Shown one piece after another: positions 1 to 64,000 of a stretch of 64,000 nt of DNA (its first letter is position 1; every line of letters begins with the position of its first letter). This stretch comes from Rhodanobacter sp. FDAARGOS 1247 (GTDB lineage: Bacteria; Pseudomonadota; Gammaproteobacteria; Xanthomonadales; Rhodanobacteraceae), in assembly GCF_016889805.1 (NCBI RefSeq), contig NZ_CP069535.1:3596001-3660000 (forward strand), given 5' to 3'. A program made the position numbers and the translations under genes. The notes beneath the pieces were generated by a model. It searched no databases and was not told where the DNA came from. It saw nothing but the letters and a program-made list of their open reading frames with translations.

Positions 1-1834
1 GGCCGAGCCGCTGCAGCGAGCGCACCACGCGGGCCTTCTGCAACGGCGACATCTTGGCGAACACGGTGACGCGCGCCACCAGGGTGTCCAGCGCGGCGTC
101 ATCCAGCACCTCGATCTCGCGGCCCTCGACCGAATGGGTGACGTCGAGCCCGACCTCGCGGCAGATCTTGCGTGTCACCGCCTCGTTGTCGCCGGTGATC
201 ACCTTGACCTCGACACCGTGCTGGTGGAGTGCGCGGATCGCGGTGGCGGCCGAATCCTTCGGCGGGTCGAGGAAGGCCAGGCAGCCGACCGCGACCAGGC
301 CGCTTTCGTCGGCCACGCCGTAGGGTCGCGCGTGCGCGGATTCGCGCCGCACCGCGACCACCAGCACGCGCAGGCCATCCTCGTTGAGGCGGTGGGTCAT
401 CGCCTTGATTTCGCGGCGGCGCTCGTCGGTCAGCGGCTCGGTGACATCGCCGGTTTTCGCGAACGCGCAGATCGACAGCATTTCCTCGACCGCGCCCTTG
501 CAGATCAGCACGTGCTCGCCGTCGCCGTCGGCGACCACCACCGACATGCGTCGGCGCTGGAAATCGAACGGGATTTCGTCGATCACCCGATAGCGCCGGG
601 CCGCCGACTCCAGGTCGCGATGTTCCAGCACCGCCTTGTCCATCAGGTTCTTCAGGCCGGTCTGGAAGCGGCTGTTGAGGTAGCCGTATTCCAGCGCCTC
701 GTCCGACTCCTCGCCGTCGAGGTCGAGATGGCGTTCCAGCACGATCCGGTCCAGCGTCAGTGTGCCGGTCTTGTCGGTGCACAGCACGTCCATCGCGCCG
801 AAGTTCTGGATCGCGTTGAGCCGCTTCACCACCACCTTGCGCCGCGACATCGCCAGCGCACCCTTGGACAGGTTCGCCGTGACGATCAGCGGCAGCATCT
901 CCGGAGTCAGGCCCACCGCGACGGAGAGGCCGAACAGGAAGGCCTGCAGGAAGCTGCCCTTGTCGATCCAGTTGATCGCGATCACCACCGGCACCATCAC
1001 CAGCATGAAGCGGATCAGCAGCCAGCTGACCGAGTTCACCCCGCGATCGAAGCTGGTCTGCACGCGCTGGCCCGACATGCTGTGCGCCAGCGAACCCAGG
1101 TAGGTCTGCATGCCGGTGGCCACCACCACGGCGGTGGCGGTGCCGCTGACCACGTTGGTTCCCATGTAGCAGACGCTGGCCAGGTCCAGCGGATTGCCGC
1201 CTTCGTCGGAATCGACGCGGGCAGGCGTGGGAGCGGACTTCTCCACCGGCAGCGATTCGCCGGTGAGGATCGCCTGGCTGATGAACAGGTCTTTCGCACC
1301 GAGCAGGCGCAGGTCCGCGGGCACCATGTCGCCCGCACCCAGGTGGACGATGTCGCCGGCCACCAGCTCGACCACCGGCACCTCGATCTGCTCGCTGTGG
1401 CCGTCGGAAGCGCGCCGCGTCACCGTGGCGGTGTTGCGCACCATCGCCTTCAGGCTTTCGGCGGCGCGGGTCGAACGGTATTCCTGGGTGAAGCTCAGCA
1501 GCACGCTGATGCCGACCATCACCGCAATGATCAGCGGCCCGGTGAGGTCGCCGCCGTCGGTGAACAGCTGCACGCCGGCCAGCACCAGCAGCACCACGAT
1601 GAACGGGTTCCTGAAAGCGCGCAGCAGCTGCAGCGTCCAGTGCGGCGGCTTTTCGTGCGAGACCTCGTTCGCTCCGTCGCGGTGCAGGCGCGCCTCGATC
1701 CGGCTCGCGTCGAGCCCGCCGGTCGAGGTTTCCAGCTCGGCCAGCAAGGCGCCGCTTTCGCGAAACGCGTGCGCGGCCACGACGGCGGCCTTGCCGCCCG
1801 GGCGATGGGCAGGCGTGGGAAGGATCTTGCTCAT
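1..1834 (-). CDS. mgtA: Mg2+-importing-type P-type ATPase, C-terminus missing (runs off left edge)
   Basis: Inner-membrane P-type ATPase, most like the P3B Mg2+ importers MgtA/MgtB. About 611 codons are present of a family length near 900. The ATG at 1834-1832 opens the frame, with a weak GGAAA ribosome site upstream. Visible in order: an N-terminal domain with KPPHWTLQLLRAFRNPF near residue 55, the first membrane pair, an actuator loop with the LTGESLPVEK motif, and the phosphorylation site CTDKTGTLT with Asp near residue 354. The nucleotide-binding and P domains follow, ending at VFAKMSPLQKARVV. The hinge GDGxND motif and the last membrane helices lie outside the window. Family membership is clear. 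Magnesium as the substrate is inferred from overall similarity. Regulation may act through the long leader upstream. Confidence 0.9.
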   Translation of the reverse strand, partial: MSKILPTPAHRPGGKAAVVAAHAFRESGALLAELETSTGGLDASRIEARLHRDGANEVSHEKPPHWTLQLLRAFRNPFIVVLLVLAGVQLFTDGGDLTGPLIIAVMVGISVLLSFTQEYRSTRAAESLKAMVRNTATVTRRASDGHSEQIEVPVVELVAGDIVHLGAGDMVPADLRLLGAKDLFISQAILTGESLPVEKSAPTPARVDSDEGGNPLDLASVCYMGTNVVSGTATAVVVATGMQTYLGSLAHSMSGQRVQTSFDRGVNSVSWLLIRFMLVMVPVVIAINWIDKGSFLQAFLFGLSVAVGLTPEMLPLIVTANLSKGALAMSRRKVVVKRLNAIQNFGAMDVLCTDKTGTLTLDRIVLERHLDLDGEESDEALEYGYLNSRFQTGLKNLMDKAVLEHRDLESAARRYRVIDEIPFDFQRRRMSVVVADGDGEHVLICKGAVEEMLSICAFAKTGDVTEPLTDERRREIKAMTHRLNEDGLRVLVVAVRRESAHARPYGVADESGLVAVGCLAFLDPPKDSAATAIRALHQHGVEVKVITGDNEAVTRKICREVGLDVTHSVEGREIEVLDDAALDTLVARVTVFAKMSPLQKARVVRSLQRLG

Positions 1835-2018
1835 GCTTCGTTTCCGTGGTGCGGAATGCCGATGCGGCGAAGCGCCAGCCGCGTCGGGCCAGCGTCACGT
1901 CAACCGGAGTTGCAGGGACTCGGGAGCTCTTGCGGCGGGCGGCGCACGGCGCCCGTTGGCGCCGGCTACGCCGGCCCTGGCGATGGCGGAGGCCACCCCG
2001 GATGGCGAATTCCGGCCT

Positions 2019-2252
2019 TCATCCGCGCGCGGCACCGCGGCGGTGATGACGCGAGGATTTCAGGAAGGACGCCGGTTCGCGACGAGCGCTGCCGCGGCTG
2101 TCCGGCGTTGCACAAGCCGTGTCCTCGGCGACCTGCGCTGCCAGGGGCGCGGGCACGGTCACGCTGAACTCGGGCATGGCGGCACCGCCGCGAACGGCTG
2201 ACGCACGCCGGCCTGCAAGGTGCAGGCGGAAAAAATCGTGAAGGAGCTTCAT
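2019..2252 (-). CDS. possible 77-aa small ORF in the mgtA leader
   Basis: The ATG at 2252-2250 is preceded by GAGGAG eight bases upstream, a better ribosome site than that of the ATPase itself. The product begins MKLLHDFFRLHLAGRR and becomes Arg/Ala-rich and low in complexity. I recognise no family. It lies between the 38-codon leader ORF and the ATPase start, 184 bp from the latter, in a different frame, so it is not an N-terminal extension of the ATPase. It may be a real small protein, a second leader peptide or a chance ORF. The strong Shine-Dalgarno sequence is the main argument for translation. Confidence 0.35.
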   Translation of the reverse strand: MKLLHDFFRLHLAGRRASAVRGGAAMPEFSVTVPAPLAAQVAEDTACATPDSRGSARREPASFLKSSRHHRRGAARG

Positions 2253-2303
2253 CAGCCCATCTCCTCATGACGACGCCGGGGGCGTCCTCAGGAGTGGGCC
2301 GGA

Positions 2304-2320
2304 CTTTCCCTAGCGGAAAG
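2304..2320 (-). promoter_or_regulatory. hairpin at the end of the leader ORF
   Basis: A perfect 6-bp inverted repeat, CTTTCC and GGAAAG, flanks a 5-nt loop that contains the TAG stop of the 38-codon ORF when read on the minus strand. A ribosome stalling or terminating here would melt the hairpin. That makes it a plausible element of translation-dependent control of the downstream ATPase. Confidence 0.4.
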
Positions 2321-2426
2321 CACCAGCCGACCGCAGGCGGTCGCCGCAGGCGTTCAACTTGTTGTTATGCGGCGCCGGCACCCGAAGCGAGCGGATGTCG
2401 ACGTTGCGACTAGGGTAAACGTCCAT
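2310..2426 (-). CDS. 38-codon putative leader peptide upstream of the P-type ATPase
   Basis: The ATG at 2426-2424 has AAGG just upstream. The frame runs 38 codons to TAG at 2312-2310. The peptide begins MDVYPSRNVD and contains VPAPHNNK, giving a Pro-x-Pro stretch in mid-peptide. The ORF starts about 50 nt after a predicted sigma70 promoter, and its stop codon lies in the loop of the 2304-2320 hairpin. Position and layout resemble the mgtL-type leader peptides of enteric mgtA genes, although the peptide sequence is different. A regulatory function is inferred only. Confidence 0.45.
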   Translation of the reverse strand: MDVYPSRNVDIRSLRVPAPHNNKLNACGDRLRSAGAFR

Positions 2427-2485
2427 ATGCCTTGGTTAGTCAGGACAGGAAGCCGGCCGGCGCGAGCGCGCCGGAGGGCGCGCGC

Positions 2486-2514
2486 ATTTTGGTGCGGCGC
2501 CGCGCGGGTGTCAA
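2486..2514 (-). promoter_or_regulatory. sigma70 promoter pointing toward the P-type ATPase
   Basis: On the minus strand a consensus -35 TTGACA (2514-2509) is followed, after exactly 17 bp, by CAAAAT (2491-2486). The start of transcription would be near 2479, about 645 nt upstream of the ATPase ATG. It lies just after the end of ctaB, which is on the same strand, so the ATPase is probably an independent transcript with a long leader. Confidence 0.6.
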
Positions 2515-2555
2515 TCGGAAAAATCGGTGCTTTCGCGCGAACCGGTGCGAGCCGT

Positions 2556-3458
2556 TCAGCTCACCTGGAGCACGGTCACCGCCTGCCGCACGATCGGCGC
2601 CACCAGCCAGTGGTCGGCCAGCAGGAACGCGAACAGCGCCATCAGGTAGATGATCGAGTAGTTGAACACCTTCATCGAGTACAGCTCGTCGGGCGGGTTC
2701 AACAGGCGCACCGCGTAATACAGGAAGGCGCCGCCCAGCACCGCGGCGCCGCCGAGGTAGACCAGCCCGCTCATCCCCGTCAACGCGGGCAACAGGGTCA
2801 CCAGCACCAGCAGCACGGTGTAGAACAGGATGTGCCAGCGGGTGAACACCACGCCGTGGGTCACCGGCAGCATCGGTACTTGGGCGCGCGAATAATCGTC
2901 GCGACGGAAGATCGCCAGCGCCCAGAAATGCGGCGGGGTCCACACGAAGATGATCAGGCACAGCTGCAGCGCGTACGGGTGCAGCGCGCCGGTGACCGCG
3001 GTCCAGCCCAGCACCGGCGGAATCGCGCCGGCCAGGCCGCCGATCACGATGTTCTGCGGCGAGGCCCGCTTCAGGAAGGCGGTGTAGATCACCGCATAGC
3101 CGATCAGTCCGGCGAAGGTCAGCACCGCGGTCAGCGTGTTGACCAGCAGCACCAGCACCACCATCGAGGCGATGCCCAGCAACAGCGCGAAGGCGAACAC
3201 CTGGCGCACGTTGAGATGGCCGGTGGCCAGCGGACGGTGCGCGGTGCGCACCATCAGCTTGTCGATGCGCTGGTCGATCAGCTGGTTGAACGCGGCGGCC
3301 GACGAGGACGCCAGCCAGATGCCCAGCGTGCCGAACACCAGCGCCCGCCACGGCGGCATGCCCGGCACGGCGAGGAACATGCCGATCACCGCGCAGAACA
3401 CCAGCAGGGCGACGATGCGCGGCTTGGTCAGTTGCAGATATTCGCGAAAAACGCTCAT
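2556..3458 (-). CDS. ctaB: protoheme IX farnesyltransferase (heme O synthase)
   Basis: This UbiA-family integral membrane prenyltransferase adds a farnesyl group to heme B to make heme O, the precursor of heme A for the aa3 oxidase encoded nearby. The 300-aa length is normal. The N-terminus reads [15 protein letters not shown], and the Asp-rich prenyl-diphosphate site [19 protein letters not shown] is at residues 57-75. A second conserved region, [17 protein letters not shown], is near residue 173. About nine hydrophobic helices are evident. It is the last gene of the SURF1, SCO-like, ctaA, ctaB unit and starts 2 bp after the ctaA stop codon. Confidence 0.96.
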
Positions 3459-3460
3459 CT

Positions 3461-4636
3461 TCAGTGTCGCCCCAACGACAGGAACATCGATTCGTCATGC
3501 CGCCGCTGCGTACGCGCCAGCGTGGCCAGCAGGGTGAACAGCAGCAGGGCTGCGCCACCATTGTGTGCGGTCGCCACCGGCAGCGGCAGGCCCAGGTAGA
3601 CGTTGCTGATGCCCAGCATGACCTGGACCGCCAGCGCCAGCGCGATCGCCAGGCCGGCCAGGCGCAGGCCGCGCCGCGCCGCGCCAACCGCCAGCACGCC
3701 GAGGTAGCAGAACACCACCAGCGCGCCGATCCGGTGGGCGATCTGGATCGCGCTGCGCGCGGCCATGTCCAGCACGCCGCCCTCGTAGTTCACGCCGATG
3801 CCACGCCACAGCACGAAGCCTTCGTGGAAATCGGTCGGCGGCGCCCACTGGCCGAGGCATTGCGGGAACGAGCCGGGACCGTAGCCGCAGGCCAGCGCGG
3901 CGTAGTTCGCCGAGGTCCAGCCGCCCAGCGCGATCTGGCAGAACAGCAGCACCACGCCGAGCGCCACCCAGCGGCGCAGGCCGGCATGCCGGTCGTCCGC
4001 CGCGGCCACGCCGGCAAAGCGCAACGCGGCCCAGGCCAGCAAGGCGAACGTGGCCATGCCGCCGAGCAGGTGGCCCATCACCACCACCGGCTTCAGCAGC
4101 AAGGTCACCGTCCACATGCCGAGCATGGCCTGGAAGATGATCACCGCCAGGGCCAGCACGCAGATCCTCCATGCGCCCGGACGCGGCAGCCGGGCCGCGG
4201 CGATCAGCGGCAGCGCGATCGCGCAGGCGGCCAGCAGCGATGACCACAGGTGTTCGCCGCGCATGTACAGGCCCACCCCGAGCGCCGCGAACAGCGCGCC
4301 GGCGATGACCGCCAGCAGCGCCGCGCGACGGCGCCAACTCGCCAACAGGGCCAGCAACAGCACCATCACGCCCAGGGTGCCGGCGAGGAAGCGGTGCACC
4401 TGCTCGCGCCAGGCCTTGTGCGCCTCGTACGGACGATCGGGGAAGCTGGCGTCGGCGTGGGCCACCGCCTGCGCGTGCTGCGGCCAGGTCACCTGGCCGT
4501 AGCAGGTCGGCCAGTCCGGGCAGGACAGGCCGGCGTTGGACAGCCGCACGAACGCGCCGAACATCACCAGCCCGAACGCGAACACGGTGGCGAACAGGGC
4601 CAGCCAGCGCAATGCCTTCACCGTACGCTGGGACAT
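3461..4636 (-). CDS. ctaA: heme A synthase (COX15/CtaA family)
   Basis: Integral membrane heme A synthase, which oxidises the C8 methyl of heme O to the formyl group of heme A. The 391-residue proteobacterial Cox15 type has eight predicted helices. The extracytoplasmic loop [19 protein letters not shown] near residues 30-48 carries the conserved Cys pair. His ligands are visible in [21 protein letters not shown] and [12 protein letters not shown] chose the ATG at 4636, which overlaps the stop of the preceding gene by one base (TGATG). A GTG one codon upstream (4639) is also possible. Translational coupling within the SURF1-ctaB unit is likely. Confidence 0.95.
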
Positions 4637-5208
4637 CACTTGATCACCTTGAGCATGTCGCGCAGCAGGCCGGGCTCATCGAAACCTGCCGGATACAACG
4701 ACAGCGCGGTGCCGTTGGACTCGACCAGCACCGCACTGATGCTGTCCGGCGTGGACGGTACATACGCGGCCAGCTTGCCTTCGACATCGCTGCCGAAGGT
4801 CCAGTACGCCTGCATCGCGGTGCGCTGGTTCGCATCCGCCGGTGGCGCGCCGATGTAGAGCAGGCGCAGGCGCGACTGATTGCGGTTGAGCATGACCCGC
4901 GCCTTGGCGATTCCGGTCAGCGTCTCGAAGCATTGCGCCGCACAGTCCGGGCCGGCCAGCGCAACCAGGGTGAAGCGCGGCGAGCTGTCGCGCCACGCAT
5001 AGGTCTTGCCGTCAGCGAGTTGCACGCGCAACTGCTCGGCCACGAAATTGCGCTGCGGCAGGATCGCCTCGCCGTTGCCCTTGGTGCCGGGCATCCAGCC
5101 CGCCCAGCCGAGCAGGGCGGCGGCGATCATCGGTGCGGCGAAAACCAGCGCGACCAGCACCAGGAAGATTCGGCTTTTGCGCACGGCGGCGGGATCGGCA
5201 GCTTTCAT
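4636..5208 (-). CDS. SCO-like membrane-anchored thioredoxin-fold protein, no histidine
   Basis: A 190-aa protein with one N-terminal membrane anchor (residues 13-37) and a periplasmic domain. GPDCAAQC near residues 87-94 gives a CxxxC motif, as in SCO1/PrrC copper chaperones. SCO proteins also need a downstream histidine to bind copper, but this protein has no histidine at all. It lies between SURF1 and ctaA and overlaps both by 1-4 bases, so a role in cytochrome oxidase assembly is likely. It could act as a thiol-disulfide protein on the CuA site rather than deliver copper itself. Its homologue in related bacteria is usually annotated only as a hypothetical or cytochrome oxidase assembly protein. 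Confidence 0.7.
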   Translation of the reverse strand: MKAADPAAVRKSRIFLVLVALVFAAPMIAAALLGWAGWMPGTKGNGEAILPQRNFVAEQLRVQLADGKTYAWRDSSPRFTLVALAGPDCAAQCFETLTGIAKARVMLNRNQSRLRLLYIGAPPADANQRTAMQAYWTFGSDVEGKLAAYVPSTPDSISAVLVESNGTALSLYPAGFDEPGLLRDMLKVIK

Positions 5209-5969
5209 CGGACGTCATCAACCCTGCTGGAATCGGATTTGCGCGGTTTGCGCTTGCGATGCACGACCAGCAGGATCACCACCGCGGCAAGCGCAAAGGT
5301 GAACCACTGGAAGGCATAGGCCCGATGCCGCGCCGGCGGCATCGAGGAGAAATCGAGCGTGTGCACGCGCACGTAGATCGACGCGGGGTCGGCATCCAGC
5401 GCCAGCAGGTGCGGATACAGCGGCTGGCCAAGATCGCGCGCGACTTCGCTGGTGTCGAGGAAGATCGTGCTCTTCGGCCAGCCGGCCTGCTGCGCAAGCG
5501 CATTGCCGCCCATCTCGAAACCGGTCGGCGGCGGCGGCACGTACAGGCCCTGCAAGGTCACCTCGCCGGCCGGAAGCGGCGGCAACTGGGGCGTCTTGCC
5601 ATTGCCGTTGCCGGGCAGGAAGCCCAGGTCGACCAGCAGCAGGTGCGAGTCGCCGTGCAGCGCCAGCGGGACGAAGACCTCCACCCCGCCAAGCCCGTCG
5701 TGCTTGGGGTTGTCCAGCAGGTAGATGCGGTCGGCCAGGTAACGGCCGCGGACCCGCACCCGGGCGAAGCGCTCCGCCGCCGGTGTCGACGATCCCGACG
5801 CCGGCGGGAAGTCCTGCACGGGCGCCGTGGCCGCCGCGGCATACCGTCGCAGAAGGGCTTCCTTGAAGTCGGCACGATGCAGCTGCCAGAAGCCCAGACG
5901 CACGAACAGCAAGGCTCCGGCCACGGTCAGCAGCAGCGCCCACCACGACGGACGGCGAAAACCGCTCAC
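5205..5969 (-). CDS. SURF1 family cytochrome oxidase assembly protein
   Basis: SURF1/Shy1 proteins help insert heme A into subunit I of aa3 oxidases. The 254-aa protein has the family topology: an N-terminal helix (WWALLLTVAGALLFVRLGFWQLHRA, about residues 9-33), a periplasmic domain, and a C-terminal helix (AYAFQWFTFALAAVVILLV) followed by a basic tail. The GFWQLHRA and RHRAYAFQWF motifs are conserved in the family. It is the first gene of the SURF1, SCO-like, ctaA, ctaB unit, overlaps the next gene by 4 bases, and is divergent from the small gene at 6029. Confidence 0.93.
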   Translation of the reverse strand: MSGFRRPSWWALLLTVAGALLFVRLGFWQLHRADFKEALLRRYAAAATAPVQDFPPASGSSTPAAERFARVRVRGRYLADRIYLLDNPKHDGLGGVEVFVPLALHGDSHLLLVDLGFLPGNGNGKTPQLPPLPAGEVTLQGLYVPPPPTGFEMGGNALAQQAGWPKSTIFLDTSEVARDLGQPLYPHLLALDADPASIYVRVHTLDFSSMPPARHRAYAFQWFTFALAAVVILLVVHRKRKPRKSDSSRVDDVR

Positions 5970-5992
5970 GCCGGGCGCCTGCCAGCGACCGC

Positions 5993-5998
5993 TATACT
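5993..5998 (+). promoter_or_regulatory. candidate -10 box for the small membrane gene at 6029
   Basis: TATACT, a near-consensus -10, lies 31 bp upstream of the GTG start at 6029 in the short gap to the divergent SURF1 gene. No good -35 hexamer is visible at the right spacing. Confidence 0.35.
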
Positions 5999-6028
5999 GG
6001 CCATGTCGAACTGGATCGGATCAATCAC

Positions 6029-6244
6029 GTGGAAACCGTCTATAAATTTGCGCTGGTCGTGGTGCTGCTGGTGGTGATCTTCAGCCTCGGCCAGGCGCTG
6101 TTCTTCATGATGAAGGATCAGGATGACGACCGGCGCACGGTGTGGGCCCTGACCCGCCGCATCGGCCTGTCCCTGCTCCTGATCGCGATGGTGATCATCG
6201 GCTGGAAGATGGGCTGGATCCATCCCCACGACGTCGGCCAGTAA
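6029..6244 (+). CDS. small two-helix membrane protein (twin transmembrane type, DUF2909-like)
   Basis: A 71-aa protein starting at GTG. Two hydrophobic helices (VYKFALVVVLLVVIFSLGQALFFMM and IGLSLLLIAMVIIGWKMGWI) flank a charged loop, KDQDDDRRTVWALTRR. Proteins of this layout are found beside SURF1 in many proteobacterial oxidase clusters. The gene is divergent from SURF1 and convergent with ctaE, with which it shares a bidirectional terminator. A role in oxidase assembly is suggested only by location. Confidence 0.8.
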   Translation: METVYKFALVVVLLVVIFSLGQALFFMMKDQDDDRRTVWALTRRIGLSLLLIAMVIIGWKMGWIHPHDVGQ

Positions 6245-6288
6245 TTGTAGCGGTTGTGCCGCCGCCCCGCCCGCCGGGGCCGATCCAG

Positions 6289-6329
6289 CGGCAACAAAAA
6301 ACCCGCCGATGGCGGGTTTTTTGTTGCCG
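6289..6329. terminator. bidirectional rho-independent terminator
   Basis: A perfect 19-bp inverted repeat around a 3-nt loop. The GC-rich core CCCGCC/GGCGGG is bordered by A6 on the left and T6 on the right, so it can stop transcripts from either side. It serves the small gene ending at 6244 and the ctaC-D-E operon ending at 6358. Confidence 0.93.
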
Positions 6330-6357
6330 GTCGCTCCGCGAGAAGGACCTCGCCCAA

Positions 6358-7245
6358 CTACAAGATATACACGAACATGAACAGGCCGAGCCAGACCACG
6401 TCGACGAAGTGCCAGTACCAAGCCACGGCTTCGAAACCGAAGTGGTGCTCCTTGTTGAAATGACCCGCCAGCACGCGGAACCAGATCACCGCCAGCATGA
6501 TCGTGCCCAGCGTCACGTGCAGGCCGTGGAAGCCGGTCAGCATGAAGAAGGTCGAACCATAGACGCCGCTGTGCAGGGTCAGGTTGAGCTCGCGGTAGGC
6601 CTCCATGTACTCGTGGGCCTGGAAGTACAGGAAGGTCGCGCCGAGCAGGACGGTGAGGCCCAGGAACAACAGGATCTTGCCGCGGTGACCCGCGCGCAGC
6701 GCGTGGTGCGCGATCGTCACGGTGACGCTGGAGGTCAGCAGGATCAGCGTGTTCAGCAGCGGCAGGCCCCAGGCCGGCACGGTGTGGAAGGAACCACCGA
6801 TCTGTTCCGGACCGTTGCCGCCGTTGGCGCCCCACGCGGCAGCGTAATCGCTCCACAGGAACTGGTGGGTCAGCACGCCATGGCCGTTGCCGCCCAGCCA
6901 CGGCACCGAAAACATGCGGATGTAGAACAGCGCGCCGAAGAATGCGCCGAAGAACATCACCTCGGAGAAGATGAACCACATCATGCCCATGCGGAACGAG
7001 GTGTCGACCTGGTGGTTGTAGCTGCCGGCCAGCGATTCGCGGATCACCGAGCGGAACCAGCCGAAGAACATGGCCAGCACGCCGATCACGCCGACGGTCA
7101 GCACGGTCTTGCCGAAGCCAGCCTCACCGGGCGCTGCATTCAGCCAGTGCGCGGCACCGAACACGGTGAGGAACATGACCACCGCGGCCACAATCGGCCA
7201 CTGGCTCTTGGCCGGTACGAAATAAGCGTCGTGCTGCTGACCCAT
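6358..7245 (-). CDS. ctaE: cytochrome c oxidase subunit III
   Basis: Subunit III of the aa3 cytochrome c oxidase, 295 aa with seven predicted membrane helices and no cofactors. Family motifs are visible: FRMGMMWFIFSEVMFFGAFF near residue 82, LTGFHGLHVTLG near residue 237, and the C-terminal WYWHFVDVVWLGLFMFVYIL. Start ATG is at 7245. It is the last gene of the DUF2244, ctaC, ctaD, small-peptide, ctaE operon and is followed by the terminator at 6289. In related bacteria a cox11/ctaG gene usually precedes it. Here only 114 bp separate it from a 47-aa peptide gene. Confidence 0.97.
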   Translation of the reverse strand: MGQQHDAYFVPAKSQWPIVAAVVMFLTVFGAAHWLNAAPGEAGFGKTVLTVGVIGVLAMFFGWFRSVIRESLAGSYNHQVDTSFRMGMMWFIFSEVMFFGAFFGALFYIRMFSVPWLGGNGHGVLTHQFLWSDYAAAWGANGGNGPEQIGGSFHTVPAWGLPLLNTLILLTSSVTVTIAHHALRAGHRGKILLFLGLTVLLGATFLYFQAHEYMEAYRELNLTLHSGVYGSTFFMLTGFHGLHVTLGTIMLAVIWFRVLAGHFNKEHHFGFEAVAWYWHFVDVVWLGLFMFVYIL

Positions 7246-7359
7246 GGTGTAACCCCGTGGATTTCTCTTGATGGCTCTGCCCCGTCATGTCGCCCGGGGA
7301 ACTGCGTGCCGGCCGCCGCCGCGGCGAACCGGTGAAAACTTTGTGGCGATCGCGACCGA

Positions 7360-7503
7360 TTACTTCATCAACACGATCTGCACGAACGAAATCAGGAAGA
7401 AGAACGCCACGATCGCCACCAGCACCGTCACGGTGCGTCGTACGCCCCGGCGGCGGCTGTCGTCGCCATCGGCGACCGGAGACTTCATCGTTTCCTGCTT
7501 CAT
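7360..7503 (-). CDS. 47-aa single-helix membrane peptide of the oxidase operon
   Basis: An ORF from ATG 7503 to TAA 7360, preceded by AGGAACAGG. A second in-frame ATG at residue 6 has AGGA in front of it. The product has a charged head (about residues 1-24, DGDDSRRRG) and one C-terminal helix (VTVLVAIVAFFFLISFVQIV). Small one-helix proteins occur at this position, between ctaD and cox11, in many beta- and gammaproteobacterial oxidase operons and are sometimes called cytochrome oxidase small assembly proteins. That assignment rests on position and shape. Confidence 0.7.
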   Translation of the reverse strand: MKQETMKSPVADGDDSRRRGVRRTVTVLVAIVAFFFLISFVQIVLMK

Positions 7504-7558
7504 CTGCTGCCTGTTCCTGTGCGACATCCCGGCGCTGGCCAGGATGTCGCGAAAACCG

Positions 7559-9175
7559 TCAGTCGTTCACGTGACCGTGCGCCAGCTCGTCGTCGTTGAT
7601 CACCGGCGGCACTTCGAAGGTGTGATGCGGTGCCGGCGACGGCACGGTCCACTCCAGGCCCTTGGCACCTTCCCACACGCGGTCGGTGGCCTTCTTCTTG
7701 GAGAAGAACGCGCAGTGGATCAGCACGCCGATGAAGATCAGCTGGGTGGCGCCGAACAGGAAGCCGCCGATCGAGCTGATCATGTTGAAGTTGGCGAACG
7801 CCACGTTGTAGTCGGGGATGCGGCGCGGCATGCCGGCCAGGCCCAGGAAGTGCTGCGGGAAGAACAGCACGTTGACCCAGATCACGCTGTTCCAGAAGTG
7901 CACCTTGCCCCAGAACTCGCTGTACATGTTGCCGGTCCACTTCGGCATCCAGTAGTAGGCCGCCGAGATGATCGCGAACAGCGCACCGGTCACCAGCACG
8001 TAGTGGAAATGCGCCACCACGAAGTAGGTGTCGTGGTACTGGAAGTCGGCCGGGACCAGCGCCAGCATCAGGCCGGAGAAGCCGCCGATGGTGAACAGGA
8101 TGATGAACGCCAGCGAGAACAGCATCGGCGTCTCGAACGTCATCGACCCGCCCCACATGGTGGCGACCCAGTTGAACACCTTCACGCCGGTCGGCACCGA
8201 GATCAGCATGGTGGCGTACATGAAGAAGATTTCGGCACCCAGCGGCAGGCCGACCGCGAACATGTGGTGCGCCCACACGATGAACGACAGGAAGGCGATG
8301 CAGGCGATCGCGAACACCATCGCCTTGTAGCCGAAGATCGGCTTGCGCGCGAAGGTCGGCACCACTTCCGAGATGATCCCGAACGCGGGCAGGATCATGA
8401 TGTAGACCTCGGGATGGCCGAAGAACCAGAAGATGTGCTGGTACAGGACGGGGTCGCCGCCGCCGCCCGGGTTGAAGAAGTTGGTGCCGAAATACTTGTC
8501 GGTGAGCAGCATCGTCACCGCACCGGCCAGCACCGGCATCACGGCGATCAGCAGGAACGCGGTGATCAGCCAGCTCCACACGAACACCGGCATCTTCAGC
8601 AGATCCATGCCCGGCGCGCGCATGTTGAGGATGGTGGCGATGATGTTGATCGCGCCCATGATCGAGCTGATGCCCATCAGGTGGACCGCGAACACCACGT
8701 AGGCCAGCGAGTCGCTCTGCAGCGCCAGCGGCGGATACATGGTCCAGCCACCGGCCGGGCCACCACCGGGCATGAACAGGGTGGACAGCATCAGGATGAA
8801 GGCGAACGGCAGGATCCAGAACGACAGGTTGTTCATGCGCGGCAACGCCATGTCCGGCGCGCCGACCATCAGCGGGATCATCCAGTTACCGAGGCCGACG
8901 AAGGCCGGCATGATCGCGCCGAAGATCATCACCAGCGCGTGCATGGTGGTGAGCTCGTTGAAGAAGTACGGCTGCATCAGCTGCATGCCGGGCTTGAACA
9001 GCTCGGCACGGATACCCATCGCGAAGCTGCCGCCGATGAAGAACATCGTCAGCGCGAAGACCAGGTACAGCGTGCCGATGTCCTTGTGGTTGGTGGACAT
9101 GACCCAGCGCTGGAAGAAATTCTTCGGCGCGCCGTGGTGATCATCATGGTGATCATGGGTGGCTGCGTGGGACAT
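7559..9175 (-). CDS. ctaD: cytochrome c oxidase subunit I (aa3, type A1)
   Basis: Catalytic subunit of the terminal oxidase, reducing O2 to water while pumping protons; integral to the inner membrane with twelve helices in 538 aa. Ligands are readable: His79 (heme a), His254 in FGHPEVY with the cross-linked Tyr258, His303-His304 (CuB), and His389 and His391 (hemes a3 and a) in HDTYFVVAHFHYVL. The Glu256-Tyr258 pair in GHPEVY is the type A1 signature. The K-channel lysine sits in ISVPTGVKVF. The N-terminus is His-rich. It lies between ctaC (71 bp upstream) and the 47-aa membrane peptide. Confidence 0.98.
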   Translation of the reverse strand: MSHAATHDHHDDHHGAPKNFFQRWVMSTNHKDIGTLYLVFALTMFFIGGSFAMGIRAELFKPGMQLMQPYFFNELTTMHALVMIFGAIMPAFVGLGNWMIPLMVGAPDMALPRMNNLSFWILPFAFILMLSTLFMPGGGPAGGWTMYPPLALQSDSLAYVVFAVHLMGISSIMGAINIIATILNMRAPGMDLLKMPVFVWSWLITAFLLIAVMPVLAGAVTMLLTDKYFGTNFFNPGGGGDPVLYQHIFWFFGHPEVYIMILPAFGIISEVVPTFARKPIFGYKAMVFAIACIAFLSFIVWAHHMFAVGLPLGAEIFFMYATMLISVPTGVKVFNWVATMWGGSMTFETPMLFSLAFIILFTIGGFSGLMLALVPADFQYHDTYFVVAHFHYVLVTGALFAIISAAYYWMPKWTGNMYSEFWGKVHFWNSVIWVNVLFFPQHFLGLAGMPRRIPDYNVAFANFNMISSIGGFLFGATQLIFIGVLIHCAFFSKKKATDRVWEGAKGLEWTVPSPAPHHTFEVPPVINDDELAHGHVND

Positions 9176-9246
9176 GACGTACCTCTAACCTGAAAGTGGA
9201 ATGCAACTGCGAAAATGAAGTCGTGCCGACAAGGCTGACCCGCGGG

Positions 9247-10158
9247 TCAACCCTGCTTGCCACCGGCCGGGATGGCGACCTGTGCGGTTTGCGGCGTGGC
9301 GGCGGGCGCAGCGGACTGCGTCTCCTGCTCGGCCAGCCACTTGGCGAAATCCGCCTTGGACTTCACCACCACCACGATCGGCATGAAGCCGTGATCCTGG
9401 CCGCACAGCTCGGCGCACTGGCCGCGATAGGTGCCCGGCGTGGTGAAGTTCGCCCACGCGGCATTGATGATTCCGGGGATGGCGTCGATCTTCCAGCCGG
9501 TCGCCGGCACCCACCAGGAGTGGATCACGTCGCCGCTGGTGATCACGAAGCGGATCTTGGTGTCGACCGGCACCACCAGCGGCTTGTCGACATTGAGCAG
9601 ATAGGTGCTTTCGTCGCCGACCTTGACCGCGAACGGGTCCATGCCCGAACCGAGCTGGCGGGTCTGGTCGCTCTGCGTATCCAGCTTGGACATGAAGCCG
9701 ACCTTGTCGATCGACTTGCCCATGTAATCGACATAGTCGTAGCGCCACTTCCACTGGTAGCCGGTGACCTTGACGGTCATCTGCGAGCCGGTGGTGTCGG
9801 CCCAGCTGGTGAGCCCGCCGGTGGCCAGGTAGGCCAGGGTGATCAGGATCAGCACCGGGATGGTGGTCCAGATGACTTCCACCATGGTGTTGTGCGACCA
9901 CTTCTCGGCGACCGCGCCCCGCGATTTGCGGAAACGGAACATCGCCACGAACATCGCACCGAACACCAGCACGCCGATCACCGTGCACACGGCCAGCGAG
10001 ACGTTGTTGAGATGGTATGGCACCTGCGACCAGGTGCTTGAACCACGCTCCATGTTCAGTTGCCACGGACCGGGGGCGGCCAGGGCCACGCTGCCGAACG
10101 AGGCAAGGGCGAGAGCCGCCGCTGCCGTGAATGATCGCCTGATGCCGCCAGATGTCAT
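9247..10158 (-). CDS. ctaC: cytochrome c oxidase subunit II
   Basis: Electron-entry subunit with the binuclear CuA centre. A signal peptide ends near SVALA-APGPW, followed by two membrane helices and a periplasmic cupredoxin domain. The aromatic patch GYQWKWRYDY lies upstream of the CuA ligands: His in VIHSWWVPATGWK, then YRGQCAELCGQDHGFM, which supplies both Cys, the Glu, the His and the Met. I place the start at ATG 10158, preceded by AAAGGTG and overlapping the previous stop as ATGA. A GTG three codons upstream (10167) would also work. The C-terminus is an Ala/Pro/Gln tail with no fused cytochrome c domain. Confidence 0.97.
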   Translation of the reverse strand: MTSGGIRRSFTAAAALALASFGSVALAAPGPWQLNMERGSSTWSQVPYHLNNVSLAVCTVIGVLVFGAMFVAMFRFRKSRGAVAEKWSHNTMVEVIWTTIPVLILITLAYLATGGLTSWADTTGSQMTVKVTGYQWKWRYDYVDYMGKSIDKVGFMSKLDTQSDQTRQLGSGMDPFAVKVGDESTYLLNVDKPLVVPVDTKIRFVITSGDVIHSWWVPATGWKIDAIPGIINAAWANFTTPGTYRGQCAELCGQDHGFMPIVVVVKSKADFAKWLAEQETQSAAPAATPQTAQVAIPAGGKQG

Positions 10159-10664
10159 GTCTTGCACCTTTGTTGAACCTGCTTGCGTGGCTGTCCATTG
10201 AATTCGGCCAGCAACACCATGAGTTTCTTCGACAGCTCGACGCGCTCCTGATCCGCCAGGAATGCGCCGATCTCCAGCTCGCGCCCATGCGATGACAGCA
10301 GCAGCCGCTGGCGCCCGTTGGCGGGCTCCAGCAACACGCGTACCCAGTACGACTGGAAACGCATGCGGCGCCGGCCTGGCAGCGATTGCACCTCCAGCGA
10401 CACGGCGTCGAGAGTGATGCGCTCACTACGGTCACCGGCCCGCCATGCCACGCTCAGGGCGAAGGCCACGGCGGCGGATTCAACCAGGGCAAACAGCGGA
10501 GCGAACACATTCCCCTGCCACGATCCCAGTCCAGCCGTCATCAGCACCAGCGCTGCCAGAACCATGATCAGTCGACGCAGACCGCGCCGGCTGAGCGTGC
10601 GATTGGGCTTGAGCCACATCGTCACGCAGGGCAAGCCGGCGGTAGCTGGTCGAAGCACGATCAT
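10155..10664 (-). CDS. DUF2244 family membrane protein
   Basis: About 169 aa. Two adjacent hydrophobic segments (LIMVLAALVLMTAGLGSW and VFAPLFALVESAAVAFALSVAW) are followed by a soluble C-terminal part with the DUF2244 pattern SHGRELEIGAFLADQERVEL. These proteins are often encoded beside ctaC in gammaproteobacteria; their function is unknown. The start at ATG 10664 (MIVLRPATAG) is chosen by homology length and lacks a clear ribosome site. An upstream extension to 10835 is improbable. The stop overlaps the ctaC start by 4 bases, so it appears to be the first gene of the oxidase operon. Confidence 0.75.
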   Translation of the reverse strand: MIVLRPATAGLPCVTMWLKPNRTLSRRGLRRLIMVLAALVLMTAGLGSWQGNVFAPLFALVESAAVAFALSVAWRAGDRSERITLDAVSLEVQSLPGRRRMRFQSYWVRVLLEPANGRQRLLLSSHGRELEIGAFLADQERVELSKKLMVLLAEFNGQPRKQVQQRCKT

Positions 10665-10830
10665 GGGGACCCGGCGTGCCTGGAACGCGGGAATGATAGG
10701 CCGCGGCGGCGCAACGGGCAAGAATGTCGCACCCTGTTGACCTGGATCACGTCTCGGGGCAGGGCTTGCGGACATGCTCGCTTCCCCTGCGGAAAGCGGC
10801 CGCAGCCGCCCGAAATGGCGAGCTGCGGCG

Positions 10831-10836
10831 TACAAT
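10831..10836 (+). promoter_or_regulatory. candidate -10 box for putA
   Basis: TACAAT lies 43 bp upstream of the GTG start of putA and downstream of the divergent DUF2244 start. No convincing -35 is seen in this GC-rich stretch, so an activator or weak promoter is likely. Confidence 0.35.
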
Positions 10837-10879
10837 CCCGCGCTTCCCTCCGCCCCGAGCGGATTCTGGCAAGCTTCCC

Positions 10880-13800
10880 GTGACCCAAGCCATTCTCAGC
10901 CCCGAACTTCCCCTCGACTGCACGCCCGCGCGCGCGCGCATTACTGCGGCCTGGCTGCGCGACGAGACCGAAGCGGTCAACGACCTGCTGGTCCAGGCCA
11001 GCCTGCCGCCGGCCGAACGCGAACAGGTGATCGACGTGGCCGCCGGCCTGGTCACCCGCGTGCGGTCGCGCGCCAGCGACCAGAGCGCGGTCGAATCCTT
11101 CATGCGCCAGTACGATCTTTCCTCCGAGGAAGGCGTGCTGCTGATGTGCGTGGCCGAAGCCCTGCTGCGCATTCCGGACAAGGCCACCGCCGACAAGCTG
11201 ATCCGCGACAAGCTGGGCGACGCGGACTGGAAAAAGCACCTGGGCCAGAGCGAATCGCTGTTCGTCAACGCCTCGACCTGGGGCCTGATGCTGACCGGCC
11301 ACCTGGTCAACCTCGCCGAGGACACCCGCCACGACTTCACCGGCGCGCTGAAGCGGCTGGTCGGTCGTGCGGGCGAACCGGCGATCCGCCTTGCCGTGCG
11401 CCAGGCCATGCGCATCATGGGCCACCAGTTCGTGATGGGCCGCAGCATCGACGAGGCGCTCGACCGCTGCGCGAAGAAGGAATACGCGGTCTACCGCTAT
11501 TCCTACGACATGCTGGGCGAGTCCGCGCTGACCAGCGCCACCGCCGAGCGCTACCAGGAAGACTACCGCCGCGCGATCGCCGCGATCGGCGCGCGCGGCC
11601 CGTTCGCCAACCACACCGACGCGCCGTCGATCTCGGTGAAGCTGTCCGCGCTGCATCCGCGCTATGAAGTGGCCAAGCGCGAGCTGGCGCGCCGCCAGCT
11701 CACCGAAAAACTGCTGGAACTGTCGCAGCTGGCGATGAAGCATGGCATCGCGCTGTCGGTCGACGCCGAGGAAGCGGAGCGGCTGGAGCTGTCGCTGGAC
11801 ATCATCGGCGACGTCTTCGCCCATCCGTCGCTCGAAGGCTGGAACGGCCTGGGCATCGTGGTGCAGGCGTACGCCAAGCGCACGCCGTTCGTGATCGACT
11901 GGCTGGTCGAGACCGCGCGCGCCGCCAACCGCCGCTGGTACGTGCGCCTGGTCAAGGGCGCCTACTGGGATGCGGAGATCAAGCGCGCCCAGGAAAACGG
12001 CCTGGCCGGCTATCCGGTGTACACGCGCAAGCCGAACACCGACGTCTCCTACCTGGCCTGCGCCCGCAAGCTGTTCGATGCCGGCAGCGAGCTGATCTAT
12101 CCGCAGTTCGCCACCCACAACGCGCACTCGATCGCCGCCGTCCATCACCTGGCGCACGGCCGTCCGTTCGAGTTCCAGCGCCTGCACGGCATGGGCACCG
12201 ACCTGTACGCCGAGGTGATCGGCCCGCAGAATCTGAACGTGCCCTGCCGCGTGTATGCGCCGGTGGGCACGCACGAAGACCTGCTGCCATACCTGGTGCG
12301 TCGCCTGCTGGAGAACGGCGCCAACACCAGCTTCGTCAATCGCGTCGTCGATGAAAGCGTGCCGGTGCGCGAGCTGGTCGCCGATCCCTGCGAGACGGTG
12401 CGCAGCTTCAGTTCCATTCCGCATCCGCGCATCCCGCTGCCGGTGAATCTCTACGGCGACAACACCGCGCCTGCGCAGCATTCCAATTCGATCACCCGGA
12501 AGAATTCCATGGGCGTCAACTTCTCCAACGACAACGAACTGAAGGCGATGGCCGACGCGGTCAACGCACACACCGGCCCGTGGACCGCGGCGCCGCTGGT
12601 GCCGGGCGCGAGCGCGAACGGCCCGACCGTGCAGGTGACCAACCCGGCCGATCGCCGCCAGGTGGTGGGCAGCTATACCGGCGCCGACAGCGCCACCGTC
12701 GACAAGGCGCTGGGCAACGCGGTCGCCGCCCAGTTCGGCTGGGATCGCCTGCCCGCGGCCAGCCGCGCCGCGATCCTCGAACACGCCGCCGACCAGCTCG
12801 AAGCGCGCCGCGGCGAGTTCATCGCGCTGTGCGTGCGCGAGGCCGGCAAGAGCCTGCCCGACGCGATCGCCGAGATCCGCGAGGCGGCCGACTTCCTGCG
12901 CTACTACGCGGCCATGGCGCGCCGCCTGTTCGGCCAGCCCGAACAGCTGCCCGGCCCCACCGGCGAGAGCAATCAATTGTTCCTCAACGGTCGCGGCGTG
13001 TTCGTCTGCATCAGCCCGTGGAACTTCCCGCTGGCGATCTTCCTTGGCCAGGTCAGCGCCGCGCTGGCCGCCGGCAACAGCGTGATCGCCAAGCCTGCCG
13101 AGCAGACCTCGCTGATCGGCCATGCCGCGGTGAAGCTGCTGCACGAAGCCGGCGTGCCGGTCGACGTGCTGCAGTACCTGCCGGGCGACGGCGCCACCGT
13201 GGGCGCCGCGCTCACCAGGGACCCGCGCGTGGCCGGTGTCGCCTTCACCGGCTCCACCGACACCGCGTGGGCGATCAATCGCGCGCTCGCCGCTCGCAAC
13301 GCACCGATCGCCGCGCTGATCGCCGAGACCGGCGGGCAGAACGCGATGATCGCCGACTCCTCCGCCCTGCCCGAGCAGATCGTCAAGGACGTGATCGCCT
13401 CGGCGTTCCAGTCCGCCGGCCAGCGCTGCTCGGCCGCGCGCGTGCTGTTCGTGCAGGAAGACATCGCCGACAAGGTCACCGCCATGCTCACCGGCGCGAT
13501 GGCCGAGCTGAAGGTCGGCGATCCGGGCCTGCTGTCCACCGACGTCGGCCCGGTGATCGACGAGGACGCGAAGCAGATCCTGGTCGACCACGCCGCGCGC
13601 ATGGACAAGGAAGCGAAGAAGATCGGCGAGGTCGCGCTGGACCCCGCGCTCACCGCCAACGGCACCTTCTTCGCGCCGCGGGCCTACGAAATCCCCTCGC
13701 TCGCCACGTTGACCCGCGAAGTGTTCGGCCCGGTGCTGCACGTGATCCGCTGGAAGGGCAGCGAGCTGAAGCAGATCGTGGACCAGATCAACGCCACCGG

Positions 13801-14068
13801 CTACGGCCTCACCCTGGGCATCCACAGCCGCATCAACGACACCGTCGACTACATCGCCAGCCACGCCCGCGTCGGCAACTGCTACGTCAACCGCAACCAG
13901 ATCGGCGCGGTGGTCGGCGTGCAGCCGTTCGGCGGCGAGTGCCTGTCCGGCACCGGCCCCAAGGCCGGCGGCCCGCACTACCTGCTGCGTTTCGCCGGCG
14001 AGCGCACGCTTACCGTCAACACCACCGCGGCCGGCGGCAACGCCTCGCTGCTGACGATCGGCGAGTAA
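10880..14068 (+). CDS. putA: bifunctional proline dehydrogenase / delta-1-pyrroline-5-carboxylate dehydrogenase
   Basis: Oxidises proline to glutamate in two steps, using FAD and then NAD+, with substrate channelling. The 1062-aa protein is a short PutA without the N-terminal ribbon-helix-helix repressor domain. The PRODH barrel shows RLVKGAYWDAEIK, YPVYTRKPNTDVSY and YPQFATHN. The P5C dehydrogenase half shows SPWNFPLAIFLGQ, FTGSTDTAWAIN, the Glu of ETGGQNAM and the catalytic Cys in SAGQRCSAARVL. I start it at GTG 10880 (TQAILSPELPL), the usual N-terminus of related PutA proteins, rather than the longer frame from 10724 that overlaps the promoter. Lacking the RHH domain, it cannot repress itself. 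Confidence 0.95.
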   Translation: MTQAILSPELPLDCTPARARITAAWLRDETEAVNDLLVQASLPPAEREQVIDVAAGLVTRVRSRASDQSAVESFMRQYDLSSEEGVLLMCVAEALLRIPDKATADKLIRDKLGDADWKKHLGQSESLFVNASTWGLMLTGHLVNLAEDTRHDFTGALKRLVGRAGEPAIRLAVRQAMRIMGHQFVMGRSIDEALDRCAKKEYAVYRYSYDMLGESALTSATAERYQEDYRRAIAAIGARGPFANHTDAPSISVKLSALHPRYEVAKRELARRQLTEKLLELSQLAMKHGIALSVDAEEAERLELSLDIIGDVFAHPSLEGWNGLGIVVQAYAKRTPFVIDWLVETARAANRRWYVRLVKGAYWDAEIKRAQENGLAGYPVYTRKPNTDVSYLACARKLFDAGSELIYPQFATHNAHSIAAVHHLAHGRPFEFQRLHGMGTDLYAEVIGPQNLNVPCRVYAPVGTHEDLLPYLVRRLLENGANTSFVNRVVDESVPVRELVADPCETVRSFSSIPHPRIPLPVNLYGDNTAPAQHSNSITRKNSMGVNFSNDNELKAMADAVNAHTGPWTAAPLVPGASANGPTVQVTNPADRRQVVGSYTGADSATVDKALGNAVAAQFGWDRLPAASRAAILEHAADQLEARRGEFIALCVREAGKSLPDAIAEIREAADFLRYYAAMARRLFGQPEQLPGPTGESNQLFLNGRGVFVCISPWNFPLAIFLGQVSAALAAGNSVIAKPAEQTSLIGHAAVKLLHEAGVPVDVLQYLPGDGATVGAALTRDPRVAGVAFTGSTDTAWAINRALAARNAPIAALIAETGGQNAMIADSSALPEQIVKDVIASAFQSAGQRCSAARVLFVQEDIADKVTAMLTGAMAELKVGDPGLLSTDVGPVIDEDAKQILVDHAARMDKEAKKIGEVALDPALTANGTFFAPRAYEIPSLATLTREVFGPVLHVIRWKGSELKQIVDQINATGYGLTLGIHSRINDTVDYIASHARVGNCYVNRNQIGAVVGVQPFGGECLSGTGPKAGGPHYLLRFAGERTLTVNTTAAGGNASLLTIGE

Positions 14069-14151
14069 GTCCCGCGCCGGAATCCACCCGGAGATCCGGC
14101 GCATCCTCAGCGGGGCTTCATCCAGCTGAACGACAAGCGCCCAGCGGATGA

Positions 14152-14178
14152 ACGGGAGCCGTCACCGACGGCTCCCGT
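14152..14178 (+). terminator. hairpin downstream of putA
   Basis: A perfect 12-bp stem (ACGGGAGCCGTC and its complement) with a 3-nt loop, 84 bp after the putA stop. No T-tract follows, so it may be a weak terminator or an mRNA-stabilising 3' hairpin. Confidence 0.5.
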
Positions 14179-14238
14179 GGACGGCGGCGCGCTCACCGGC
14201 GTGCTACTTCTTGCGTCCACCACCACGAGGAAGCCGCC

Positions 14239-14430
14239 ATGCGTCGATTCATGACCACCGCCCTCATCGCCGCCAGCGTGCTGGTGGGCAGCTTGTCGCT
14301 CAATGGCTGCATCGTGGTACCGCCACGCGATCACGGCTACGTCGGACATCACCGCGACCATGACCGCCGCCATGACAACGACCGCCACCACGACCGCGAC
14401 CGGGATCGCGACGGTGACCGCTGGCACTGA
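14239..14430 (+). CDS. small His/Asp/Arg-rich lipoprotein
   Basis: A 63-aa protein. ATG at 14239 has GAGGAAG six bases upstream. A signal peptide ends in the lipobox SLNGC, so Cys24 would be lipidated. The mature part is 40 residues, starting CIVVPPRDHGYVGHH and continuing almost entirely in His, Asp, Arg and Asn up to a terminal Trp-His. I count 11 histidines in it. Such a tail could bind divalent metals or polyanions in the periplasm; this is inferred from composition only. I recognise no family. It stands alone between putA and the AraC regulator. Confidence 0.75.
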   Translation: MRRFMTTALIAASVLVGSLSLNGCIVVPPRDHGYVGHHRDHDRRHDNDRHHDRDRDRDGDRWH

Positions 14431-14571
14431 GGCCTGGCGGGTGCGGAGCGGGTAGCGATGCGATACCGCGTCGCCTTGATCGCGTCGTGCCATGCCGTCG
14501 CTTCGATGACCTGCGAATCGTCAGCAACACCGATGTTGTGCGGCGCGCAAACGGCGGGGCGCCGGCCCATG

Positions 14572-14577
14572 TTATAG
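14572..14577 (+). promoter_or_regulatory. candidate -10 box for the AraC regulator
   Basis: TTATAG lies about 55 bp upstream of the regulator ATG in otherwise GC-rich DNA. No clear -35 partner is seen. Confidence 0.3.
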
Positions 14578-14631
14578 AGACCCTTTCGTCGCCGGCCCGG
14601 TGCCGGCAGGCTTTTCTGGAGCACTCGCAAC

Positions 14632-15717
14632 ATGGCACGTCCCGCCGGCATGATCGGCCCATCACCCGTCGCCAGCCCCGCCATCGCTAGCGACGATCCG
14701 CGCTATACCGCCGCGGAATTTCCGCCCAACAAGTTGCTCTACCTGGTGCAGTTGGCCGATGCCGCCGGGGTCGACAGCCGGCCCTGGTTTGCCGGCCTGG
14801 CGCTGAGCCGGGAACAGATCGCCGACCCCGCCTTGCGCGTGTCCTATCGCCAGGCCAACACCTTCGTGCGTCGCGCGCTGCAGGCCCTGGATGTTCCCGA
14901 TGCCGGCCTGCGCATCGGGCGCGAAGGCACCATCGGCGGCTTCGGCCTGCTTGGCCTGGCGATGATGACCTCGCGCACGCTGGGCGAGGCGATGTTCGCC
15001 GGCATCGCCCATCACAAGATCTGCGGCTGCCTGCTGGAGGTCGCCGTCGAGCCGGTCAGCGAGCGCGAGGTCGCGCTGCTGGCCTGGCCACGCTTCGGCG
15101 ACACCGAACTGATGCCGTTCTTCTGCGAGGAACTGTTCGCCAGCTGCCTGATGATCGCCCGCGAACTGGTCGGCGCCGAGTTGTGCCCGGTGCGGGCGGA
15201 CTTCGCCTATCCCCGGCCCGCCTATGCCGCCAGGTACGAAGCGCTGTTCGGCTGCGAGGTGCGTTTCGGCGCGCCGCGCAACCAGTTGCTGATCGACACC
15301 CAATGGCTGGCGCGGACGCTGCCCGGCTACAACCCGCTGACCGCGCAGCAGGCGCTGGCCCTGTGCGCGCAGCAGCGCACGCCGGACGGCGGCGAGCCGC
15401 ACCAGGAAATCGTCGCCGCAGTGGAACGCCTGCTGCGCAGCCAGCTGGCACAGCAGCCGAAGCTCAACGACGTGGCGCGCACGCTCAACCTCAGCGAGCG
15501 CTCGCTGCGGCGCAAGCTCGCCGAGAGTGGCCGCATCTTCCGCGAGATCCACGACCGCGTGCGGGCCGAGCGGGCGCTGCAGCTGTTGCAGGCCGGCACC
15601 CTGAGCGTGGCCCAGATCGGCAGCGAGGTCGGCTTCAACGACCCGCGCGAATTCCGCCGCGCCTTCAAGCGCTGGACCGGCATGCCGCCACAGGACGCCC
15701 GCCGCAACGCGACCTGA
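14632..15717 (+). CDS. AraC-family transcriptional regulator with N-terminal Arabinose_bd-like domain
   Basis: A 361-aa regulator. Residues about 40-225 match the arabinose-binding-like domain (PF12625 type) of OruR/ArgR-type AraC proteins (LRIGREGTIGGFGLLGLAMMTSRTLGEA). Residues about 250-360 form the double helix-turn-helix DNA-binding domain, with LNDVARTLNLSERSLRRKLAE and the second HTH VAQIGSEVGFNDPREFRRAFKRWTG. It is oriented toward the beta-helix/di-heme/TonB genes 214 bp downstream and could control them or the divergent metabolism around putA; no operator can be named. The start at ATG 14632 precedes a short unstructured leader. Confidence 0.9.
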   Translation: MARPAGMIGPSPVASPAIASDDPRYTAAEFPPNKLLYLVQLADAAGVDSRPWFAGLALSREQIADPALRVSYRQANTFVRRALQALDVPDAGLRIGREGTIGGFGLLGLAMMTSRTLGEAMFAGIAHHKICGCLLEVAVEPVSEREVALLAWPRFGDTELMPFFCEELFASCLMIARELVGAELCPVRADFAYPRPAYAARYEALFGCEVRFGAPRNQLLIDTQWLARTLPGYNPLTAQQALALCAQQRTPDGGEPHQEIVAAVERLLRSQLAQQPKLNDVARTLNLSERSLRRKLAESGRIFREIHDRVRAERALQLLQAGTLSVAQIGSEVGFNDPREFRRAFKRWTGMPPQDARRNAT

Positions 15718-15931
15718 TGAAACAGGAGTGAGTGCGGGGAAGGAAAGCGAGAGAAGAGCCTGGGGCACCGCGCTCCAGCTTCCCATCCACCCACTCCTCA
15801 CCCCCCATCGCCCCCACCACGCTGACCGGTTTGCCCCCCGTACCCTGGCCGTTCTGCCCTCCCCCTTTGGCGCGGATTGAGGGAGAGTGGGGTCATTGTC
15901 GGCATTCGATGCCTAACGGGGAGTCAGCAAC

Positions 15932-17167
15932 ATGCGCACTTTGTTCATCACGGTGGCGATCGCCGCGGCCCTGGCTGGCTGCGGCAAGTCCGAGCCGGCG
16001 TCACAGAGCGGCACCGACGCCAGCTTCGAAGCCAGGTTGCAGGAACAGTTGCTGGACGCCAAGCCCGGCAGCGTGATCGAGATTCCCGCCGGCCACTACT
16101 CGCTGCGGCGCGGTCTCAGCCTGCGCACCGACGGCGTCACCATCAAGGGCGCCGGCATGGACAAGACCGTGCTGTCGTTCAAGGGCCAGGTGGTCGGGCC
16201 GGAAGGCCTGCTGGTCAACGCCAGCGACTTCACCATCGAGAACCTGGCGCTGGAAGACACCAAGGGCGACGCGCTGAAGATCAACCAGGGCAAGAACATC
16301 ACCATTCGCGGCGTGCGCATCGAGTGGACCGGCGGCCCGAAGACCACCAACGGCGCCTACGGCCTGTATCCGGTGAAGACGCAGAACGTGCTGATCGAGA
16401 ACTCCGTGGTGATCGGCGCTTCCGACGCGGGCATCTACGTGGGCCAGTCGCACGACATCATCGTGCGCAACAACCGCGCCGAGTACAACGTGGCCGGCGT
16501 GGAGATCGAGAACTCGGTGAACGCCGACGTCTACGGCAACACCGCCACCAACAACACCGGTGGCATCCTGGTGTTCAACATGCCGAACCTGTCGCAGGAA
16601 GGCCACAGCACGCGGGTGTTCAAGAACAAGATCTACTCCAACAACACGGACAATTTCGCCGCCAAGGGCGCCGCGGTGGCCAGCGTGCCGGCCGGCTCCG
16701 GCGTGGTGGTGAACTCGAACGACAAGGTGGAGATCTTCGACAACGACATCTCCGACAACCAGACCGCGAACCTGATCATCGCCAGCTACTTCTCGACCAA
16801 CTACTACAACACCCGCGGCGTCTCGCCGAACTACAACCCGTATCCGAAGGGCATCTTCATCTACGGCAACCGGCTCAAGGGCGGCGGCGATTCGCCGGAC
16901 GGGATCAAGCTGAAGACGCTGAAGACGGCCATGTACGGCCTCACCGGCCACTTCCCCGACGTGCTGTGGGACGGCTACGTCGACGCGAAGAGCCTGGTCG
17001 ATGGCCTGCCGCCGGCCGCCGACCGCATCTGCATCCAGGACGTCAGCGGCGTGCTGAACGCCGACGGCCCGCACGACTACAAGAGCCCCAGCAACGACAT
17101 GAAGCCCTACCAGTGCACGCTGCCGAAGCTGTCGCCGGTGGTGCTGAACCCGGAGCCGAAGGCATGA
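15932..17167 (+). CDS. parallel beta-helix repeat lipoprotein (TIGR03805-like)
   Basis: A 411-aa secreted lipoprotein. The signal peptide ends ALAGC, putting the lipidated Cys at residue 17. The body is a right-handed parallel beta-helix with regular Asn/Gly ladders such as GVTIKGAGMDKTVLSF, NITIRGVRIEW, NVLIENSVVIG and DIIVRNNRAEYNVAGVEIEN. It resembles carbohydrate-processing or binding helices (pectate-lyase or NosD type), but I cannot assign catalytic residues. It fits the family I know as TIGR03805, which is typically paired with the HNE_0200/TIGR03806 family encoded by the next gene. The stop overlaps the next start by 4 bases (ATGA). Function unknown. Confidence 0.85.
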   Translation: MRTLFITVAIAAALAGCGKSEPASQSGTDASFEARLQEQLLDAKPGSVIEIPAGHYSLRRGLSLRTDGVTIKGAGMDKTVLSFKGQVVGPEGLLVNASDFTIENLALEDTKGDALKINQGKNITIRGVRIEWTGGPKTTNGAYGLYPVKTQNVLIENSVVIGASDAGIYVGQSHDIIVRNNRAEYNVAGVEIENSVNADVYGNTATNNTGGILVFNMPNLSQEGHSTRVFKNKIYSNNTDNFAAKGAAVASVPAGSGVVVNSNDKVEIFDNDISDNQTANLIIASYFSTNYYNTRGVSPNYNPYPKGIFIYGNRLKGGGDSPDGIKLKTLKTAMYGLTGHFPDVLWDGYVDAKSLVDGLPPAADRICIQDVSGVLNADGPHDYKSPSNDMKPYQCTLPKLSPVVLNPEPKA

Positions 17168-18330
17168 CGGCAGGGCGACACTGGCGTTACGCACTTCCAC
17201 TGCTGGGATGGCTGCTGCTGGCAGGATGCCAGCAGGGCATGGCGCCGGTGGCCTTCCACGCCGAGGGCCGACCGCAGAAGCTCGGTGACTGGCACGTGGT
17301 CGAGGTCCACGACGGCAAGCTGCAGCTCAACGCCGGCGTGGTGCCGTACGACCTCAACACGCCGCTGTTCACCGACTACGCGCACAAGCTGCGCACGATC
17401 TGGATGCCCGCGGGCACGTCGGCAAAATACAACCCGACCGACACCCTGGACTTCCCGGTCGGCACGGTGATCAGCAAGACCTTCTATTACCCGCGCGCCG
17501 CCGACGGCAAGGTGGGCGAGGTCCTGCGCAATGACGACTACTCGCGCGACTTCGCCGGGCAGGGCCTGGACATGGCGCACGTGCACCTGGTCGAAACGCG
17601 CATCCTGGTCCATCGCAAGGACGGCTGGGCGGCGATTCCCTATGTGTGGAACGAGGCGCAGACCGAAGCCACCCTGGCGCGCACCGGCGCGGTGCTGCCG
17701 ATGACCCTGGTCGCCGACCAGCCGGCCGCCGGCATACCTGCCCGCGAGGACTTCAACTACGTGGTGCCCGACGAAAGCCAGTGCGCCAGCTGCCATGCGC
17801 AGGACTGGGTCAGCCGCAAGATCCATCCGATCGGGCCGAAGGCGCGCCACCTCAACAAGGACTATCACTACGCCGAGGGCAGCGCCAACCAGCTCGAACA
17901 CCTGGTGAAGCTGGGCTACCTCGGCGGCCTGCCCGCCGCGGCCGACGTCCCCCGCGACGCGAACTGGAAAGATCCGCACGCACCGCTGGACGCCCGCGCC
18001 CGCGCCTACCTCGACATCAACTGCGGCCACTGCCACAACGCCAACGGCGCGGCCAACACCACCGGCCTCACGCTCGACTACACCACGCCGGAAGACCGTC
18101 ACCTGGGCATCTGCAAGCCGCCGACCGCGGCCGGCCAGGGCACCGGCGACCACTTCTTCGACATCGTGCCGGGCCAGCCGGACGAGTCGATCCTGCCCTA
18201 CCGGCTGTCGTCGACCGAACCGGGCGTGATGATGCCGGAGCTCGGCCGCAGCACCGTGCACCGCGAGGGCGTGGCGCTGATCAAGGCATGGATCGCGGCG
18301 CAGCCGGGGAGCTGCGTGGCGATCCACTGA
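17164..18330 (+). CDS. di-heme c-type cytochrome-like lipoprotein (HNE_0200/TIGR03806-like)
   Basis: A 388-aa lipoprotein; the signal peptide ends LLLAGC. The N-terminal domain contains PLFTDYAHKLRTIWMPAG, and two CxxCH heme-attachment motifs follow: CASCH near residue 214 and CGHCH near residue 289. A further Cys is in HLGICKPP and a Met-rich GVMMPELGR near the C-terminus could supply an axial ligand. Family members are annotated only as conserved hypothetical or SO2930-like proteins. Translational coupling to the beta-helix gene indicates the two act together, probably at the periplasmic face of the outer membrane. The redox partner and substrate are unknown. Confidence 0.8.
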   Translation: MTAGRHWRYALPLLGWLLLAGCQQGMAPVAFHAEGRPQKLGDWHVVEVHDGKLQLNAGVVPYDLNTPLFTDYAHKLRTIWMPAGTSAKYNPTDTLDFPVGTVISKTFYYPRAADGKVGEVLRNDDYSRDFAGQGLDMAHVHLVETRILVHRKDGWAAIPYVWNEAQTEATLARTGAVLPMTLVADQPAAGIPAREDFNYVVPDESQCASCHAQDWVSRKIHPIGPKARHLNKDYHYAEGSANQLEHLVKLGYLGGLPAAADVPRDANWKDPHAPLDARARAYLDINCGHCHNANGAANTTGLTLDYTTPEDRHLGICKPPTAAGQGTGDHFFDIVPGQPDESILPYRLSSTEPGVMMPELGRSTVHREGVALIKAWIAAQPGSCVAIH

Positions 18331-18395
18331 TTCCACAAGACAACTGTGCGCGGCTGTCCATGGCCGCGCGGTCCGATGCAAGGGGAGAGCACCGA

Positions 18396-20894
18396 ATGAA
18401 CATGCGTCAACGCCCACTTTCGATCAGCCTGCGCAAACTGCTGTTCGGCGGCAGCACGCTGCTGTTGCTGTGCAGCCCGTCGCTGGCCTTCGGCGCCGAC
18501 GCGCCGCCGCAGGATGCCGCCGGCAGCAATGCGCCGGCGAGTGACCCGGTCAAGGACGTCACCCAGCTGGGCAAGATCACCGTCACCGCGCAAAGCCGCT
18601 CGCAGGAAATGCAGGAAGTGCCGATCCCGCTGCAGATCGTCACCGCGAAGCAGATCGACACGCTGGCGGCGACCGACCTCAGCCGGATGGACATCTTCGT
18701 GCCCGGCCTGGTGGTCGGCGCCGACCAGCCGACCCAGCCGAGCTACCAGATGCGCGGCATCGAGACCAGCAACTTCGGCATCGGCACCGAGTCGGCCGTG
18801 GGCGTCTACGTCGATGGCGTCTATGCGGCCCGCTCCGGCGGCGCGCTGCTGGCGTTCAACGACATCGCGCGGATCGAAGTGCTGAAGGGGCCGCAGGGCA
18901 CGCTGTTCGGCCGCAATGCCGCCGCCGGCGCGATCTCGATCGTCACCAACGAACCCAGCGACCACTTCGAGGGCAAGGCCCGCGTGCGCTTCGGCAACGA
19001 CGGCCGCAAGTACGCCGACGCCCTGGTCAACGTGCCGGTGAACCGCGACATGGCCGTGCGCATGAGCGTGCTGGACAACCGCAGCGACGGCTGGATCAAG
19101 GACGCCGCCACCGGCGAAAGCTACGGCAAGGACCACGACTGGGGCAGCCGCCTGGTGTGGCGCTGGAACGCCACGCCCGACACCCGCGTGCTGCTGGCGT
19201 GGGACCACGAACAACTCAAGCAGCCGCCGCAGCCGGCGATCGGGCTGATCGCGAAATCGGACTACGTGACGCGGGACCCTCCGTTCAACGACGAGGTCCC
19301 GCCGTTTCCGGCCGATTCGTCGAGCTACCTCGATCCGCGCCATGCGCCGCTGTACAACGACACGGTGAATGCGGGCGAGAAGCGCCACTTCGACGGCGCC
19401 ACGCTCACCGTCGACCACTCCTTCAGCTGGGGCAGCCTCACCTCGACCACCGCGTGGCGGCACTTCAACACCTACAACCGCGGCGACTACGACGGCACCA
19501 ACAACCGCGCCACCTATCTCGACACCGCCAACATCGAGAGCAACAACAGCTGGTACCAGGAATTCAAGTTCGCCGGCACCGCCGGCATCGCCGACTGGGT
19601 CGGCGGCGTCAGCTACTACGACGAACACGCGCGGCAGACCAGCCAGACCAACGTGTTCACCGACAGCGTCGATTCGCTGGCGATGAACGTGGGCGGCAAT
19701 CCGTTCACCGACACCTTCGCCTTCTACGATTCGGTGTTGCCGTTGCTGGGCTTCGGCCAGTACCACCTGCTGGGCAATCCCTGGCGCGAGCAGATCGATA
19801 ACGTTGGTCGCTTCAAGGCCTACGCCGCGTACGGCGACGTGATCTGGCATCTCACCGATCGGCTCAGCCTCACCACCGGTGCTCGCTTCACCCGGGACGA
19901 AAAGCAGTTCTCCTGGTTCAATCCGCTGCGTCAGGCGCCGGAACTGGACGCCACCATTGCCGAACTGCTGCCGCAATTGGCCGCACTCGGCATCGTCATT
20001 GACCCCAGTCCCTTCCAGCAGAACCTGATCTTCAACGCCGCCGGCGGCGCCCCGGTCAACGTGCTGGTGAAGGACAAGAACAGCTGGAACGACTTCAGCC
20101 CCCGCGTGGTGCTGGACTACAAGTTCACCCCCGACGTGATGGGCTACGCCTCGGTGACCAAGGGCTACAAGGCCGGCGGCTACAACAGCGTGCAGATCGG
20201 CTCGCGCTTCGACCCGGAGAAGGTGCTCAACTACGAGGCCGGCCTGAAGACCCTGTTCCCCGAGCAGCACCTGCTGCTGAACGGCTCGGTGTACTACTAC
20301 CGCTACGACAACAAGCAGTCGCTCACGCTCGATCCCAACAGCGCCGGCTCCGGCGTGCCGCGCTACCTGGTCAGCAGCACCGACCAGGAAGCCCACGGCC
20401 TGGAGTTCGAGGCGCAATGGCAACCGGTGGATGCGTTCAAGCTCAGCTTCACCGGTGCCTACATCGACGCCACCTACCGCCAAGCGGTGGCGCCGTCGGG
20501 CGCCGACCTGTCCGGCCAGCCCACCGGCGAGCCGCTGTTCTCGTTTGCCAGCTCGCTGTCGTACACCTGGCAGGGCGTGGCGGGCGGCGCGCTGGAGTTC
20601 GACCTGTCGCATGCCTACCGCGGCAAGTCGCGCTGCAACCGCGACTCGCAACTGCAGGGCACCTGCCAGATCAGCCCGAACTTCGACACCGGCGTCGCCC
20701 AGCAACGCACCGACGCGCGGCTGGACTGGCATGCGGCCGACGACCAGTGGGGCGTCGCGCTGTACGCCAACAACGTGTTCAACAAGCGCTACGTGACCGG
20801 GGTGAACAATATCTCCACCAGCGTGTTCGGCACGCCGTTCGCCAGCATCACCCCACCACGCGCGGTCGGCGTCGAATTGCGCGTGAAATTCTGA
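18396..20894 (+). CDS. TonB-dependent outer-membrane receptor (partner of the beta-helix/di-heme pair)
   Basis: An 832-aa outer-membrane active transporter. ATG 18396 has AAGGGGAG eight bases upstream. Signal peptide about residues 1-33, TonB-box-like KITVTAQ near residue 60, a plug domain with EVLKGPQGTLFGRNAAAGAI near residue 160, then a 22-strand barrel with a C-terminal aromatic strand ending VELRVKF. It belongs to the large FecA/BtuB-like group common in this order. It starts 65 bp after the di-heme lipoprotein and is probably in the same operon, so it likely imports the ligand handled by the two lipoproteins. Ligand unknown. The five-hairpin repeat begins at its stop codon. Confidence 0.93.
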   Translation: MNMRQRPLSISLRKLLFGGSTLLLLCSPSLAFGADAPPQDAAGSNAPASDPVKDVTQLGKITVTAQSRSQEMQEVPIPLQIVTAKQIDTLAATDLSRMDIFVPGLVVGADQPTQPSYQMRGIETSNFGIGTESAVGVYVDGVYAARSGGALLAFNDIARIEVLKGPQGTLFGRNAAAGAISIVTNEPSDHFEGKARVRFGNDGRKYADALVNVPVNRDMAVRMSVLDNRSDGWIKDAATGESYGKDHDWGSRLVWRWNATPDTRVLLAWDHEQLKQPPQPAIGLIAKSDYVTRDPPFNDEVPPFPADSSSYLDPRHAPLYNDTVNAGEKRHFDGATLTVDHSFSWGSLTSTTAWRHFNTYNRGDYDGTNNRATYLDTANIESNNSWYQEFKFAGTAGIADWVGGVSYYDEHARQTSQTNVFTDSVDSLAMNVGGNPFTDTFAFYDSVLPLLGFGQYHLLGNPWREQIDNVGRFKAYAAYGDVIWHLTDRLSLTTGARFTRDEKQFSWFNPLRQAPELDATIAELLPQLAALGIVIDPSPFQQNLIFNAAGGAPVNVLVKDKNSWNDFSPRVVLDYKFTPDVMGYASVTKGYKAGGYNSVQIGSRFDPEKVLNYEAGLKTLFPEQHLLLNGSVYYYRYDNKQSLTLDPNSAGSGVPRYLVSSTDQEAHGLEFEAQWQPVDAFKLSFTGAYIDATYRQAVAPSGADLSGQPTGEPLFSFASSLSYTWQGVAGGALEFDLSHAYRGKSRCNRDSQLQGTCQISPNFDTGVAQQRTDARLDWHAADDQWGVALYANNVFNKRYVTGVNNISTSVFGTPFASITPPRAVGVELRVKF

Positions 20895-21049
20895 GAGGTG
20901 GTGATTTTTCAAGCTCGAAGTCCGGCCAGGGATGGCCGGACGCGGATCGGTCACGCAAGTGACTGATTCGCGCGAGCACGTCCGGGCATGTCCCGGACGT
21001 GCGATAGAAGAAAGCGACAGGAAGTGGCTTTCTTCACAGACTCTGAGAA
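20892..21049 (+). repeat. five-hairpin interspersed repeat, copy 1
   Basis: This begins at the TGA of the TonB receptor gene and ends just before the ATG at 21054. It shows five consecutive stem-loops. Stem 2 (20921-20928 with 20933-20940) is a perfect 8 bp around GGGA. Stem 3 (20947-20954 with 20959-20966) closes on a GCAA tetraloop. Stem 4 (20977-20986 with 20992-21001) is a perfect 10 bp. Stem 5 (21007-21015 with 21027-21035) is a perfect 9 bp. Stem 1 is imperfect in this copy. Copies 2 and 3 at 33258 and 42649 share order, spacing and much of the sequence. Confidence 0.85.
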
Positions 21050-21053
21050 GCCC

Positions 21054-22463
21054 ATGACCGAAAGCCAGCCGCTGACCGCCGACCTGCAACGCCTGCGCGA
21101 GGCGCAGGCGCGCGAACCGATGCCGGGGTGGGCGCTGCGCGCGCAGCGCCTGCGCAAGCTGGAGACGATGCTGCGCGAGCAGCGCAAGGCTTTCGCCGCC
21201 GCGATCCACGCCGACTTCGGCCAGCGCCCGGTCGAGGAAACCGACCTGCTGGAGATCTTCCCCAGCCTGTCGGCGATCCGCCACGCGCTCGGCCATGGCC
21301 GGCGCTGGATGAAGCCGCGGCGGCGCCTGGCCGACTGGCTGTTCCTGCCCGCGCGCACCGAACTGCGCCCGCAGCCGCTGGGCGTGGTCGGCATCATCGT
21401 GCCGTGGAACTATCCGCTGTACCTGGCCGTCGGTCCGCTGGTCGACGCGCTGGTGGCCGGCAACCGCGCGATGCTGAAGATGAGCGAGTTCACCCCGCGT
21501 TTCTCGGCGCTGTTCGCCGAGCAGATGGCCCGCTATTTCGCCGCCGACGAAGTGCTGGTGGTGAACGGCGACGCGGCGGTGGCGCAGGCGTTTTCCGCGC
21601 TGCCGTTCGACCACCTGCTGTTCACCGGCTCCACCGCGGTGGGCCACCACGTGATGCGCGCGGCGGCCGCCAACCTCACCCCGGTGACGCTGGAGCTGGG
21701 CGGCAAGTCACCGGCGATCATCGGCCCCGGGGCGCGCTTCGACCACGCGGTGGAGCGCATCGTGTTCGGCAAGCTGGTCAATGCGGGGCAGACCTGCATC
21801 GCGCCCGACTACGTGCTGCTGCCGCGCGCCCGGATACCGGCGTTCATCGAGGCCGCCGGCAAGGTACTGGCGCAGATGTACCCCGCGCTGGGCCAGAACG
21901 GCCAGTACGCCAGCATCGTTTCCGACCGGCAGTACCAGCGCCTTACCGGCCTGCGCGATGACGCGCTGGCCGCCGGCGCGCAATTGCACCGGCTCGGCGA
22001 GGCCGGCGAGGACGCCGCCAGCCGGCTGCTGCCGCCGCAGCTGCTCACCGGCGTCAGCGACGACATGGCGGTGATGCGCGAGGAAATCTTCGGCCCGCTG
22101 CTGCCGCTGGTGCCGTACGACCACCTGGATGACGCGATCGCCCACGTCCGCGCGCGGCCGCATCCGCTGGCCCTGTACCTGTTCGAGCACGACCAGGCGC
22201 TGGTCGACCGCGTGCTGGCGCGCACCCACGCCGGCGGCGTCAGCGTCAACGACACGCTGTACCACATCGCCCAGCACAAGCTGCCGTTCGGCGGCGTCGG
22301 CGCCTCGGGCATGGGCGGCTATCACGGCGAAGCGGGCTTCCGCACGTTTTCGCACCTGAAGCCGGTGTTCCGGCAGGCCCGCCTGAACGGCACCGGCCTG
22401 CTCAACCCGCCGTACGGGGCGCGCTTCCGGCGCATGCTCGAGTTGTTGTTGAAGCGCGGTTGA
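21054..22463 (+). CDS. aldehyde dehydrogenase, coniferyl-aldehyde dehydrogenase-like
   Basis: A 469-aa NAD(P)+-dependent aldehyde dehydrogenase of the class-3/CalB type, which includes fatty and coniferyl aldehyde dehydrogenases. Key residues: PWNYPLYLAVGPL, the cofactor loop FTGSTAVGHHV, the general base Glu in LELGGKSP, the catalytic Cys in NAGQTCIAPDYVL, and REEIFGPLLPL. The ATG at 21054 follows GAGAAG and sits directly behind the last hairpin of the repeat. An upstream frame opening in the repeat is not needed. No obvious pathway neighbours; a role in aldehyde detoxification is plausible. Confidence 0.9.
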   Translation: MTESQPLTADLQRLREAQAREPMPGWALRAQRLRKLETMLREQRKAFAAAIHADFGQRPVEETDLLEIFPSLSAIRHALGHGRRWMKPRRRLADWLFLPARTELRPQPLGVVGIIVPWNYPLYLAVGPLVDALVAGNRAMLKMSEFTPRFSALFAEQMARYFAADEVLVVNGDAAVAQAFSALPFDHLLFTGSTAVGHHVMRAAAANLTPVTLELGGKSPAIIGPGARFDHAVERIVFGKLVNAGQTCIAPDYVLLPRARIPAFIEAAGKVLAQMYPALGQNGQYASIVSDRQYQRLTGLRDDALAAGAQLHRLGEAGEDAASRLLPPQLLTGVSDDMAVMREEIFGPLLPLVPYDHLDDAIAHVRARPHPLALYLFEHDQALVDRVLARTHAGGVSVNDTLYHIAQHKLPFGGVGASGMGGYHGEAGFRTFSHLKPVFRQARLNGTGLLNPPYGARFRRMLELLLKRG

Positions 22464-22556
22464 ACCGCGGGCCGCAGCCGGGCACGCCCGGCTTGCGCAC
22501 CTGCTACCCTCGATGCGATGCCGGGGCCGGCCCGGCACTTTCCGATGGGTTTCGCG

Positions 22557-22850
22557 ATGCCATGTTTCGTCTACGCCAGCCTGCGCAAGGCTGGCAGCTA
22601 CCTGTGGCTGGCCGAACGCGACGCGTTCGCCAGGCTGCCCGAGTCGCTGTTGCTGCTGCTGGGCGAGCTGCGTTTCGTGATGGAAGTGCAGCTGGACGAA
22701 CAGCGCAAGCTGCCGGTGGAAGACACCGCGCAGGTCCTCGCCCACCTGCGCGAGCAGGGCTGGCACCTGCAGGTGCCGCCCAACGAAACGCTGGCCGCGG
22801 CCAACCACCTGCCGTATACCCACTCCCCGCAGGATGACCGGGACGAGTGA
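22557..22850 (+). CDS. YcgL domain protein
   Basis: A 97-aa cytosolic protein of the YcgL family (DUF709). Recognised by the N-terminal PCFVYASLRKAGSYLWL and by the central LLLLLGELRFVMEVQLDEQRKL pattern. Family members are small alpha/beta proteins of unknown function in gammaproteobacteria. The start is ATG 22557, directly before the conserved domain; ATG 22545 is the alternative. A GC-rich hairpin follows 21 bp after the stop. Confidence 0.88.
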   Translation: MPCFVYASLRKAGSYLWLAERDAFARLPESLLLLLGELRFVMEVQLDEQRKLPVEDTAQVLAHLREQGWHLQVPPNETLAAANHLPYTHSPQDDRDE

Positions 22851-22871
22851 CGCGCCGACCTGCGCGCGGAT

Positions 22872-22897
22872 TCCGCCGGCCTGTTCGCGCCGGCGGA
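22872..22897 (+). terminator. GC-rich hairpin downstream of ycgL
   Basis: A perfect 9-bp stem (TCCGCCGGC and complement) with an 8-nt loop, 21 bp after the ycgL stop. No T-run follows. Behind it a 13-nt unit, GATTTCCATCGGC, is present twice in tandem (about 22910-22936). Confidence 0.5.
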
Positions 22898-22974
22898 TCT
22901 ACATCGGCGGATTTCCATCGGCCGATTTCCATCGGCATTAACACTTGGTTACCGTCTGCCCATCCAACGATTTC

Positions 22975-22980
22975 TATACT
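22975..22980 (+). promoter_or_regulatory. candidate -10 box directly before the ankyrin gene
   Basis: TATACT ends 6 bp before the ATG at 22987. If this is the real -10, transcription would begin at or next to the ATG, giving a leaderless mRNA. No ribosome site is visible before that ATG, which fits. No good -35 is present at 17 bp. Confidence 0.35.
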
Positions 22981-22986
22981 CCCTCC

Positions 22987-25900
22987 ATGACCCAGCCCAA
23001 ATCACGTCGCCGCCCTCCCTTTCTGCAAGCCCTGGCCTGGTTCGTTCCCGGTTTGCTGGCGGTCTTCGTGGCCGGCCTGGTCAACCACCCGCTGACCCTG
23101 ATTCCGCTGCTGGTCGCCAACGCGCTGACCCTGGCGGCGGTCTGCCATGCGATCGGCTTCGATCCGGAACCGAAGTTCATGCGCACCGTGCTGCGCCGTG
23201 GCGCCGCGCACCTGGTGATGTTCACCGGTTACACCGTGGCGGTGTTCGTGCTGGTGGCCTGGCCGATGATGCAGCTGACCCACGCGCCCAGCCTCAGCGG
23301 CGCCCTGCTGCTGGCTGCTGCCCTGGTGCTGGCGCTGGTCGCGCTGTGGCGGCTGTGGCCCGCGTTCGGGCTGGTGTTCCTGTGGGATGACGCCTATCCG
23401 AGCCAGCGTGACGGCTCGTGGATCTTCACCGCCACCCTGCGCAGCGTCGCATTCGGCCGCCACCTGTCGCGCGAGGAACACTTCTTCAGCCACTTCCTGC
23501 CGGTCGCGTTCTCGCTGCTGGTGCTGTCCTTCGGCGCGATCACGCTGACCGGCCTGTACGGCGTGGTGCCCTCCGAGCCGCGCATCGCGGCGCTGGCCCT
23601 GTACGGCATCGTGCTGCTGCCGGCCGGCTGCCTGGTGATCGCCAACCGCACGCTGCGGGCGCTGTTGTGCGAAAGCCGGCATGCGCGCCGGCGCTCCGAC
23701 CTGGCGCCGACCCCGGTGCATCGCCCGATCCTCACCGAGGTCGAGCGCACCGCCGGCACGCCGGAACAGGCCGCCGCGCTGCTCGCCGCCACCCGTGACG
23801 GCGACATCGAGCGCGCGCTGGCGCTGGTCGAGGTGGGCGCCGACCCGGGCACCGCGCCCGCGGCGGACGATCGCGACCAGCGGCCGGTGCTGATGCTGGC
23901 CGCCTTGCTGCCCGACACCCGCCTGCTGCGCGCGCTGATCGCCCGGGGCGCCGACGTCAATCGCGCCAGCGGCGGCATCACCCCGCTGCTGGCCGCCACC
24001 CGCGACAGCTGGCACGGCCGCGCCGAGGCGGTGCTGACCCTGCTGGCCAACGGCGCCAGCCCGCTGGTCACCGATGCCGAAGGCAACACCGCGCTGCACG
24101 GCGCGGTACTCAGCGCCGACGCCGGCGTGGCCGCGATGCTGCTGGATGCCGCCGCACCGATCAACGCGCTGAACCAGGCCGGCATCAGCCCGCTGGCCAC
24201 CGCCTGCCGCGCGGCGAATTGGCCGCTGGCGAAGTTCCTGCTGGAGCACGGCGCCAAGCCCGTCGTGCCCGACGGCGAGCCGGCCCTGGTCGCCGCCAGC
24301 GGCATCGCCGACGACGACGTCGAAGGCGTGAAGCTGCTGCTCAAGCACCGCGCCCCGGTGAATGCCTGCGATGCACGCCACCGGCACGCCCTGCTCGGCG
24401 CCGCCGCCGAAGGCCACGAACAGATCGCCCGCGCGCTTTGCGCCGCCGGTGCCGACGTGAACCTGGTCGACCACCGCGGCAGCAGCGCGCTGATGGAAGC
24501 GGCCCGCGCCGGCGCCGGCGGCATCGTGCAATTGCTGGCCGAGGCGAAGGCCGACGCGGGCCTGCGCGACAGCCACGGTCGCGACGCACTGACCCTCGCC
24601 TGCCAGTCGCCGCATGCCGACGCCGGCACGATCAGCGCCCTGCTTGCCCTGGGCGCCGACCCGAAGGCACCGGCCAGCGACGGTCGCAGCGCACTCGACC
24701 ATGCCGCCGCCGCGGGACGCTGGGACCTGGTCGCCGTGCTTGATCCGGATACGCCGCTGCCGACCAGCCTCAGCCAGGACGTGCTGGCCGAAGGCGCCGA
24801 CACCCCCGGACACCTGCTCGATGCCCTGCGCTTCGGCCACTGGGCGATCGTCTCGGGCTTCGTGGCCCGCGTACGCGAATGGCCGCAGGCCGAGCTGGCC
24901 CGCATGTATCTGGAACTGGCCTCGCCCGGCCTGGGCGCCGCCCGCCGCTGGCTGCTCGAACACGGCCTGGCCGCCGAAGCGCGGCTGGACGCACCGCAGA
25001 TCGACGACGCCGACACCGGCGACACGCCGCACCTGCCGCCACCGGGCCAGCGCCTGTTCGATGCGCTGCTGCAGCAGCTTCCCGATGCCACCGAAGCGCT
25101 CGACGACCTGCTGCAAGCCGGCGCCACGCCCGCCGGCGCCGGCCTGCTGGCGCAGGCGCTGCTGAACACGAACGGTGCGGCCCAGTCGGCCGCGCTGCCG
25201 TTGAAGATGCTCGAGGCAGGCGCCGATCCGTTCGGCCCCGACGCCCGGGCGCGCAGCCCGCTGCAACTGGCCGCGGTGAACGACCAGGTGGAACTGCTGC
25301 AGGCGCTGCTGCAGCGGGGCTGCGATCCCAACACACGCGACCGCGACGGCCGCACGCCGCTGTTCGCCGCGCTGGAGCACGGCGCCCAGGCGCTGCCGCT
25401 GGTGCGCGCACTGATCGCCCACGGCGCCGACCCGGAAGCCACCGACGCCAACGGCGAAACGCCGCTGGGCCTGGCGCTGGAACATCCCGCGGTGGAGCGC
25501 TGGCTGGACTGGCGCGACTGGTCGCGGCCGGATCGCGCGCTGCGCGCCAGCGACCTTCCCGCCGCCGCGCGCGCCGGCGCGCTGGCCAGCGTGCAGCGAC
25601 TGCTGGAACTGGGTTTTGCCGTGGACACCCTCGACGAACAGGGCGCCAGCGCCCTGCTGCACGCCTGCGGCGCCGGTCACCGCGAGATCGCCGCCTGCCT
25701 GCTGGACGCCAACGCCGACGCGACCCGCGCCGCCCGCAGCGGCGTGACCCCGCTGGCCGCCGCGGTCGCCGCGCGGCGCGAATCGCTGGTGGCCCTGCTG
25801 CTGCAGCGCGAAGTCGCCGTCGACCAGCGCCTGCCGAACGACGCCACCGCGCTGATGGCGGCGGCGGCGATGGGTTATCCGGAGATCGCCGAACAGCTGC

Positions 25901-26421
25901 TCGATGCGGGCGCCGACATCAAGGCGGTCGACAACGCCGGGCGCAGCGCGCTGCACGCGGCGGCGCAGTTCGGCTTCGAACACAACGACAGCCTGCGCGC
26001 GCGACGCCTGTTCGACGTGCTGCTCAAGCGCGGCGCCGACATCAACCACGCCGACCACGAGGGCAAGACGCCGCTGCTGCTGTTGCTCGGCGCCCAGCTG
26101 CGGCCGGGCAGCAGCTGCGACGCCACCCACATCGGGGCGCTGGTGCCGCTGTTGCTGGACGCGGGCGCCCAGGTCGGCCACGCCGACCAGCGAGGCGTCA
26201 CCGCGCTGCACGCCTGCGCGATGCACGCCTTGTTGCCGCCCGCCCGCGTGCTGCTGTCGCGCGGCGCCGACCGCAACGCGGCCGATGCGTTCGGACGCAG
26301 CGCGGCGGACGTGGCCCGGCAACTCGGTTATGTGGACATCGCCCACGAACTGGCCGCGCGCAGCAGCGCGATCCCCAGCGTGCGACAGACCCTGCGCCAG
26401 CCCGCCCAGCCGGCCGACTGA
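22987..26421 (+). CDS. giant membrane-anchored ankyrin-repeat protein
   Basis: A 1144-aa protein. The N-terminal 240 residues hold about six hydrophobic segments (AWFVPGLLAVFVAGLV, LTLIPLLVANALTLAAV, VMFTGYTVAVFVLVAW and others) with a cytoplasmic WDDAYPSQRDGSW loop. From about residue 255 the protein is a solenoid of some twenty ankyrin repeats, with units such as GNTALHGAVLSADAGVAAMLLDA, RGSSALMEAARAGAGGIVQLL and GVTALHACAMHALLPPARVLL. A central part (about residues 590-740) is degenerate. Orthologues are annotated in Xanthomonadales only as ankyrin proteins. A scaffold at the inner membrane is the likely role; partners unknown. It is convergent with the Kef antiporter. Confidence 0.9.
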   Translation: MTQPKSRRRPPFLQALAWFVPGLLAVFVAGLVNHPLTLIPLLVANALTLAAVCHAIGFDPEPKFMRTVLRRGAAHLVMFTGYTVAVFVLVAWPMMQLTHAPSLSGALLLAAALVLALVALWRLWPAFGLVFLWDDAYPSQRDGSWIFTATLRSVAFGRHLSREEHFFSHFLPVAFSLLVLSFGAITLTGLYGVVPSEPRIAALALYGIVLLPAGCLVIANRTLRALLCESRHARRRSDLAPTPVHRPILTEVERTAGTPEQAAALLAATRDGDIERALALVEVGADPGTAPAADDRDQRPVLMLAALLPDTRLLRALIARGADVNRASGGITPLLAATRDSWHGRAEAVLTLLANGASPLVTDAEGNTALHGAVLSADAGVAAMLLDAAAPINALNQAGISPLATACRAANWPLAKFLLEHGAKPVVPDGEPALVAASGIADDDVEGVKLLLKHRAPVNACDARHRHALLGAAAEGHEQIARALCAAGADVNLVDHRGSSALMEAARAGAGGIVQLLAEAKADAGLRDSHGRDALTLACQSPHADAGTISALLALGADPKAPASDGRSALDHAAAAGRWDLVAVLDPDTPLPTSLSQDVLAEGADTPGHLLDALRFGHWAIVSGFVARVREWPQAELARMYLELASPGLGAARRWLLEHGLAAEARLDAPQIDDADTGDTPHLPPPGQRLFDALLQQLPDATEALDDLLQAGATPAGAGLLAQALLNTNGAAQSAALPLKMLEAGADPFGPDARARSPLQLAAVNDQVELLQALLQRGCDPNTRDRDGRTPLFAALEHGAQALPLVRALIAHGADPEATDANGETPLGLALEHPAVERWLDWRDWSRPDRALRASDLPAAARAGALASVQRLLELGFAVDTLDEQGASALLHACGAGHREIAACLLDANADATRAARSGVTPLAAAVAARRESLVALLLQREVAVDQRLPNDATALMAAAAMGYPEIAEQLLDAGADIKAVDNAGRSALHAAAQFGFEHNDSLRARRLFDVLLKRGADINHADHEGKTPLLLLLGAQLRPGSSCDATHIGALVPLLLDAGAQVGHADQRGVTALHACAMHALLPPARVLLSRGADRNAADAFGRSAADVARQLGYVDIAHELAARSSAIPSVRQTLRQPAQPAD

Positions 26422-26426
26422 GGCGC

Positions 26427-26448
26427 GGCCGCGCGCCCCGGCGCGGCC
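26427..26448. terminator. hairpin between convergent genes
   Basis: A perfect 8-bp stem, GGCCGCGC with its complement, and a 6-nt loop in the 44-bp gap between the ankyrin gene and the antiporter gene. No T-run on either side. Confidence 0.4.
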
Positions 26449-26465
26449 ATCGCCCGATCAGCGCC

Positions 26466-28301
26466 TCACTCTTCCCCGGTCAGCGGGGTGCCGGCATCGC
26501 GCTCGCGCGCTCGCTCGGCTTCGGGCGAGGCATCGGCCTCGAACAGGCGCTCCAGGTCGGCCAGCGCCTCGCGCGTGGTCTGCACCAGCTTGGTTTCGTC
26601 GTCGTAGACCAGGTATTGCGCCTTGATCAGCTCCGCATCCTGGCGCCGGAAACGTTCCACCCGGTCGACCGCCTGTTCCGGCGTGAGGCCCAGCGCGACC
26701 AGGGCCTGCTTGGTCATCTTCAGGCTGGAATACAGCGTCTCGCGCACCGGCTCGTCGACGCCCAGGTCCATCAGCCGCCACACATGCTGGCGGTTGCGCG
26801 CCCGCGCGATGATCTTCAGGTGCGGATACTGCCGGCGCACCACCCGCGCCACGCGCAGGCTCGACTCGGGGTCGTCGCTGGCCAGCACGAACACCTCGGC
26901 CTTGTCCGCCTGCGCGGCGCGCAGCAGCTCCGGCCGGGCCGGATCGCCGTAGAAGATGTCGGTGACGTTGCCGAAGCGCTGGATCAGGTCCATCTGCTCC
27001 ACCGAATGGTCCAGCGCCACGAACGGAATGCTCTGCGCGCGCAGCACGCGCGCCACGATCTGGCCCATGCGGCCATAGCCGGCGATGATCACCCGCGGCA
27101 CGTGCGTGTCGATGGTGTCGTAGGCGCGGGTGGGCTTCTTCGCCTTGCCGCCGAGCAGCCGCGACGACACGGCGACCAGCAGCGGCGTCAACGCCATCGA
27201 CAGCGAGATCGCCAGCACCAGCAGGTTGTGCTGCGGGCCGTCGAGCAGTTGCTGCTCCTGCGCCAGCTTCAACACCACGAATGCAAACTCGCCGCCGCAG
27301 GCCAGCAGCACCGCCAGCCGCAGCGCCTCGGCGCGATCCAGCCCGCCGACCAGTCGACCCAGCGGCCACAGCAGCGCACCCTTCAGCAGCATCAGGACCA
27401 GTACCACCGCCAGCACGTGCAGCGGCTGGTGCAGCAGCAGCGAAAGATCCATCGACATGCCGACGCTGATGAAGAACAGCCCCAGCAACAGCCCCTTGAA
27501 CGGTTCGAGATGCGATTCCAGGTCGTGCCGGTATTCGGAATCGGCCAGCAGCACGCCGGCCAGGAAGGCGCCCAGCGTGGCGGACACACCGGCCAGCTCC
27601 ATCAGCCAGGCGGTGCCCATCACCACCAGCAGCGCGGTGGCGGTGGAGACCTCCACCGCATCGGCCTTGGCCACGAAGCGGAACACCGGCCGCAACAGGT
27701 AGCGACCACCGACCACCACCGCCACGATCACGCCGATCGTGCGCATGGCGCCGGTCAGGTCCACGCCATGCCGGGCGGAGGCCGTGGCCAGCAACGGCAC
27801 CATCGCGATCAGCGGGATCGCCGCCAGGTCCTGGAACAGCAGGATCGCGAACGCCTGGCGCCCGTAGGCCGAGCCGGCCTCCTTGCGCTCGGCGAGGATC
27901 TGCAGGCCGAACGCGGTGGACGACAGCGCCAGGCTGCCGCCCACGACCACCGCCGTCTTGCCGGGCAGGCCTTCCAGGAAATACGCCACCGCCGCGATCA
28001 CCACGCTGCTGGCCAGCACCTGCAACAGGCCGGTGCCGAACACCGAGCGGCGCATCACCCACAGCCGTTGCGGCGACAATTCCAGGCCGATCACGAACAG
28101 CATCAGCACGATGCCGAACTCGGAAATCGTGCTGACCCCGGCGGTATCGCCGACCAGCCCCAGCAACTGCGGCCCGATCACCACGCCGGCCAGCAGGTAG
28201 CCCAGCACCGAACCCAGCCGGAAGCGCTTGGTCAGCGGCACCGCGATCACCGTGGCCAGCAGGAACACCAGCGCGGTCTGCAGGTAGTGATGGTTGTCCA
28301 A
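26466..28301 (-). CDS. Kef-type K+/H+ antiporter (CPA2) with RCK N domain
   Basis: A 611-aa inner-membrane monovalent cation:proton antiporter-2 protein of the KefB/KefC group. Residues 1-385 contain twelve or so helices with the Na_H_Exchanger pattern FGIVLMLFVIGLELSPQRLW and AFAILLFQDLAAIPLI. Residues 405-525 form an RCK/TrkA-N domain with the dinucleotide motif GYGRMGQIVARVL, and a charged tail completes the protein. KefB/C channels are held shut by glutathione and opened by electrophile adducts. No KefG/KefF ancillary gene is adjacent. The assignment to Kef rather than another CPA2 branch rests on length and RCK domain. Confidence 0.9.
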   Translation of the reverse strand: MDNHHYLQTALVFLLATVIAVPLTKRFRLGSVLGYLLAGVVIGPQLLGLVGDTAGVSTISEFGIVLMLFVIGLELSPQRLWVMRRSVFGTGLLQVLASSVVIAAVAYFLEGLPGKTAVVVGGSLALSSTAFGLQILAERKEAGSAYGRQAFAILLFQDLAAIPLIAMVPLLATASARHGVDLTGAMRTIGVIVAVVVGGRYLLRPVFRFVAKADAVEVSTATALLVVMGTAWLMELAGVSATLGAFLAGVLLADSEYRHDLESHLEPFKGLLLGLFFISVGMSMDLSLLLHQPLHVLAVVLVLMLLKGALLWPLGRLVGGLDRAEALRLAVLLACGGEFAFVVLKLAQEQQLLDGPQHNLLVLAISLSMALTPLLVAVSSRLLGGKAKKPTRAYDTIDTHVPRVIIAGYGRMGQIVARVLRAQSIPFVALDHSVEQMDLIQRFGNVTDIFYGDPARPELLRAAQADKAEVFVLASDDPESSLRVARVVRRQYPHLKIIARARNRQHVWRLMDLGVDEPVRETLYSSLKMTKQALVALGLTPEQAVDRVERFRRQDAELIKAQYLVYDDETKLVQTTREALADLERLFEADASPEAERARERDAGTPLTGEE

Positions 28302-28396
28302 GCGCGTGCGGCTCCAGTCGGGGAGGTTCGATTATTCCACGTGAAGGCCGGCCGCACCCGCTGTCGGTGCGGTTTCATCTCGCAGTTTCCCAAAAC

Positions 28397-28425
28397 GATC
28401 AGGCCCGCTTGCGGCGGGCCTGATC
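28397..28425 (-). terminator. rho-independent terminator of the M3 peptidase gene
   Basis: A perfect 12-bp stem (GATCAGGCCCGC and complement) with a 5-nt loop, located 25 bp after the peptidase stop. It is followed on the minus strand by GTTTTGGG. Confidence 0.85.
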
Positions 28426-28449
28426 TTCCAACACGGATGCTGCAACGGC

Positions 28450-30645
28450 TTACTTCTTCGGCGCGTCCTTCAAGCCGCGGTTTTCCAGCATCGGCTCGAT
28501 CTGCGGGTCCTGGCCGCGCCAGTCCTTGTACATCTTCGCCAGCTCCTCGGTGTTGCCCCGCGACAGCACCATCGCGCGGAAGCGGTCGCCGTTCTCGCGG
28601 GTCAGGCCGCCGTGTTCCTTGAAGCCCACGAAGGCGTCGTCGGCCAGCATCTCGGTCCACAGGTAGGCGTAGTAGCCGGCGGCGTAGCCGTTGCCCCAGA
28701 TGTGCTGGAAGTAGCTGGAGCGGTAGCGCGGCGGCACGTAGCCGAGGTCGATGCCGTCCTTCTTCAGCGCGGCGGCTTCGAACTTGTCGGCGTCCTGCAG
28801 CGGCGCGTCGGCGCCCAGCATGTGCCAGTTCATGTCCAGCAGCGCGGCCGAGACCAGCTCGGTCATGTTGTAGCCGGAGTTGAACTTGCCGGCCTTCGTC
28901 ATCTTGTCGACCAGCGCCTTGGGCATCGGCTCGCCGGTCTGGTAGTTCTTCGCGTAGTGGGCGAACACCTTCGGATCGGTGGCCCAGTGCTCGTTGAACT
29001 GCGAGGGGAACTCGACGAAGTCGCGCGCGGTGTTGGTGCCGGACAGGGTCGGGTACTGCTCGTCGGCGAAGATGCCGTGCAGCGCGTGGCCGAACTCGTG
29101 GAACATGGTGATCACGTCATCGAACGACAGCAGCGCCGGCTGGCCCGCGGCCGGCTTGCTGAAGTTGCCGACGTTGTAGATCACCGGCTTGGTGCCCAGC
29201 AGCTTCGACTGGGTGACCAGGTTGTCCATCCAGGCGCCGCCGTTCTTGTTGTCGCGCTTGAAGTAGTCGCAGTAGAACAGCGCCATCGAGCTGCCGTCCT
29301 TGTCGAACACCTCGAACACGCGCACGTCCGGCTGGTACACCGGGATGTCCTTGCGCTCCTTGAAGGTCAGCCCGTACAGCTGGTTGGCCGCGTAGAACAC
29401 GCCGTTCTGCAGCACGTTGTCCAGTTCGAAGTACGGCTTGATCTGGTTTTCGTCGAGGTCGTACTTCGCCTTGCGCACCTGCTCGGCGTAGAAGTTCCAG
29501 TCCCACGGCTGCAGCTTGAAGCCGCCGTGCTGCTGGTCGATCACCGCCTGGATGTCGGCCGCCTCCACCTTGGCGCGACCGGTGACGGCAGGCACCAGGT
29601 CCTGCATGAACTTCAGCGCGGTTTCCGGCGTCTTCGCCATCTGGTCGTCGAGCTTCCACGCGGCATAACTCGGGAAGCCGAGCAGCTTCGCCTGTTCGGC
29701 GCGGATCTGCGCCAGCCGCTCGATGGTCTTGCGGGTGTCGTTCGCGTCGCCCTGCTCGGCACGGTTCCAGGAGGCCTCGAACAGCGCCTGGCGGGTGGCG
29801 CGGTCGGTGAGGTCCTGCAGCTCCGGCTGCTGGGTGGTGTTCTGCAGCGACAGCACGTACTTGCCGTCCTGCTTGCGGTCCTTGCCGGCCTGGCTGGCGG
29901 CGGCCAGTTCAGCATCGGACAGGCCGGCCAGCTTCGCCTTGTCGGCGATCACCGGCGCGGCGTCCTTCGTTGCGGCCAGCAGCTTGTTGGTGAACGCGGT
30001 GCTCAGCGTGGACTCTTCCTTGTTGAGGTCCTTCAGCTTCGCCTTGTCGGCGTCGGACAGCTTGGCGCCGGCGTGCACGAAGTTCCGGTAGACCACCTCG
30101 ACCAGGCGCGCCGATTCGGGGTCGAGCTTGAGCGTGTCGCGCCGGTCGTAGACCGTCTGCACGCGCTGGAACAGCTTGCTGTCGAGGTAGATCGCATCCT
30201 CGTGCGCGGCCAGCTTCGGCGCTTCGTCTTCCTGCACTTTCTGCAGCGCGTCGTCGGTGTTGGCACCGGTGACCGCGTTGAAGGCGGTCATCACCCGGTT
30301 GAGCATGGCGCCGGATTTCTCCATCGCCACGTAGGTGTTCTCGAAGGTGGGCGCTTCGGGGTTGTTCGCGATCTTCTCGATCTCGGCCATGTGCTGCTTC
30401 ATGCCCTCTTCGATCGCGGGCTGGTAGTCGGCATCGTGGATCTTGTCGAATGGCGGCGCCTGGAACGGCAGCGTGCTGGCGCTGTAGAACGGATTGCTGG
30501 TCATGTCGGTGGCCGCCGGCGCGGCGCTGCTGGTGCTGGCGGCGGAAGCGGCCGGCGCGGGTGGGTTGGCGGCGCCTTCCGGCTGCTGCGAGCAGGCGGC
30601 CAGGGCCATCGTGGTGGCGATCACAATCGTGCGCAGTCGAAGCAT
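28450..30645 (-). CDS. M3-family metallopeptidase lipoprotein (Dcp-like peptidyl-dipeptidase)
   Basis: A 731-aa zinc peptidase of the thimet/Dcp family, predicted to be exported and lipid-anchored: the signal peptide ends MALAACSQQ, with Cys18 as lipidation site, followed by an Ala/Pro/Ser linker. The zinc motif HEFGHALHG is near residue 515, with the third ligand Glu in the ARDFVEFPSQFNEHW region. Substrate-site residues are in YFQHIWGNGYAAGYYAYLW. Start at ATG 30645 after GGGGA; upstream extension into the palindromic element is rejected. E. coli Dcp removes C-terminal dipeptides. A periplasmic or outer-membrane-anchored version would recycle peptides outside the cytoplasm. Confidence 0.93.
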   Translation of the reverse strand: MLRLRTIVIATTMALAACSQQPEGAANPPAPAASAASTSSAAPAATDMTSNPFYSASTLPFQAPPFDKIHDADYQPAIEEGMKQHMAEIEKIANNPEAPTFENTYVAMEKSGAMLNRVMTAFNAVTGANTDDALQKVQEDEAPKLAAHEDAIYLDSKLFQRVQTVYDRRDTLKLDPESARLVEVVYRNFVHAGAKLSDADKAKLKDLNKEESTLSTAFTNKLLAATKDAAPVIADKAKLAGLSDAELAAASQAGKDRKQDGKYVLSLQNTTQQPELQDLTDRATRQALFEASWNRAEQGDANDTRKTIERLAQIRAEQAKLLGFPSYAAWKLDDQMAKTPETALKFMQDLVPAVTGRAKVEAADIQAVIDQQHGGFKLQPWDWNFYAEQVRKAKYDLDENQIKPYFELDNVLQNGVFYAANQLYGLTFKERKDIPVYQPDVRVFEVFDKDGSSMALFYCDYFKRDNKNGGAWMDNLVTQSKLLGTKPVIYNVGNFSKPAAGQPALLSFDDVITMFHEFGHALHGIFADEQYPTLSGTNTARDFVEFPSQFNEHWATDPKVFAHYAKNYQTGEPMPKALVDKMTKAGKFNSGYNMTELVSAALLDMNWHMLGADAPLQDADKFEAAALKKDGIDLGYVPPRYRSSYFQHIWGNGYAAGYYAYLWTEMLADDAFVGFKEHGGLTRENGDRFRAMVLSRGNTEELAKMYKDWRGQDPQIEPMLENRGLKDAPKK

Positions 30646-30703
30646 CGGGTTCCCCAGGAGTGGTGCGCCCGGCATCGGGCACGGAAGTCTGACCGCCGAC
30701 TGT

Positions 30704-30867
30704 AGGAGCGTGGGCGGTAGAAACACAAGCGGCTGCGGCTGCGCGGTTTTGGCCAGCTTTTCCGCTCCTTTTCGTTGAATAGCTATGGCTATTCGCCTCA
30801 AACGATCGAAAAACCTGACTCAAAACCGCGTTGCCTCGCTCACCTGGTTTCTACCGCCCACGCTCCT
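30704..30867. repeat. 164-bp nested palindromic element (MITE/REP-like)
   Basis: Four nested inverted repeats share one axis. A perfect 21-bp outer pair (30704-30724 and 30847-30867, beginning AGGAGCGTGGGCGG) encloses a 10-bp pair, CGCGGTTTTG (30742-30751 with 30821-30830). Inside it are a 6-bp pair TTTTCG/CGAAAA (30769-30774, 30807-30812) and a 7-bp hairpin GAATAGC (30777-30783, 30788-30794). The left end reads TGTAGGAGCG, like the GTAG heads of REP elements in Stenotrophomonas/Xanthomonadales. It fills the upstream region of the M3 peptidase gene. Confidence 0.85.
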
Positions 30868-30927
30868 GGCGAGACGACAGCCAGTTTCCAAACGGTGACG
30901 CCGTGAAGCGGCGCAGAATCCTGCGAC

Positions 30928-31275
30928 TCAGGCGGCGCGCAGGTCGCGCAACTGCCAGGCGCCGCCGATCATCAGGTACAGCCGATGGCGCACCACGCTC
31001 ATCGGCAGGTCGGTGATCAGGTCCACCTCGGTGTGCAGGTCGACCACCCGCGCGTCCACCTGCGCGGTCGGGTCGGTGGCGCCGAGACTGTCGTCGACCG
31101 CATCCGGATCGGGCTGCGCCGCGCGCCAGCGCTGGAACAGCTCGTCGCTGCGCAAGGCCTGCTGCAGGGTGCTGGCGAAACCGTCCGGGCCGGCGCCCTC
31201 CCACGAGAAACGCGGGTCGTCGCCACGTGCGTGAACGATGTCGGCGATCGAAAGGTAGTAGTGGTTGCGGGCCAT
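30928..31275 (-). CDS. conserved hypothetical protein, 115 aa
   Basis: ATG 31275 has GGAG at good spacing. The product starts MARNHYYLSIADIVHARGDD and ends in VVRHRLYLMIGGAWQLRDLRAA. It is soluble and acidic in the middle (PDPDAVDDSLGATDP), with no signal peptide and no membrane segment. I know similar proteins only as hypothetical proteins in this order. It lies 52 bp downstream of bioD on the same strand and could be co-transcribed with it. No function can be suggested. Confidence 0.7.
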   Translation of the reverse strand: MARNHYYLSIADIVHARGDDPRFSWEGAGPDGFASTLQQALRSDELFQRWRAAQPDPDAVDDSLGATDPTAQVDARVVDLHTEVDLITDLPMSVVRHRLYLMIGGAWQLRDLRAA

Positions 31276-31327
31276 GGTCACTCCGACGTGGGAAACGTGC
31301 GCCATCCGAACACATCGAATGTGAAGC

Positions 31328-32008
31328 TCAGTCCAAGGCTGCCACGGCCGCGCCCAGGCAGCCGGCGGCCTGCGCCGGTGCCACGCCGTGCGGCAGCACG
31401 CCCAGGCACGGCGCGGGCAGCAACGCGCGCAGCGTGTCCAGGTTTTCTTCCGGCGCGTCCATCGACGGGTCCACCCGGTTGCCGATCCAGCCCAGCAGGT
31501 GGCAGCCGTCGGCCACGATCGCCCGGGCGCTGAGCAAGGCATGGCTGAGGCAGCCCAGGCGCAGGCCCACCACCAGGATCACCGGCAGCTGCCATTGCCT
31601 GGCGATGTCCGAGGCCAGCAGGCCGGGCGCCAGCGGCACCAGCCAGCCGCCCACGCCTTCCACCACCACCGTCGAGTGCCGCGCGACCAGTTGTTCGAAA
31701 GCCGCACGCAACGGTGCCAGGCTGATCGCCACGCCATCGTGGGCCGCGGCAAGATGCGGCGACAGCGGGTCGCGCAGCGCCACCGGATTGACCAGCGCGT
31801 ACGGAAGTTCCGGATCAACGCCTGCCGCCAGCAGCGCCAGCGCATCGTCGTTGCGCAGGCCTTGCGGCGTTTCCACGCAACCACTGGCGACCGGCTTCAT
31901 GCCGCAGGCGTGGTGACCGGCCGCGCGCAGGGCATGCAGCAGAGTGCAGGCCGAGTGCGTCTTGCCGATGCCGGTATCGGTGCCGGCGATGAACACCGCC
32001 GACATCAT
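31328..32008 (-). CDS. bioD: dethiobiotin synthetase
   Basis: Cytosolic ATP-dependent enzyme that closes the ureido ring of dethiobiotin from 7,8-diaminononanoate and CO2, the penultimate step of biotin synthesis. 226 aa, normal for the family. The P-loop FIAGTDTGIGKT is at the N-terminus, KPVASGCVET binds substrate near residue 38, and VEGVGGWLVPL is the Mg2+/substrate loop. Its first ATG (32008) overlaps the stop of the TMEM175-like gene (ATGA); a second ATG follows directly. No other bio genes are within the window. Confidence 0.95.
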   Translation of the reverse strand: MMSAVFIAGTDTGIGKTHSACTLLHALRAAGHHACGMKPVASGCVETPQGLRNDDALALLAAGVDPELPYALVNPVALRDPLSPHLAAAHDGVAISLAPLRAAFEQLVARHSTVVVEGVGGWLVPLAPGLLASDIARQWQLPVILVVGLRLGCLSHALLSARAIVADGCHLLGWIGNRVDPSMDAPEENLDTLRALLPAPCLGVLPHGVAPAQAAGCLGAAVAALD

Positions 32009-32688
32009 GCCGGCGCGTGACGTCGGTCGAAGTGACTCGTCACAGGCCCGATCAGGAACAGCAGCGAATACATCATGCCGGGGATCGACCACATCCACCC
32101 GGGCACCGACAACGGCATCAGCAGGGCGACCAGCGCCGAGGCCAGGCCGATCGCCGCCGGCACGATCCAGATCCGCATCTCGCGGCGCGCGTCCAGGTTG
32201 TCCAGGCCCTGCCGGGCGGCGACCCTGGCCGCGTCGGAGAACAGCAGGGCCAGGGTGCCCGCCATGCAGGCGTAGGCCAACCCGTAGCAGACGAACAGCG
32301 TGCGCATGTCGGCCGGCCCGTTCACCGTGAAATCGCCGGGCAGGTAGCCGCCGCTGATCGAGGAGAACACCCCGGAGAACACCATGTGCAGCGGGTAGAC
32401 GAAGATCATCGCGAAGAACACCAGCAGCAGCGACAGCCAGCGTCCGCTGGCGCCGGCGCCGAGGCAACGCTTGCGCCAGCGCACGTGGCCATGCCAGAAA
32501 AACGCGATCTGGAAGAAGCACACGGCGAACGCGGGGATGCCGCCCAGCGCGTGCAGCAACTTGTCGGTGCTGTCGGGAATCGACTCGCCGCCGATCAGCA
32601 GCAAGGTGAGGATGAACGCGAACGCGCCATCCACGAACATGTCCAGCCGCCCCGCCTCGATCCCTTCGCGCTGCTCGGTCAGACTCAT
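32005..32688 (-). CDS. TMEM175-like (DUF1211) potassium channel family membrane protein
   Basis: A 227-aa integral membrane protein with six hydrophobic segments. The first helix, RLDMFVDGAFAFILTLLLIG, fits the bacterial TMEM175 signature RxxxFSDGVFAI, with Val in place of Ser. TMEM175 proteins are K+ leak channels built from six-helix units. Start at ATG 32688 after GGGGGA; the longer frame to 32751 overlaps the divergent promoter. It is translationally coupled to bioD, an unexpected pairing with no obvious functional link. Confidence 0.75.
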   Translation of the reverse strand: MSLTEQREGIEAGRLDMFVDGAFAFILTLLLIGGESIPDSTDKLLHALGGIPAFAVCFFQIAFFWHGHVRWRKRCLGAGASGRWLSLLLVFFAMIFVYPLHMVFSGVFSSISGGYLPGDFTVNGPADMRTLFVCYGLAYACMAGTLALLFSDAARVAARQGLDNLDARREMRIWIVPAAIGLASALVALLMPLSVPGWMWSIPGMMYSLLFLIGPVTSHFDRRHAPA

Positions 32689-32717
32689 CTGGCATCCCCC
32701 GTGATGATGGCTCGGCG

Positions 32718-32723
32718 CATAAT
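32718..32723 (+). promoter_or_regulatory. candidate -10 box for the fRMsr gene
   Basis: CATAAT lies 27 bp upstream of the ATG at 32750, in the 61-bp divergent gap. No strong -35 was found. Confidence 0.35.
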
Positions 32724-32749
32724 ACGGGCTTTGCCGCGGGACGCATCGC

Positions 32750-33241
32750 ATGTTCGACCTGAAAGCCCAGACCTATGCCAGCAAGCGCGAGCACTACGCC
32801 GATCTGGTGCAGCAGGCGCGCGGCATCCTGGCCGGCGAGCGCGACCTGATCGCCAACGCGGCCAATTTCGGCGCACTGGTCTATCACAGCCTGGCGCAGG
32901 TGAACTGGGCCGGCTTCTACCTGTACGACGGCCATGAACTCGTGGTGGGCCCGTTCCAGGGCAAGCCCGCCTGCATCCGCATCGCGCTGGGCCGGGGCGT
33001 CTGCGGCACCGCCGCGCAGACCCGCGAAACCCAGCTGGTGCGCGACGTCAACGCGTTCGCCGGGCACATCGCCTGCGACGCCGCCTCGCAATCGGAGATC
33101 GTGGTGCCGCTGGTCAGGGCCGACGGTTCGCTGCTCGGCGTGTGGGATGTCGACAGCCCGGTCACCGACCGCTTCGACGAGGACGACCGCGCCGGCATGG
33201 AAGCGCTGTGCGCGGTGTTCATGGACGCCGTGCAGGGCTGA
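32750..33241 (+). CDS. msrC: free methionine-(R)-sulfoxide reductase (GAF-domain fRMsr)
   Basis: Reduces free Met-R-sulfoxide in the cytosol using thioredoxin. A single GAF domain of 163 aa. The three redox cysteines are in place: Cys75 (GKPACIRIALGRG), Cys85 (GVCGTAA) and Cys109 (HIACDAASQSEIVVPL). Their 10 and 24 residue spacing matches that of the E. coli enzyme (84/94/118). The substrate-pocket motifs NWAGFYLYDG and GVWDVDSP are also present. It is divergent from the TMEM175-like gene. Repeat copy 2 lies directly downstream. Confidence 0.93.
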   Translation: MFDLKAQTYASKREHYADLVQQARGILAGERDLIANAANFGALVYHSLAQVNWAGFYLYDGHELVVGPFQGKPACIRIALGRGVCGTAAQTRETQLVRDVNAFAGHIACDAASQSEIVVPLVRADGSLLGVWDVDSPVTDRFDEDDRAGMEALCAVFMDAVQG

Positions 33242-33257
33242 AACCGAAGCTCAGCCG

Positions 33258-33462
33258 TGAGAGGTTGTGATTTTTCAACCTCGAAGCCCGGCCATGGCGA
33301 GGGCATGGATGCCCGAATTGAGGCAACGCAGAAGCAGTTGCCCGATGGCCGGGCGTGGCTCGGTCACGCAAGCGACTGATTCACGTGAGCACGTCCGGGC
33401 ATGTACCGGACGTGCGATAGAAGAAAGCGACAGGAAGTGGCTTCCTTCACAGGCTCTGAGAA
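33258..33462 (+). repeat. five-hairpin interspersed repeat, copy 2 (long form)
   Basis: Same orientation and hairpin order as copy 1. Stem 1 (GAGGTTG/CAACCTC) is perfect. Stem 2 (33287-33294 with 33346-33353) is a perfect 8 bp, with a T-A pair of copy 1 replaced by C-G. Its loop is 51 nt instead of 4 and holds two small hairpins of its own (33301-33314 and 33322-33342). Stems 3 to 5 are nearly identical to copy 1, with a few mismatches. It fills the gap between the convergent fRMsr and engB genes and ends at the engB stop. Confidence 0.85.
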
Positions 33463-33463
33463 C

Positions 33464-34123
33464 TCAGCGCTCGCGGTCCTGATGTGCGCCTTCGCGCGGC
33501 TGCGCCAGCAAGTCCATCACCGCCTGCCGCGCCTCCTCCACCCCGGTGCCGGCAGACGAGGAAAACACCTGGGCGGTGGCGGACAGGTTTTCGGCGGCGA
33601 ACTGCTTGCGCAACGCGGCCAGTGCCTGCGCCGCCTGGCCCCGCGAGATCTTGTCCGCCTTGGTCAGCAGCACGTGGCACGGCAGCTGGGTGTCGAAGCA
33701 GAACTGCAGCATCAGCCGGTCGAATTCCTTCAGCGGATGGCGGATGTCCACGATCAGCACCAGCCCGCGCAGGCTGCGGCGCTGGTGCAGGTAGGCGTCG
33801 ATCTCCTGCTTCCAGTGCTCGCGCATGTCCAGCGGCACCTTGGCGTAGCCGTAGCCGGGCAGGTCGATCAGGCGCAGGTCGGGGGCCGGTCGCTCCTGCG
33901 CATCCCTGTGCGGCGGCAGGCTGAAGGCCACCATCTGCTGGGTGCGCCCTGGCGTCTTAGAGGTGCGTGCCAGTCCCTTGTGGTTGGTCAGCGCGTTCAA
34001 CGCGCTGGACTTGCCCGCGTTGGAACGGCCGGCGAAGGCGACTTCCGCGCCCTGGTCGACGGGAAGCTGGCTGATGCGATGGGCGGCGAGCACGAATTGC
34101 GCGCCCTGGAGGGGATTCGACAT
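33464..34123 (-). CDS. engB: ribosome biogenesis GTPase YsxC/EngB
   Basis: Essential TrmE-Era-class GTPase required for assembly of the 50S subunit. 219 aa. G1 GRSNAGKSSALNAL near residue 32, the switch-I region ARTSKTPGRTQQM, G3 LIDLPGYGYAKV, and G4 LLTKADKISR are all intact; G5 is VFSSSAGTGVEE. Start at ATG 34123 (MSNPLQGAQF), the usual EngB N-terminus. The promoter of the divergent cytochrome c4 gene lies directly upstream, so the two divide a short regulatory region. Confidence 0.96.
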   Translation of the reverse strand: MSNPLQGAQFVLAAHRISQLPVDQGAEVAFAGRSNAGKSSALNALTNHKGLARTSKTPGRTQQMVAFSLPPHRDAQERPAPDLRLIDLPGYGYAKVPLDMREHWKQEIDAYLHQRRSLRGLVLIVDIRHPLKEFDRLMLQFCFDTQLPCHVLLTKADKISRGQAAQALAALRKQFAAENLSATAQVFSSSAGTGVEEARQAVMDLLAQPREGAHQDRER

Positions 34124-34132
34124 GGGGATGGT

Positions 34133-34162
34133 TTGACCAAGCTGGGGTGGCGCAGGGATAAT
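34133..34162 (+). promoter_or_regulatory. sigma70 promoter of the cytochrome c4 gene
   Basis: -35 TTGACC (34133-34138) and -10 GATAAT (34157-34162) are separated by 18 bp, 78 bp upstream of the cytochrome c4 ATG. Confidence 0.7.
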
Positions 34163-34239
34163 TCTTCGGTTTCTGCCTGTTGCGGACCGCATGGCCGCAA
34201 TCGCTGGCAGTGTTTGCAAGTCTCTCGGGAGTCAAGTGT

Positions 34240-35007
34240 ATGAGTTTTCGGTCCGCTGGTTTTCGGCCCGCTGTTCTCGGGTCCGCCATGGCCCTCGTGT
34301 TCGCGCTGTCCGCCAGCGCCGCGATGGCTCAAGATGCCAAGCCGGAGACCGCGGCCCCCGCTGCCGCCAGCACCGCCGCTGCAGCGCCTGCCGCACCGGC
34401 CGTCGCCGCTGCTGAAGCCCCGGCCAAGCCGGGCGACGCCACCGCGGGCCAGGCCAAGGCCGCCGTCTGCGGCGCCTGCCACGGCATGGACGGCAATTCC
34501 GCCGACGCGCAGTACCCGAAGCTGGCCGGCCAGAGCGAGCAGTACATCGTGCGCCAGCTGACCGACTTCAAGGCGGGCAAGCGCCAGAACCCGATCATGA
34601 TGGGCATGGCCGCGCCGCTGTCGACCCAGGACATGCACGACGTGGGCGCCTACTTCGCCAGCAAGACGGCCCTGCCGGGCGTGGCCGACCAGGCCCTGGT
34701 CGAGCATGGCCAGACGCTGTTCCGCCAGGGCGATTCGACCCGTGGCATCCCGGCCTGCATGGCCTGCCACAGCATCGACGGCCGCGGCAATCCGGGTGCG
34801 ATGTATCCGCAGCTGACCAGCCAGCACGCGCAGTACATCGAGGCGACGCTGAAGTCCTGGCACGACGGCACCACCTGGGGTGACGACGCGCACGCGCAGA
34901 TCATGCCGGCGATCGCCAAGCAGCTGACCCCCGACGACATCGCCGCCCTGGCCAGCTACATCGAAGGCCTGCACAGCGCCGACAGCCAGCCGGCCGCCAC
35001 TCCCTGA
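34240..35007 (+). CDS. cytochrome c4 (di-heme)
   Basis: Periplasmic di-heme cytochrome that passes electrons from the bc1 complex to terminal oxidases, presumably including the aa3 oxidase of this window. 255 aa. Signal peptide about residues 1-30 (ends ASAAMA-QDA), then an unusual Ala/Pro-rich linker of some 35 residues. Two class I cytochrome c domains follow with CGACH at 77-81 and CMACH at 173-177. Axial Met candidates are in NPIMMGMAAPL and HAQIMPAIAKQL. ATG 34240 has GGGAG upstream. It is followed by a rho-independent terminator, with two DsbA-type genes beyond. Confidence 0.93.
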   Translation: MSFRSAGFRPAVLGSAMALVFALSASAAMAQDAKPETAAPAAASTAAAAPAAPAVAAAEAPAKPGDATAGQAKAAVCGACHGMDGNSADAQYPKLAGQSEQYIVRQLTDFKAGKRQNPIMMGMAAPLSTQDMHDVGAYFASKTALPGVADQALVEHGQTLFRQGDSTRGIPACMACHSIDGRGNPGAMYPQLTSQHAQYIEATLKSWHDGTTWGDDAHAQIMPAIAKQLTPDDIAALASYIEGLHSADSQPAATP

Positions 35008-35014
35008 TCGAACC

Positions 35015-35048
35015 CGCGCCGACCTTCAAACGTCGGCGCGCTGGTTTT
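35015..35048 (+). terminator. rho-independent terminator after cytochrome c4
   Basis: A 9-bp perfect stem, CGCGCCGAC with its complement, and an 8-nt loop are followed by CTGGTTTTCG. Confidence 0.75.
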
Positions 35049-35072
35049 CGCGCCCCACTTTCGAGGTCTGCC

Positions 35073-35951
35073 ATGTTGAAGCGTCTGCCGTTCCTGTGTG
35101 CCGCCCTGCTCGCGCTTGCCGCCTGCAGCCATGACAGCAACAGCGGCAGCCCCGCCGCCGAGGCCAGCGCTCCGGCCGTCACCAGCACGGCGCCGGCCAG
35201 CGCCGTGAGCAGCCCCGCCACGGCCGCGGCCGCCAGCACCGCCGCGGCGCCCGCCAGCAGTGCGACCGTCGCGCCGGCCCAGGCTCCCGCCGAAGCGGCA
35301 ACGCCGGCGGTGGCCGCCGCGCCGTTCGTGGACACCGGCAAGTGGGTCGAGGGCAAGAACTACTTCCGCATCGATCCGGCGCAGCCGACCAGCCACCCCG
35401 GCAAGATCGAGGTGACCGAGGTGTTCTCCTACGGCTGCCCCGCCTGCAACGCCTTCCATTCCACCGTCGACCGCATCGCCAAGAGCCTGCCGTCGGACGC
35501 GGTGATGAACTATCTCGCTGCCTCGTTCCGTCCCGACGAAAACTGGCCGATGTACCAGCGCGCGTTCTACACCGCGCAGGCGCTGGGCGTGGTCGACAAG
35601 AGCCACGACGCGATGTACGACGCGGTGTGGAAGAGCAAGGAACTGTCGACCTACAACGCCACCTCGAGCGGGCTGAAGCCGCACGAGGCGTGGCCCACGA
35701 TCGAGGACGCGGCGAAGTTCTACGCCAAGTACGGCGTCGACCCGAAGGAATTCGTCGCCGTCGCCAACTCGTTCAGCGTCAACACCCAGATGAAGCGCGC
35801 CGACGACCTGATGAAGGCCTACGGCGTGGACAGCACGCCGACCATGATCGTCAACGGCAAATACCGCTTCACGGCGAATTCCGCGGGCGGTTACGCACAG
35901 TCGATCGAGCTGACCCTGTGGCTGGTGTCGAAGGAAGCGGCCGGCAAGTAG
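35073..35951 (+). CDS. DsbA-family thiol:disulfide oxidoreductase, lipoprotein with Ala/Pro/Ser linker
   Basis: A 292-aa periplasmic thioredoxin-fold protein. The signal peptide ends ALAACSH with Cys18 as lipidation site. Residues 20-85 are an Ala/Ser/Pro/Thr linker, long enough to let the domain reach across the periplasm. The DsbA domain begins near KWVEGKNYF, has active site GCPACNAF (Cys122, Cys125) and the cis-Pro loop DSTPTMIVNGKYR. The CPAC dipeptide differs from the CPHC of classic DsbA. A paralogue follows directly; both probably form disulfides in secreted proteins. Confidence 0.9.
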   Translation: MLKRLPFLCAALLALAACSHDSNSGSPAAEASAPAVTSTAPASAVSSPATAAAASTAAAPASSATVAPAQAPAEAATPAVAAAPFVDTGKWVEGKNYFRIDPAQPTSHPGKIEVTEVFSYGCPACNAFHSTVDRIAKSLPSDAVMNYLAASFRPDENWPMYQRAFYTAQALGVVDKSHDAMYDAVWKSKELSTYNATSSGLKPHEAWPTIEDAAKFYAKYGVDPKEFVAVANSFSVNTQMKRADDLMKAYGVDSTPTMIVNGKYRFTANSAGGYAQSIELTLWLVSKEAAGK

Positions 35952-36007
35952 GCGCTTCGGTTAAGCTGGTCAGCCGGCATCCCCACCGCATTCGAGCGAA
36001 GAAACCC

Positions 36008-36658
36008 ATGTTCCAGCGATTCGCCTGTTCCCGCGTCCTGATCCTGCTTGCCGGCCTGCTGCTGGCCACCGCCTGCACCGCGAAATCCGGTGCGGTGGAC
36101 CCGTACACCGACGGCGCCGAGTACGTCACCCTGCCCGCCCCGCACCAGCGCTACAGCAGCGAGGGCAAGGTGGAAGTGGTCGAGGTGTTCTCGTATGGCT
36201 GCATCCATTGCGCCCACTTCGCGCCGGTGGCCGATGCACTGGCCAAACAGTTCCCCAAGGGCGTGGAGTTCAAGCTGCTGCCGGCGCCGTTCAGTGCCGA
36301 ATGGGTGCCGTTTGCCCGGGCGTTCTACGCGGCCAAGCAGCTGGGCGTGCTGGATCGCACGCACCTGGCCCTGTTCCAGGCGAAGTTCGAACAGCACTAT
36401 CCGATCAACTCGATGAACGAACTGGCCGACTTCTACGCCCGCGCGGGTGTCGATCGCGCCGCGTTCATGCAGGCGGCCACGTCGACCCAGACCACCGACC
36501 AGATGAAGAGCGACCTCGCCCTGATCCAGAAGTGGCAGGTCGATGGCACGCCGACCATCGTGATCAACGGCAAGTACCGCGTCGCCGCGGTGCACTCCTA
36601 TGACGAGATGGTCGCCGTCACGCAGTGGCTGGTGAAGCGCGAGCTGGCCGGCAAGTAA
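36008..36658 (+). CDS. DsbA-family thiol:disulfide oxidoreductase
   Basis: A 216-aa protein with an N-terminal signal or anchor (RVLILLAGLLLATACT); the lipobox is marginal, so lipidation at Cys23 is uncertain. The DsbA domain has active site YGCIHCAHF (Cys65, Cys68) and cis-Pro loop DGTPTIVINGKYRV. It is 56 bp downstream of the lipoprotein paralogue and clearly a tandem duplicate: both contain FSYGC, RAFY and NGKYR. CIHC and CPAC differ in the residues that set redox potential, which suggests divided roles. Confidence 0.92.
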   Translation: MFQRFACSRVLILLAGLLLATACTAKSGAVDPYTDGAEYVTLPAPHQRYSSEGKVEVVEVFSYGCIHCAHFAPVADALAKQFPKGVEFKLLPAPFSAEWVPFARAFYAAKQLGVLDRTHLALFQAKFEQHYPINSMNELADFYARAGVDRAAFMQAATSTQTTDQMKSDLALIQKWQVDGTPTIVINGKYRVAAVHSYDEMVAVTQWLVKRELAGK

Positions 36659-36771
36659 TCGCCGGGTTCCCCGGCGGCTGGCGTGGCATTCACACCGGAT
36701 GGATCATGCTAGCCGTCATCTCGGCGCATGAACCCATGCGCCGGCTTCCCCTTTTCGCGTAGTGGCCCGCC

Positions 36772-37581
36772 ATGACTCGCGCCTCCGTTTCCACCGCCCC
36801 TGCCGAGCGCCACCTGCGCCTGCTGAGCTGCAACATCCTGGCCGGCGCCAGCGTGCAGCGCTATCGCCAGTACGTGACGCGCAGCCTCAGTGCGGTGCTG
36901 CCCGGGCGCAGCAAGATGGACAACCTCGACCGGCTCGCCGAAGTGCTGGCGCAGTTCGACGTGGTCGGCCTGCAGGAAGCCGATGCGGGCAGCCTGCGTT
37001 CGGGTTTCCTCAACCAGACCCGCTACCTCGCCGAAACCTCCGGTCTGCCGTTCTGGAGCCATCAGCCCAACCGGGCGATGGCGCGGCTGGCGCATTCGGC
37101 GAACGGGCTGATCAGCCGGCTCGAACCGCATTCGGTGACGGACTACCCGCTGCCCAGCCGCATCCCGGGCCGCGGCGCCCTGCTGGCCCAGTTCGGTGAA
37201 GGCGACAACGCGCTGGCGGTGATGATCGCCCACCTGTCGCTGAGCGCGCAGGCGCGCGCGCGCCAGCTGGGCTTCATCGCCGAGCTGCTGCAGGATTTCC
37301 CCCATGCGGTGCTGATGGGCGATCTCAACGCCGAGCCCGGCAGCGCCGAGATGAAGCATCTTTTCGCCAGGTCCACCTTGCAGCCGCCAGCCCAGCCCAC
37401 GCCCACCTTCCCCAGCTGGAAGCCGCGGCGGGCGCTGGATCACATCCTCACCTCGCCGGCGATCACGCTGGAGAAAACCTGGGCCTTGCCGCAGGCGTTC
37501 TCCGATCACCTGCCGCTGGCGGCGGAGATCCGCCTGCCGGCGCACGTCGGCGGCAAGGCCTCGGCGAAGCGCAGCCGATGA
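36772..37581 (+). CDS. endonuclease/exonuclease/phosphatase family protein
   Basis: A 269-aa metal-dependent EEP-fold hydrolase. Motifs: LLSCNILAG near residue 17, VVGLQEADAG (Glu metal ligand), IAHLSLS, LMGDLNAEPGS (Asp and Asn), RALDHILTS and the terminal SDHLPLAAEI (Asp-His). No signal peptide is seen, so it is probably cytosolic. The family includes exonuclease III, sphingomyelinases and phosphodiesterases; the substrate cannot be read from sequence. The stop overlaps the start of the next small gene (ATGA). Confidence 0.85.
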   Translation: MTRASVSTAPAERHLRLLSCNILAGASVQRYRQYVTRSLSAVLPGRSKMDNLDRLAEVLAQFDVVGLQEADAGSLRSGFLNQTRYLAETSGLPFWSHQPNRAMARLAHSANGLISRLEPHSVTDYPLPSRIPGRGALLAQFGEGDNALAVMIAHLSLSAQARARQLGFIAELLQDFPHAVLMGDLNAEPGSAEMKHLFARSTLQPPAQPTPTFPSWKPRRALDHILTSPAITLEKTWALPQAFSDHLPLAAEIRLPAHVGGKASAKRSR

Positions 37582-37994
37582 CGTCGAACCGATGGCGACT
37601 GGCCTGGCCATGGCTGGCCCTGCTGCTGGTGGCGCTGCTCGGCGCGTGGTTGCGCTATGGCGTGGTCGAGCCCGGCTCGATGGCGCAGCAATGCGGCGCC
37701 GGCCACGCACCGTGGTGGTGCCCGTGGCGGCAACGGCTGGTGCTGGGTTTCCTGCACAACGTGTATGGCATCGCGGCGCTGATCGCGACCGCGCTGGCGT
37801 TGGTGTGGAAGCGTCCGTGGCTGGCCTGGCTGGCCGCCGCCCTGGGCATCGTGGCGCTGCAGCTGTACTGCTTCGAGAGCGGCGCGCTGGCTGCGCTGAT
37901 CGGCTGCCTACGCCTGATCAGGCTGCAGGCGGACGGCCTGCCGCCACGCCGACCACACCGGCACGACCAGCAGCAGGTTCACACCCAGCCATAG
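37578..37994 (+). CDS. small membrane protein, 138 aa
   Basis: Three hydrophobic segments (WLALLLVALLGAWLRYGVV, NVYGIAALIATALALVW and WLAWLAAALGIVALQLYCF) with a CGAGHAPWWCPW loop carrying two Cys. The C-terminus is a His/Arg/Gln-rich tail. It overlaps the upstream EEP gene by 4 bases, so translation is coupled. The last 87 bp overlap the 3' end of the convergent GH17 gene. I recognise no named family. Confidence 0.65.
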   Translation: MTSNRWRLAWPWLALLLVALLGAWLRYGVVEPGSMAQQCGAGHAPWWCPWRQRLVLGFLHNVYGIAALIATALALVWKRPWLAWLAAALGIVALQLYCFESGALAALIGCLRLIRLQADGLPPRRPHRHDQQQVHTQP

Positions 37995-39503
37995 CCAAGC
38001 CACATACGTGAGGCCGGATTCCTGCAGCAGCACCAGCGCCGCCGGCAAGGGCAGCACGCAGGCCAGGAAGCGCTCCTCCAGCAACGGCATCAGCGGCGCG
38101 CGACGATCGGACAGCCAGCCGGACAGCGCGTAGCCGGCGCAGGGCAACAGGAACAGGCCCAGCGGAAAATCCCGGTAGCGCCCGTCGACCACCAGCAACA
38201 GGCCATAGAAGGCCAGCGCGAACAGCCAGCCCAGTCGCCACCACGGCCGCGGCAGCGGCGGCGTCATCCCGCACAGGCGCGCGGCGATCCAGCGCGCCAG
38301 GCGCAGCGCGGTAAGCAGCGCCAGCACGCAGGCGCCCAGCGACACCGTCCATTCCCACGCGTCGCGACAGGCGTACCACATCTGCCGGAACTGCCAGGCC
38401 AGCGCGCCGCCGCTGGCCGCGCCGGCCAGCGTCAGGGCCAGCCAGCCACGCGCTCCGCGCCAGCGACGACGCCACGCACCGACCAGCAGGAACACGCCGG
38501 CGCCGGCCACGCCGGCCAGCCAGCCCGCCCACCAGTGCGGCTCTTCCACCACCGGCCCCTGCATCGCGAACTTCGGCCGCGCCTGCGCATCGAAGATGCC
38601 CCAGTAGCCGCCCACGGTGCCTTCCTGGGCACGTTTCCACGGCTGGTCGAACGCTTCGATCACGTTGTACGGCATGTGCACGGTGGCCGCGTAGCGCAGG
38701 AATTCGCGCAGGTAGCGGGCCTCGTTGACCACGCTGGCGCTGGCCGCCTGGCGCGGGCGGCCAGCGCTGGGCCAGCCGGTCTCGCCGATCATCACGGCGC
38801 GGCCGGGAAACGCCTGCTGCACCTTCGCATAGACGTCGGCCACATGCTGCACCGCCCGCTCGGGTGACACCGGCTGGTCTTCCCAGTACGGCAGGATGTG
38901 GATGGTCAGGTAGTCCACCGAGCCGGCCAGCTCGGGATGGCGCAACCAGAACTCCCACACGTCGGCGTAGGTCACCGGCACCGTGACCGCCTCGCGCACC
39001 TGTTTCAGATAGACGGCCAACTGGCTGGCCGGCAGATCGCCACGCAACAGCACCTCGTTGCCCACGATCACCCCGCGCAGCACCTGCGGATACTTGTTTG
39101 CAGTGGCGATGCCCAGCCGCACCTGCTCGGCGTTCGCCTTCGCGTCGCCGCCCAGCCAGATGCCCATCAGCACCTTCATGCCATGGCGTTCGGCGATCGC
39201 CGGCACCGCGCTCAGCCCCTGCCCTTGCGAATACGTGCGCACGCAATCGAAGCGCTGCGACAACGCGGCAAGATCGGCATCGATGCGCTCGGCGCTGATG
39301 TGCGCCGTCGGGTCCAGTGGCGTCTCGCCGGCACGACGAAACGGCGCATACGACACGCAGGCGATGCGCGCCGACGGCGCATCCGGCAAGGCCACCGGTC
39401 GACCGATCGCCCACCACCACCACGCGGCGGCCAGTGCCATCACCACCAGCGCGAGCCACGCCGGCCAGACGCGACGGAAAACAGGCGAAGCAGCTGGCGA
39501 CAT
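37908..39503 (-). CDS. membrane protein with GH17 (beta-1,3-glucanase-like) catalytic domain
   Basis: A 531-aa protein. An N-terminal helix (AWLALVVMALAAAWWWWAIG) anchors a periplasmic GH17 barrel of about 280 residues with the acid/base Glu in GVIVGNEVLLRG and the nucleophile Glu in VMIGETGWPSAGRP. The C-terminal half holds six or more membrane helices. This architecture occurs in bacterial membrane GH17 proteins thought to trim or transglycosylate beta-glucans, such as cyclic or osmoregulated glucans. Start at ATG 39503 (MSPAASPVF); a longer frame to 39593 would overlap the upstream gap. Substrate inferred. Confidence 0.88.
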   Translation of the reverse strand: MSPAASPVFRRVWPAWLALVVMALAAAWWWWAIGRPVALPDAPSARIACVSYAPFRRAGETPLDPTAHISAERIDADLAALSQRFDCVRTYSQGQGLSAVPAIAERHGMKVLMGIWLGGDAKANAEQVRLGIATANKYPQVLRGVIVGNEVLLRGDLPASQLAVYLKQVREAVTVPVTYADVWEFWLRHPELAGSVDYLTIHILPYWEDQPVSPERAVQHVADVYAKVQQAFPGRAVMIGETGWPSAGRPRQAASASVVNEARYLREFLRYAATVHMPYNVIEAFDQPWKRAQEGTVGGYWGIFDAQARPKFAMQGPVVEEPHWWAGWLAGVAGAGVFLLVGAWRRRWRGARGWLALTLAGAASGGALAWQFRQMWYACRDAWEWTVSLGACVLALLTALRLARWIAARLCGMTPPLPRPWWRLGWLFALAFYGLLLVVDGRYRDFPLGLFLLPCAGYALSGWLSDRRAPLMPLLEERFLACVLPLPAALVLLQESGLTYVAWLWLGVNLLLVVPVWSAWRQAVRLQPDQA

Positions 39504-39629
39504 GCCGATCCCGGTAAAGGCGTGGATGAAGCGCGACAGCTTAACAGGGCCCACCGCGCACTCACCGAATGCCGACAAGTTGAAACGGGCCATCCACTAC
39601 ACTGGCCGCGATCCACCGCAGGAGTTGTC

Positions 39630-41675
39630 ATGTTTTCATTCGCTTCGTCGCGGCGCGTGCCGCTGGCCTGGCTGGCGCTGGCCGGCGCCTGGCTGCTCAC
39701 CGGCTCGACCGCACTGGCCGCCACGCCCGACGCCGCGCAACGCGTCGCCTTCAAGCAGGCGTACGCCGTCGCCCAGCAGGGCGGCGACGGCTGGCGCCAG
39801 TTTGCCGGCAACCTGCACGACTACCCCTTGTATCCGTACCTGGCTGCGGCGGCGCTGCAGCACGACATCCAGCAGGTCGACCGCGCCAGCGTGGAAGCCT
39901 ATCTCGCGCAGTATCCGGACTGGATACCCGCGGCCGACCTGCGCCGCGCGTTCCTGCTGGAGCTGGCGCGCCGGCAGGACTGGAGCGGCTTTCTTGCGCT
40001 GTACCAGCCCGGCCTCGGCGACACGCTCAGCTGCGACGCGCTGCAGGCGAAACTCGCCGGCGGCGGCAAGCTGGATTTCCAGCGCGACCTGGCCGAACTG
40101 TGGACCCGCGCCAACCTGCCCGGTGCCTGCGATCCGGTGCTCGACGCCGCGCACGACCAGGGCCTGCTCACCGACGCACGGCTGTGGACACGGATCGATC
40201 GCGCGGCCGACGCCGGCCAGGCCGGCACCATCGCCAGCCTGGCCAGCTGGCTGCCTGCCAGCGAACAGCCCGCCGCGCAGCAACTGGCCACCGCGCTGCG
40301 TGATCCGGCTGCCGCGGTCGCTGACGCGAAGAACTGGCCCGACGGCACGCGCCAGCGCCACGCCGTCACGCTGGCGCTGACCCGGCTGGCCCGACGCCAG
40401 AGCGACAGCGCCGACGCCGCGTGGCAGCAGCTGCAATCGCGCTTCACGCTGAGCGAGGCCCAGCGCAACCGCATCCTGCAGACCCTGGCGCTGTTCCGCG
40501 CCACCGACTTCGACGACGATGCCCTGGCCCGGCTGATCGCGCTGCCCGCCGCCGCGCAGACCGACAGCACCCGCGAATGGCGCGTGCGCGTGGCGCTGGC
40601 CCGGCAGGACTGGAGCGCGGCGCTGGCGGGCATCGAGGCGATGCCTGCCAGCCAGCAGCAGGATGGCGAATGGCAATACTTCCGCGGCCGCGCGCTGGCC
40701 GCGCTGGGCCGCGCCGACGAAGCCCGGCGGCAGTTCGCCGAGCAGGCCGACCAGCCGACCTTCTTCGGCTTCATGTCGGCGGACCGGCTCGACCAGCCGT
40801 ACGCGATCTGCCCGCTGACCCTGGCCGACGACCCGCAGCGCGAACAGCAGCTGCTGGCGATGCCGGGGCTGGTGCGCGCGTTCGAGCTGTACGCGGTGGA
40901 CCTGCCGAAACTGGCCCGGCGCGAATGGACACGCGCCCTGCAGGGCAGCGACGTGGCCACGCAGAGGATCGCCGCCGACATGGCCAACCGCCGCGGCTGG
41001 TACGACCGCGCCGTATTCACCCTGAGCAGCGGCGATGCCCTGCGCCTGTATGACCTGCGCTTCCCGCTGGCCAGCCAGGACGGCCTGGTGCCGCAGGCCG
41101 AGCAGGCCGGCATCGAACCGGCCTGGGCCTACGGCATCCTGCGCGCGGAAAGCGCGTGGATGAGCGACGCGCATTCCGGCGCCGATGCGCGCGGCCTGAT
41201 GCAGTTACTGCCGGAGACCGCCGCGCTGGTGGCCAGGCGCAACGGACTGGACTGGGCCGGCGGCGACAGCCTGTACGACCCGGCCACCAACATCGCGCTG
41301 GGCACCCGTTACCTGGCGCAGATGGCGGCGCGCTTCAACGGCTCGCCATGGCTGGCCAGCGCCGCCTACAACGCCGGCCCGAACAAGGTCGACCAGTGGC
41401 TGGCCGCCCGCGGCACCCTGCCCACCGATCTGTTCGTGGCCAGCATTCCCTACAAGGAAACCCGCGAGTACGTGGCCCGAGTGATGGCCTTCAGCGTGAT
41501 CTACGACTGGCGTCTGGACGGCCATACGGTGGTGCCGCTGGCCACCCGCATGGAGGCGATCGGCCAGCCCTACAGCCTGCCCGGCAATGGCACGCCACGC
41601 CGCGAAGTAAGCTGCCCGGCGCCGACCACCGCGCCGACGACGGCCCCGGCCAGCGCCGCCAGCGTTTCTCGCTGA
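39630..41675 (+). CDS. slt: soluble lytic murein transglycosylase (Slt70-like)
   Basis: A 681-aa periplasmic enzyme that cleaves peptidoglycan with formation of 1,6-anhydro-muramic ends. ATG 39630 has AGGAG six bases upstream. Signal peptide about residues 1-30. Residues 30-480 form the alpha-superhelical U and L domains. The catalytic SLT domain follows: catalytic Glu in YGILRAESAWMSDAHSGADA, then ARGLMQLLPETA, ALGTRYLAQM and ASAAYNAGPNKV. A Pro/Thr/Ala tail ends the protein. It is divergent from the GH17 membrane protein. Confidence 0.95.
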   Translation: MFSFASSRRVPLAWLALAGAWLLTGSTALAATPDAAQRVAFKQAYAVAQQGGDGWRQFAGNLHDYPLYPYLAAAALQHDIQQVDRASVEAYLAQYPDWIPAADLRRAFLLELARRQDWSGFLALYQPGLGDTLSCDALQAKLAGGGKLDFQRDLAELWTRANLPGACDPVLDAAHDQGLLTDARLWTRIDRAADAGQAGTIASLASWLPASEQPAAQQLATALRDPAAAVADAKNWPDGTRQRHAVTLALTRLARRQSDSADAAWQQLQSRFTLSEAQRNRILQTLALFRATDFDDDALARLIALPAAAQTDSTREWRVRVALARQDWSAALAGIEAMPASQQQDGEWQYFRGRALAALGRADEARRQFAEQADQPTFFGFMSADRLDQPYAICPLTLADDPQREQQLLAMPGLVRAFELYAVDLPKLARREWTRALQGSDVATQRIAADMANRRGWYDRAVFTLSSGDALRLYDLRFPLASQDGLVPQAEQAGIEPAWAYGILRAESAWMSDAHSGADARGLMQLLPETAALVARRNGLDWAGGDSLYDPATNIALGTRYLAQMAARFNGSPWLASAAYNAGPNKVDQWLAARGTLPTDLFVASIPYKETREYVARVMAFSVIYDWRLDGHTVVPLATRMEAIGQPYSLPGNGTPRREVSCPAPTTAPTTAPASAASVSR

Positions 41676-41712
41676 GCGATCTCCGCACCTGTTTCAGCAA
41701 GGAACGCCGCCC

Positions 41713-42651
41713 ATGGCCGCACAGCAACTCGTCATCCTCGGTGGCACCGGCTTCCTCGGCCAGCAGCTGGTCCCGCGACTGGCCGCCGACGGCCATCGCA
41801 TCGTGCTGCTCAGTCGCGATCGCGAGCGGCATCGCGCACTCGCCGTGCTGCCGGGCGTGAGCGTGCGCAACGCCGACATCTACGATGACGCCGTGCTGCG
41901 TCGCCAACTGGCAGGCGCCGATGCGGCCATCAACCTGGTCGGCATTCTCAACCAGGGTGGTCGACACAGCTTTCAGCGCACCCACGTCGAACTGACCCGG
42001 CGGCTGATCGCCGCCTGCCACGACAGCGGCGTCGGACGCCTGCACCAGATGAGTTCGCTGAAAGCCGGCCAGGGCCTGTCGCAATACCTGAAGACGCGCG
42101 GCGAAGCCGAAGCCTTGGTCAGGGCTTCGGCGCTGGACTGGACGATCTACCAGCCCAGCGTGATCTTCGGCCGCGGCGACGGCCTGGTCAGCCGCTTCGC
42201 CGCGCTGCTGCGGAACATGCCGGCGCTGCCGCTGGCGCGCGCGCAGTCGCGCCTGGCGCCGACCTGGGTCGGTGACGTGGCGGAGGCGATCGCCAGCTGC
42301 GTGAACCACGAGCGCCTGGGCCGGCAGCGCAGCTTCGAGTTGTACGGCCCCGACGTGCTCAGCCTGGGCGAGATCGTGCGCCGCATCCGCGATGCCGCGG
42401 GCCTGCGCACGCCGATCGTCGCCCTGCCCGACAGCCTCGGCCAGTTGCAGGCGCAGTTCGCCGAGCTGTTGCCGGGCAAGCCGTTTTCACTGGACAACTT
42501 CCGTTCGCTGCGCACCGATTCGGTGGGCAAGGTGGATGGCTACGCCGCCCTCGGCATCACGCCCCAGCCGCTGGCGCCGTGGCTGCCGGTGCTGCTGGGC
42601 GAACCGGCGCGGCAACGCCGGCTGGCCGCGGCGCGGTCGCTGCGGCGCTGA
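41713..42651 (+). CDS. NAD(P)-binding epimerase-like protein, complex I NDUFA9 type
   Basis: A 312-aa atypical short-chain dehydrogenase. The Rossmann dinucleotide motif ILGGTGFLGQQLV starts at residue 8, with IVLLSRDRERH as the cofactor-selecting strand end. The HQMSSLKAG and YLKTRGEAEALVR segments take the place of the SDR active site, with YxxxK weakened to YLKTR. That is typical of the NDUFA9/YwnB-type group annotated as complex I NDUFA9 subunit family. Preceded by AAGGA. It lies 37 bp after slt. The TGA is also the first bases of repeat copy 3. Confidence 0.85.
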   Translation: MAAQQLVILGGTGFLGQQLVPRLAADGHRIVLLSRDRERHRALAVLPGVSVRNADIYDDAVLRRQLAGADAAINLVGILNQGGRHSFQRTHVELTRRLIAACHDSGVGRLHQMSSLKAGQGLSQYLKTRGEAEALVRASALDWTIYQPSVIFGRGDGLVSRFAALLRNMPALPLARAQSRLAPTWVGDVAEAIASCVNHERLGRQRSFELYGPDVLSLGEIVRRIRDAAGLRTPIVALPDSLGQLQAQFAELLPGKPFSLDNFRSLRTDSVGKVDGYAALGITPQPLAPWLPVLLGEPARQRRLAAARSLRR

Positions 42652-42799
42652 GAGGTTTTCAACCTCTCAGGTCGGCCAGGCATGGTCGACCGCGAATCGG
42701 TCGCCCAAGTGGCTGACTCGCGTTAGCCCGTTCAAGCATGCATCGGACGCGCGATGGAAGAAAACCGCAGGAAGTGGTTTTTCTTCACGGACTCCGGGA
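42649..42799 (+). repeat. five-hairpin interspersed repeat, copy 3 (diverged)
   Basis: The most diverged copy keeps all five stems. Stem 1 is a perfect GAGAGGTT/AACCTCTC around TTC. Stem 2 is GTCGGCCA with TGGTCGAC, 8 bp including one G-T pair. Stem 3 is TCGGTCGC with GTGGCTGA, with wobbles. Stem 4 is reduced to 7 of 8 pairs. Stem 5 is GAAGAAAACC with GGTTTTTCTTC, where a G-C of copy 1 has become A-T. It occupies the gap between the NDUFA9-like gene and the convergent sulfotransferase-like gene. Confidence 0.75.
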
Positions 42800-42816
42800 A
42801 GTCGCTGCTCACCGAT

Positions 42817-44412
42817 TCACAGCAGGCCCAGCAACACCCGCAGCCGATCCAGCTTGCCGCGGTAGCGTGGCGCCCGCGGCTCCTGCCAGCGCAACGGCTC
42901 GCGCAGCCGCGCGGTGTTGCCGGCCGCGCCCTGGCGCCGGTTGGCATGGACGTCCAGGCAGGCCGGGTCCTCATCGAGCCCGAGGAAGTTCAGCAGGCGA
43001 TGCAGTTGCAACGGCGGATCGGCCAGCAGCGATTCGTGCTCATGCACGAACACGCGCCCGCGATGCAACTGCTGCCAGTGCGCGCAGAGTCCGTCGTAGT
43101 CGCGCCAGAAACTCGCCAGTTCGTCGAGGTCGTAGCTGAACTCGTTGCAGGACGAGAACAACTGGCGATAGCAGCTCAGGCAGTTCTCCAGCGGATCGCG
43201 ACGGCAATCCACCAGTCGCGCGCCGGGCAGCATGGCCATCGCCGCGCCCATCAGGTGCCAGTCCTGGTCGCTCTGGTCGATGAAGCAGCGCTTGTCTTCC
43301 TGCGCGCGCACGGCCCGCGCCAGATAGTCGCGGCCAAGCCGCGCCCAGTCCGCCGGCGTGGCCCCGATGGTCCACTGGGGAAATTCCCGCTGCCGGCGCC
43401 TCGATTCTTCCTCGATCACGGCGCGCAGATGCTGCGGCCGCTCGCTCGCGTCCACCTGGGCATGACCGGCAAGCACGCGCCGCAGCAGGCCGCCGCCCGA
43501 GCGCGGCAGCCCCGCGATGAAGACGACCTGCTCGCCCAGCCGCGGATCCTCGACCTCGCCCGGCGGCTGGGCGAAGGCCGCGCGGATGCGCGCGATCCGG
43601 GCGGACACCGCCGCCGCGTTCCAGCTCACCAGCTTGCGCTTCTGTCCATTGGCCTTGCGCAGCGTGCGAAACGCGGCATGGTAGTCGCCCTGGTCCTCCA
43701 GGCAGCGGGCCAGCGCGAAGCCCAGCATCACGCGCGCCTGTGGCGACGTGCCGGGACGTTGCATCGCCTGTTTCAGGCGGGCCAGGTCATCCTTCGAAAA
43801 CGGCTCGACCTGCAACCGGGCCAGGCCGAGCCACGCCTCGGCGTGATCCGGTTCATGCCGCAAGGCCTCGCGATAATTCGCGCACGCGGCGGCCACCGCA
43901 CCCAGGCTGGCCTGGGCCTCGGCCAGCAGGCTGCGCATCACCGGGTCGTCGGGGGCGAGGTCCACCGCCCGATGCAGCGCCGTGATCGCACCGGCCGTAC
44001 GCCCCTGCTGCTGGAATGCACGGCCCAGGCTGAACCATGCCGGCGGAAAATCGGGAGCCAGTTCGCAGGCACGGCGCAAGGACGAAAACGCGGTGGCGAA
44101 TTCGCCCCCGCTGTACAGCGACATGCCCAGGTTCATGTGCAGCAGCGCGTTGTCCGGCTCCGTGACCAGCGCCCGCCGCAGGATCGCCACCGCCCCGGCA
44201 TGGTCGCCACGGATATGCGCCACCAGCCCCTGCAGGCGCTGCGCCTCGACAAAATCCGGCGCCATCGCCAGCACGTCGGCCAGCGCCGCGCCAGCGGCGT
44301 CCAGCTCGCGACGCGCCATCGCCACCGTGGCCTCGTCGTAGCGCTGGCGCGCCGCCGCCGGCAGGCCGGCAGTGCGGCCGAGCAGCAGCGGATGAACCTG
44401 CATTGCCACCAT
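42817..44412 (-). CDS. TPR-sulfotransferase-like protein with altered PAPS motifs
   Basis: A 531-aa protein. Residues 20-260 are tetratricopeptide repeats (DNALLHMNLGMSLYSGGEF and similar); residues 290-520 form a sulfotransferase-like domain. The 5'-phosphosulfate loop reads AGLPRSGGGLLRRVL, where active relatives have PRSGST or PRSGTT. The downstream Asp-Lys motif is FIDQSDQDW instead of FTDKNVDNW as in the divergent paralogue. The 3'-phosphate site DCRRDPLENC is kept. I infer reduced or no sulfotransferase activity; a binding or regulatory role is possible. It is divergent from its intact paralogue. ATG 44412 is chosen; ATG 44403 is possible. Confidence 0.85.
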   Translation of the reverse strand: MVAMQVHPLLLGRTAGLPAAARQRYDEATVAMARRELDAAGAALADVLAMAPDFVEAQRLQGLVAHIRGDHAGAVAILRRALVTEPDNALLHMNLGMSLYSGGEFATAFSSLRRACELAPDFPPAWFSLGRAFQQQGRTAGAITALHRAVDLAPDDPVMRSLLAEAQASLGAVAAACANYREALRHEPDHAEAWLGLARLQVEPFSKDDLARLKQAMQRPGTSPQARVMLGFALARCLEDQGDYHAAFRTLRKANGQKRKLVSWNAAAVSARIARIRAAFAQPPGEVEDPRLGEQVVFIAGLPRSGGGLLRRVLAGHAQVDASERPQHLRAVIEEESRRRQREFPQWTIGATPADWARLGRDYLARAVRAQEDKRCFIDQSDQDWHLMGAAMAMLPGARLVDCRRDPLENCLSCYRQLFSSCNEFSYDLDELASFWRDYDGLCAHWQQLHRGRVFVHEHESLLADPPLQLHRLLNFLGLDEDPACLDVHANRRQGAAGNTARLREPLRWQEPRAPRYRGKLDRLRVLLGLL

Positions 44413-44626
44413 CTTGCGTTTCCCGGATTACCCCATGCAGCCAGCTTAAGCGAGGGGGGCCGCATCTGGAAGCAATGATCCGGCCAGGCCATCCGCCATG
44501 AAGGCCCCGCTGCGGGAACAAAACCCGCCGCACCCGTCTGTGGAAGCGGGTCGACCGCGGCATCGCGGCCATCCGTGCATGGCTTCCTCTACCATGATCC
44601 GTCCGTCCACCCAGGAATCGTTGCGC

Positions 44627-46264
44627 ATGTCCGGCCATCCGGCAGCTCCCCCCTTGCAGGCGCAGAGCGCACTTTCGCCAGCGGCCGTGCAACATCTTGC
44701 CGAGGCGCGCGGTGCGCTGGGCCGCGGCGAACTCGAACACGCCGAACGGTTGCTGGCCCATGTGCTGGCATTGGCGCCCACATGCACGGAAGCGCACCGG
44801 CTGGCCGGCATTGCGGCGCTGATGGGCAACAACGCGGCCAAGGCCATCGAACATCTGCGGCATGCACTCGCCACCCGCCCGGACGACCCCACGCTCAACA
44901 TGAACCTGGGCAGCGCGCTGATCGAAACCGGCGACGCCGACGCGGGCCTGGCTTACCTGCAACGCGCCAGCGAGCTTGCGCCCCAGGACGCCGCAAGCTG
45001 GTACAACTTGGGCAAGGGCCTGCAGTTCTGCGCGCGCATGGAAAGCGCCCGCGATGCCCTGCAACAGGCGCTGTCGATCGAGCCTGCCCATCTGCAGGCG
45101 CGCAACACACTGGCAACCGTGCTGACCAGCCTTGGCGACACAGCCGCCGCCGTGGCAATCCACCGCGAAACCCTGCGGCGACAGCCGGACTGCGCCGCCG
45201 CGTGGTTTGCCCTGGCCAACATGAAGGTCGAACCCTTCAGCGCAGACGACGCCACCGGGCTGCAGGCCCAGCTGGCCCGCCCCGATCTTCCGGACGACGC
45301 GCGCCTGCTGCTGGGTTTCACCCTCGCCCAGGCACTGGAAGACCAGGGCGACCACGCACGCGCGTTCGACGTGCTCGGCGCGGCCAACGCGATGAAACGG
45401 CGCAACGTGTACTGGAGCCGCGACGAAGAACGCGCCCGTGTCGAGGCGATCGCCGCCGCCTTCACCGGCTCCCTGCCCGCGCCGCTGGACCCCACCCTGG
45501 GCAAGGAGGCCATCTTCGTGGTCTGCATGCCGCGTTCCGGCTCCACCCTCACCGAGCAGATCCTCGCCGCGCACCCGCAGGTCGATGGCGCCGATGAAAT
45601 CCTCGACTTGCCCCAGCTGCTCGACGAAGAATCCGCGCGCCGCGGAAAAGCCTTCCCTGCATGGGTGCCGGAGGCCAGCGCCGAAGACTGGCATCGACTG
45701 GGCCAGGCATACCTCGCGCGCACCCGGCGCTGGCGCCAGCAGCGTCCCCGCTTCACCGACAAGAACGTGGACAACTGGGCCTTCGTCGGCGCCGCCTTGG
45801 CGATGCTGCCCGGCGCCCGCGTGGTGAACTCCCGCCGCGATCCGCTGGAAACCTGCTTCGCCCTCTACCGCCAGCTGTTCGGCAACCAGTCCGTCAATTA
45901 CAGCTACGACCTGGATGACATCGTCGGCTACTACGCCGGCTATGCGCAGTTGAGCAAGCTCTGGCAGCAGCGCCATCCCGCGCAATGCTTCGACCACGAC
46001 TACGAAGCCCTGCAAGCCGAGCCCGAGGCGCAGATCCGCCGCCTGCTGGACTTCTGCGAACTGCCGTTCGACCCCGCCTGCCTGGCCTTCCACCAGTCAT
46101 CCCGCACCGTGCTGACGATCAGCGCGGCACAGGTGCGACAGCCGCTGCGACGGGATACGGCGCGCAGTGCGCGGTATGGGGAGAAGCTGGATGCACTGCG
46201 GGAGAAGCTGCGGGCGGCGGGAGTGTCCTGGTCAGATCTTCGACGTGCCCGCGGCGAAGAGTAG
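44627..46264 (+). CDS. TPR-repeat sulfotransferase
   Basis: A 545-aa protein with N-terminal TPR repeats (about residues 20-250; PTLNMNLGSALIETGDADAG, ASWYNLGKGLQFCARMESA) and a C-terminal PAPS-dependent sulfotransferase domain. The 5'-PSB loop FVVCMPRSGSTLTEQIL is intact, as are the FTDKNVDNW motif and the 3'-PB site VVNSRRDPLETC. Proteins of this kind resemble tyrosylprotein sulfotransferases and are frequent in Xanthomonadales; acceptors are unknown. I choose ATG 44627 (AGGAA upstream); in-frame ATGs at 44594 and 44579 and a longer frame to 44498 are alternatives. A terminator follows at 46303. Confidence 0.88.
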   Translation: MSGHPAAPPLQAQSALSPAAVQHLAEARGALGRGELEHAERLLAHVLALAPTCTEAHRLAGIAALMGNNAAKAIEHLRHALATRPDDPTLNMNLGSALIETGDADAGLAYLQRASELAPQDAASWYNLGKGLQFCARMESARDALQQALSIEPAHLQARNTLATVLTSLGDTAAAVAIHRETLRRQPDCAAAWFALANMKVEPFSADDATGLQAQLARPDLPDDARLLLGFTLAQALEDQGDHARAFDVLGAANAMKRRNVYWSRDEERARVEAIAAAFTGSLPAPLDPTLGKEAIFVVCMPRSGSTLTEQILAAHPQVDGADEILDLPQLLDEESARRGKAFPAWVPEASAEDWHRLGQAYLARTRRWRQQRPRFTDKNVDNWAFVGAALAMLPGARVVNSRRDPLETCFALYRQLFGNQSVNYSYDLDDIVGYYAGYAQLSKLWQQRHPAQCFDHDYEALQAEPEAQIRRLLDFCELPFDPACLAFHQSSRTVLTISAAQVRQPLRRDTARSARYGEKLDALREKLRAAGVSWSDLRRARGEE

Positions 46265-46302
46265 GGACTTCGGAAAGCCCCACCGTCGGTGCACCTGCCA
46301 GC

Positions 46303-46328
46303 CGTCAGGGAATGGCCCTGACGCCTTT
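46303..46328 (+). terminator. rho-independent terminator after the TPR-sulfotransferase
   Basis: A perfect 8-bp stem, CGTCAGGG with its complement, and a 5-nt loop are followed by CCTTTTGC, 39 bp after the stop codon. Confidence 0.8.
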
Positions 46329-46406
46329 TGCTTCTCCATTTGTTCTGGCGCTGGCTGAGGCGGTGCGGTTCACCGACTCGACAAGAGCCCGTGGCATCAT
46401 CCCCCC

Positions 46407-47654
46407 ATGCACATCTACCTGGTCGGCGGCGCGGTCCGCGACAAACTGCTGAAGCGCCCCGTGGTCGATCATGACCGCGTGGTGGTGGGTGCGACGCCGG
46501 AGGCCTTGCTGGCGCTGGGCTACAAGCCGGTGGGCAAGGATTTCCCGGTGTTCCTGCATCCGCAGACGGGCGAGGAATATGCGCTGGCGCGGACCGAGCG
46601 CAAGAGCGGGCGCGGCTATCACGGCTTCGTGTTCCAGGCCGATGCCACGATCACGCTGGAGCAGGACCTGGCCCGGCGCGACCTGACCATCAACGCGATC
46701 GCCGAGGACGAGCACGGTGCGCTGACCGACCCGTTCGGCGGCGTGGCCGACCTCGAGGCGCGCGTGCTGCGCCACGTGTCCGAAGCCTTCGTCGAGGACC
46801 CGGTGCGGGTGCTGCGGGTGGCACGGTTTGCCGCGCGTTTCGCGCCGCTGGGTTTCAGCGTGGCCGCGGAGACGATGGCCCTGATGCAGCAGATGGTGCG
46901 CGACGGCGAGGTCGATCACCTGGTGCCCGAGCGGGTGTGGGCCGAGACGCGCAAGGCGCTGGGCGAGGCGCAGCCGTCGGCGTTCCTGCGGGTGCTGCGC
47001 GAATGCGGTGCGCTGGCGGTGCTGTTCCCCGAAGTGGACGCGCTGTATGGCGTGCCGCAGCGCGCCGAGTTCCATCCGGAGATCGACACCGGCGTGCATG
47101 TGGAGATGGTGCTGGATGCCGCGGCGACGCTGGCGCCCGGCAACGACGTGGTGGGTTTCTGCGCGCTGACCCACGACCTGGGCAAGGCGCTGAGCCCGGC
47201 GGCCGAGCTGCCGCGCCACGTCGGCCACGAGCATCGGGGCGTGGCGCCGTTGCGTGCGCTGGCCACACGGCTGAAGGTGCCCACCGAACACGCCGCGCTG
47301 GCCGAGCTGGTCTGCCGCGAGCACCTGAACGTGCATCGCGCGTTCGAGCTGAAGCCGGCCACCGTGCTGAAGCTGCTGACCGCGACGGATGCCTTGCGCC
47401 GGCCGGCACGGCTGGACCTTTTTCTCGCCGCCTGCACCGCCGACAAGCGCGGCCGCCTGGGCCACGGCGATGACGCCTATCCGCAGGCCGACTATCTGCG
47501 CGAGGCGCGGGCGGTCGCTGCCGCGGTCGAGTCCGCCTCGTTCGTGGCGCAAGGCATGGCCGGGCCGGCGATCGGACAGGCGATGGAGAACGCGCGCATC
47601 CAGGCGATCGCCGGACTGAGGGCGAACTCTTCGGGGAACCGATCCGCGGTATAA
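46407..47654 (+). CDS. cca: multifunctional CCA-adding enzyme with HD domain
   Basis: Adds and repairs the 3' CCA of tRNAs without a template. 415 aa, the long gammaproteobacterial form. The nucleotidyltransferase motif GGAVRDKLL near residue 8 and the metal-binding Asp21/Asp23 pair ([10 protein letters not shown]) are followed by the [10 protein letters not shown] motif and the nucleotide-recognition region [17 protein letters not shown]. The C-terminal HD domain ([19 protein letters not shown]) gives phosphatase and phosphodiesterase activities in homologues. Start ATG 46407. Confidence 0.96.
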
Positions 47655-47718
47655 AGGCGCGTTGATTTTGCCGCCCGCAACGGGCGGTGGCGTCCCCTTG
47701 CCTGCTTCGGAGTTGCCC

Positions 47719-49953
47719 GTGCCGCGTGCCTTTACCCGCCCCTCTCCCGTTCCCCAGCGCTTCCGTCCGCTATGGTGGCTGGCGATCAGCTATCTGGTGA
47801 TCACCTTCGCCACCCGCGTGGTGCTGCTGGTGATGTCGGGTGCCGAGGTACCGCACACCGCGTTCAATCTCGCCTATGCGTTTGGCGTGGGGCTGTTCTA
47901 CGACGTGGTCACCTTCATCTACGTGGCGTGGCCGCTGGTGCTGTTCCTGTGGATCGTGCCGACCCGATCGGGGCGGGTGGCGCCGCTGTTGCGCTGGCTG
48001 GCCTATGCCGTGGCGATGGCGCTGGCGTGCACGCTCTGCCTGGTCGCGCTGCACCTGCACTATCACGCCGGGCTGAAGGAAACCTGGCCGGCGCTGCTGC
48101 CGTTCCTGTTCGTGCTGCCACTGGCGGCGTTCACTTACACCTCGCGCACCGGCCAGTGGGTGCTGTACGGGTTCGCGCTGCTGCTGATCTACGGCCTGCT
48201 GTTCGTGGCCGCCTCGGAGCTGGTGTTCTGGAACGAGTTCAGCGTGCGCTTCAATTTCATCGCGGTGGACTATCTGGTCTACACCACCGAGGTGATCGGC
48301 AATATCCGCGAGTCGTACCCGATCGGCCTGTGGGTGAGCCTGCTGGCGGTACTGGCGCTGCTGGTGCTGGCGGTCGGCCACCGCGCCCTGCGCGTGCGCG
48401 ACGATGGCAGCCGCTTCTGGCAACGGGGCAAGGTCGTGCTGCTGTGGCTGGTGCTGACGGTGATCTCGGTGGCCGCGGTGAACGGCGGCATGAAGGACCG
48501 CACCGGCAACAACTACGTCAACGAGCTGGCCGGCAACGGCATCTACCAGTTCTTCAACGCCTTCCGCAGCAGCCACCTCGACTACGCGAAGTTCTACCGC
48601 ACCCTGCCCGACGACGACGCCTTCCGCCGCGTGCGCGAGATGCTGAAGACGCCGGACTCCAGCTATGTCAGCAGCGACCTGCACGACCTCACCCGGGCGA
48701 TCCGCCGCAGCGGCCCGGAGAAGCGCCTCAACGTGGTACTGATCAGCGTGGAGAGCCTGTCCGGCGATTACCTGGGCACCTTCGGCAACCCGCAGAAGAT
48801 CACCCCCTACCTCGACTCGCTGGTCGACCACAGCCTGTTCTTCGACAAGCTGTACGCCAATGGCACGCGCACCGTGCGCGGGCTGGAAGCGCTGTCGCTG
48901 TCGGTGCCGCCGACGCCCGGCGACTCGTTGCTGAAGGCGCATGACAACGAGAACCTGTTCTCGCTGGCGGACATCTTCAACGACCGCGGCTACCAGTCCG
49001 ACTTCGTCTACGGTGGTTACGGCGAGTTCGACAACATGAACCAGTTCTTCGGCAGCAACGGCTACCGCACGGTGGACCGGCGCGACATTCCGAAGGGCGC
49101 CACGATCCACGGCGAGAACGTGTGGGGCGTGGCCGACGAGGACCTGTACACGCTGGCGCTGGGCCAGATGGACCAGATCCACGCCGCGGGCAAGCCGTTC
49201 TTCCTGCACATCATGACCACCTCGAACCATCGCCCGTTCACCTTCCCGGCAGGCCGGGTGAAACAGGCCAACGGCACGCGCGAAGGCGCCGTGGCGTATA
49301 CCGACTGGTCGATCGGCGACTTCATCCGCCGCGCCCGCGAGAAGTCCTACTTCGACGACACCGTGTTCGTGATCACCGCCGACCACTGCGCCTCCAGCGC
49401 GGGCAAGACCAGCGTGCCGATCAACCGCTACCACATCCCGCTGTGGATCTACTCGCCGAAACACATTCCGCCGCAGCGGGTGGACCGGCTGATGGGCCAG
49501 GTCGACATCGCACCGACCGTGCTGGGCCTGCTCAACTTCAGCTATCGCACGCGCTTCTTCGGCTACGACCTGTTCCAGCTGGAAGCCGGTCGCGAGCGGG
49601 CCTTCCCGGCCACCTACGAAAAGCTCGGCTACCTGCACGACGACGTGCTCACCGTGCTGGAGCCGCAGCGCAAGCTGGAGCAGATGAAGCCGGACTACGC
49701 CACCGGCGACGCCACGCCGATCGAGCCGCAGGACCCGCAGCAGATCGCCGACGCAGTGGCCTATTACCAGGTGGCCAGCGACCTGTTCAAGCGCGGCCAG
49801 CTGGGGCGGCGCCCGGCGGATTCGACGCCGGTGGAGCCGCTGCCCGTGCCCGCCAGCGCGCTTCCCGCGTCCCCCGGCTCGGCGCCCGCACCCGCCAGTT
49901 CGGCTCCGGCGCCCGCCAGTTCGGCCGGGTCAGCGCCGGCGACGATGCACTGA
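47719..49953 (+). CDS. LTA-synthase-family sulfatase-fold membrane transferase (OpgB/EptA-like)
   Basis: About 744 aa. Five N-terminal membrane helices (residues about 20-270) carry a periplasmic alkaline-phosphatase/sulfatase-fold domain. Metal and nucleophile motifs: VVLISVESLSGDYLG (Glu ligand), NGTRTVRGLEAL (nucleophile Thr), TSNHRPFTFPAG and VITADHCASS (Asp-His ligands). Family members transfer phosphoglycerol or phosphoethanolamine, for instance to osmoregulated periplasmic glucans. The start is set at GTG 47719, which has GGAG six bases upstream; a TTG at 47662 is possible but has no ribosome site. The C-terminus is a Pro/Ala/Ser tail. The 3' end overlaps the convergent VanZ gene by 24 bp. 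Confidence 0.88.
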   Translation: MPRAFTRPSPVPQRFRPLWWLAISYLVITFATRVVLLVMSGAEVPHTAFNLAYAFGVGLFYDVVTFIYVAWPLVLFLWIVPTRSGRVAPLLRWLAYAVAMALACTLCLVALHLHYHAGLKETWPALLPFLFVLPLAAFTYTSRTGQWVLYGFALLLIYGLLFVAASELVFWNEFSVRFNFIAVDYLVYTTEVIGNIRESYPIGLWVSLLAVLALLVLAVGHRALRVRDDGSRFWQRGKVVLLWLVLTVISVAAVNGGMKDRTGNNYVNELAGNGIYQFFNAFRSSHLDYAKFYRTLPDDDAFRRVREMLKTPDSSYVSSDLHDLTRAIRRSGPEKRLNVVLISVESLSGDYLGTFGNPQKITPYLDSLVDHSLFFDKLYANGTRTVRGLEALSLSVPPTPGDSLLKAHDNENLFSLADIFNDRGYQSDFVYGGYGEFDNMNQFFGSNGYRTVDRRDIPKGATIHGENVWGVADEDLYTLALGQMDQIHAAGKPFFLHIMTTSNHRPFTFPAGRVKQANGTREGAVAYTDWSIGDFIRRAREKSYFDDTVFVITADHCASSAGKTSVPINRYHIPLWIYSPKHIPPQRVDRLMGQVDIAPTVLGLLNFSYRTRFFGYDLFQLEAGRERAFPATYEKLGYLHDDVLTVLEPQRKLEQMKPDYATGDATPIEPQDPQQIADAVAYYQVASDLFKRGQLGRRPADSTPVEPLPVPASALPASPGSAPAPASSAPAPASSAGSAPATMH

Positions 49954-50352
49954 GAACGCTTCCACGCTCGCCAGCACCCTGGCGAGCGGCGTGCGCAGCA
50001 AGCCCAGCGCGATGACCACGCCGATGCCGTCGGCCAGCACGTCGAAGGCATCGGCATCGCGGGGCGGGTCCAGCCACTGGGCGAACTCGATGAGGATGCC
50101 GAAGGCCAGGCAACCCAGCGCCGCCCACGCGCGCGGACGCCGGTCGCGATAGACATTGCCCCACCAGCCCATCAGGCAGGTGAAGGTGATCGCGTGCAGC
50201 AGCTTGTCGCCGTACGGGAAGGCGAGCGTGATGCCCGGGTCGGGGGTCAGCGCCATCCACAGCGTCCAGCCCATGATCAGACCGCCGAGCACGACCCAGG
50301 CTTTGTGCCAGCGCAGCCGTCCAGACGGCTGAACGCGGACCACTTCGATCAA
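49930..50352 (-). CDS. VanZ family membrane protein
   Basis: A 140-aa protein with four membrane helices. The VanZ signature is visible as MALTPDPGITLAFPYGDKLLHAITFTCLMGWW and FGILIEFAQWLDPPRDADAFDVLADGIGV. VanZ-like proteins have no settled function beyond low-level teicoplanin resistance in enterococci. The probable start is a TTG at 50352 overlapping the methyltransferase stop (TTTGA) with AGGGTGG upstream; a GTG at 50343 lacks a ribosome site. Coupled to the upstream methyltransferase gene. Confidence 0.82.
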   Translation of the reverse strand: MIEVVRVQPSGRLRWHKAWVVLGGLIMGWTLWMALTPDPGITLAFPYGDKLLHAITFTCLMGWWGNVYRDRRPRAWAALGCLAFGILIEFAQWLDPPRDADAFDVLADGIGVVIALGLLRTPLARVLASVEAFSVHRRRR

Positions 50353-51542
50353 AGCCGGCCACCCTGGTCGGCTGCCAGCAACTCGGCCGGCAGCGGCAAT
50401 GCTTCCAGCCCCCGCGCCAGCAGCATCGCCTGGAAGCGCTCGCCCATCTGGTCGGGCAACATCAGGCGCTTCACCTGCTGGGACAGCCGGTAGCGGGCGT
50501 GTTCGTCGGGCGCCTTTTCGTGGGCGTCCTCGAACACCTGCTGCAGGCCCGCGCCGATCAGGAACTGCGCCTGGGGCAGATACGCTGCCACCCCGAAGCC
50601 GGCGCTGTTGCCGGCCTCGGCCAGCGCGGTGAAATCGACCGAGGCGGTGAGGTCGTTCAGGCCCGGCAGGTACAGCGGGTCGTTGTGCGCATGGTGGCGG
50701 TAGTGCGCCATCAGGGTGCCGTCGTCGCGTTCGGGCAGGTAGAACTCGCGGCGCACATAGCCGTAGTCGACGAAGAGCATCAGTCCGGCCACCAGCGAAC
50801 CGGCCACCGCCTGCACCCAGTACGGCAGCTGCGGCAGGATTTCCGAGCGATAGCCGTCGGCGAACTCGGCGCCCAGGTCGCGCTCGACGTGGCGCACGGC
50901 GCCGGACACCAGCGCATCGGCCGGTCGATCGGTACGCTTCAGGCGACCTTCGCCGTCCAGCACCACATGCTCTTCGAATACTTCGCCATCGCGCATGCTG
51001 AAACGCGTGGCCGGCAAGGCATCGATCACCTCGTTGGCGAACAGCACGCCGCGCCAGTCCTGCTCCGGCGGCCGATCCAGCCATTGCACGCGTGCGTTGA
51101 GTTCGGCCGGAAGATTCGCCAGCAGGCGTTCGCGCTGGCGTTCGCGCAGGTCGGCGCTCGGCTCCAGGATCAGGTAATTCCGCGGCAAGCTGCCGGCGGC
51201 GGCGAGCGCCTTCAGCGCGGATTCGGCAAACGCGCCGCTGCCGCCACCGAGTTCGAGGAAGTCCGCCTGCTCGCCCAGCATCGCCAGCACCGGCTGCACC
51301 GCGTTCACCACGCAGCCGGCGAACAGCTCGCCCAGTTCCGGCGCGGTGACGAAGTCGCCGGCCTCGCCGAACTTGGTGCGACCGGCGCTGTAATAGCCCA
51401 GCCCCGGCGCGTACAGGCAACGCTCCATGTATTGCGCGAACGGCATCGGCCCGTGCGAGGCGATCTGCTCGCGCAGCAGTTGCAACAGGTGATCGGAGTG
51501 GGCGCGTTCGTCGGCGCCGGGCTCGGGTAAACGGGTTTGCAT
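50349..51542 (-). CDS. SAM-dependent methyltransferase, MidA/NDUFAF7 family
   Basis: A 397-aa cytosolic protein of the DUF185 family. Eukaryotic NDUFAF7 dimethylates an arginine of complex I subunit NDUFS2; the bacterial role is less certain. Family motifs: MPFAQYMERCLYAPGLGYYSAG near residue 33, KFGEAGDFVTAPELGELFAG, the SAM-binding FLELGGGSGAFAES and the FANEVIDALPATRF segment. Start ATG 51542. An NDUFA9-like gene elsewhere in the window (41713) makes two proteins related to complex I factors. Confidence 0.9.
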   Translation of the reverse strand: MQTRLPEPGADERAHSDHLLQLLREQIASHGPMPFAQYMERCLYAPGLGYYSAGRTKFGEAGDFVTAPELGELFAGCVVNAVQPVLAMLGEQADFLELGGGSGAFAESALKALAAAGSLPRNYLILEPSADLRERQRERLLANLPAELNARVQWLDRPPEQDWRGVLFANEVIDALPATRFSMRDGEVFEEHVVLDGEGRLKRTDRPADALVSGAVRHVERDLGAEFADGYRSEILPQLPYWVQAVAGSLVAGLMLFVDYGYVRREFYLPERDDGTLMAHYRHHAHNDPLYLPGLNDLTASVDFTALAEAGNSAGFGVAAYLPQAQFLIGAGLQQVFEDAHEKAPDEHARYRLSQQVKRLMLPDQMGERFQAMLLARGLEALPLPAELLAADQGGRL

Positions 51543-51631
51543 GGATGCGGCCCTGAAATTCAGCGCCGCAAGGATAGCGGATGAAGCCGCCGAGCCCGCG
51601 TGACGAATGCCATCGCCACGCGGGCCGGAGC

Positions 51632-53806
51632 TCAGAAGTCCTTCTGCAGGCTCAGGTACATGCCGCGACGGGGGCCGAACTGCGGGGCGCCCACGCCGAT
51701 GCCGCTGCCGTCGCGCAGTTCATACGTGCGATCGAGCGCATTGATCACCGCCACTTGCGCGTGCAGCTTGCCGAAACCGGCGAAGGCGAAGTCGTGCGCG
51801 ACATTGAGGTTCAGCTGGAAGTACGCGGGCAGCGAGGCGCCGTTCGGCACCTCGCCGTCCTTGCGCAGGCCGCTGCCGAAAAGGTAGTCGGCGCCGACGC
51901 GGGTGCTGTCGCTCAGCGCGACGTTGATGCCGCCGGACGAGGTGAGCTTCTGGTCGTGGTCCAGGAAGATCCAGTGGTTGTTGACGTAAGCCAGGTCGTC
52001 GGGATCGAAGTTGTACTGGCTGGTGATGATGCGCCGGCCGATCGCCTTGCCCAGCGACGCGTTGAAGTACGCCGTCAGCGGGCCCTGCTCGTAATTGGCG
52101 GTGAACTCCACGCCCTTCACCCGGCCCGCCGCGTAGTTGAAGGTGGAATAGACCAGGGCGGAGCCGAACTGGCCTTCGTCCTGCAGGCGCTGCACCTTGC
52201 GGTAGTAGGCGTCCACGCCCACGGTCCAGGCCGAGCCGAGGTTCTGCGAGATGCCCGCGTCGAAATAATCCGAGCGTTCGGCCAGCGGCGTGTTGTTGCC
52301 GGTGTCCGCCACGGCGTTGGTGGTGCCGTCGAACTTCGCGATGTTGCTGCTGGCGATCATCTCGGTCGCCGGCGGCGTGAAATAGCGCGAATAGCCGGCA
52401 TGCACCACGGTGCTGCCGGTGGCCTGCCAGACCAGGCCAGCGCGGGGACTCAGCTGGCTCTCGCTGCGCGCCAGCTGATAGCGGTCGCCGCGCAGGCCGT
52501 AGTTCAGCGTCCAGTTGGCGCCGAGGCTCCATTCGTCCTGCACATAGGCCGACCAGGTCCTTGCGGTGAGGCGGCTGGCGTCGAGGATGTTGACCGGCGT
52601 GGTGCTGGCCTGGTTGCCGTCGGCGTCGACCGGAAACACCCACGCGTCGTTGCCGCTGGCCGCGCGCTCGAAGCTGCCGTAGACGCCGTAGCGCAAGGTG
52701 TGGTGATCGCCCATCGGCGTGGCGAAATCGGCCTGCAAGGTGCTGGCGCGATTGCTGCGGGTGATGCCGGAGGCGACGCCGTTGAACATCAGTTCGCCGA
52801 TCCGGTCCGGCGCATAGGCGAGGCCGCTGTAACGCTGGCCCACTGACACCTGATAGTCGGTGGCGCCCAGCTTGCCCTGCAACGCCAGCACGCCAAAGCG
52901 GGTGTTCTCGCGCTGACGCTGGGCGAGCTCGGCCGAGTTGAAATCCACCGTGTCCAGGTAACCGAACAGCGGCGTCTGGTCCGGGTTGTTGGGGATATCG
53001 AAGCGGTTGTTGGCGACGCCGAACAGGAAACTCAGGCGGGTGTCGTTGTCGATCAGGTAGCTGATGTCGCCGAAGCCCTTCGCTTGATTGGTGTGGTCGT
53101 GGATCGGCTTGCGGCTCGCCGTGGGGTTCTCGATGCCGGCGTCGTTCTCCATGGTGTTGCCGGTGAAGAACCAGCTCCAGCGATCGCGGCTGCCCCATAC
53201 CGACGCGTTCGGGTTCAGCGTGGCGTTGCTGCCGCCGGTGATGCCCACGCTGCCGCCATTGCCCGAGTCGTGGCCGCTCCTCGTGGTGATGTCGACCACC
53301 GCCGCCGTGCGCAGGCCGTACTGCGCCGGCAACGCACCGTCGAGCAGCTTCACGGTGTGGATCGTGCGCGCGTCGAGACTCTGGCCGAAGCCGCCGATCG
53401 ACTCGGGAATGATCACGCCGTTGACGCGGTACTGCAGGTTCGCGTGGTCGCCGCGCACGTGCAGGCCGCCATACGAATCCTGCACCACGCCGGGCGCCTG
53501 CAGCAGCACCTGGTTGATCGGCGTCGACGCGCCCAGCGGCAATTGCGCGATCGCCTGGTGATCGATCACGTACTGGCTGCTGCCGGTATCGGGCGACAGT
53601 GCGTTGCGTGCCTGGTCGAGCGCGCCCGACACCGAGATCGCATCCAGATCCTGCACCTGCGGTTGCCGGTTGCGACTGCCGCTGTCGGCCGGATCGTCGC
53701 CATGCGCCGCCGCGGTGGCAACAGCGGGGTCGGCAACGGTGGCGTGGACGGCGAACGGCATGGCCAGCGCGACGGCAAGAGCCAGGGCGAGCGGGGAGTG
53801 TGTCAT
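51632..53806 (-). CDS. TonB-dependent receptor behind a Zur-like box (candidate zinc receptor)
   Basis: A 724-aa outer-membrane receptor. Signal peptide ends PFAVHA-TVA. TonB-box-like DLDAISVSGAL near residue 58, plug domain residues 60-190 with LLDGALPAQYGLRTAAVVDI, then the barrel with a C-terminal strand GMYLSLQKDF. ATG 53806 is used (GGAA upstream) rather than a TTG at 53821. His pairs occur in loops (KPIHDHTNQ, MGDHHTLRYG). The palindrome TATGTTATAACATA 35 bp upstream resembles a Zur operator, which suggests a zinc-starvation receptor of the ZnuD kind. Alternative: a receptor for another ligand under a different repressor. Confidence 0.9.
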   Translation of the reverse strand: MTHSPLALALAVALAMPFAVHATVADPAVATAAAHGDDPADSGSRNRQPQVQDLDAISVSGALDQARNALSPDTGSSQYVIDHQAIAQLPLGASTPINQVLLQAPGVVQDSYGGLHVRGDHANLQYRVNGVIIPESIGGFGQSLDARTIHTVKLLDGALPAQYGLRTAAVVDITTRSGHDSGNGGSVGITGGSNATLNPNASVWGSRDRWSWFFTGNTMENDAGIENPTASRKPIHDHTNQAKGFGDISYLIDNDTRLSFLFGVANNRFDIPNNPDQTPLFGYLDTVDFNSAELAQRQRENTRFGVLALQGKLGATDYQVSVGQRYSGLAYAPDRIGELMFNGVASGITRSNRASTLQADFATPMGDHHTLRYGVYGSFERAASGNDAWVFPVDADGNQASTTPVNILDASRLTARTWSAYVQDEWSLGANWTLNYGLRGDRYQLARSESQLSPRAGLVWQATGSTVVHAGYSRYFTPPATEMIASSNIAKFDGTTNAVADTGNNTPLAERSDYFDAGISQNLGSAWTVGVDAYYRKVQRLQDEGQFGSALVYSTFNYAAGRVKGVEFTANYEQGPLTAYFNASLGKAIGRRIITSQYNFDPDDLAYVNNHWIFLDHDQKLTSSGGINVALSDSTRVGADYLFGSGLRKDGEVPNGASLPAYFQLNLNVAHDFAFAGFGKLHAQVAVINALDRTYELRDGSGIGVGAPQFGPRRGMYLSLQKDF

Positions 53807-53840
53807 CGGGAATTCCGGCAAGGACGGGAGGTTGAGTTGT

Positions 53841-53854
53841 TATGTTATAACATA
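53841..53854. promoter_or_regulatory. Zur-box-like palindrome upstream of the TonB receptor
   Basis: TATGTTATAACATA is a perfect 14-bp palindrome, AT-only but for a single G-C pair per arm, in GC-rich surroundings. It lies 35 bp upstream of the receptor ATG and overlaps likely -10 sequence (TATAAC). The core ATGTTATAACAT matches the type of operator bound by Zur in proteobacteria as I know it. Repression by promoter occlusion is inferred. Confidence 0.6.
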
Positions 53855-53995
53855 TCCAACGCGGCGCACGACGGCCCGGGCCAGAAGTCACGCACCGCGT
53901 GACCGGTCATCGTGTTGAGCCCCGCTTCACGCGCACTCCCTAGACTGCGGGGAACGCAAGCCGCGCGCATTCGCCTCGTCTGCACGGAGTCGCCC

Positions 53996-54805
53996 ATGAA
54001 CAAGTCACCCAGCCAACAGGTTCCCGCGGTCATCGCGCCCGGCGAGCCGGGCAGGATCACCGCGGCGATCCTTGATTTCGTCAGCGAAGTGCCGAATAGC
54101 CGGATCGACAGCAGCAGGGAACCGGCCAACGAGGCGCGCAAGCTGGCCAGCCGCGCCGCCCAGCGCGCCGCGCTGACCGCCGGCTCGCTGGCCCTGCCGC
54201 CGGGGCCGCTGGGCTGGCTGACCTTGCTGCCGGAGCTGATCGCGATCTGGAAAATCCAGGGGCAGATGGTCAGCGACATCGCCGCCGCCTACGGCCGCCA
54301 CGCGAGCCTGGGGCGCGAGCAGATGATGTGGTGCCTGTTCCGCCACACCGCGGCGCAGGCCTTCCGCGACCTGGTGGTGCGCATGGGCGACCGGCTGATC
54401 TTCCGCCGCATGTCGTGGGGCGTGGCCCAGCGCGTGGCGAAGCAGATCGGCGTGAAACTCACCCAGCGCACGTTGAGCAAGGGCCTGTCGCGCTGGCTGC
54501 CGGTGGTCGGCGCGCTGGGCGTGGGCGCGTACGCGTACTACGACACCGGGCAAGTGGCCGCCACCGCGATCGAGATGTTCGAGAGCGAGATGACGATTGA
54601 GGAAACAGCCGACGCGGACGCCGCGACCACCGGCAAACCAAAGCCGGCGCCGAAGTCGAAGCCGGCCGCGAAAGCGGCGCGGCGCGTGGCCGGCAAGCTG
54701 GTCGACAAGGCGGTCGCCACGGCCGCCCGCAAGGTCGCCGGCGCCGCGCAAAAAACTGCCGGCAAGACGCGCCCGAAGAAGCCCGACCCGCCCCAGCGCG
54801 GGTGA
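53996..54805 (+). CDS. EcsC-like membrane-associated protein with basic Ala/Lys/Pro tail
   Basis: A 269-aa protein. ATG 53996 has GGAG upstream. Residues about 60-200 resemble EcsC-type proteins: hydrophobic LPPGPLGWLTLLPELIAIWKIQ, then LIFRRMSWGVAQRVAKQIGVKL and WLPVVGALGVGAYAYYDTG. The last 55 residues are Lys/Ala/Pro-rich (KPAPKSKPAAKAARRVAGK), like histone-H1-type tails. The function of the family is unknown. Divergent from the TonB receptor, so the Zur-like palindrome lies in the shared upstream region. Confidence 0.65.
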   Translation: MNKSPSQQVPAVIAPGEPGRITAAILDFVSEVPNSRIDSSREPANEARKLASRAAQRAALTAGSLALPPGPLGWLTLLPELIAIWKIQGQMVSDIAAAYGRHASLGREQMMWCLFRHTAAQAFRDLVVRMGDRLIFRRMSWGVAQRVAKQIGVKLTQRTLSKGLSRWLPVVGALGVGAYAYYDTGQVAATAIEMFESEMTIEETADADAATTGKPKPAPKSKPAAKAARRVAGKLVDKAVATAARKVAGAAQKTAGKTRPKKPDPPQRG

Positions 54806-54859
54806 CGCTGACGCGGCTTTGCGGCAAGCTGCAGGCTGCACAGTTGCCGGAGCCGCCGC

Positions 54860-55636
54860 ATGTCACCTTCCGATGATCGACCCGGTGCTGGTCGACCCGG
54901 CGCGGATCGACCCGTCGCGCTGATCACCGGCGCCGGCCGTCGGGTCGGCGCGGTGATCGCGCGGACACTGCATGCAGCCGGCTACGACGTGGCGCTGCAC
55001 TATCGTCACTCGGCCGCCGACGCGCGCGCGCTGGCCGACGAGCTCGAAGCGCAACGCAGCGGCAGCACCCTGCTGCTGCAGGCCGAACTCGCCGAGCTGT
55101 CGACGTTGCCCGGCATGATCGATCAGTTGCTCGAGCGCTATGGCCGTCTGGATGCGCTGGTCAACAACGCGTCGGCGTTTTTTTCCACGCCCGCGGGCAC
55201 GGCCACCGCCGAACAGTGGAACGCGCTGTTCGCCTCCAACGCGCAGGCGCCGTTCTTCCTCAGCCAGGCCGCCATCCCCGCGCTGCGCGCATCGGGCGGC
55301 GCCATCGTCAACATGATCGACATCTACGCCGAGCGTCCGCTGGCCGGGCATCCGCTGTACTGCATGGCCAAGGCTGCGCTGGCCGCGATGACCCGCTCGC
55401 TGGCGCTGGATCTGGGCCCCGATATCCGGGTCAACGGCGTCGCCCCCGGCGCCGTGCTGTGGCCCGGCGACGGCAAGGCCTACGACGACCAGCAGGCAAT
55501 GCTGGCACGCACGCCGCTGCAACGCTCCGGCTCACCGGACGACGTGGCCAGCGCGGTGCTGTGGCTGCTGCGCGACGCACCGTTCGTGACCGGACAGATC
55601 ATCCGGGTGGATGGAGGAAGGACGTTGGCGGTGTGA
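54860..55636 (+). CDS. short-chain dehydrogenase, pteridine reductase type (FolM/PTR1-like)
   Basis: A 258-aa SDR. The cofactor motif is TGAGRRVGAVIA, with Arg after Gly as in NADPH-dependent pteridine reductases; LVNNASAFF and the catalytic YCMAKAAL tetrad segment follow, then GVAPGAVLWP. Such enzymes reduce dihydrobiopterin-like pterins or dihydrofolate. The location near folK and folB supports a pterin role. The start at ATG 54860 precedes a 17-residue Arg/Asp/Gly-rich extension; no internal start is obvious. The 107-bp repeat follows 37 bp after the stop. Confidence 0.85.
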   Translation: MSPSDDRPGAGRPGADRPVALITGAGRRVGAVIARTLHAAGYDVALHYRHSAADARALADELEAQRSGSTLLLQAELAELSTLPGMIDQLLERYGRLDALVNNASAFFSTPAGTATAEQWNALFASNAQAPFFLSQAAIPALRASGGAIVNMIDIYAERPLAGHPLYCMAKAALAAMTRSLALDLGPDIRVNGVAPGAVLWPGDGKAYDDQQAMLARTPLQRSGSPDDVASAVLWLLRDAPFVTGQIIRVDGGRTLAV

Positions 55637-55673
55637 GGTTCGGGCGTCGCTGCGATGGGCGATCCGGTAGCGT

Positions 55674-55780
55674 GGACCCCACCCCTGCCCTCCCCTGCGT
55701 GCAGGGGAGGGTATCCCGGCCGCTTCGAGCTTCTGCTTTGCTCCCTCCCCTGCGCGCAGGGGAGGGTCGGGGTGGGGTCC
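55674..55780. repeat. 107-bp two-hairpin palindromic repeat (BIME-like)
   Basis: An outer perfect 12-bp inverted pair, GGACCCCACCCC (55674-55685) and its complement (55769-55780), encloses two near-identical hairpins. Each has an 11-bp arm CCCTCCCCTGC (55688-55711 and 55743-55766). Such G-rich/C-rich twin palindromes are typical of REP/BIME elements between genes in high-GC proteobacteria. It sits between the convergent pteridine reductase and DUF6159 genes and could also terminate transcription. Confidence 0.8.
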
Positions 55781-55789
55781 GCTCTTGCG

Positions 55790-56650
55790 CTACTTCTTCT
55801 TCGGCGCGAACGCCTGCTGCAGCAAGGCCTGGTCGAAGCCCACGCTGGCCTCGCCAGCTTCGGCGTAGCGATACAGCGCGGCCGAATAAATGCCTTGCAG
55901 CGAGGACTGGATCAGGGCCAGCAGGACGAAACCCACCACCACGATCACCGCCGCCAGCACGATCGCGACGACCGACTGCATCGCCACCGCGCCACCGATC
56001 AGCACGGCGCCGACCAGCACCGCCAGGAACATCAGCAGGCCGAACACGACGCCGATGCCGCCATTGCCGATGATGTTTTCGCCCCAGCTGCGCTTGAGCA
56101 GCTCGACGCTTTCCTTCACCGCGTCGACCGGGCCGACATCCTTGCTGGCCAGCACCGGCACCACCAGGAAAGTGGCCACGGTCCACGCCAGACCGATGAA
56201 GCCGATCACCAGCCGACCGATCAGGCCCAGCCTTTCCTGGATCATCCGCAGCAGCAGGCCCACCGTGGCGGCGATCAGCGCATAGCCGAAGATCTGCGGC
56301 AGCTTCGAGCGCGCCAGCGCCAGGCCCGCGCCCACGCTGGTCGGTTCGCCGCGCAGATGCATCAGCGCCACGCCGGTCAGGGCGGTCTGGAAGAAGATGA
56401 TCACGAAGTACTGCACCAGGTAGAACACGAACATCAGCAGGTAGCTGCCCACCGACATGCGTTCGTGGAAGTCCTCGCCGGCGTGCGCGCCGCCGATCAC
56501 CATCATGCCCACCGGCACCAGGAAGCTGGCCGCCACCAGCAAGGTGCACAGACCCGACAGCAGCGGAAACACCAGCAACGACTTGTCCGAGCGCAACACC
56601 GTGGCGCTCGCCTTCATCAACGCCCAGCTGCGGGCAAACTTTCCGGCCAT
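55790..56650 (-). CDS. DUF6159-type membrane protein
   Basis: A 286-aa integral membrane protein with about six helices. The N-terminus RSWALMKASATVLRSDKSLLVFPLLSGL and the C-terminal IQSSLQGIYSAALYRYAEAGE are the recognisable parts of this uncharacterised family. The product ends in AFAPKKK. It is not obviously linked to its folate neighbours. Confidence 0.82.
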   Translation of the reverse strand: MAGKFARSWALMKASATVLRSDKSLLVFPLLSGLCTLLVAASFLVPVGMMVIGGAHAGEDFHERMSVGSYLLMFVFYLVQYFVIIFFQTALTGVALMHLRGEPTSVGAGLALARSKLPQIFGYALIAATVGLLLRMIQERLGLIGRLVIGFIGLAWTVATFLVVPVLASKDVGPVDAVKESVELLKRSWGENIIGNGGIGVVFGLLMFLAVLVGAVLIGGAVAMQSVVAIVLAAVIVVVGFVLLALIQSSLQGIYSAALYRYAEAGEASVGFDQALLQQAFAPKKK

Positions 56651-56753
56651 GTTCCTGCTCCCCTCGATCGTGGACCCGCGTTCAGACAGACGGGCTCAGG
56701 CCCGTGATGCGCCTTTCTAGCATCCGCGCGGCAGCTGCAACAGTGCGCCCGGT

Positions 56754-57242
56754 TCAATCCGCCAGCGATTCGGCCTGCAGCGGTTCGCTCCCCGCGGGAA
56801 AGGCCGCCCACAGCTCGGCCATGCTCCGGCCGCCGAGCGGATGGCGAAAGCCCGGTGCGATATCGGCGATCGGCCGCAACACGAACGCATGCTGCAGCTC
56901 GTTGCGGGGAATCTGCAGATGGCCGGGACCGTCCAGCACCCGGTCGTCGTAGAACACGATGTCGACATCCAGCGTGCGATCGGAGTAACGCGGCACGTCA
57001 CGGCGGCGGCCGTGGCGATCCTCCAGCGCGTGCAGCCAGTCGTTCAACGCCTCAGGTTCCAGCTCGGTGTCCAGCCCCACCGCCAGGTTCACGAAGGCGG
57101 CGCCGTCGAAGCCCACCGAGGCGCTGCGATACGCCGGCGACACGACCAGCTCGCCGAAGCGCTCGCGCAATTCCGCCAGCGCCGCGCGCAGGTGGCGACG
57201 CGGTTCCAGGTTGGAACCCAGGCTCAGGTAGACACGCGCCAC
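56754..57242 (-). CDS. folK: 2-amino-4-hydroxy-6-hydroxymethyldihydropteridine pyrophosphokinase
   Basis: Transfers pyrophosphate from ATP to 6-hydroxymethyl-7,8-dihydropterin in folate synthesis. 162 aa with VYLSLGSNLEPRRHLRAAL at the N-terminus, SPAYRSASVGFDGAAFVNLAV, the Mg2+ site RTLDVDIVFYDDRVL and PRNELQHAFVLRPIADIAPG. The start is GTG 57242 with GAGG upstream in the tail of the MscS-type gene; the frame to 57308 overlaps that gene too much. Co-oriented with the mechanosensitive channel gene and folB. Confidence 0.94.
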   Translation of the reverse strand: MARVYLSLGSNLEPRRHLRAALAELRERFGELVVSPAYRSASVGFDGAAFVNLAVGLDTELEPEALNDWLHALEDRHGRRRDVPRYSDRTLDVDIVFYDDRVLDGPGHLQIPRNELQHAFVLRPIADIAPGFRHPLGGRSMAELWAAFPAGSEPLQAESLAD

Positions 57243-57246
57243 CGCT

Positions 57247-58527
57247 TCACGCCTCGTCAAGTTGGATCGCCCGCTGATCGACCGTCGATTTTGCCGGGGT
57301 TTCGCCACGCAGCGCCAGCGCAGAACGCACGTCCTGGCCGGAAGGCTGCTGGTAGAGCGCCAGCCCGAACTCCGGCAGCAGCGCGAACAGGTGGTCGAAG
57401 ATGTCCGCCTGGATGCCTTCGTACTCGGCCCAATCCACCGTGGCGGTGAAGCAGTACAGCTCCAGCGGAACGCCCTGCGGACCGCTGGCCAGCTGGCGCA
57501 CCATGCAGCTCAGCCGGTGGTGGATCTGCGGATGGCCATCCAGGTAAGCCTGCACGTAGGCGCGGAACGTGCCCAGGTTGGTCAGCCGCCGCCGATTCGC
57601 CGGCAGCCCGGCCGCATCGCCCAGCGCCTCGTTCCACTGCTCCACGTCGCGCTCCCTCGACGGCAGGTACTCGGCCAGCAGCTGCAGCCGCGACAGTCGA
57701 CGGATTTCCCGCTGATCGAGGAAACGCACGCTGGCGGCATCCAGGTGCAGCGCACGCTTGATGCGCCGCCCGCCGATTTCCTGCATGCCGCGCCAGTTCT
57801 TGTACGAATCGGAGATCAGCCGCCAACTGGGGATGGTGGTGATCGTCTTGTCCCAGTTGCGCACCTTGACCGTGTGCAGCGCAATATCGATCACGTCGCC
57901 ATCGGCGTTCAACTGCGGCATCTCGATCCAGTCGCCCACGCGCAGCATGTCGTTCGAGGACAGCTGCACGCCTGCCACGAAACCGAGGATGGTGTCCTTG
58001 AAAATCAGCATCAGCACCGCGGACATCGCGCCCACGCCCGACAGCAGCAGGCCGACCTGCTTGCCGGTGACGGCGGCGATGATGACCAGGCCGGCAACGA
58101 TGAACAGGCCGATCTTGACCAGTTGCAGCAAGCCCTTGATCGGGCGCTGCTGGCCTCGCGGGGTCCGCTGGTACATGGACTCGCAGGCCGACAGCACGGC
58201 GCTGACCGCCATCACCACGCACAACACCACCAGCGCCGTCATCGCCTTGCCCAGCAGCGCTTCGACCCGCTGCGGCACGCCGGGGACCAGCACGATGCCG
58301 TACTGGATGATCAGCGCCGGCAGCGCGCGCGCCAGCCAGCGGAACGTGCCGTAACCGAGCAGCGCATCGTCCCAGCCGGTGGCGGTACGTCGCGCGATGC
58401 CGCCGATCAGCCGTCGCAGCAGGCGACGCAACAGTTGGCCAGCCAGCCAGGCCAGCGCCAGCAGCGCCAGCACGCCCAGCGTGGTCTGCATCCAGGAGAG
58501 GTCAAGCAGGTCTTGCAGTTGTTGCAT
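57247..58527 (-). CDS. MscS-family mechanosensitive channel (YbdG-like)
   Basis: A 426-aa inner-membrane protein. Four to five N-terminal helices, then the pore-lining TM3 region GLLLSGVGAMSAVLMLIFKDTILGFVAGVQL and the MscS beta domain with GDWIEMPQLNADGDVIDIALHTVKVRNWDKTITTIP. A C-terminal soluble domain follows. Length and sequence fit the YbdG/MscM branch, which gates near lytic tension. Start ATG 58527. Four bases separate its stop from the folK start. Confidence 0.92.
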   Translation of the reverse strand: MQQLQDLLDLSWMQTTLGVLALLALAWLAGQLLRRLLRRLIGGIARRTATGWDDALLGYGTFRWLARALPALIIQYGIVLVPGVPQRVEALLGKAMTALVVLCVVMAVSAVLSACESMYQRTPRGQQRPIKGLLQLVKIGLFIVAGLVIIAAVTGKQVGLLLSGVGAMSAVLMLIFKDTILGFVAGVQLSSNDMLRVGDWIEMPQLNADGDVIDIALHTVKVRNWDKTITTIPSWRLISDSYKNWRGMQEIGGRRIKRALHLDAASVRFLDQREIRRLSRLQLLAEYLPSRERDVEQWNEALGDAAGLPANRRRLTNLGTFRAYVQAYLDGHPQIHHRLSCMVRQLASGPQGVPLELYCFTATVDWAEYEGIQADIFDHLFALLPEFGLALYQQPSGQDVRSALALRGETPAKSTVDQRAIQLDEA

Positions 58528-58663
58528 CGGAGCGTCCTGTCGGCTCGTGGGTCGCACGCGGCAAAAAACACGCACGGATCGGGGCGGCATGGCGCGCGGA
58601 ACACCGCGTCAATCGGGCAACATGGGGGCCGCGCGGCGACGAAACAACCGCCGGCGCCGCGCG

Positions 58664-59023
58664 CTACTGCGGCCGCACGCCTCGTTCAATGCGCACGCCC
58701 ACCGACTTCGCGCCGCGCACCGCGCCGGGCTTGGACAACTTCAGCCGCACCCAGCTCACCCCGAATTCCTCGCGGATGATCGCTGCGCAGCGCTCGGCCA
58801 GGGTCTCGACCAGGCCGAAACTCGACGCGCCCACATAGTCGATCAGGCGCTTGGACACGTCCTTGTAGTTCAGCGTCAGCGCGATGTCGTCGCTGGCCGC
58901 CGGCAGCGTGTTGTCGAACGCCATCTCGATATCGAACGCCAGCGTCTGCCGCACGCGGCGCTCCCAGTCGTAGATGCCGATGACGGCATCGATGCGCAGG
59001 TCTTCGATGAAAACGATGTCCAT
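58664..59023 (-). CDS. folB: dihydroneopterin aldolase
   Basis: Converts 7,8-dihydroneopterin to 6-hydroxymethyl-7,8-dihydropterin and glycolaldehyde, the step before FolK. 119 aa, normal length. Motifs: FIEDLRIDAVIGIYDWERRVRQTLAFDI at the N-terminus (including the pterin-site residues), NYKDVSKRLIDYV, and the catalytic-Lys region VRLKLSKPGAVRGAKSVGVRIER. The start is ATG 59023, directly before the conserved domain; the ribosome site is weak. Divergent from the ArsR gene. Confidence 0.94.
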   Translation of the reverse strand: MDIVFIEDLRIDAVIGIYDWERRVRQTLAFDIEMAFDNTLPAASDDIALTLNYKDVSKRLIDYVGASSFGLVETLAERCAAIIREEFGVSWVRLKLSKPGAVRGAKSVGVRIERGVRPQ

Positions 59024-59122
59024 GGAGATTTTCGGTGAGGCGAAGTGATACAGGGTCGGCGAGCGGGCGCGTGGATGCAAGCCGGCAAGCCGTCGGTTGA
59101 CGCCGCGAACTCGTGGATATAG

Positions 59123-59142
59123 ATTTAACTAATGTTTTAAAT
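59123..59142. promoter_or_regulatory. AT-rich inverted repeat, candidate ArsR-family operator
   Basis: ATTTAA and TTAAAT form a perfect 6-bp inverted repeat with an 8-nt spacer in an unusually AT-rich island, 14 bp before the repressor ATG. It overlaps the likely -10 region. Autorepression is the usual mode for this repressor class. Confidence 0.5.
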
Positions 59143-59155
59143 AGTGAAATACTTC

Positions 59156-59476
59156 ATGGCCGTGGACCGTATCTTCGAGGCGCTCGCCTCCCGCCCCAGG
59201 CGGGAGATCCTGGCCTATCTGTCAGCACAGGAACTGAGCGCCGGTGAAATTGCCAGCCGCTTCGCGATGAGCGCGCCGGCCATCTCGCGGCACCTCTCGG
59301 TGCTGGAGGCCGCCGGACTGGTCGCCAGCGAACGCCGCGGCCAGTTCGTCGTCTACACGCTCAACAAGGACAGCCTGGTGAACACCCTCACCGGTTTCGC
59401 CTTCGAGATCTGCCCCTCGGCCGGCCCGCTGAAGCGAGAGTCGCGCAAGCTGGCGACGAAGAAGCAGGGCGGCTGA
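59156..59476 (+). CDS. ArsR/SdpR-family transcriptional repressor
   Basis: A 106-aa winged-helix repressor. The DNA-binding helix is GEIASRFAMSAPAISRHLSVLEAAGLV, and the wing SERRGQFVVYTL follows. There is no Cys-x-Cys metal site in the recognition helix and only one Cys (EICPSAG) at the C-terminus, so it is more like the non-metal SdpR group than ArsR/SmtB sensors. ATG 59156 is the better start; a GTG at 59144 is in frame. The next gene begins 23 bp downstream, pointing to an operon. Confidence 0.88.
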   Translation: MAVDRIFEALASRPRREILAYLSAQELSAGEIASRFAMSAPAISRHLSVLEAAGLVASERRGQFVVYTLNKDSLVNTLTGFAFEICPSAGPLKRESRKLATKKQGG

Positions 59477-59499
59477 ACCCGGCATAGCCCACGGAACCC

Positions 59500-60933
59500 A
59501 TGACCATGCAGATCGAACGCGTCGCGTCCTTTCCCGGCACACGCATAGCTTCGCCCTCCGGCGGCCTGCCGGTGGAGGTTTCGCTGATCGCCCAGCTCGG
59601 CCACGGCACCGGCGACCAGCTGTTTGCCCAGGCGCTGGCGCGCCAGCGGGCGCATGCCGAGTTCATCGACGAATTGGATGAACCGTCGGCGCGCCTGGGC
59701 GCCTGCGATCTCTCGAAAGGCGACGCCACCGCGCTGTACTCGTTTACCGTTGGCGCGAAGGGCCACCCGTTCCATCGCCACGCCGGCCATCGGGTATTCA
59801 CTGCGATTTCCGGCAGCGGCGGCGCGCAGTTGCGCTTTTCCACCGCCAGCCCGGCCGAGCTCGAGCGGGACCCGCATAACTTCATTCATGCCTTGCGGCA
59901 CATCAACATTCCGCCGGACTGCCTGTTCACCGTGCGCTTTGGCGGGGATACCTGGCACCAGTTCGCGCCGCTGGCCGGCAACGCGCTGCATCCCGCGTTC
60001 TTTGCGCTGTCGTGCCACACCAACGAACTTGGCGGGGACTTGCCACCCGAACTGCGCGCCCAGGTATTGGCCAATGCGGCGAGCATTCCCGCGCTCACGG
60101 TGCTGCTGCCGGCGGCGGTCAGCGACCTGCTGCGCGAACTGCCCGCCGACCGCTTGCACGTGCCCACCACGCACCTGTCGCTGGATGCCGCGCCCGGTTC
60201 GCTGCGCGGTCTCCTTTGTCGATCCGTGCGATGCGCGGCCGGCCTGGTCCGCGGCGCATGGGCGGCGTGTCGGCCTGCCGGCGGGTTCCTGAGCAGGATC
60301 GGTGGCCGGCTGACGCTGATCGAACTGGATCGGCTGCCGGCCGGCTCGATGCTCGCCGAGCAATTGACCGACCGGTCGTCCCATCACCAGGACATGCTCC
60401 AGCTCACGCTGGAAGACACCGATGCGGCCGGGGCAACGCGCTTGCTGAGCCGCCTGCTGGACGGCTTCCTGCACCATCCGCCGCGCGGGGTTTCGCGGAT
60501 GATGGCGCTGCGCAACCTGCTGGTGAAGCCGATCGGCCTGCGCACCTCGCCGCTGGGTTGCCCGGTGTCCTCGTTGCTGTCGCCGCGACGCGATCGTCTG
60601 TTTGACCAGCGCCATCCGGTGCTTGACCAGCGCGTCGACAGCGACGACCGGCGGGCGCAGGTAATTCTCGGCGCGGACGACAAGCACCTGGTCTTCCGCT
60701 CCTGCATTGGCGTGCAGCGACTTGACGGCCAACGGGTGATCATCACCATGGGCACCCGCGTGTATTGCAAGAACCTGTTTGGCCGTCTCTACGTGGCGGT
60801 GATCCAGCCTTTCCATCGCGCCTATGTCGCTCCGAGCATGTTGCGCATGGCCGCCGAGCATGCGTTCCCGCTGGACGCGGCGACCGTCGACCCGCAACGC
60901 GAATGGCTGCCGCTGGGCGGCGCCGCCGGCTGA
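59500..60933 (+). CDS. cupin-like plus DUF2867 fusion protein, partner of the ArsR repressor
   Basis: A 477-aa cytosolic protein. Residues about 60-165 look like a cupin-type barrel with His pairs: GHPFHRHAGHRVFTAISGSG and RFGGDTWHQFAPL. Residues about 330-465 match DUF2867, with LVFRSCIGVQRLDGQRVIITM and NLFGRLYVAVIQPFHRAYVAPSMLR. The linker has a Cys/Arg-rich stretch (GLLCRSVRCAAGL). Two ATGs are adjacent (59500, 59506); GGAAC precedes the first. Pairing of an SdpR-type repressor with a DUF2867 protein suggests a two-gene stress or metabolite-responsive module. Function unknown. Confidence 0.7.
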   Translation: MTMQIERVASFPGTRIASPSGGLPVEVSLIAQLGHGTGDQLFAQALARQRAHAEFIDELDEPSARLGACDLSKGDATALYSFTVGAKGHPFHRHAGHRVFTAISGSGGAQLRFSTASPAELERDPHNFIHALRHINIPPDCLFTVRFGGDTWHQFAPLAGNALHPAFFALSCHTNELGGDLPPELRAQVLANAASIPALTVLLPAAVSDLLRELPADRLHVPTTHLSLDAAPGSLRGLLCRSVRCAAGLVRGAWAACRPAGGFLSRIGGRLTLIELDRLPAGSMLAEQLTDRSSHHQDMLQLTLEDTDAAGATRLLSRLLDGFLHHPPRGVSRMMALRNLLVKPIGLRTSPLGCPVSSLLSPRRDRLFDQRHPVLDQRVDSDDRRAQVILGADDKHLVFRSCIGVQRLDGQRVIITMGTRVYCKNLFGRLYVAVIQPFHRAYVAPSMLRMAAEHAFPLDAATVDPQREWLPLGGAAG

Positions 60934-60997
60934 CGGTGATGTCTCGACCGGCCGTCCGGCCGAGGCAGGCCTGCGCCATAGATGCGATCATGGACGC

Positions 60998-62377
60998 ATG
61001 ACCGCCTTCAGCACGCTCCCGCTCAAACCCGCCCTGCTCGCTAGCGTTGAAACCCTCGGCTATGCCGAAATGACCCCGGTACAGGCACAAAGCCTGCCGC
61101 CGATGCTGGAGGGCCGCGACGTGATCGCGCAGGCACAGACCGGCAGCGGCAAGACCGCGGCGTTCGGCTTGAGCCTGCTGCAGTCGATCGACGCGGACGT
61201 CATCCGGCTGCAGGCGCTGGTGCTGTGCCCCACCCGCGAGCTGGCGGACCAGGTCAGCAAGGCGATCCGCAAGCTGGCCGCGAACATTCCCAACGTGAAG
61301 CTGCTGACCCTGTGCGGCGGCATGCCGCTGGGCCCGCAACTGGCTTCGCTCACGCACGACCCGCACATCGTGGTGGGCACGCCTGGCCGCGTGCAGGAAC
61401 ACCTGAAGCGGCAAAGCCTGCATGGCGGCGGGATCAAGGTGCTGGTGCTGGACGAGGCCGACCGCATGCTCGACATGGGCTTTTCCGAAGCCATCGACGA
61501 CATCATCGGACGCATCGCGAAACATCATCAGACCTTGCTGTTCTCGGCCACGTATCCGGACGAGATCCGCGCAGTCAGCGAACGCGTGCAGCATGATCCG
61601 GTGGTGGTGACGGTGGATGCACCGGCTGACAAGCAGCCGGCGATCGAGCAGCGCTTCCACGAAGTGGAACCGGCGCAGAAACTGGACGCGCTGGCGCAAC
61701 TTCTGGGCGGCGAGCGCAGCGAGCAGGCGCTGGTGTTCTGCAACATGCGCCGCGACGTGGATGCGGTGGCGCAGGAGCTCGACCGCCGCGGTTTCTCCGC
61801 GCTGGCCCTGCACGGCGACATGGAGCAGCGCGACCGCGACGAGGTGCTGGTGCGCTTCGCCAACCACAGCTGCGCGGTGCTGGTGGCCACCGACGTGGCG
61901 GCGCGCGGGCTGGACATCGTGGCGCTGCCGCTGGTGGTCAGCCATGACATCGCGCACGACCCGGAAACCCACACCCACCGCATCGGCCGCACCGGCCGCG
62001 CCGGCCAGGCCGGCCTGGCGATCACGCTGTGCACGCCGCGCGAGCGGCCGAAGGCGGCGAACATCGAGGAATTGACCGGCGTGCCGCTGCCATGGCGGCC
62101 GCTGAAGATCACGCCGCCGCGGGGCAAGACCCTGCACCTGGCGCCGATGAAGACCCTGGTGATCGACGCCGGTCGCCAGGACAAGCTGCGCCCCGGCGAC
62201 ATCCTGGGCGCGCTCACCGGCGACGCCGGGCTGGACGCGAAGGACATCGGCAAGATCGACGTGTTCGCCACCCGCGCCTACGTGGCGATCACCCGTGCCC
62301 TGGCCAACAAGGCGCTGGAACGGTTGCGCGCGGGCAAGATCAAGGGCCGCAATTTCCGCGTGCGGCCGTTAGGCTGA
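60998..62377 (+). CDS. dbpA: DEAD-box ATP-dependent RNA helicase DbpA
   Basis: RNA helicase acting on hairpin 92 of 23S rRNA during 50S maturation. 459 aa. Q motif region MTPVQAQSLPPML, Walker A AQTGSGKTAAF, PTRELADQV, GTPGRVQEHL, DEADRMLDMGF, FSATYPDE, LVATDVAARGLD and HRIGRTGRAGQ are all present. The C-terminal DbpA RNA-binding domain (TLVIDAGRQDKLRPGDILGALTGDAGL, ending KGRNFRVRPLG) distinguishes it from other DEAD-box proteins. Start ATG 60998; upstream extension into the previous gene is rejected. Confidence 0.96.
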   Translation: MTAFSTLPLKPALLASVETLGYAEMTPVQAQSLPPMLEGRDVIAQAQTGSGKTAAFGLSLLQSIDADVIRLQALVLCPTRELADQVSKAIRKLAANIPNVKLLTLCGGMPLGPQLASLTHDPHIVVGTPGRVQEHLKRQSLHGGGIKVLVLDEADRMLDMGFSEAIDDIIGRIAKHHQTLLFSATYPDEIRAVSERVQHDPVVVTVDAPADKQPAIEQRFHEVEPAQKLDALAQLLGGERSEQALVFCNMRRDVDAVAQELDRRGFSALALHGDMEQRDRDEVLVRFANHSCAVLVATDVAARGLDIVALPLVVSHDIAHDPETHTHRIGRTGRAGQAGLAITLCTPRERPKAANIEELTGVPLPWRPLKITPPRGKTLHLAPMKTLVIDAGRQDKLRPGDILGALTGDAGLDAKDIGKIDVFATRAYVAITRALANKALERLRAGKIKGRNFRVRPLG

Positions 62378-62406
62378 GCGCACCCATCACGCCGGACGTT
62401 TCCGCC

Positions 62407-63183
<777 letters not shown>

Positions 63184-63201
63184 GCCGCCGAGCGCGAACG
63201 G

Positions 63202-64000
63202 CTAACGCCGCAGCCACGCCGCCGCGCCGCGCCCGGCCAGCAGGCCGCTGGCGAAGCAGGCGGTGAGCAGATAGCCGCCGGTGGGCGCTTCCCAGTCCAG
63301 CATCTCGCCGGCACAGAACACGCCGGGGCGATCGCGCAGCATCAGCGTGTCATCCAGTGCTTCCAGCCGCACGCCGCCGGCGGTGCTGATCGCCTCGGCC
63401 ACCGGACGCGGTGCACGCAGGCGCAGCGGCAAGGCCTTGAGCCGCGCCGCCAGCGCCGGCGGATCGGCCAGCGTGGGCTTGTCCAGCAACTCGAACACCA
63501 GCGCGCTTTTGGCCGCGTCCAGTCCGGCGCGACGGCGCAGCCAGTCGCCGATGCTGTGCTTGCCGCGCGGCGCGGCGAGACGTTCGGCCAGCACCGCCGC
63601 GGTGTAGCCGGGCACCAGGTCCAGCGTCAGCAGGGCCTCGCCGTGTTCGCGGATCTGCTCGCGCAACTCGGCGCCGATCGCATAGACCAGGCTGCCCTCG
63701 ATGCCGTACTCGCTGAACACGAATTCGCCCTGCCGCGAATGCGCGACGCCCTGTCGATCGACCCAGTGCGCCACCACCGGCTTCAACGGCGCGCCGGCGA
63801 AGCGGCTGAACAGGTGTTCGCTCCATGGAATCTCGAAACCGCAGTTCGCGGGTTGCAGGGGCGCGATGTCGATGCCCGCCTGCTGCAGCGGCGCCAGCCA
63901 GGCGCCGTCGGAACCCAGCTGCGGCCAACTTGCGCCGCCGAGTGCCAGGATCACCGCATCGGCCGGCACCACGCGCTGCCCCTGCGGCGTGGTGAAATGC
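63202..64000 (-). CDS. NAD(P)/FAD-dependent oxidoreductase, HI0933/BaiN family, N-terminus missing
   Basis: The C-terminal 266 codons of a flavoprotein about 400 aa long; the N-terminal FAD-binding part lies beyond the right edge. Visible: DAVILALGGASWPQLGSDGAW, the inserted domain, STAGGVRLEALDDTLMLRD and the C-terminal FAD-contacting motif GVFCAGEMLDWEAPTGGYLLTACFASG. The family (YhiN/HI0933) is widespread; BaiN is a member linked to bile-acid dehydroxylation in clostridia, which is not implied here. Convergent with the cyclotransferase gene, 18 bp apart. Confidence 0.9.
   Translation of the reverse strand, partial: HFTTPQGQRVVPADAVILALGGASWPQLGSDGAWLAPLQQAGIDIAPLQPANCGFEIPWSEHLFSRFAGAPLKPVVAHWVDRQGVAHSRQGEFVFSEYGIEGSLVYAIGAELREQIREHGEALLTLDLVPGYTAAVLAERLAAPRGKHSIGDWLRRRAGLDAAKSALVFELLDKPTLADPPALAARLKALPLRLRAPRPVAEAISTAGGVRLEALDDTLMLRDRPGVFCAGEMLDWEAPTGGYLLTACFASGLLAGRGAAAWLRR

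Follow-up and report, generated by a model that had tools for sequence, protein, structure and literature searches.

A stop-codon-associated family of five-hairpin elements in Rhodanobacter with marks of mobility and an RNA core resembling RsmW

CsrA/RsmA proteins are described as binding GGA within hairpin loops (PMC4950607, PMC7694677). RsmW of Pseudomonas (Rfam RF02809, clan CL00106) is reported to originate in the PA4570 3' UTR and to bind RsmA, the Kd being 11.5 nM (PMC4950607). In Xanthomonas campestris, the RsmA-binding RNA RsmU is reported to be processed from a 3' UTR, beginning 25 bp past the XC1332 stop codon, and in the same account an RNA with all four GGA motifs altered still bound RsmA (PMC7694677). 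Among extragenic hairpin repeats, REPs are described as palindromes of 20-40 bp bearing a terminal GTAG or CGTC on one side (PMC3733652).

The element considered here resembles the REP/BIME repeats and their RAYTs in being an extragenic hairpin repeat; at about 157 nt, with five hairpins and YTAR/CTGA duplications, it falls outside that family. With RsmU, set beside it by description only, it would share RsmA binding and an origin in a 3' UTR behind a stop codon. The closest named RNA to its core is RsmW.

Family size and the copies in the window

In the window, the whole stretch of 64,000 nucleotides that was analysed, copies of the element lie at 20892-21049, 33258-33462 and 42649-42799, with identical orientation and hairpin order (Table 1). 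Over a 119-nt core, the second and third are 92% and 68% identical to copy 1, and covariance model R1 scores copies 1, 2 and 3 at 172, 152 and 126 bits. The three-copy repeat of the initial annotation is thus real, and the family extends well beyond it. Searched as DNA, the same Rhodanobacter genome gives 27 matches, equal to about 24 distinct copies and lacking window copy 3, while model R1 gives 30, so that the genome holds about 30 copies, the three in the window included. With covariance models the family is recovered in 30 of 60 genomes (this one plus relatives) and, at class level, in 30 of 369, this one counted. The copies were sorted into four sequence groups, g1 (the Rhodanobacter type), f3, f4 and f12. 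In Rfam, the window has no match at the gathering threshold.

Each copy had been said to start at or just behind a TGA stop codon. For copies 1 and 3 the TGA is indeed the in-frame stop, whereas that of copy 2 does not act as one, as the upstream GAF-domain gene (32750-33241) ends 16 nt before the element begins. Copy 2 also carries an insertion of about 46 nt at the tip of hairpin 2, and past hairpin 5 of copy 3 a 3' target duplication is no longer recognisable.

Table 1. Features of the three window copies (hairpins by folding unless stated otherwise)
Feature	Position	Strand	Remark
Copy 1, 5' CTGA target duplication	20891..20894	+	TGA is in-frame stop of TonB-dependent receptor gene (predicted 18396-20894)
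Copy 1, hairpin 1	20893..20916	+	left terminal repeat folded on itself; mismatched here; consensus fold
Copy 1, hairpin 2	20921..20940	+	loop AGGGAU
Copy 1, hairpin 3	20942..20971	+	GCAA tetraloop
Copy 1, hairpin 4	20976..21002	+	
Copy 1, hairpin 5	21007..21035	+	loop AGGAA
Copy 1, 3' CTGA target duplication	21043..21046	+	predicted aldehyde dehydrogenase gene start at 21054
Copy 2	33257..33462	+	5' GTGA; 3' CTGA at 33456-33459
Copy 2, hairpin 2 with apical insertion	33287..33353	+	folding and alignment
Copy 2, insertion hairpin GGGC-AUGGAU-GCCC	33301-33314	+	
Copy 2, insertion hairpin GGCAAC...GTTGCC	33322-33342	+	folding and alignment
Copy 2, hairpin 3	33355..33384	+	GCAA loop
Copy 2, hairpin 4	33389..33415	+	
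Copy 2, hairpin 5	33420..33448	+	loop AGGAA
Copy 3, 5' CTGA	42648..42651	+	TGA is in-frame stop of NAD-binding/epimerase gene (41713-42651)
Copy 3, hairpin 1	42650..42668	+	
Copy 3, hairpin 2	42670..42691	+	loop AGGCAU, GGA lost
Copy 3, hairpin 3	42692..42721	+	CCAA loop
Copy 3, hairpin 4	42726..42752	+	decayed; -5.2 kcal/mol vs -21.8 and -20.2 for hairpin 4 elsewhere in the window
Copy 3, hairpin 5	42757..42786	+	loop AGGAA

Marks of mobility and placement at stop codons

The elements end in terminal inverted repeats, which are imperfect in the g1 type (CTGAGAGGTTGTGA / CTCAGAGCCTGTGA), and are flanked by target duplications of 4 bp, which read CTGA in Rhodanobacter-type copies and mostly YTAR elsewhere. 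CTGA is identical at both ends in 42 of 59 g1-type copies; identical 4-bp ends are found in 13 of 21 copies of f4 and 28 of 43 of f12, and in only 8 of 35 of f3. Empty sites in relatives were found at one locus, where, out of 30 loci shown, two are filled (this genome and G033), 27 are empty and one is cut off. An autonomous partner was found in a single other host genome, G038, whose five-hairpin elements have the left end GGAGCCTCTGAACAAG and the right end GGAGGGTCTGAAYAAG, mostly with T. The same genome contains an insertion sequence of about 1.2 kb with perfect GGAGGGTCTGAACAAG ends, almost the same as those of the elements, target duplications of CTAA, CTAG and TTAG in the three copies examined, and a protein which is an IS5-family transposase (NF033581, 325 bits against a cut-off of 140). 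In the Rhodanobacter genome itself no insertion sequence bearing the Rhodanobacter-type end turned up: the 37 terminal-repeat matches with at most one mismatch include no inward pair 0.5-4 kb apart, and the IS5 transposase is matched there over 55 residues only. As far as sequence can tell, the mobility of the family, as a non-autonomous transposable element, is well supported; of the roles first suggested for the repeat, that of a mobile structured RNA agrees with the duplications, the IS5-like ends, the empty sites at one locus and the covarying structure described below.

An in-frame TGA stop lies at the 5' end of the element in 20 of 24 copies of this genome, 19 of 20 in G033 and all seven in G002 and G003. 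Pooling the g1-type copies, a set which overlaps those just given, the upstream gene ends in frame within the 5' CTGA, with the element in sense, in 52 of 59. In 1.26 Mb of the same genome the background share at stops is 30% for non-coding CTGA and 47% for non-coding CTGAG. In the other groups insertions occur in both orientations relative to stop codons, the stop being at the 3' end of the element in 11 and at the 5' end in 10 copies of f3, and in seven and seven of f12, so the stop-bearing gene cannot in general be expected to transcribe the element in sense. Compared with IS5-family MITEs, the family shares the terminal inverted repeats, the 4-bp YTAR-type duplication and, in G038, the IS5 partner; it differs from them in the in-frame stop-codon placement of the g1 type, in the missing partner in Rhodanobacter and in an RNA core which covaries with fixed loops across groups.

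The RNA core and its likeness to RsmW

RNAalifold folds 16 copies of this genome into five hairpins with 49 pairs, 11 of them with both sides changed. Covariation was assessed on 50 copies spanning the four groups and 41 pairs, with 500 shuffles and slid structures as controls. In this set 93.0% of the cells pair, and the covariation score of 0.471 compares with 0.181±0.007 in shuffles (none of the 500 as high) and 0.04-0.11 in slid structures; 343 cells are altered on both sides. Two of five measures are not above chance in the shuffles: 25 of the 41 pairs are altered on both sides, against 6-10 for slides, a value that 50 of 500 shuffles also attain, and for the count of pair types 455 of 500 do so. 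Hairpins 2-5 covary strongly across groups, and the lack of covariation named in the initial annotation as a refutation was not seen. Base changes had been called largely compensated; within the window compensation is incomplete, hairpin 1 of copy 1 being mismatched and hairpin 4 of copy 3 decayed. The frequent G-T pairs had been taken as a sign of selection on RNA; GU cells do outnumber AC cells 371:115 in 168 copies, yet the excess comes mostly from hairpin 3, where GU is favoured at 9 of 12 pair depths, and is slight in hairpins 4 (14:10) and 5 (41:25).

The loops of hairpins 2 and 5 retain GGA while their stems differ between groups. In hairpin 2 it is present in 51/65 copies of g1, 34/35 of f3, 19/21 of f4 and 45/47 of f12, and in hairpin 5 in 61/65, 32/35, 21/21 and 46/47, respectively; the 14 g1-type copies without it in hairpin 2 have a counterpart in window copy 3. 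By our own reading of 27 class-level copies, GGA stands in 21 hairpin 2 loops, 21 hairpin 5 loops and 4 of 77 other loops, counts which are partly circular because these copies were found with a model that itself contains GGA loops. A typical element has two GGA motifs in hairpin loops, where RNAs that sequester CsrA/RsmA have several, and its hairpins 2 and 5 have the shape to which these proteins would bind. A csrA gene is present in the Rhodanobacter genome (92 bits).

RsmW, about 120 nt long, has the same hairpin order and also lies behind a stop codon; its model alignment and the folding of three RsmW loci show four hairpins with GGA on the first and last. The RsmW model matches one element locus (L363) over its full length with 41.9 bits (E=0.0014 in 63 kb), which is below the Rfam gathering score of 52 bits. 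This was the only match among 20 loci save one of 15 bits to RsmV, and in the window RsmW had none. In the reverse direction, model R2 located RsmW at the correct place and strand in two of 25 RsmW loci (L394 and L401; E about 1e-6), overlapped it only partly in L380 and matched the opposite strand in L391. Unlike the element, RsmW is matched once per genome, in 47 of the 398 Pseudomonadaceae genomes, with no terminal repeats visible beside its loci. The Rfam consensus of TD-2 RNA (RF03162) also has hairpins with AuGGAu, guaA and AcGgAU loops in the order of the element, but this match, at 24.7 bits (E=0.079 on 211 nt) where the cut-off is 48.7, is a lead only.

A putative RsmA/CsrA decoy or recruiter and its alternatives

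The explanation which we consider probable is that of an IS5-type mobile element whose cargo, an RsmW-like RNA, is carried to stop codons and acts as a decoy or recruiter of RsmA/CsrA. The imperfect terminal repeats would be the ends of the element, the left one folding into hairpin 1, and an IS5-family transposase would move it in trans, in Rhodanobacter as well, duplicating 4 bp of target sequence (for the Rhodanobacter type CTGA, usually with G behind it, and for the others YTAR). As these targets contain stop codons and insertions within genes are presumably purged by selection, surviving copies would lie at gene ends. Rhodanobacter-type copies have the TGA of the gene itself as their 5' target copy and lie in sense, so that transcription of the gene would yield the element as its 3' UTR. 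As cargo they would carry a four-hairpin RNA (hairpins 2-5), maintained by compensatory change, whose first and last hairpins display GGA loops (ANGGA or AGGA) and which, by analogy with RsmW, may bind RsmA/CsrA, as a dispersed decoy or to bring RsmA to the host mRNA. Marks of mobility, stop-codon placement, covariation, loop conservation, an RsmW-like layout and a csrA gene are what the genomes themselves contribute to this model; the earlier idea of a riboregulator, sharpened by the conserved GGA loops and the resemblance to RsmW, is a live hypothesis.

Every mark of mobility also fits a plain IS5-type MITE without regulatory cargo, in which the hairpins go back to descent and palindrome-correcting replication errors, the loops to common origin, and the placement at stops to target sequence and selection against gene disruption. 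The f3 and f12 types lack an orientation bias at stops, a CTGAG target alone predicts 47-63% at stops, GU/AC strand asymmetry is small in hairpins 4 and 5, copies decay (as window copy 3 does), and the number of both-side-changed pairs is within reach of shuffles. Such a MITE accounts poorly for GGA loops retained in four groups with different stems, for class-level copies in which the hairpin 4 loop and partly that of hairpin 3 changed and GGA mostly stayed, for the excess of both-side-changed cells over the 117±8 of the shuffles, and for the GU preference in hairpin 3, which leaves it possible but rather doubtful. The GGA loops might instead serve another partner, e.g. ribosomes, another RNA-binding protein or the transposase, with the likeness to RsmW due to convergence of two four-hairpin RNAs. 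The RsmW match under the curated cut-off, the few return matches, and the single-copy state of RsmW with no terminal repeats seen around it agree with this; GGA in hairpin loops is, however, the known CsrA/RsmA target, and six of the 47 f12-type hairpin 2 variants read ACANGGAUGU, which we take to be close to the CsrA consensus, making this alternative unlikely. A 3'-end stabiliser, as had also been proposed, or an insulator or terminator, would have hairpins that protect or end the upstream mRNA, with copies at stop codons retained for that purpose. All 24 copies of this genome examined share the strand of their upstream gene, the element mostly starts exactly at the stop, and the consensus has five strong hairpins. 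This explanation receives no direct support and is improbable: no terminator-like site was seen at hairpin 5 of the three window copies, copy 1 stands between two co-directional genes, the second with a predicted start 8 nt past the 3' target copy, and both the conserved GGA loops and the insertions of other types in both orientations are left unexplained.

If the RNA of the favoured mobile element does bind RsmA/CsrA, transposition would be a means of retuning a global post-transcriptional regulator, since every insertion adds sites and can put one on a host mRNA with the gene unbroken. The family would then hint at how Csr/Rsm sponge RNAs, RsmW among them, arose, and in Lysobacterales it would be a candidate source of RsmA decoys. 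A bolder version, in which an IS5-mobilised family spreads RsmA/CsrA-binding RNAs at stop codons through Gammaproteobacterial genomes, with tens to more than 100 sponge sites per genome and RsmW as a domesticated, immobile descendant, is speculative and seems to us on the whole unlikely. Independent of RsmA binding, a transposon that targets a gene's own stop codon provides a clear-cut example of a low-cost insertion niche; at the locus with empty sites, the gene end GGC TGA is kept in 10 of the 27 readable ones.

Copies and anatomy of the element

The initial annotation described three copies in the window as one repeat with five shared stem-loops, and this is borne out at the positions in the table. 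A DNA search of the whole genome (3.92 Mb) gives 27 matches, corresponding to about 24 separate copies distributed over both strands, while the proposed covariance-model search, run with the element model R1, gives 30. The consensus of the element (about 157 nt) runs in the order CTGA, hairpins 1 to 5, right terminal repeat and CTGA, with hairpin 1 being at the same time the left terminal repeat. The loop of hairpin 2 is ANGGAN, hairpin 3 mostly has a GNNA tetraloop, hairpin 4 has a 7-nt loop and hairpin 5 the loop AGGAN. In L048, a copy of the Rhodanobacter type g1, the tip of hairpin 4 holds an insertion that contains several hairpins, including GCAUGCC-AGGAU-GGCAUGC; here and in window copy 2 the insertions add extra GGA-loop hairpins.

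Coordinates of the window copies and of other features observed
Feature	Sequence	Position	Description
Copy 1	window	20891-21049	
Copy 2	window	33257-33462	tip of hairpin 2 carries an insertion
Copy 3	window	42648-42799	hairpin 4 decayed; hairpin 2 without GGA
Inverted similarity	window	43156-43286 and 45750-45880	131 nt, 73%; neighbouring genes on opposite strands, one a TPR-sulfotransferase gene
Long inverted repeat	window	55669-55785	arms of 43 nt, 88% complementary, spacing 31 nt
Tandem array (L072)	G038:C1	3397586-3398278	hairpins 2-5, about 130 nt per unit; also at L067 and other places in G038
Element with additional GGA-loop hairpin (L369)	G186:C1	541208-541419	cspA thermoregulator match nearby (125 bits, cut-off 78)
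YrlA (Y RNA-like) match	L060 (G038)	1965-2100	50.4 bits, cut-off 69 not reached; an element lies close by

The annotation knew of no named element with this layout; no Rfam family is found in the window at the gathering threshold, and no title or abstract start in the open-access literature searched describes the element. Integron attC sites and CRISPR were considered and dropped by their general features, and ERIC was likewise put aside by its size and target. Size, ends and target are also wrong for REP/BIME, judging by the REP features given in PMC3733652. Carriage on plasmids or phages was rejected on blastn searches, as the g1 element matched neither plasmids nor phages and three elements from other Gammaproteobacteria matched no plasmid. 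An intrinsic terminator at hairpin 5 is predicted in none of the three window copies; the sole predicted site spans the start of hairpin 1 in copy 2.

Mobility and placement at gene stops

The element is very probably an IS5-type mobile element located at gene stops. CTGA is found at both ends of 42 of the 59 g1-type copies. Identical 4-bp ends, mostly YTAR, occur in 13/21 copies of type f4, 28/43 of f12 and 8/35 of f3, with types assigned by the best-matching consensus and mixing genomes. The end and stop counts leave out any copy no more than 300 nt from the end of its locus, as well as duplicate flanks, which takes g1 from 65 to 59 and f12 from 47 to 43; 22 of the 65 g1, 10 of the 35 f3 and 44 of the 47 f12 copies come from a named-contig scan, among the matches listed.

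The IS ends of interest for a partner of the element are CAGGCTGTTGAAAAA and GAGGTTGTGA. In the genome G038, the five-hairpin elements have the termini GGAGCCTCTGAACAAG and GGAGGGTCTGAAYAAG, and GGAGGGTCTGAACAAG forms inward-facing pairs with a spacing of about 1.2 kb in at least nine places. The three pairs examined have perfect ends with duplications of CTAA, CTAG or TTAG, and enclose a 345-codon frame for an IS5-family transposase, intact in two and broken in the third (L310). A relative of this transposase is found in 15 of 45 Rhodanobacter genomes; their readable loci have ends that are GGAAGGTCTGAACAAG-like or GGATGCTCTGAT, none being the GAGGTTGTGA of the element. Of 15 transposase loci tested, five (L315, L316, L329, L333 and L335) have clean ends flanked by a YTAR-type duplication of 4 bp. 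The genome G027 has 14 IS5-family transposase matches, yet no five-hairpin element (R1, E <= 1e-3).

Empty sites were read behind one gene that has a match in 45/45 genomes of the genus and which we take to be Ogt/Ada-like from its PCHRV motif. Among the 30 loci shown, the element is present in the own genome and in G033, 27 are without it and one is cut off. The GGC TGA end is retained in 10 of the 27 empty loci, so the stop is not delivered by the element, and a role as supplier of the stop codon is ruled out. At six loci of the same site in other Rhodanobacter (L283, L286, L288, L292, L293 and L296), other hairpin-like repeats of the GGAGCGC... and GTCATTCCGGC... types lie behind the gene.

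The upstream gene is co-stranded with the element in all 24 own copies examined, and in 20 of them this gene ends in frame at the TGA within the 5' CTGA; L024, L025 and L027, which are fragments or reverse readings of other matches among the 27, are left out here, as is window copy 3, whose stop was read separately. The same holds for 19/20 copies in G033, 7/7 in G002 and G003, and 52/59 in the pooled g1-type set. Target sequence together with selection against gene disruption accounts for much of this placement, as the background rates imply: in 1.26 Mb of the own genome, 475 of 1608 non-coding CTGA (30%) lie at predicted stops, and for CTGAG, the g1 insertions preferring G after CTGA (87%), this rises to 172/362 (47%) and to 63% when restricted to sites behind a same-strand gene. 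Against this strictest background an excess at stops is left, with p = 1.5e-5 for the pooled g1 set, which comes from several genomes while the background comes from one, and p = 0.027 when the 24 own copies are taken by themselves. The f3 type (n=35) mostly targets the palindrome CTAG, and here 10 copies have a stop at the 5' end, 11 have one at the 3' end and a single copy has stops at both. For f4 and f12, placement was judged by open-frame length because gene calls are sparse in these loci.

Conservation and spread of the hairpin core

The initial annotation held that base changes in the stems are largely compensated. Aligned by sequence (MAFFT) without structural fitting, 50 copies from four groups pair in 93.0% of cells and score 0.471, as against 0.181 for shuffles and 0.04-0.11 for slides, with 343 cells changed on both sides against 117 in shuffles. 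The f4 count for hairpin 5 is lowered because this hairpin is shifted by about one column. Both sides have changed in 25 of 41 pairs; of 500 shuffles, 50 reach this count and 455 reach the observed number of pair types. The covariation lies largely between groups, so that few independent events are represented. The argument from G-T pairs to selection on RNA stands for hairpin 3, where the excess of GU over AC is clear, but in hairpins 4 and 5 it is slight, which weakens GU excess as a general proof. In every group most copies retain GGA in both loops, that of hairpin 2 and that of hairpin 5. To enter the GU and loop counts a copy had to cover at least 90% of the consensus and reach 70 bits, identical projected copies being counted once; this filter places truncated copies and those with insertions, window copy 2 among them, outside the counts.

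Model R1 matches in 30 of 60 genomes, own included. G038 alone has 142 matches, some of them arrayed in tandem as a unit of hairpins 2-5, which can multiply there without hairpin 1. Among 369 genomes of Gammaproteobacteria, model R2 matches in 30, own included, and in 25 of 274 genera (E <= 1e-5, with no more than 8 candidates per genome being scored). The layout is retained in most of these copies, and in 27 of the 29 new loci (L345 and L346 being left out) GGA is found in 21/27 loops of hairpin 2, 21/27 of hairpin 5 and 4/77 other loops. These counts are partly circular, as GGA loops are part of the search model. Among the 21 copies with GGA in hairpin 5, however, 11 carry it in a hexaloop ANGGAN, which no row of the model alignment has, and this argues against pure circularity.

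Likeness to RsmW and other RsmA-binding RNAs

By its layout, the element RNA would work like an RsmW-type RNA. RsmW (RF02809) aligns with the element L363 over its whole length, GGA hairpin on GGA hairpin, at 41.9 bits (E=0.0014 in 63 kb); the Rfam cut-off of 52 for family membership is not reached, and no other among 20 element loci scored as high. On the 369 genomes RF02809 gave one weak partial match, which says little since none of 14 control genomes matched. PMC4950607 describes RsmW as derived from the 3' UTR of PA4570 and as binding RsmA. According to PMC7694677, another RsmA-binding 3'-UTR RNA, RsmU of Xanthomonas, where known sponge families are without significant homologue, still bound RsmA with all four GGA changed, which cautions against equating GGA with binding. 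CsrA is encoded in the own genome. The cargo of the element is rather probably an RsmW-like RNA with putative RsmA/CsrA binding.

Descent of RsmW itself from the element family appears unlikely. Of 398 Pseudomonadaceae genomes, 47 have an RsmW match, each just one (41 above the cut-off). Model R2 recovered RsmW in its place at two of 25 loci and gave no match to the RsmY control. Of these 25, 21 lie within 50 nt of the upstream open-frame stop and four at 109-128 nt, and in the three loci folded the first and last hairpins have GGA loops. CCAGGGATGG forms the last hairpin in 8/25 RsmW loci and hairpin 2 in 9/65 g1-type copies of the element.
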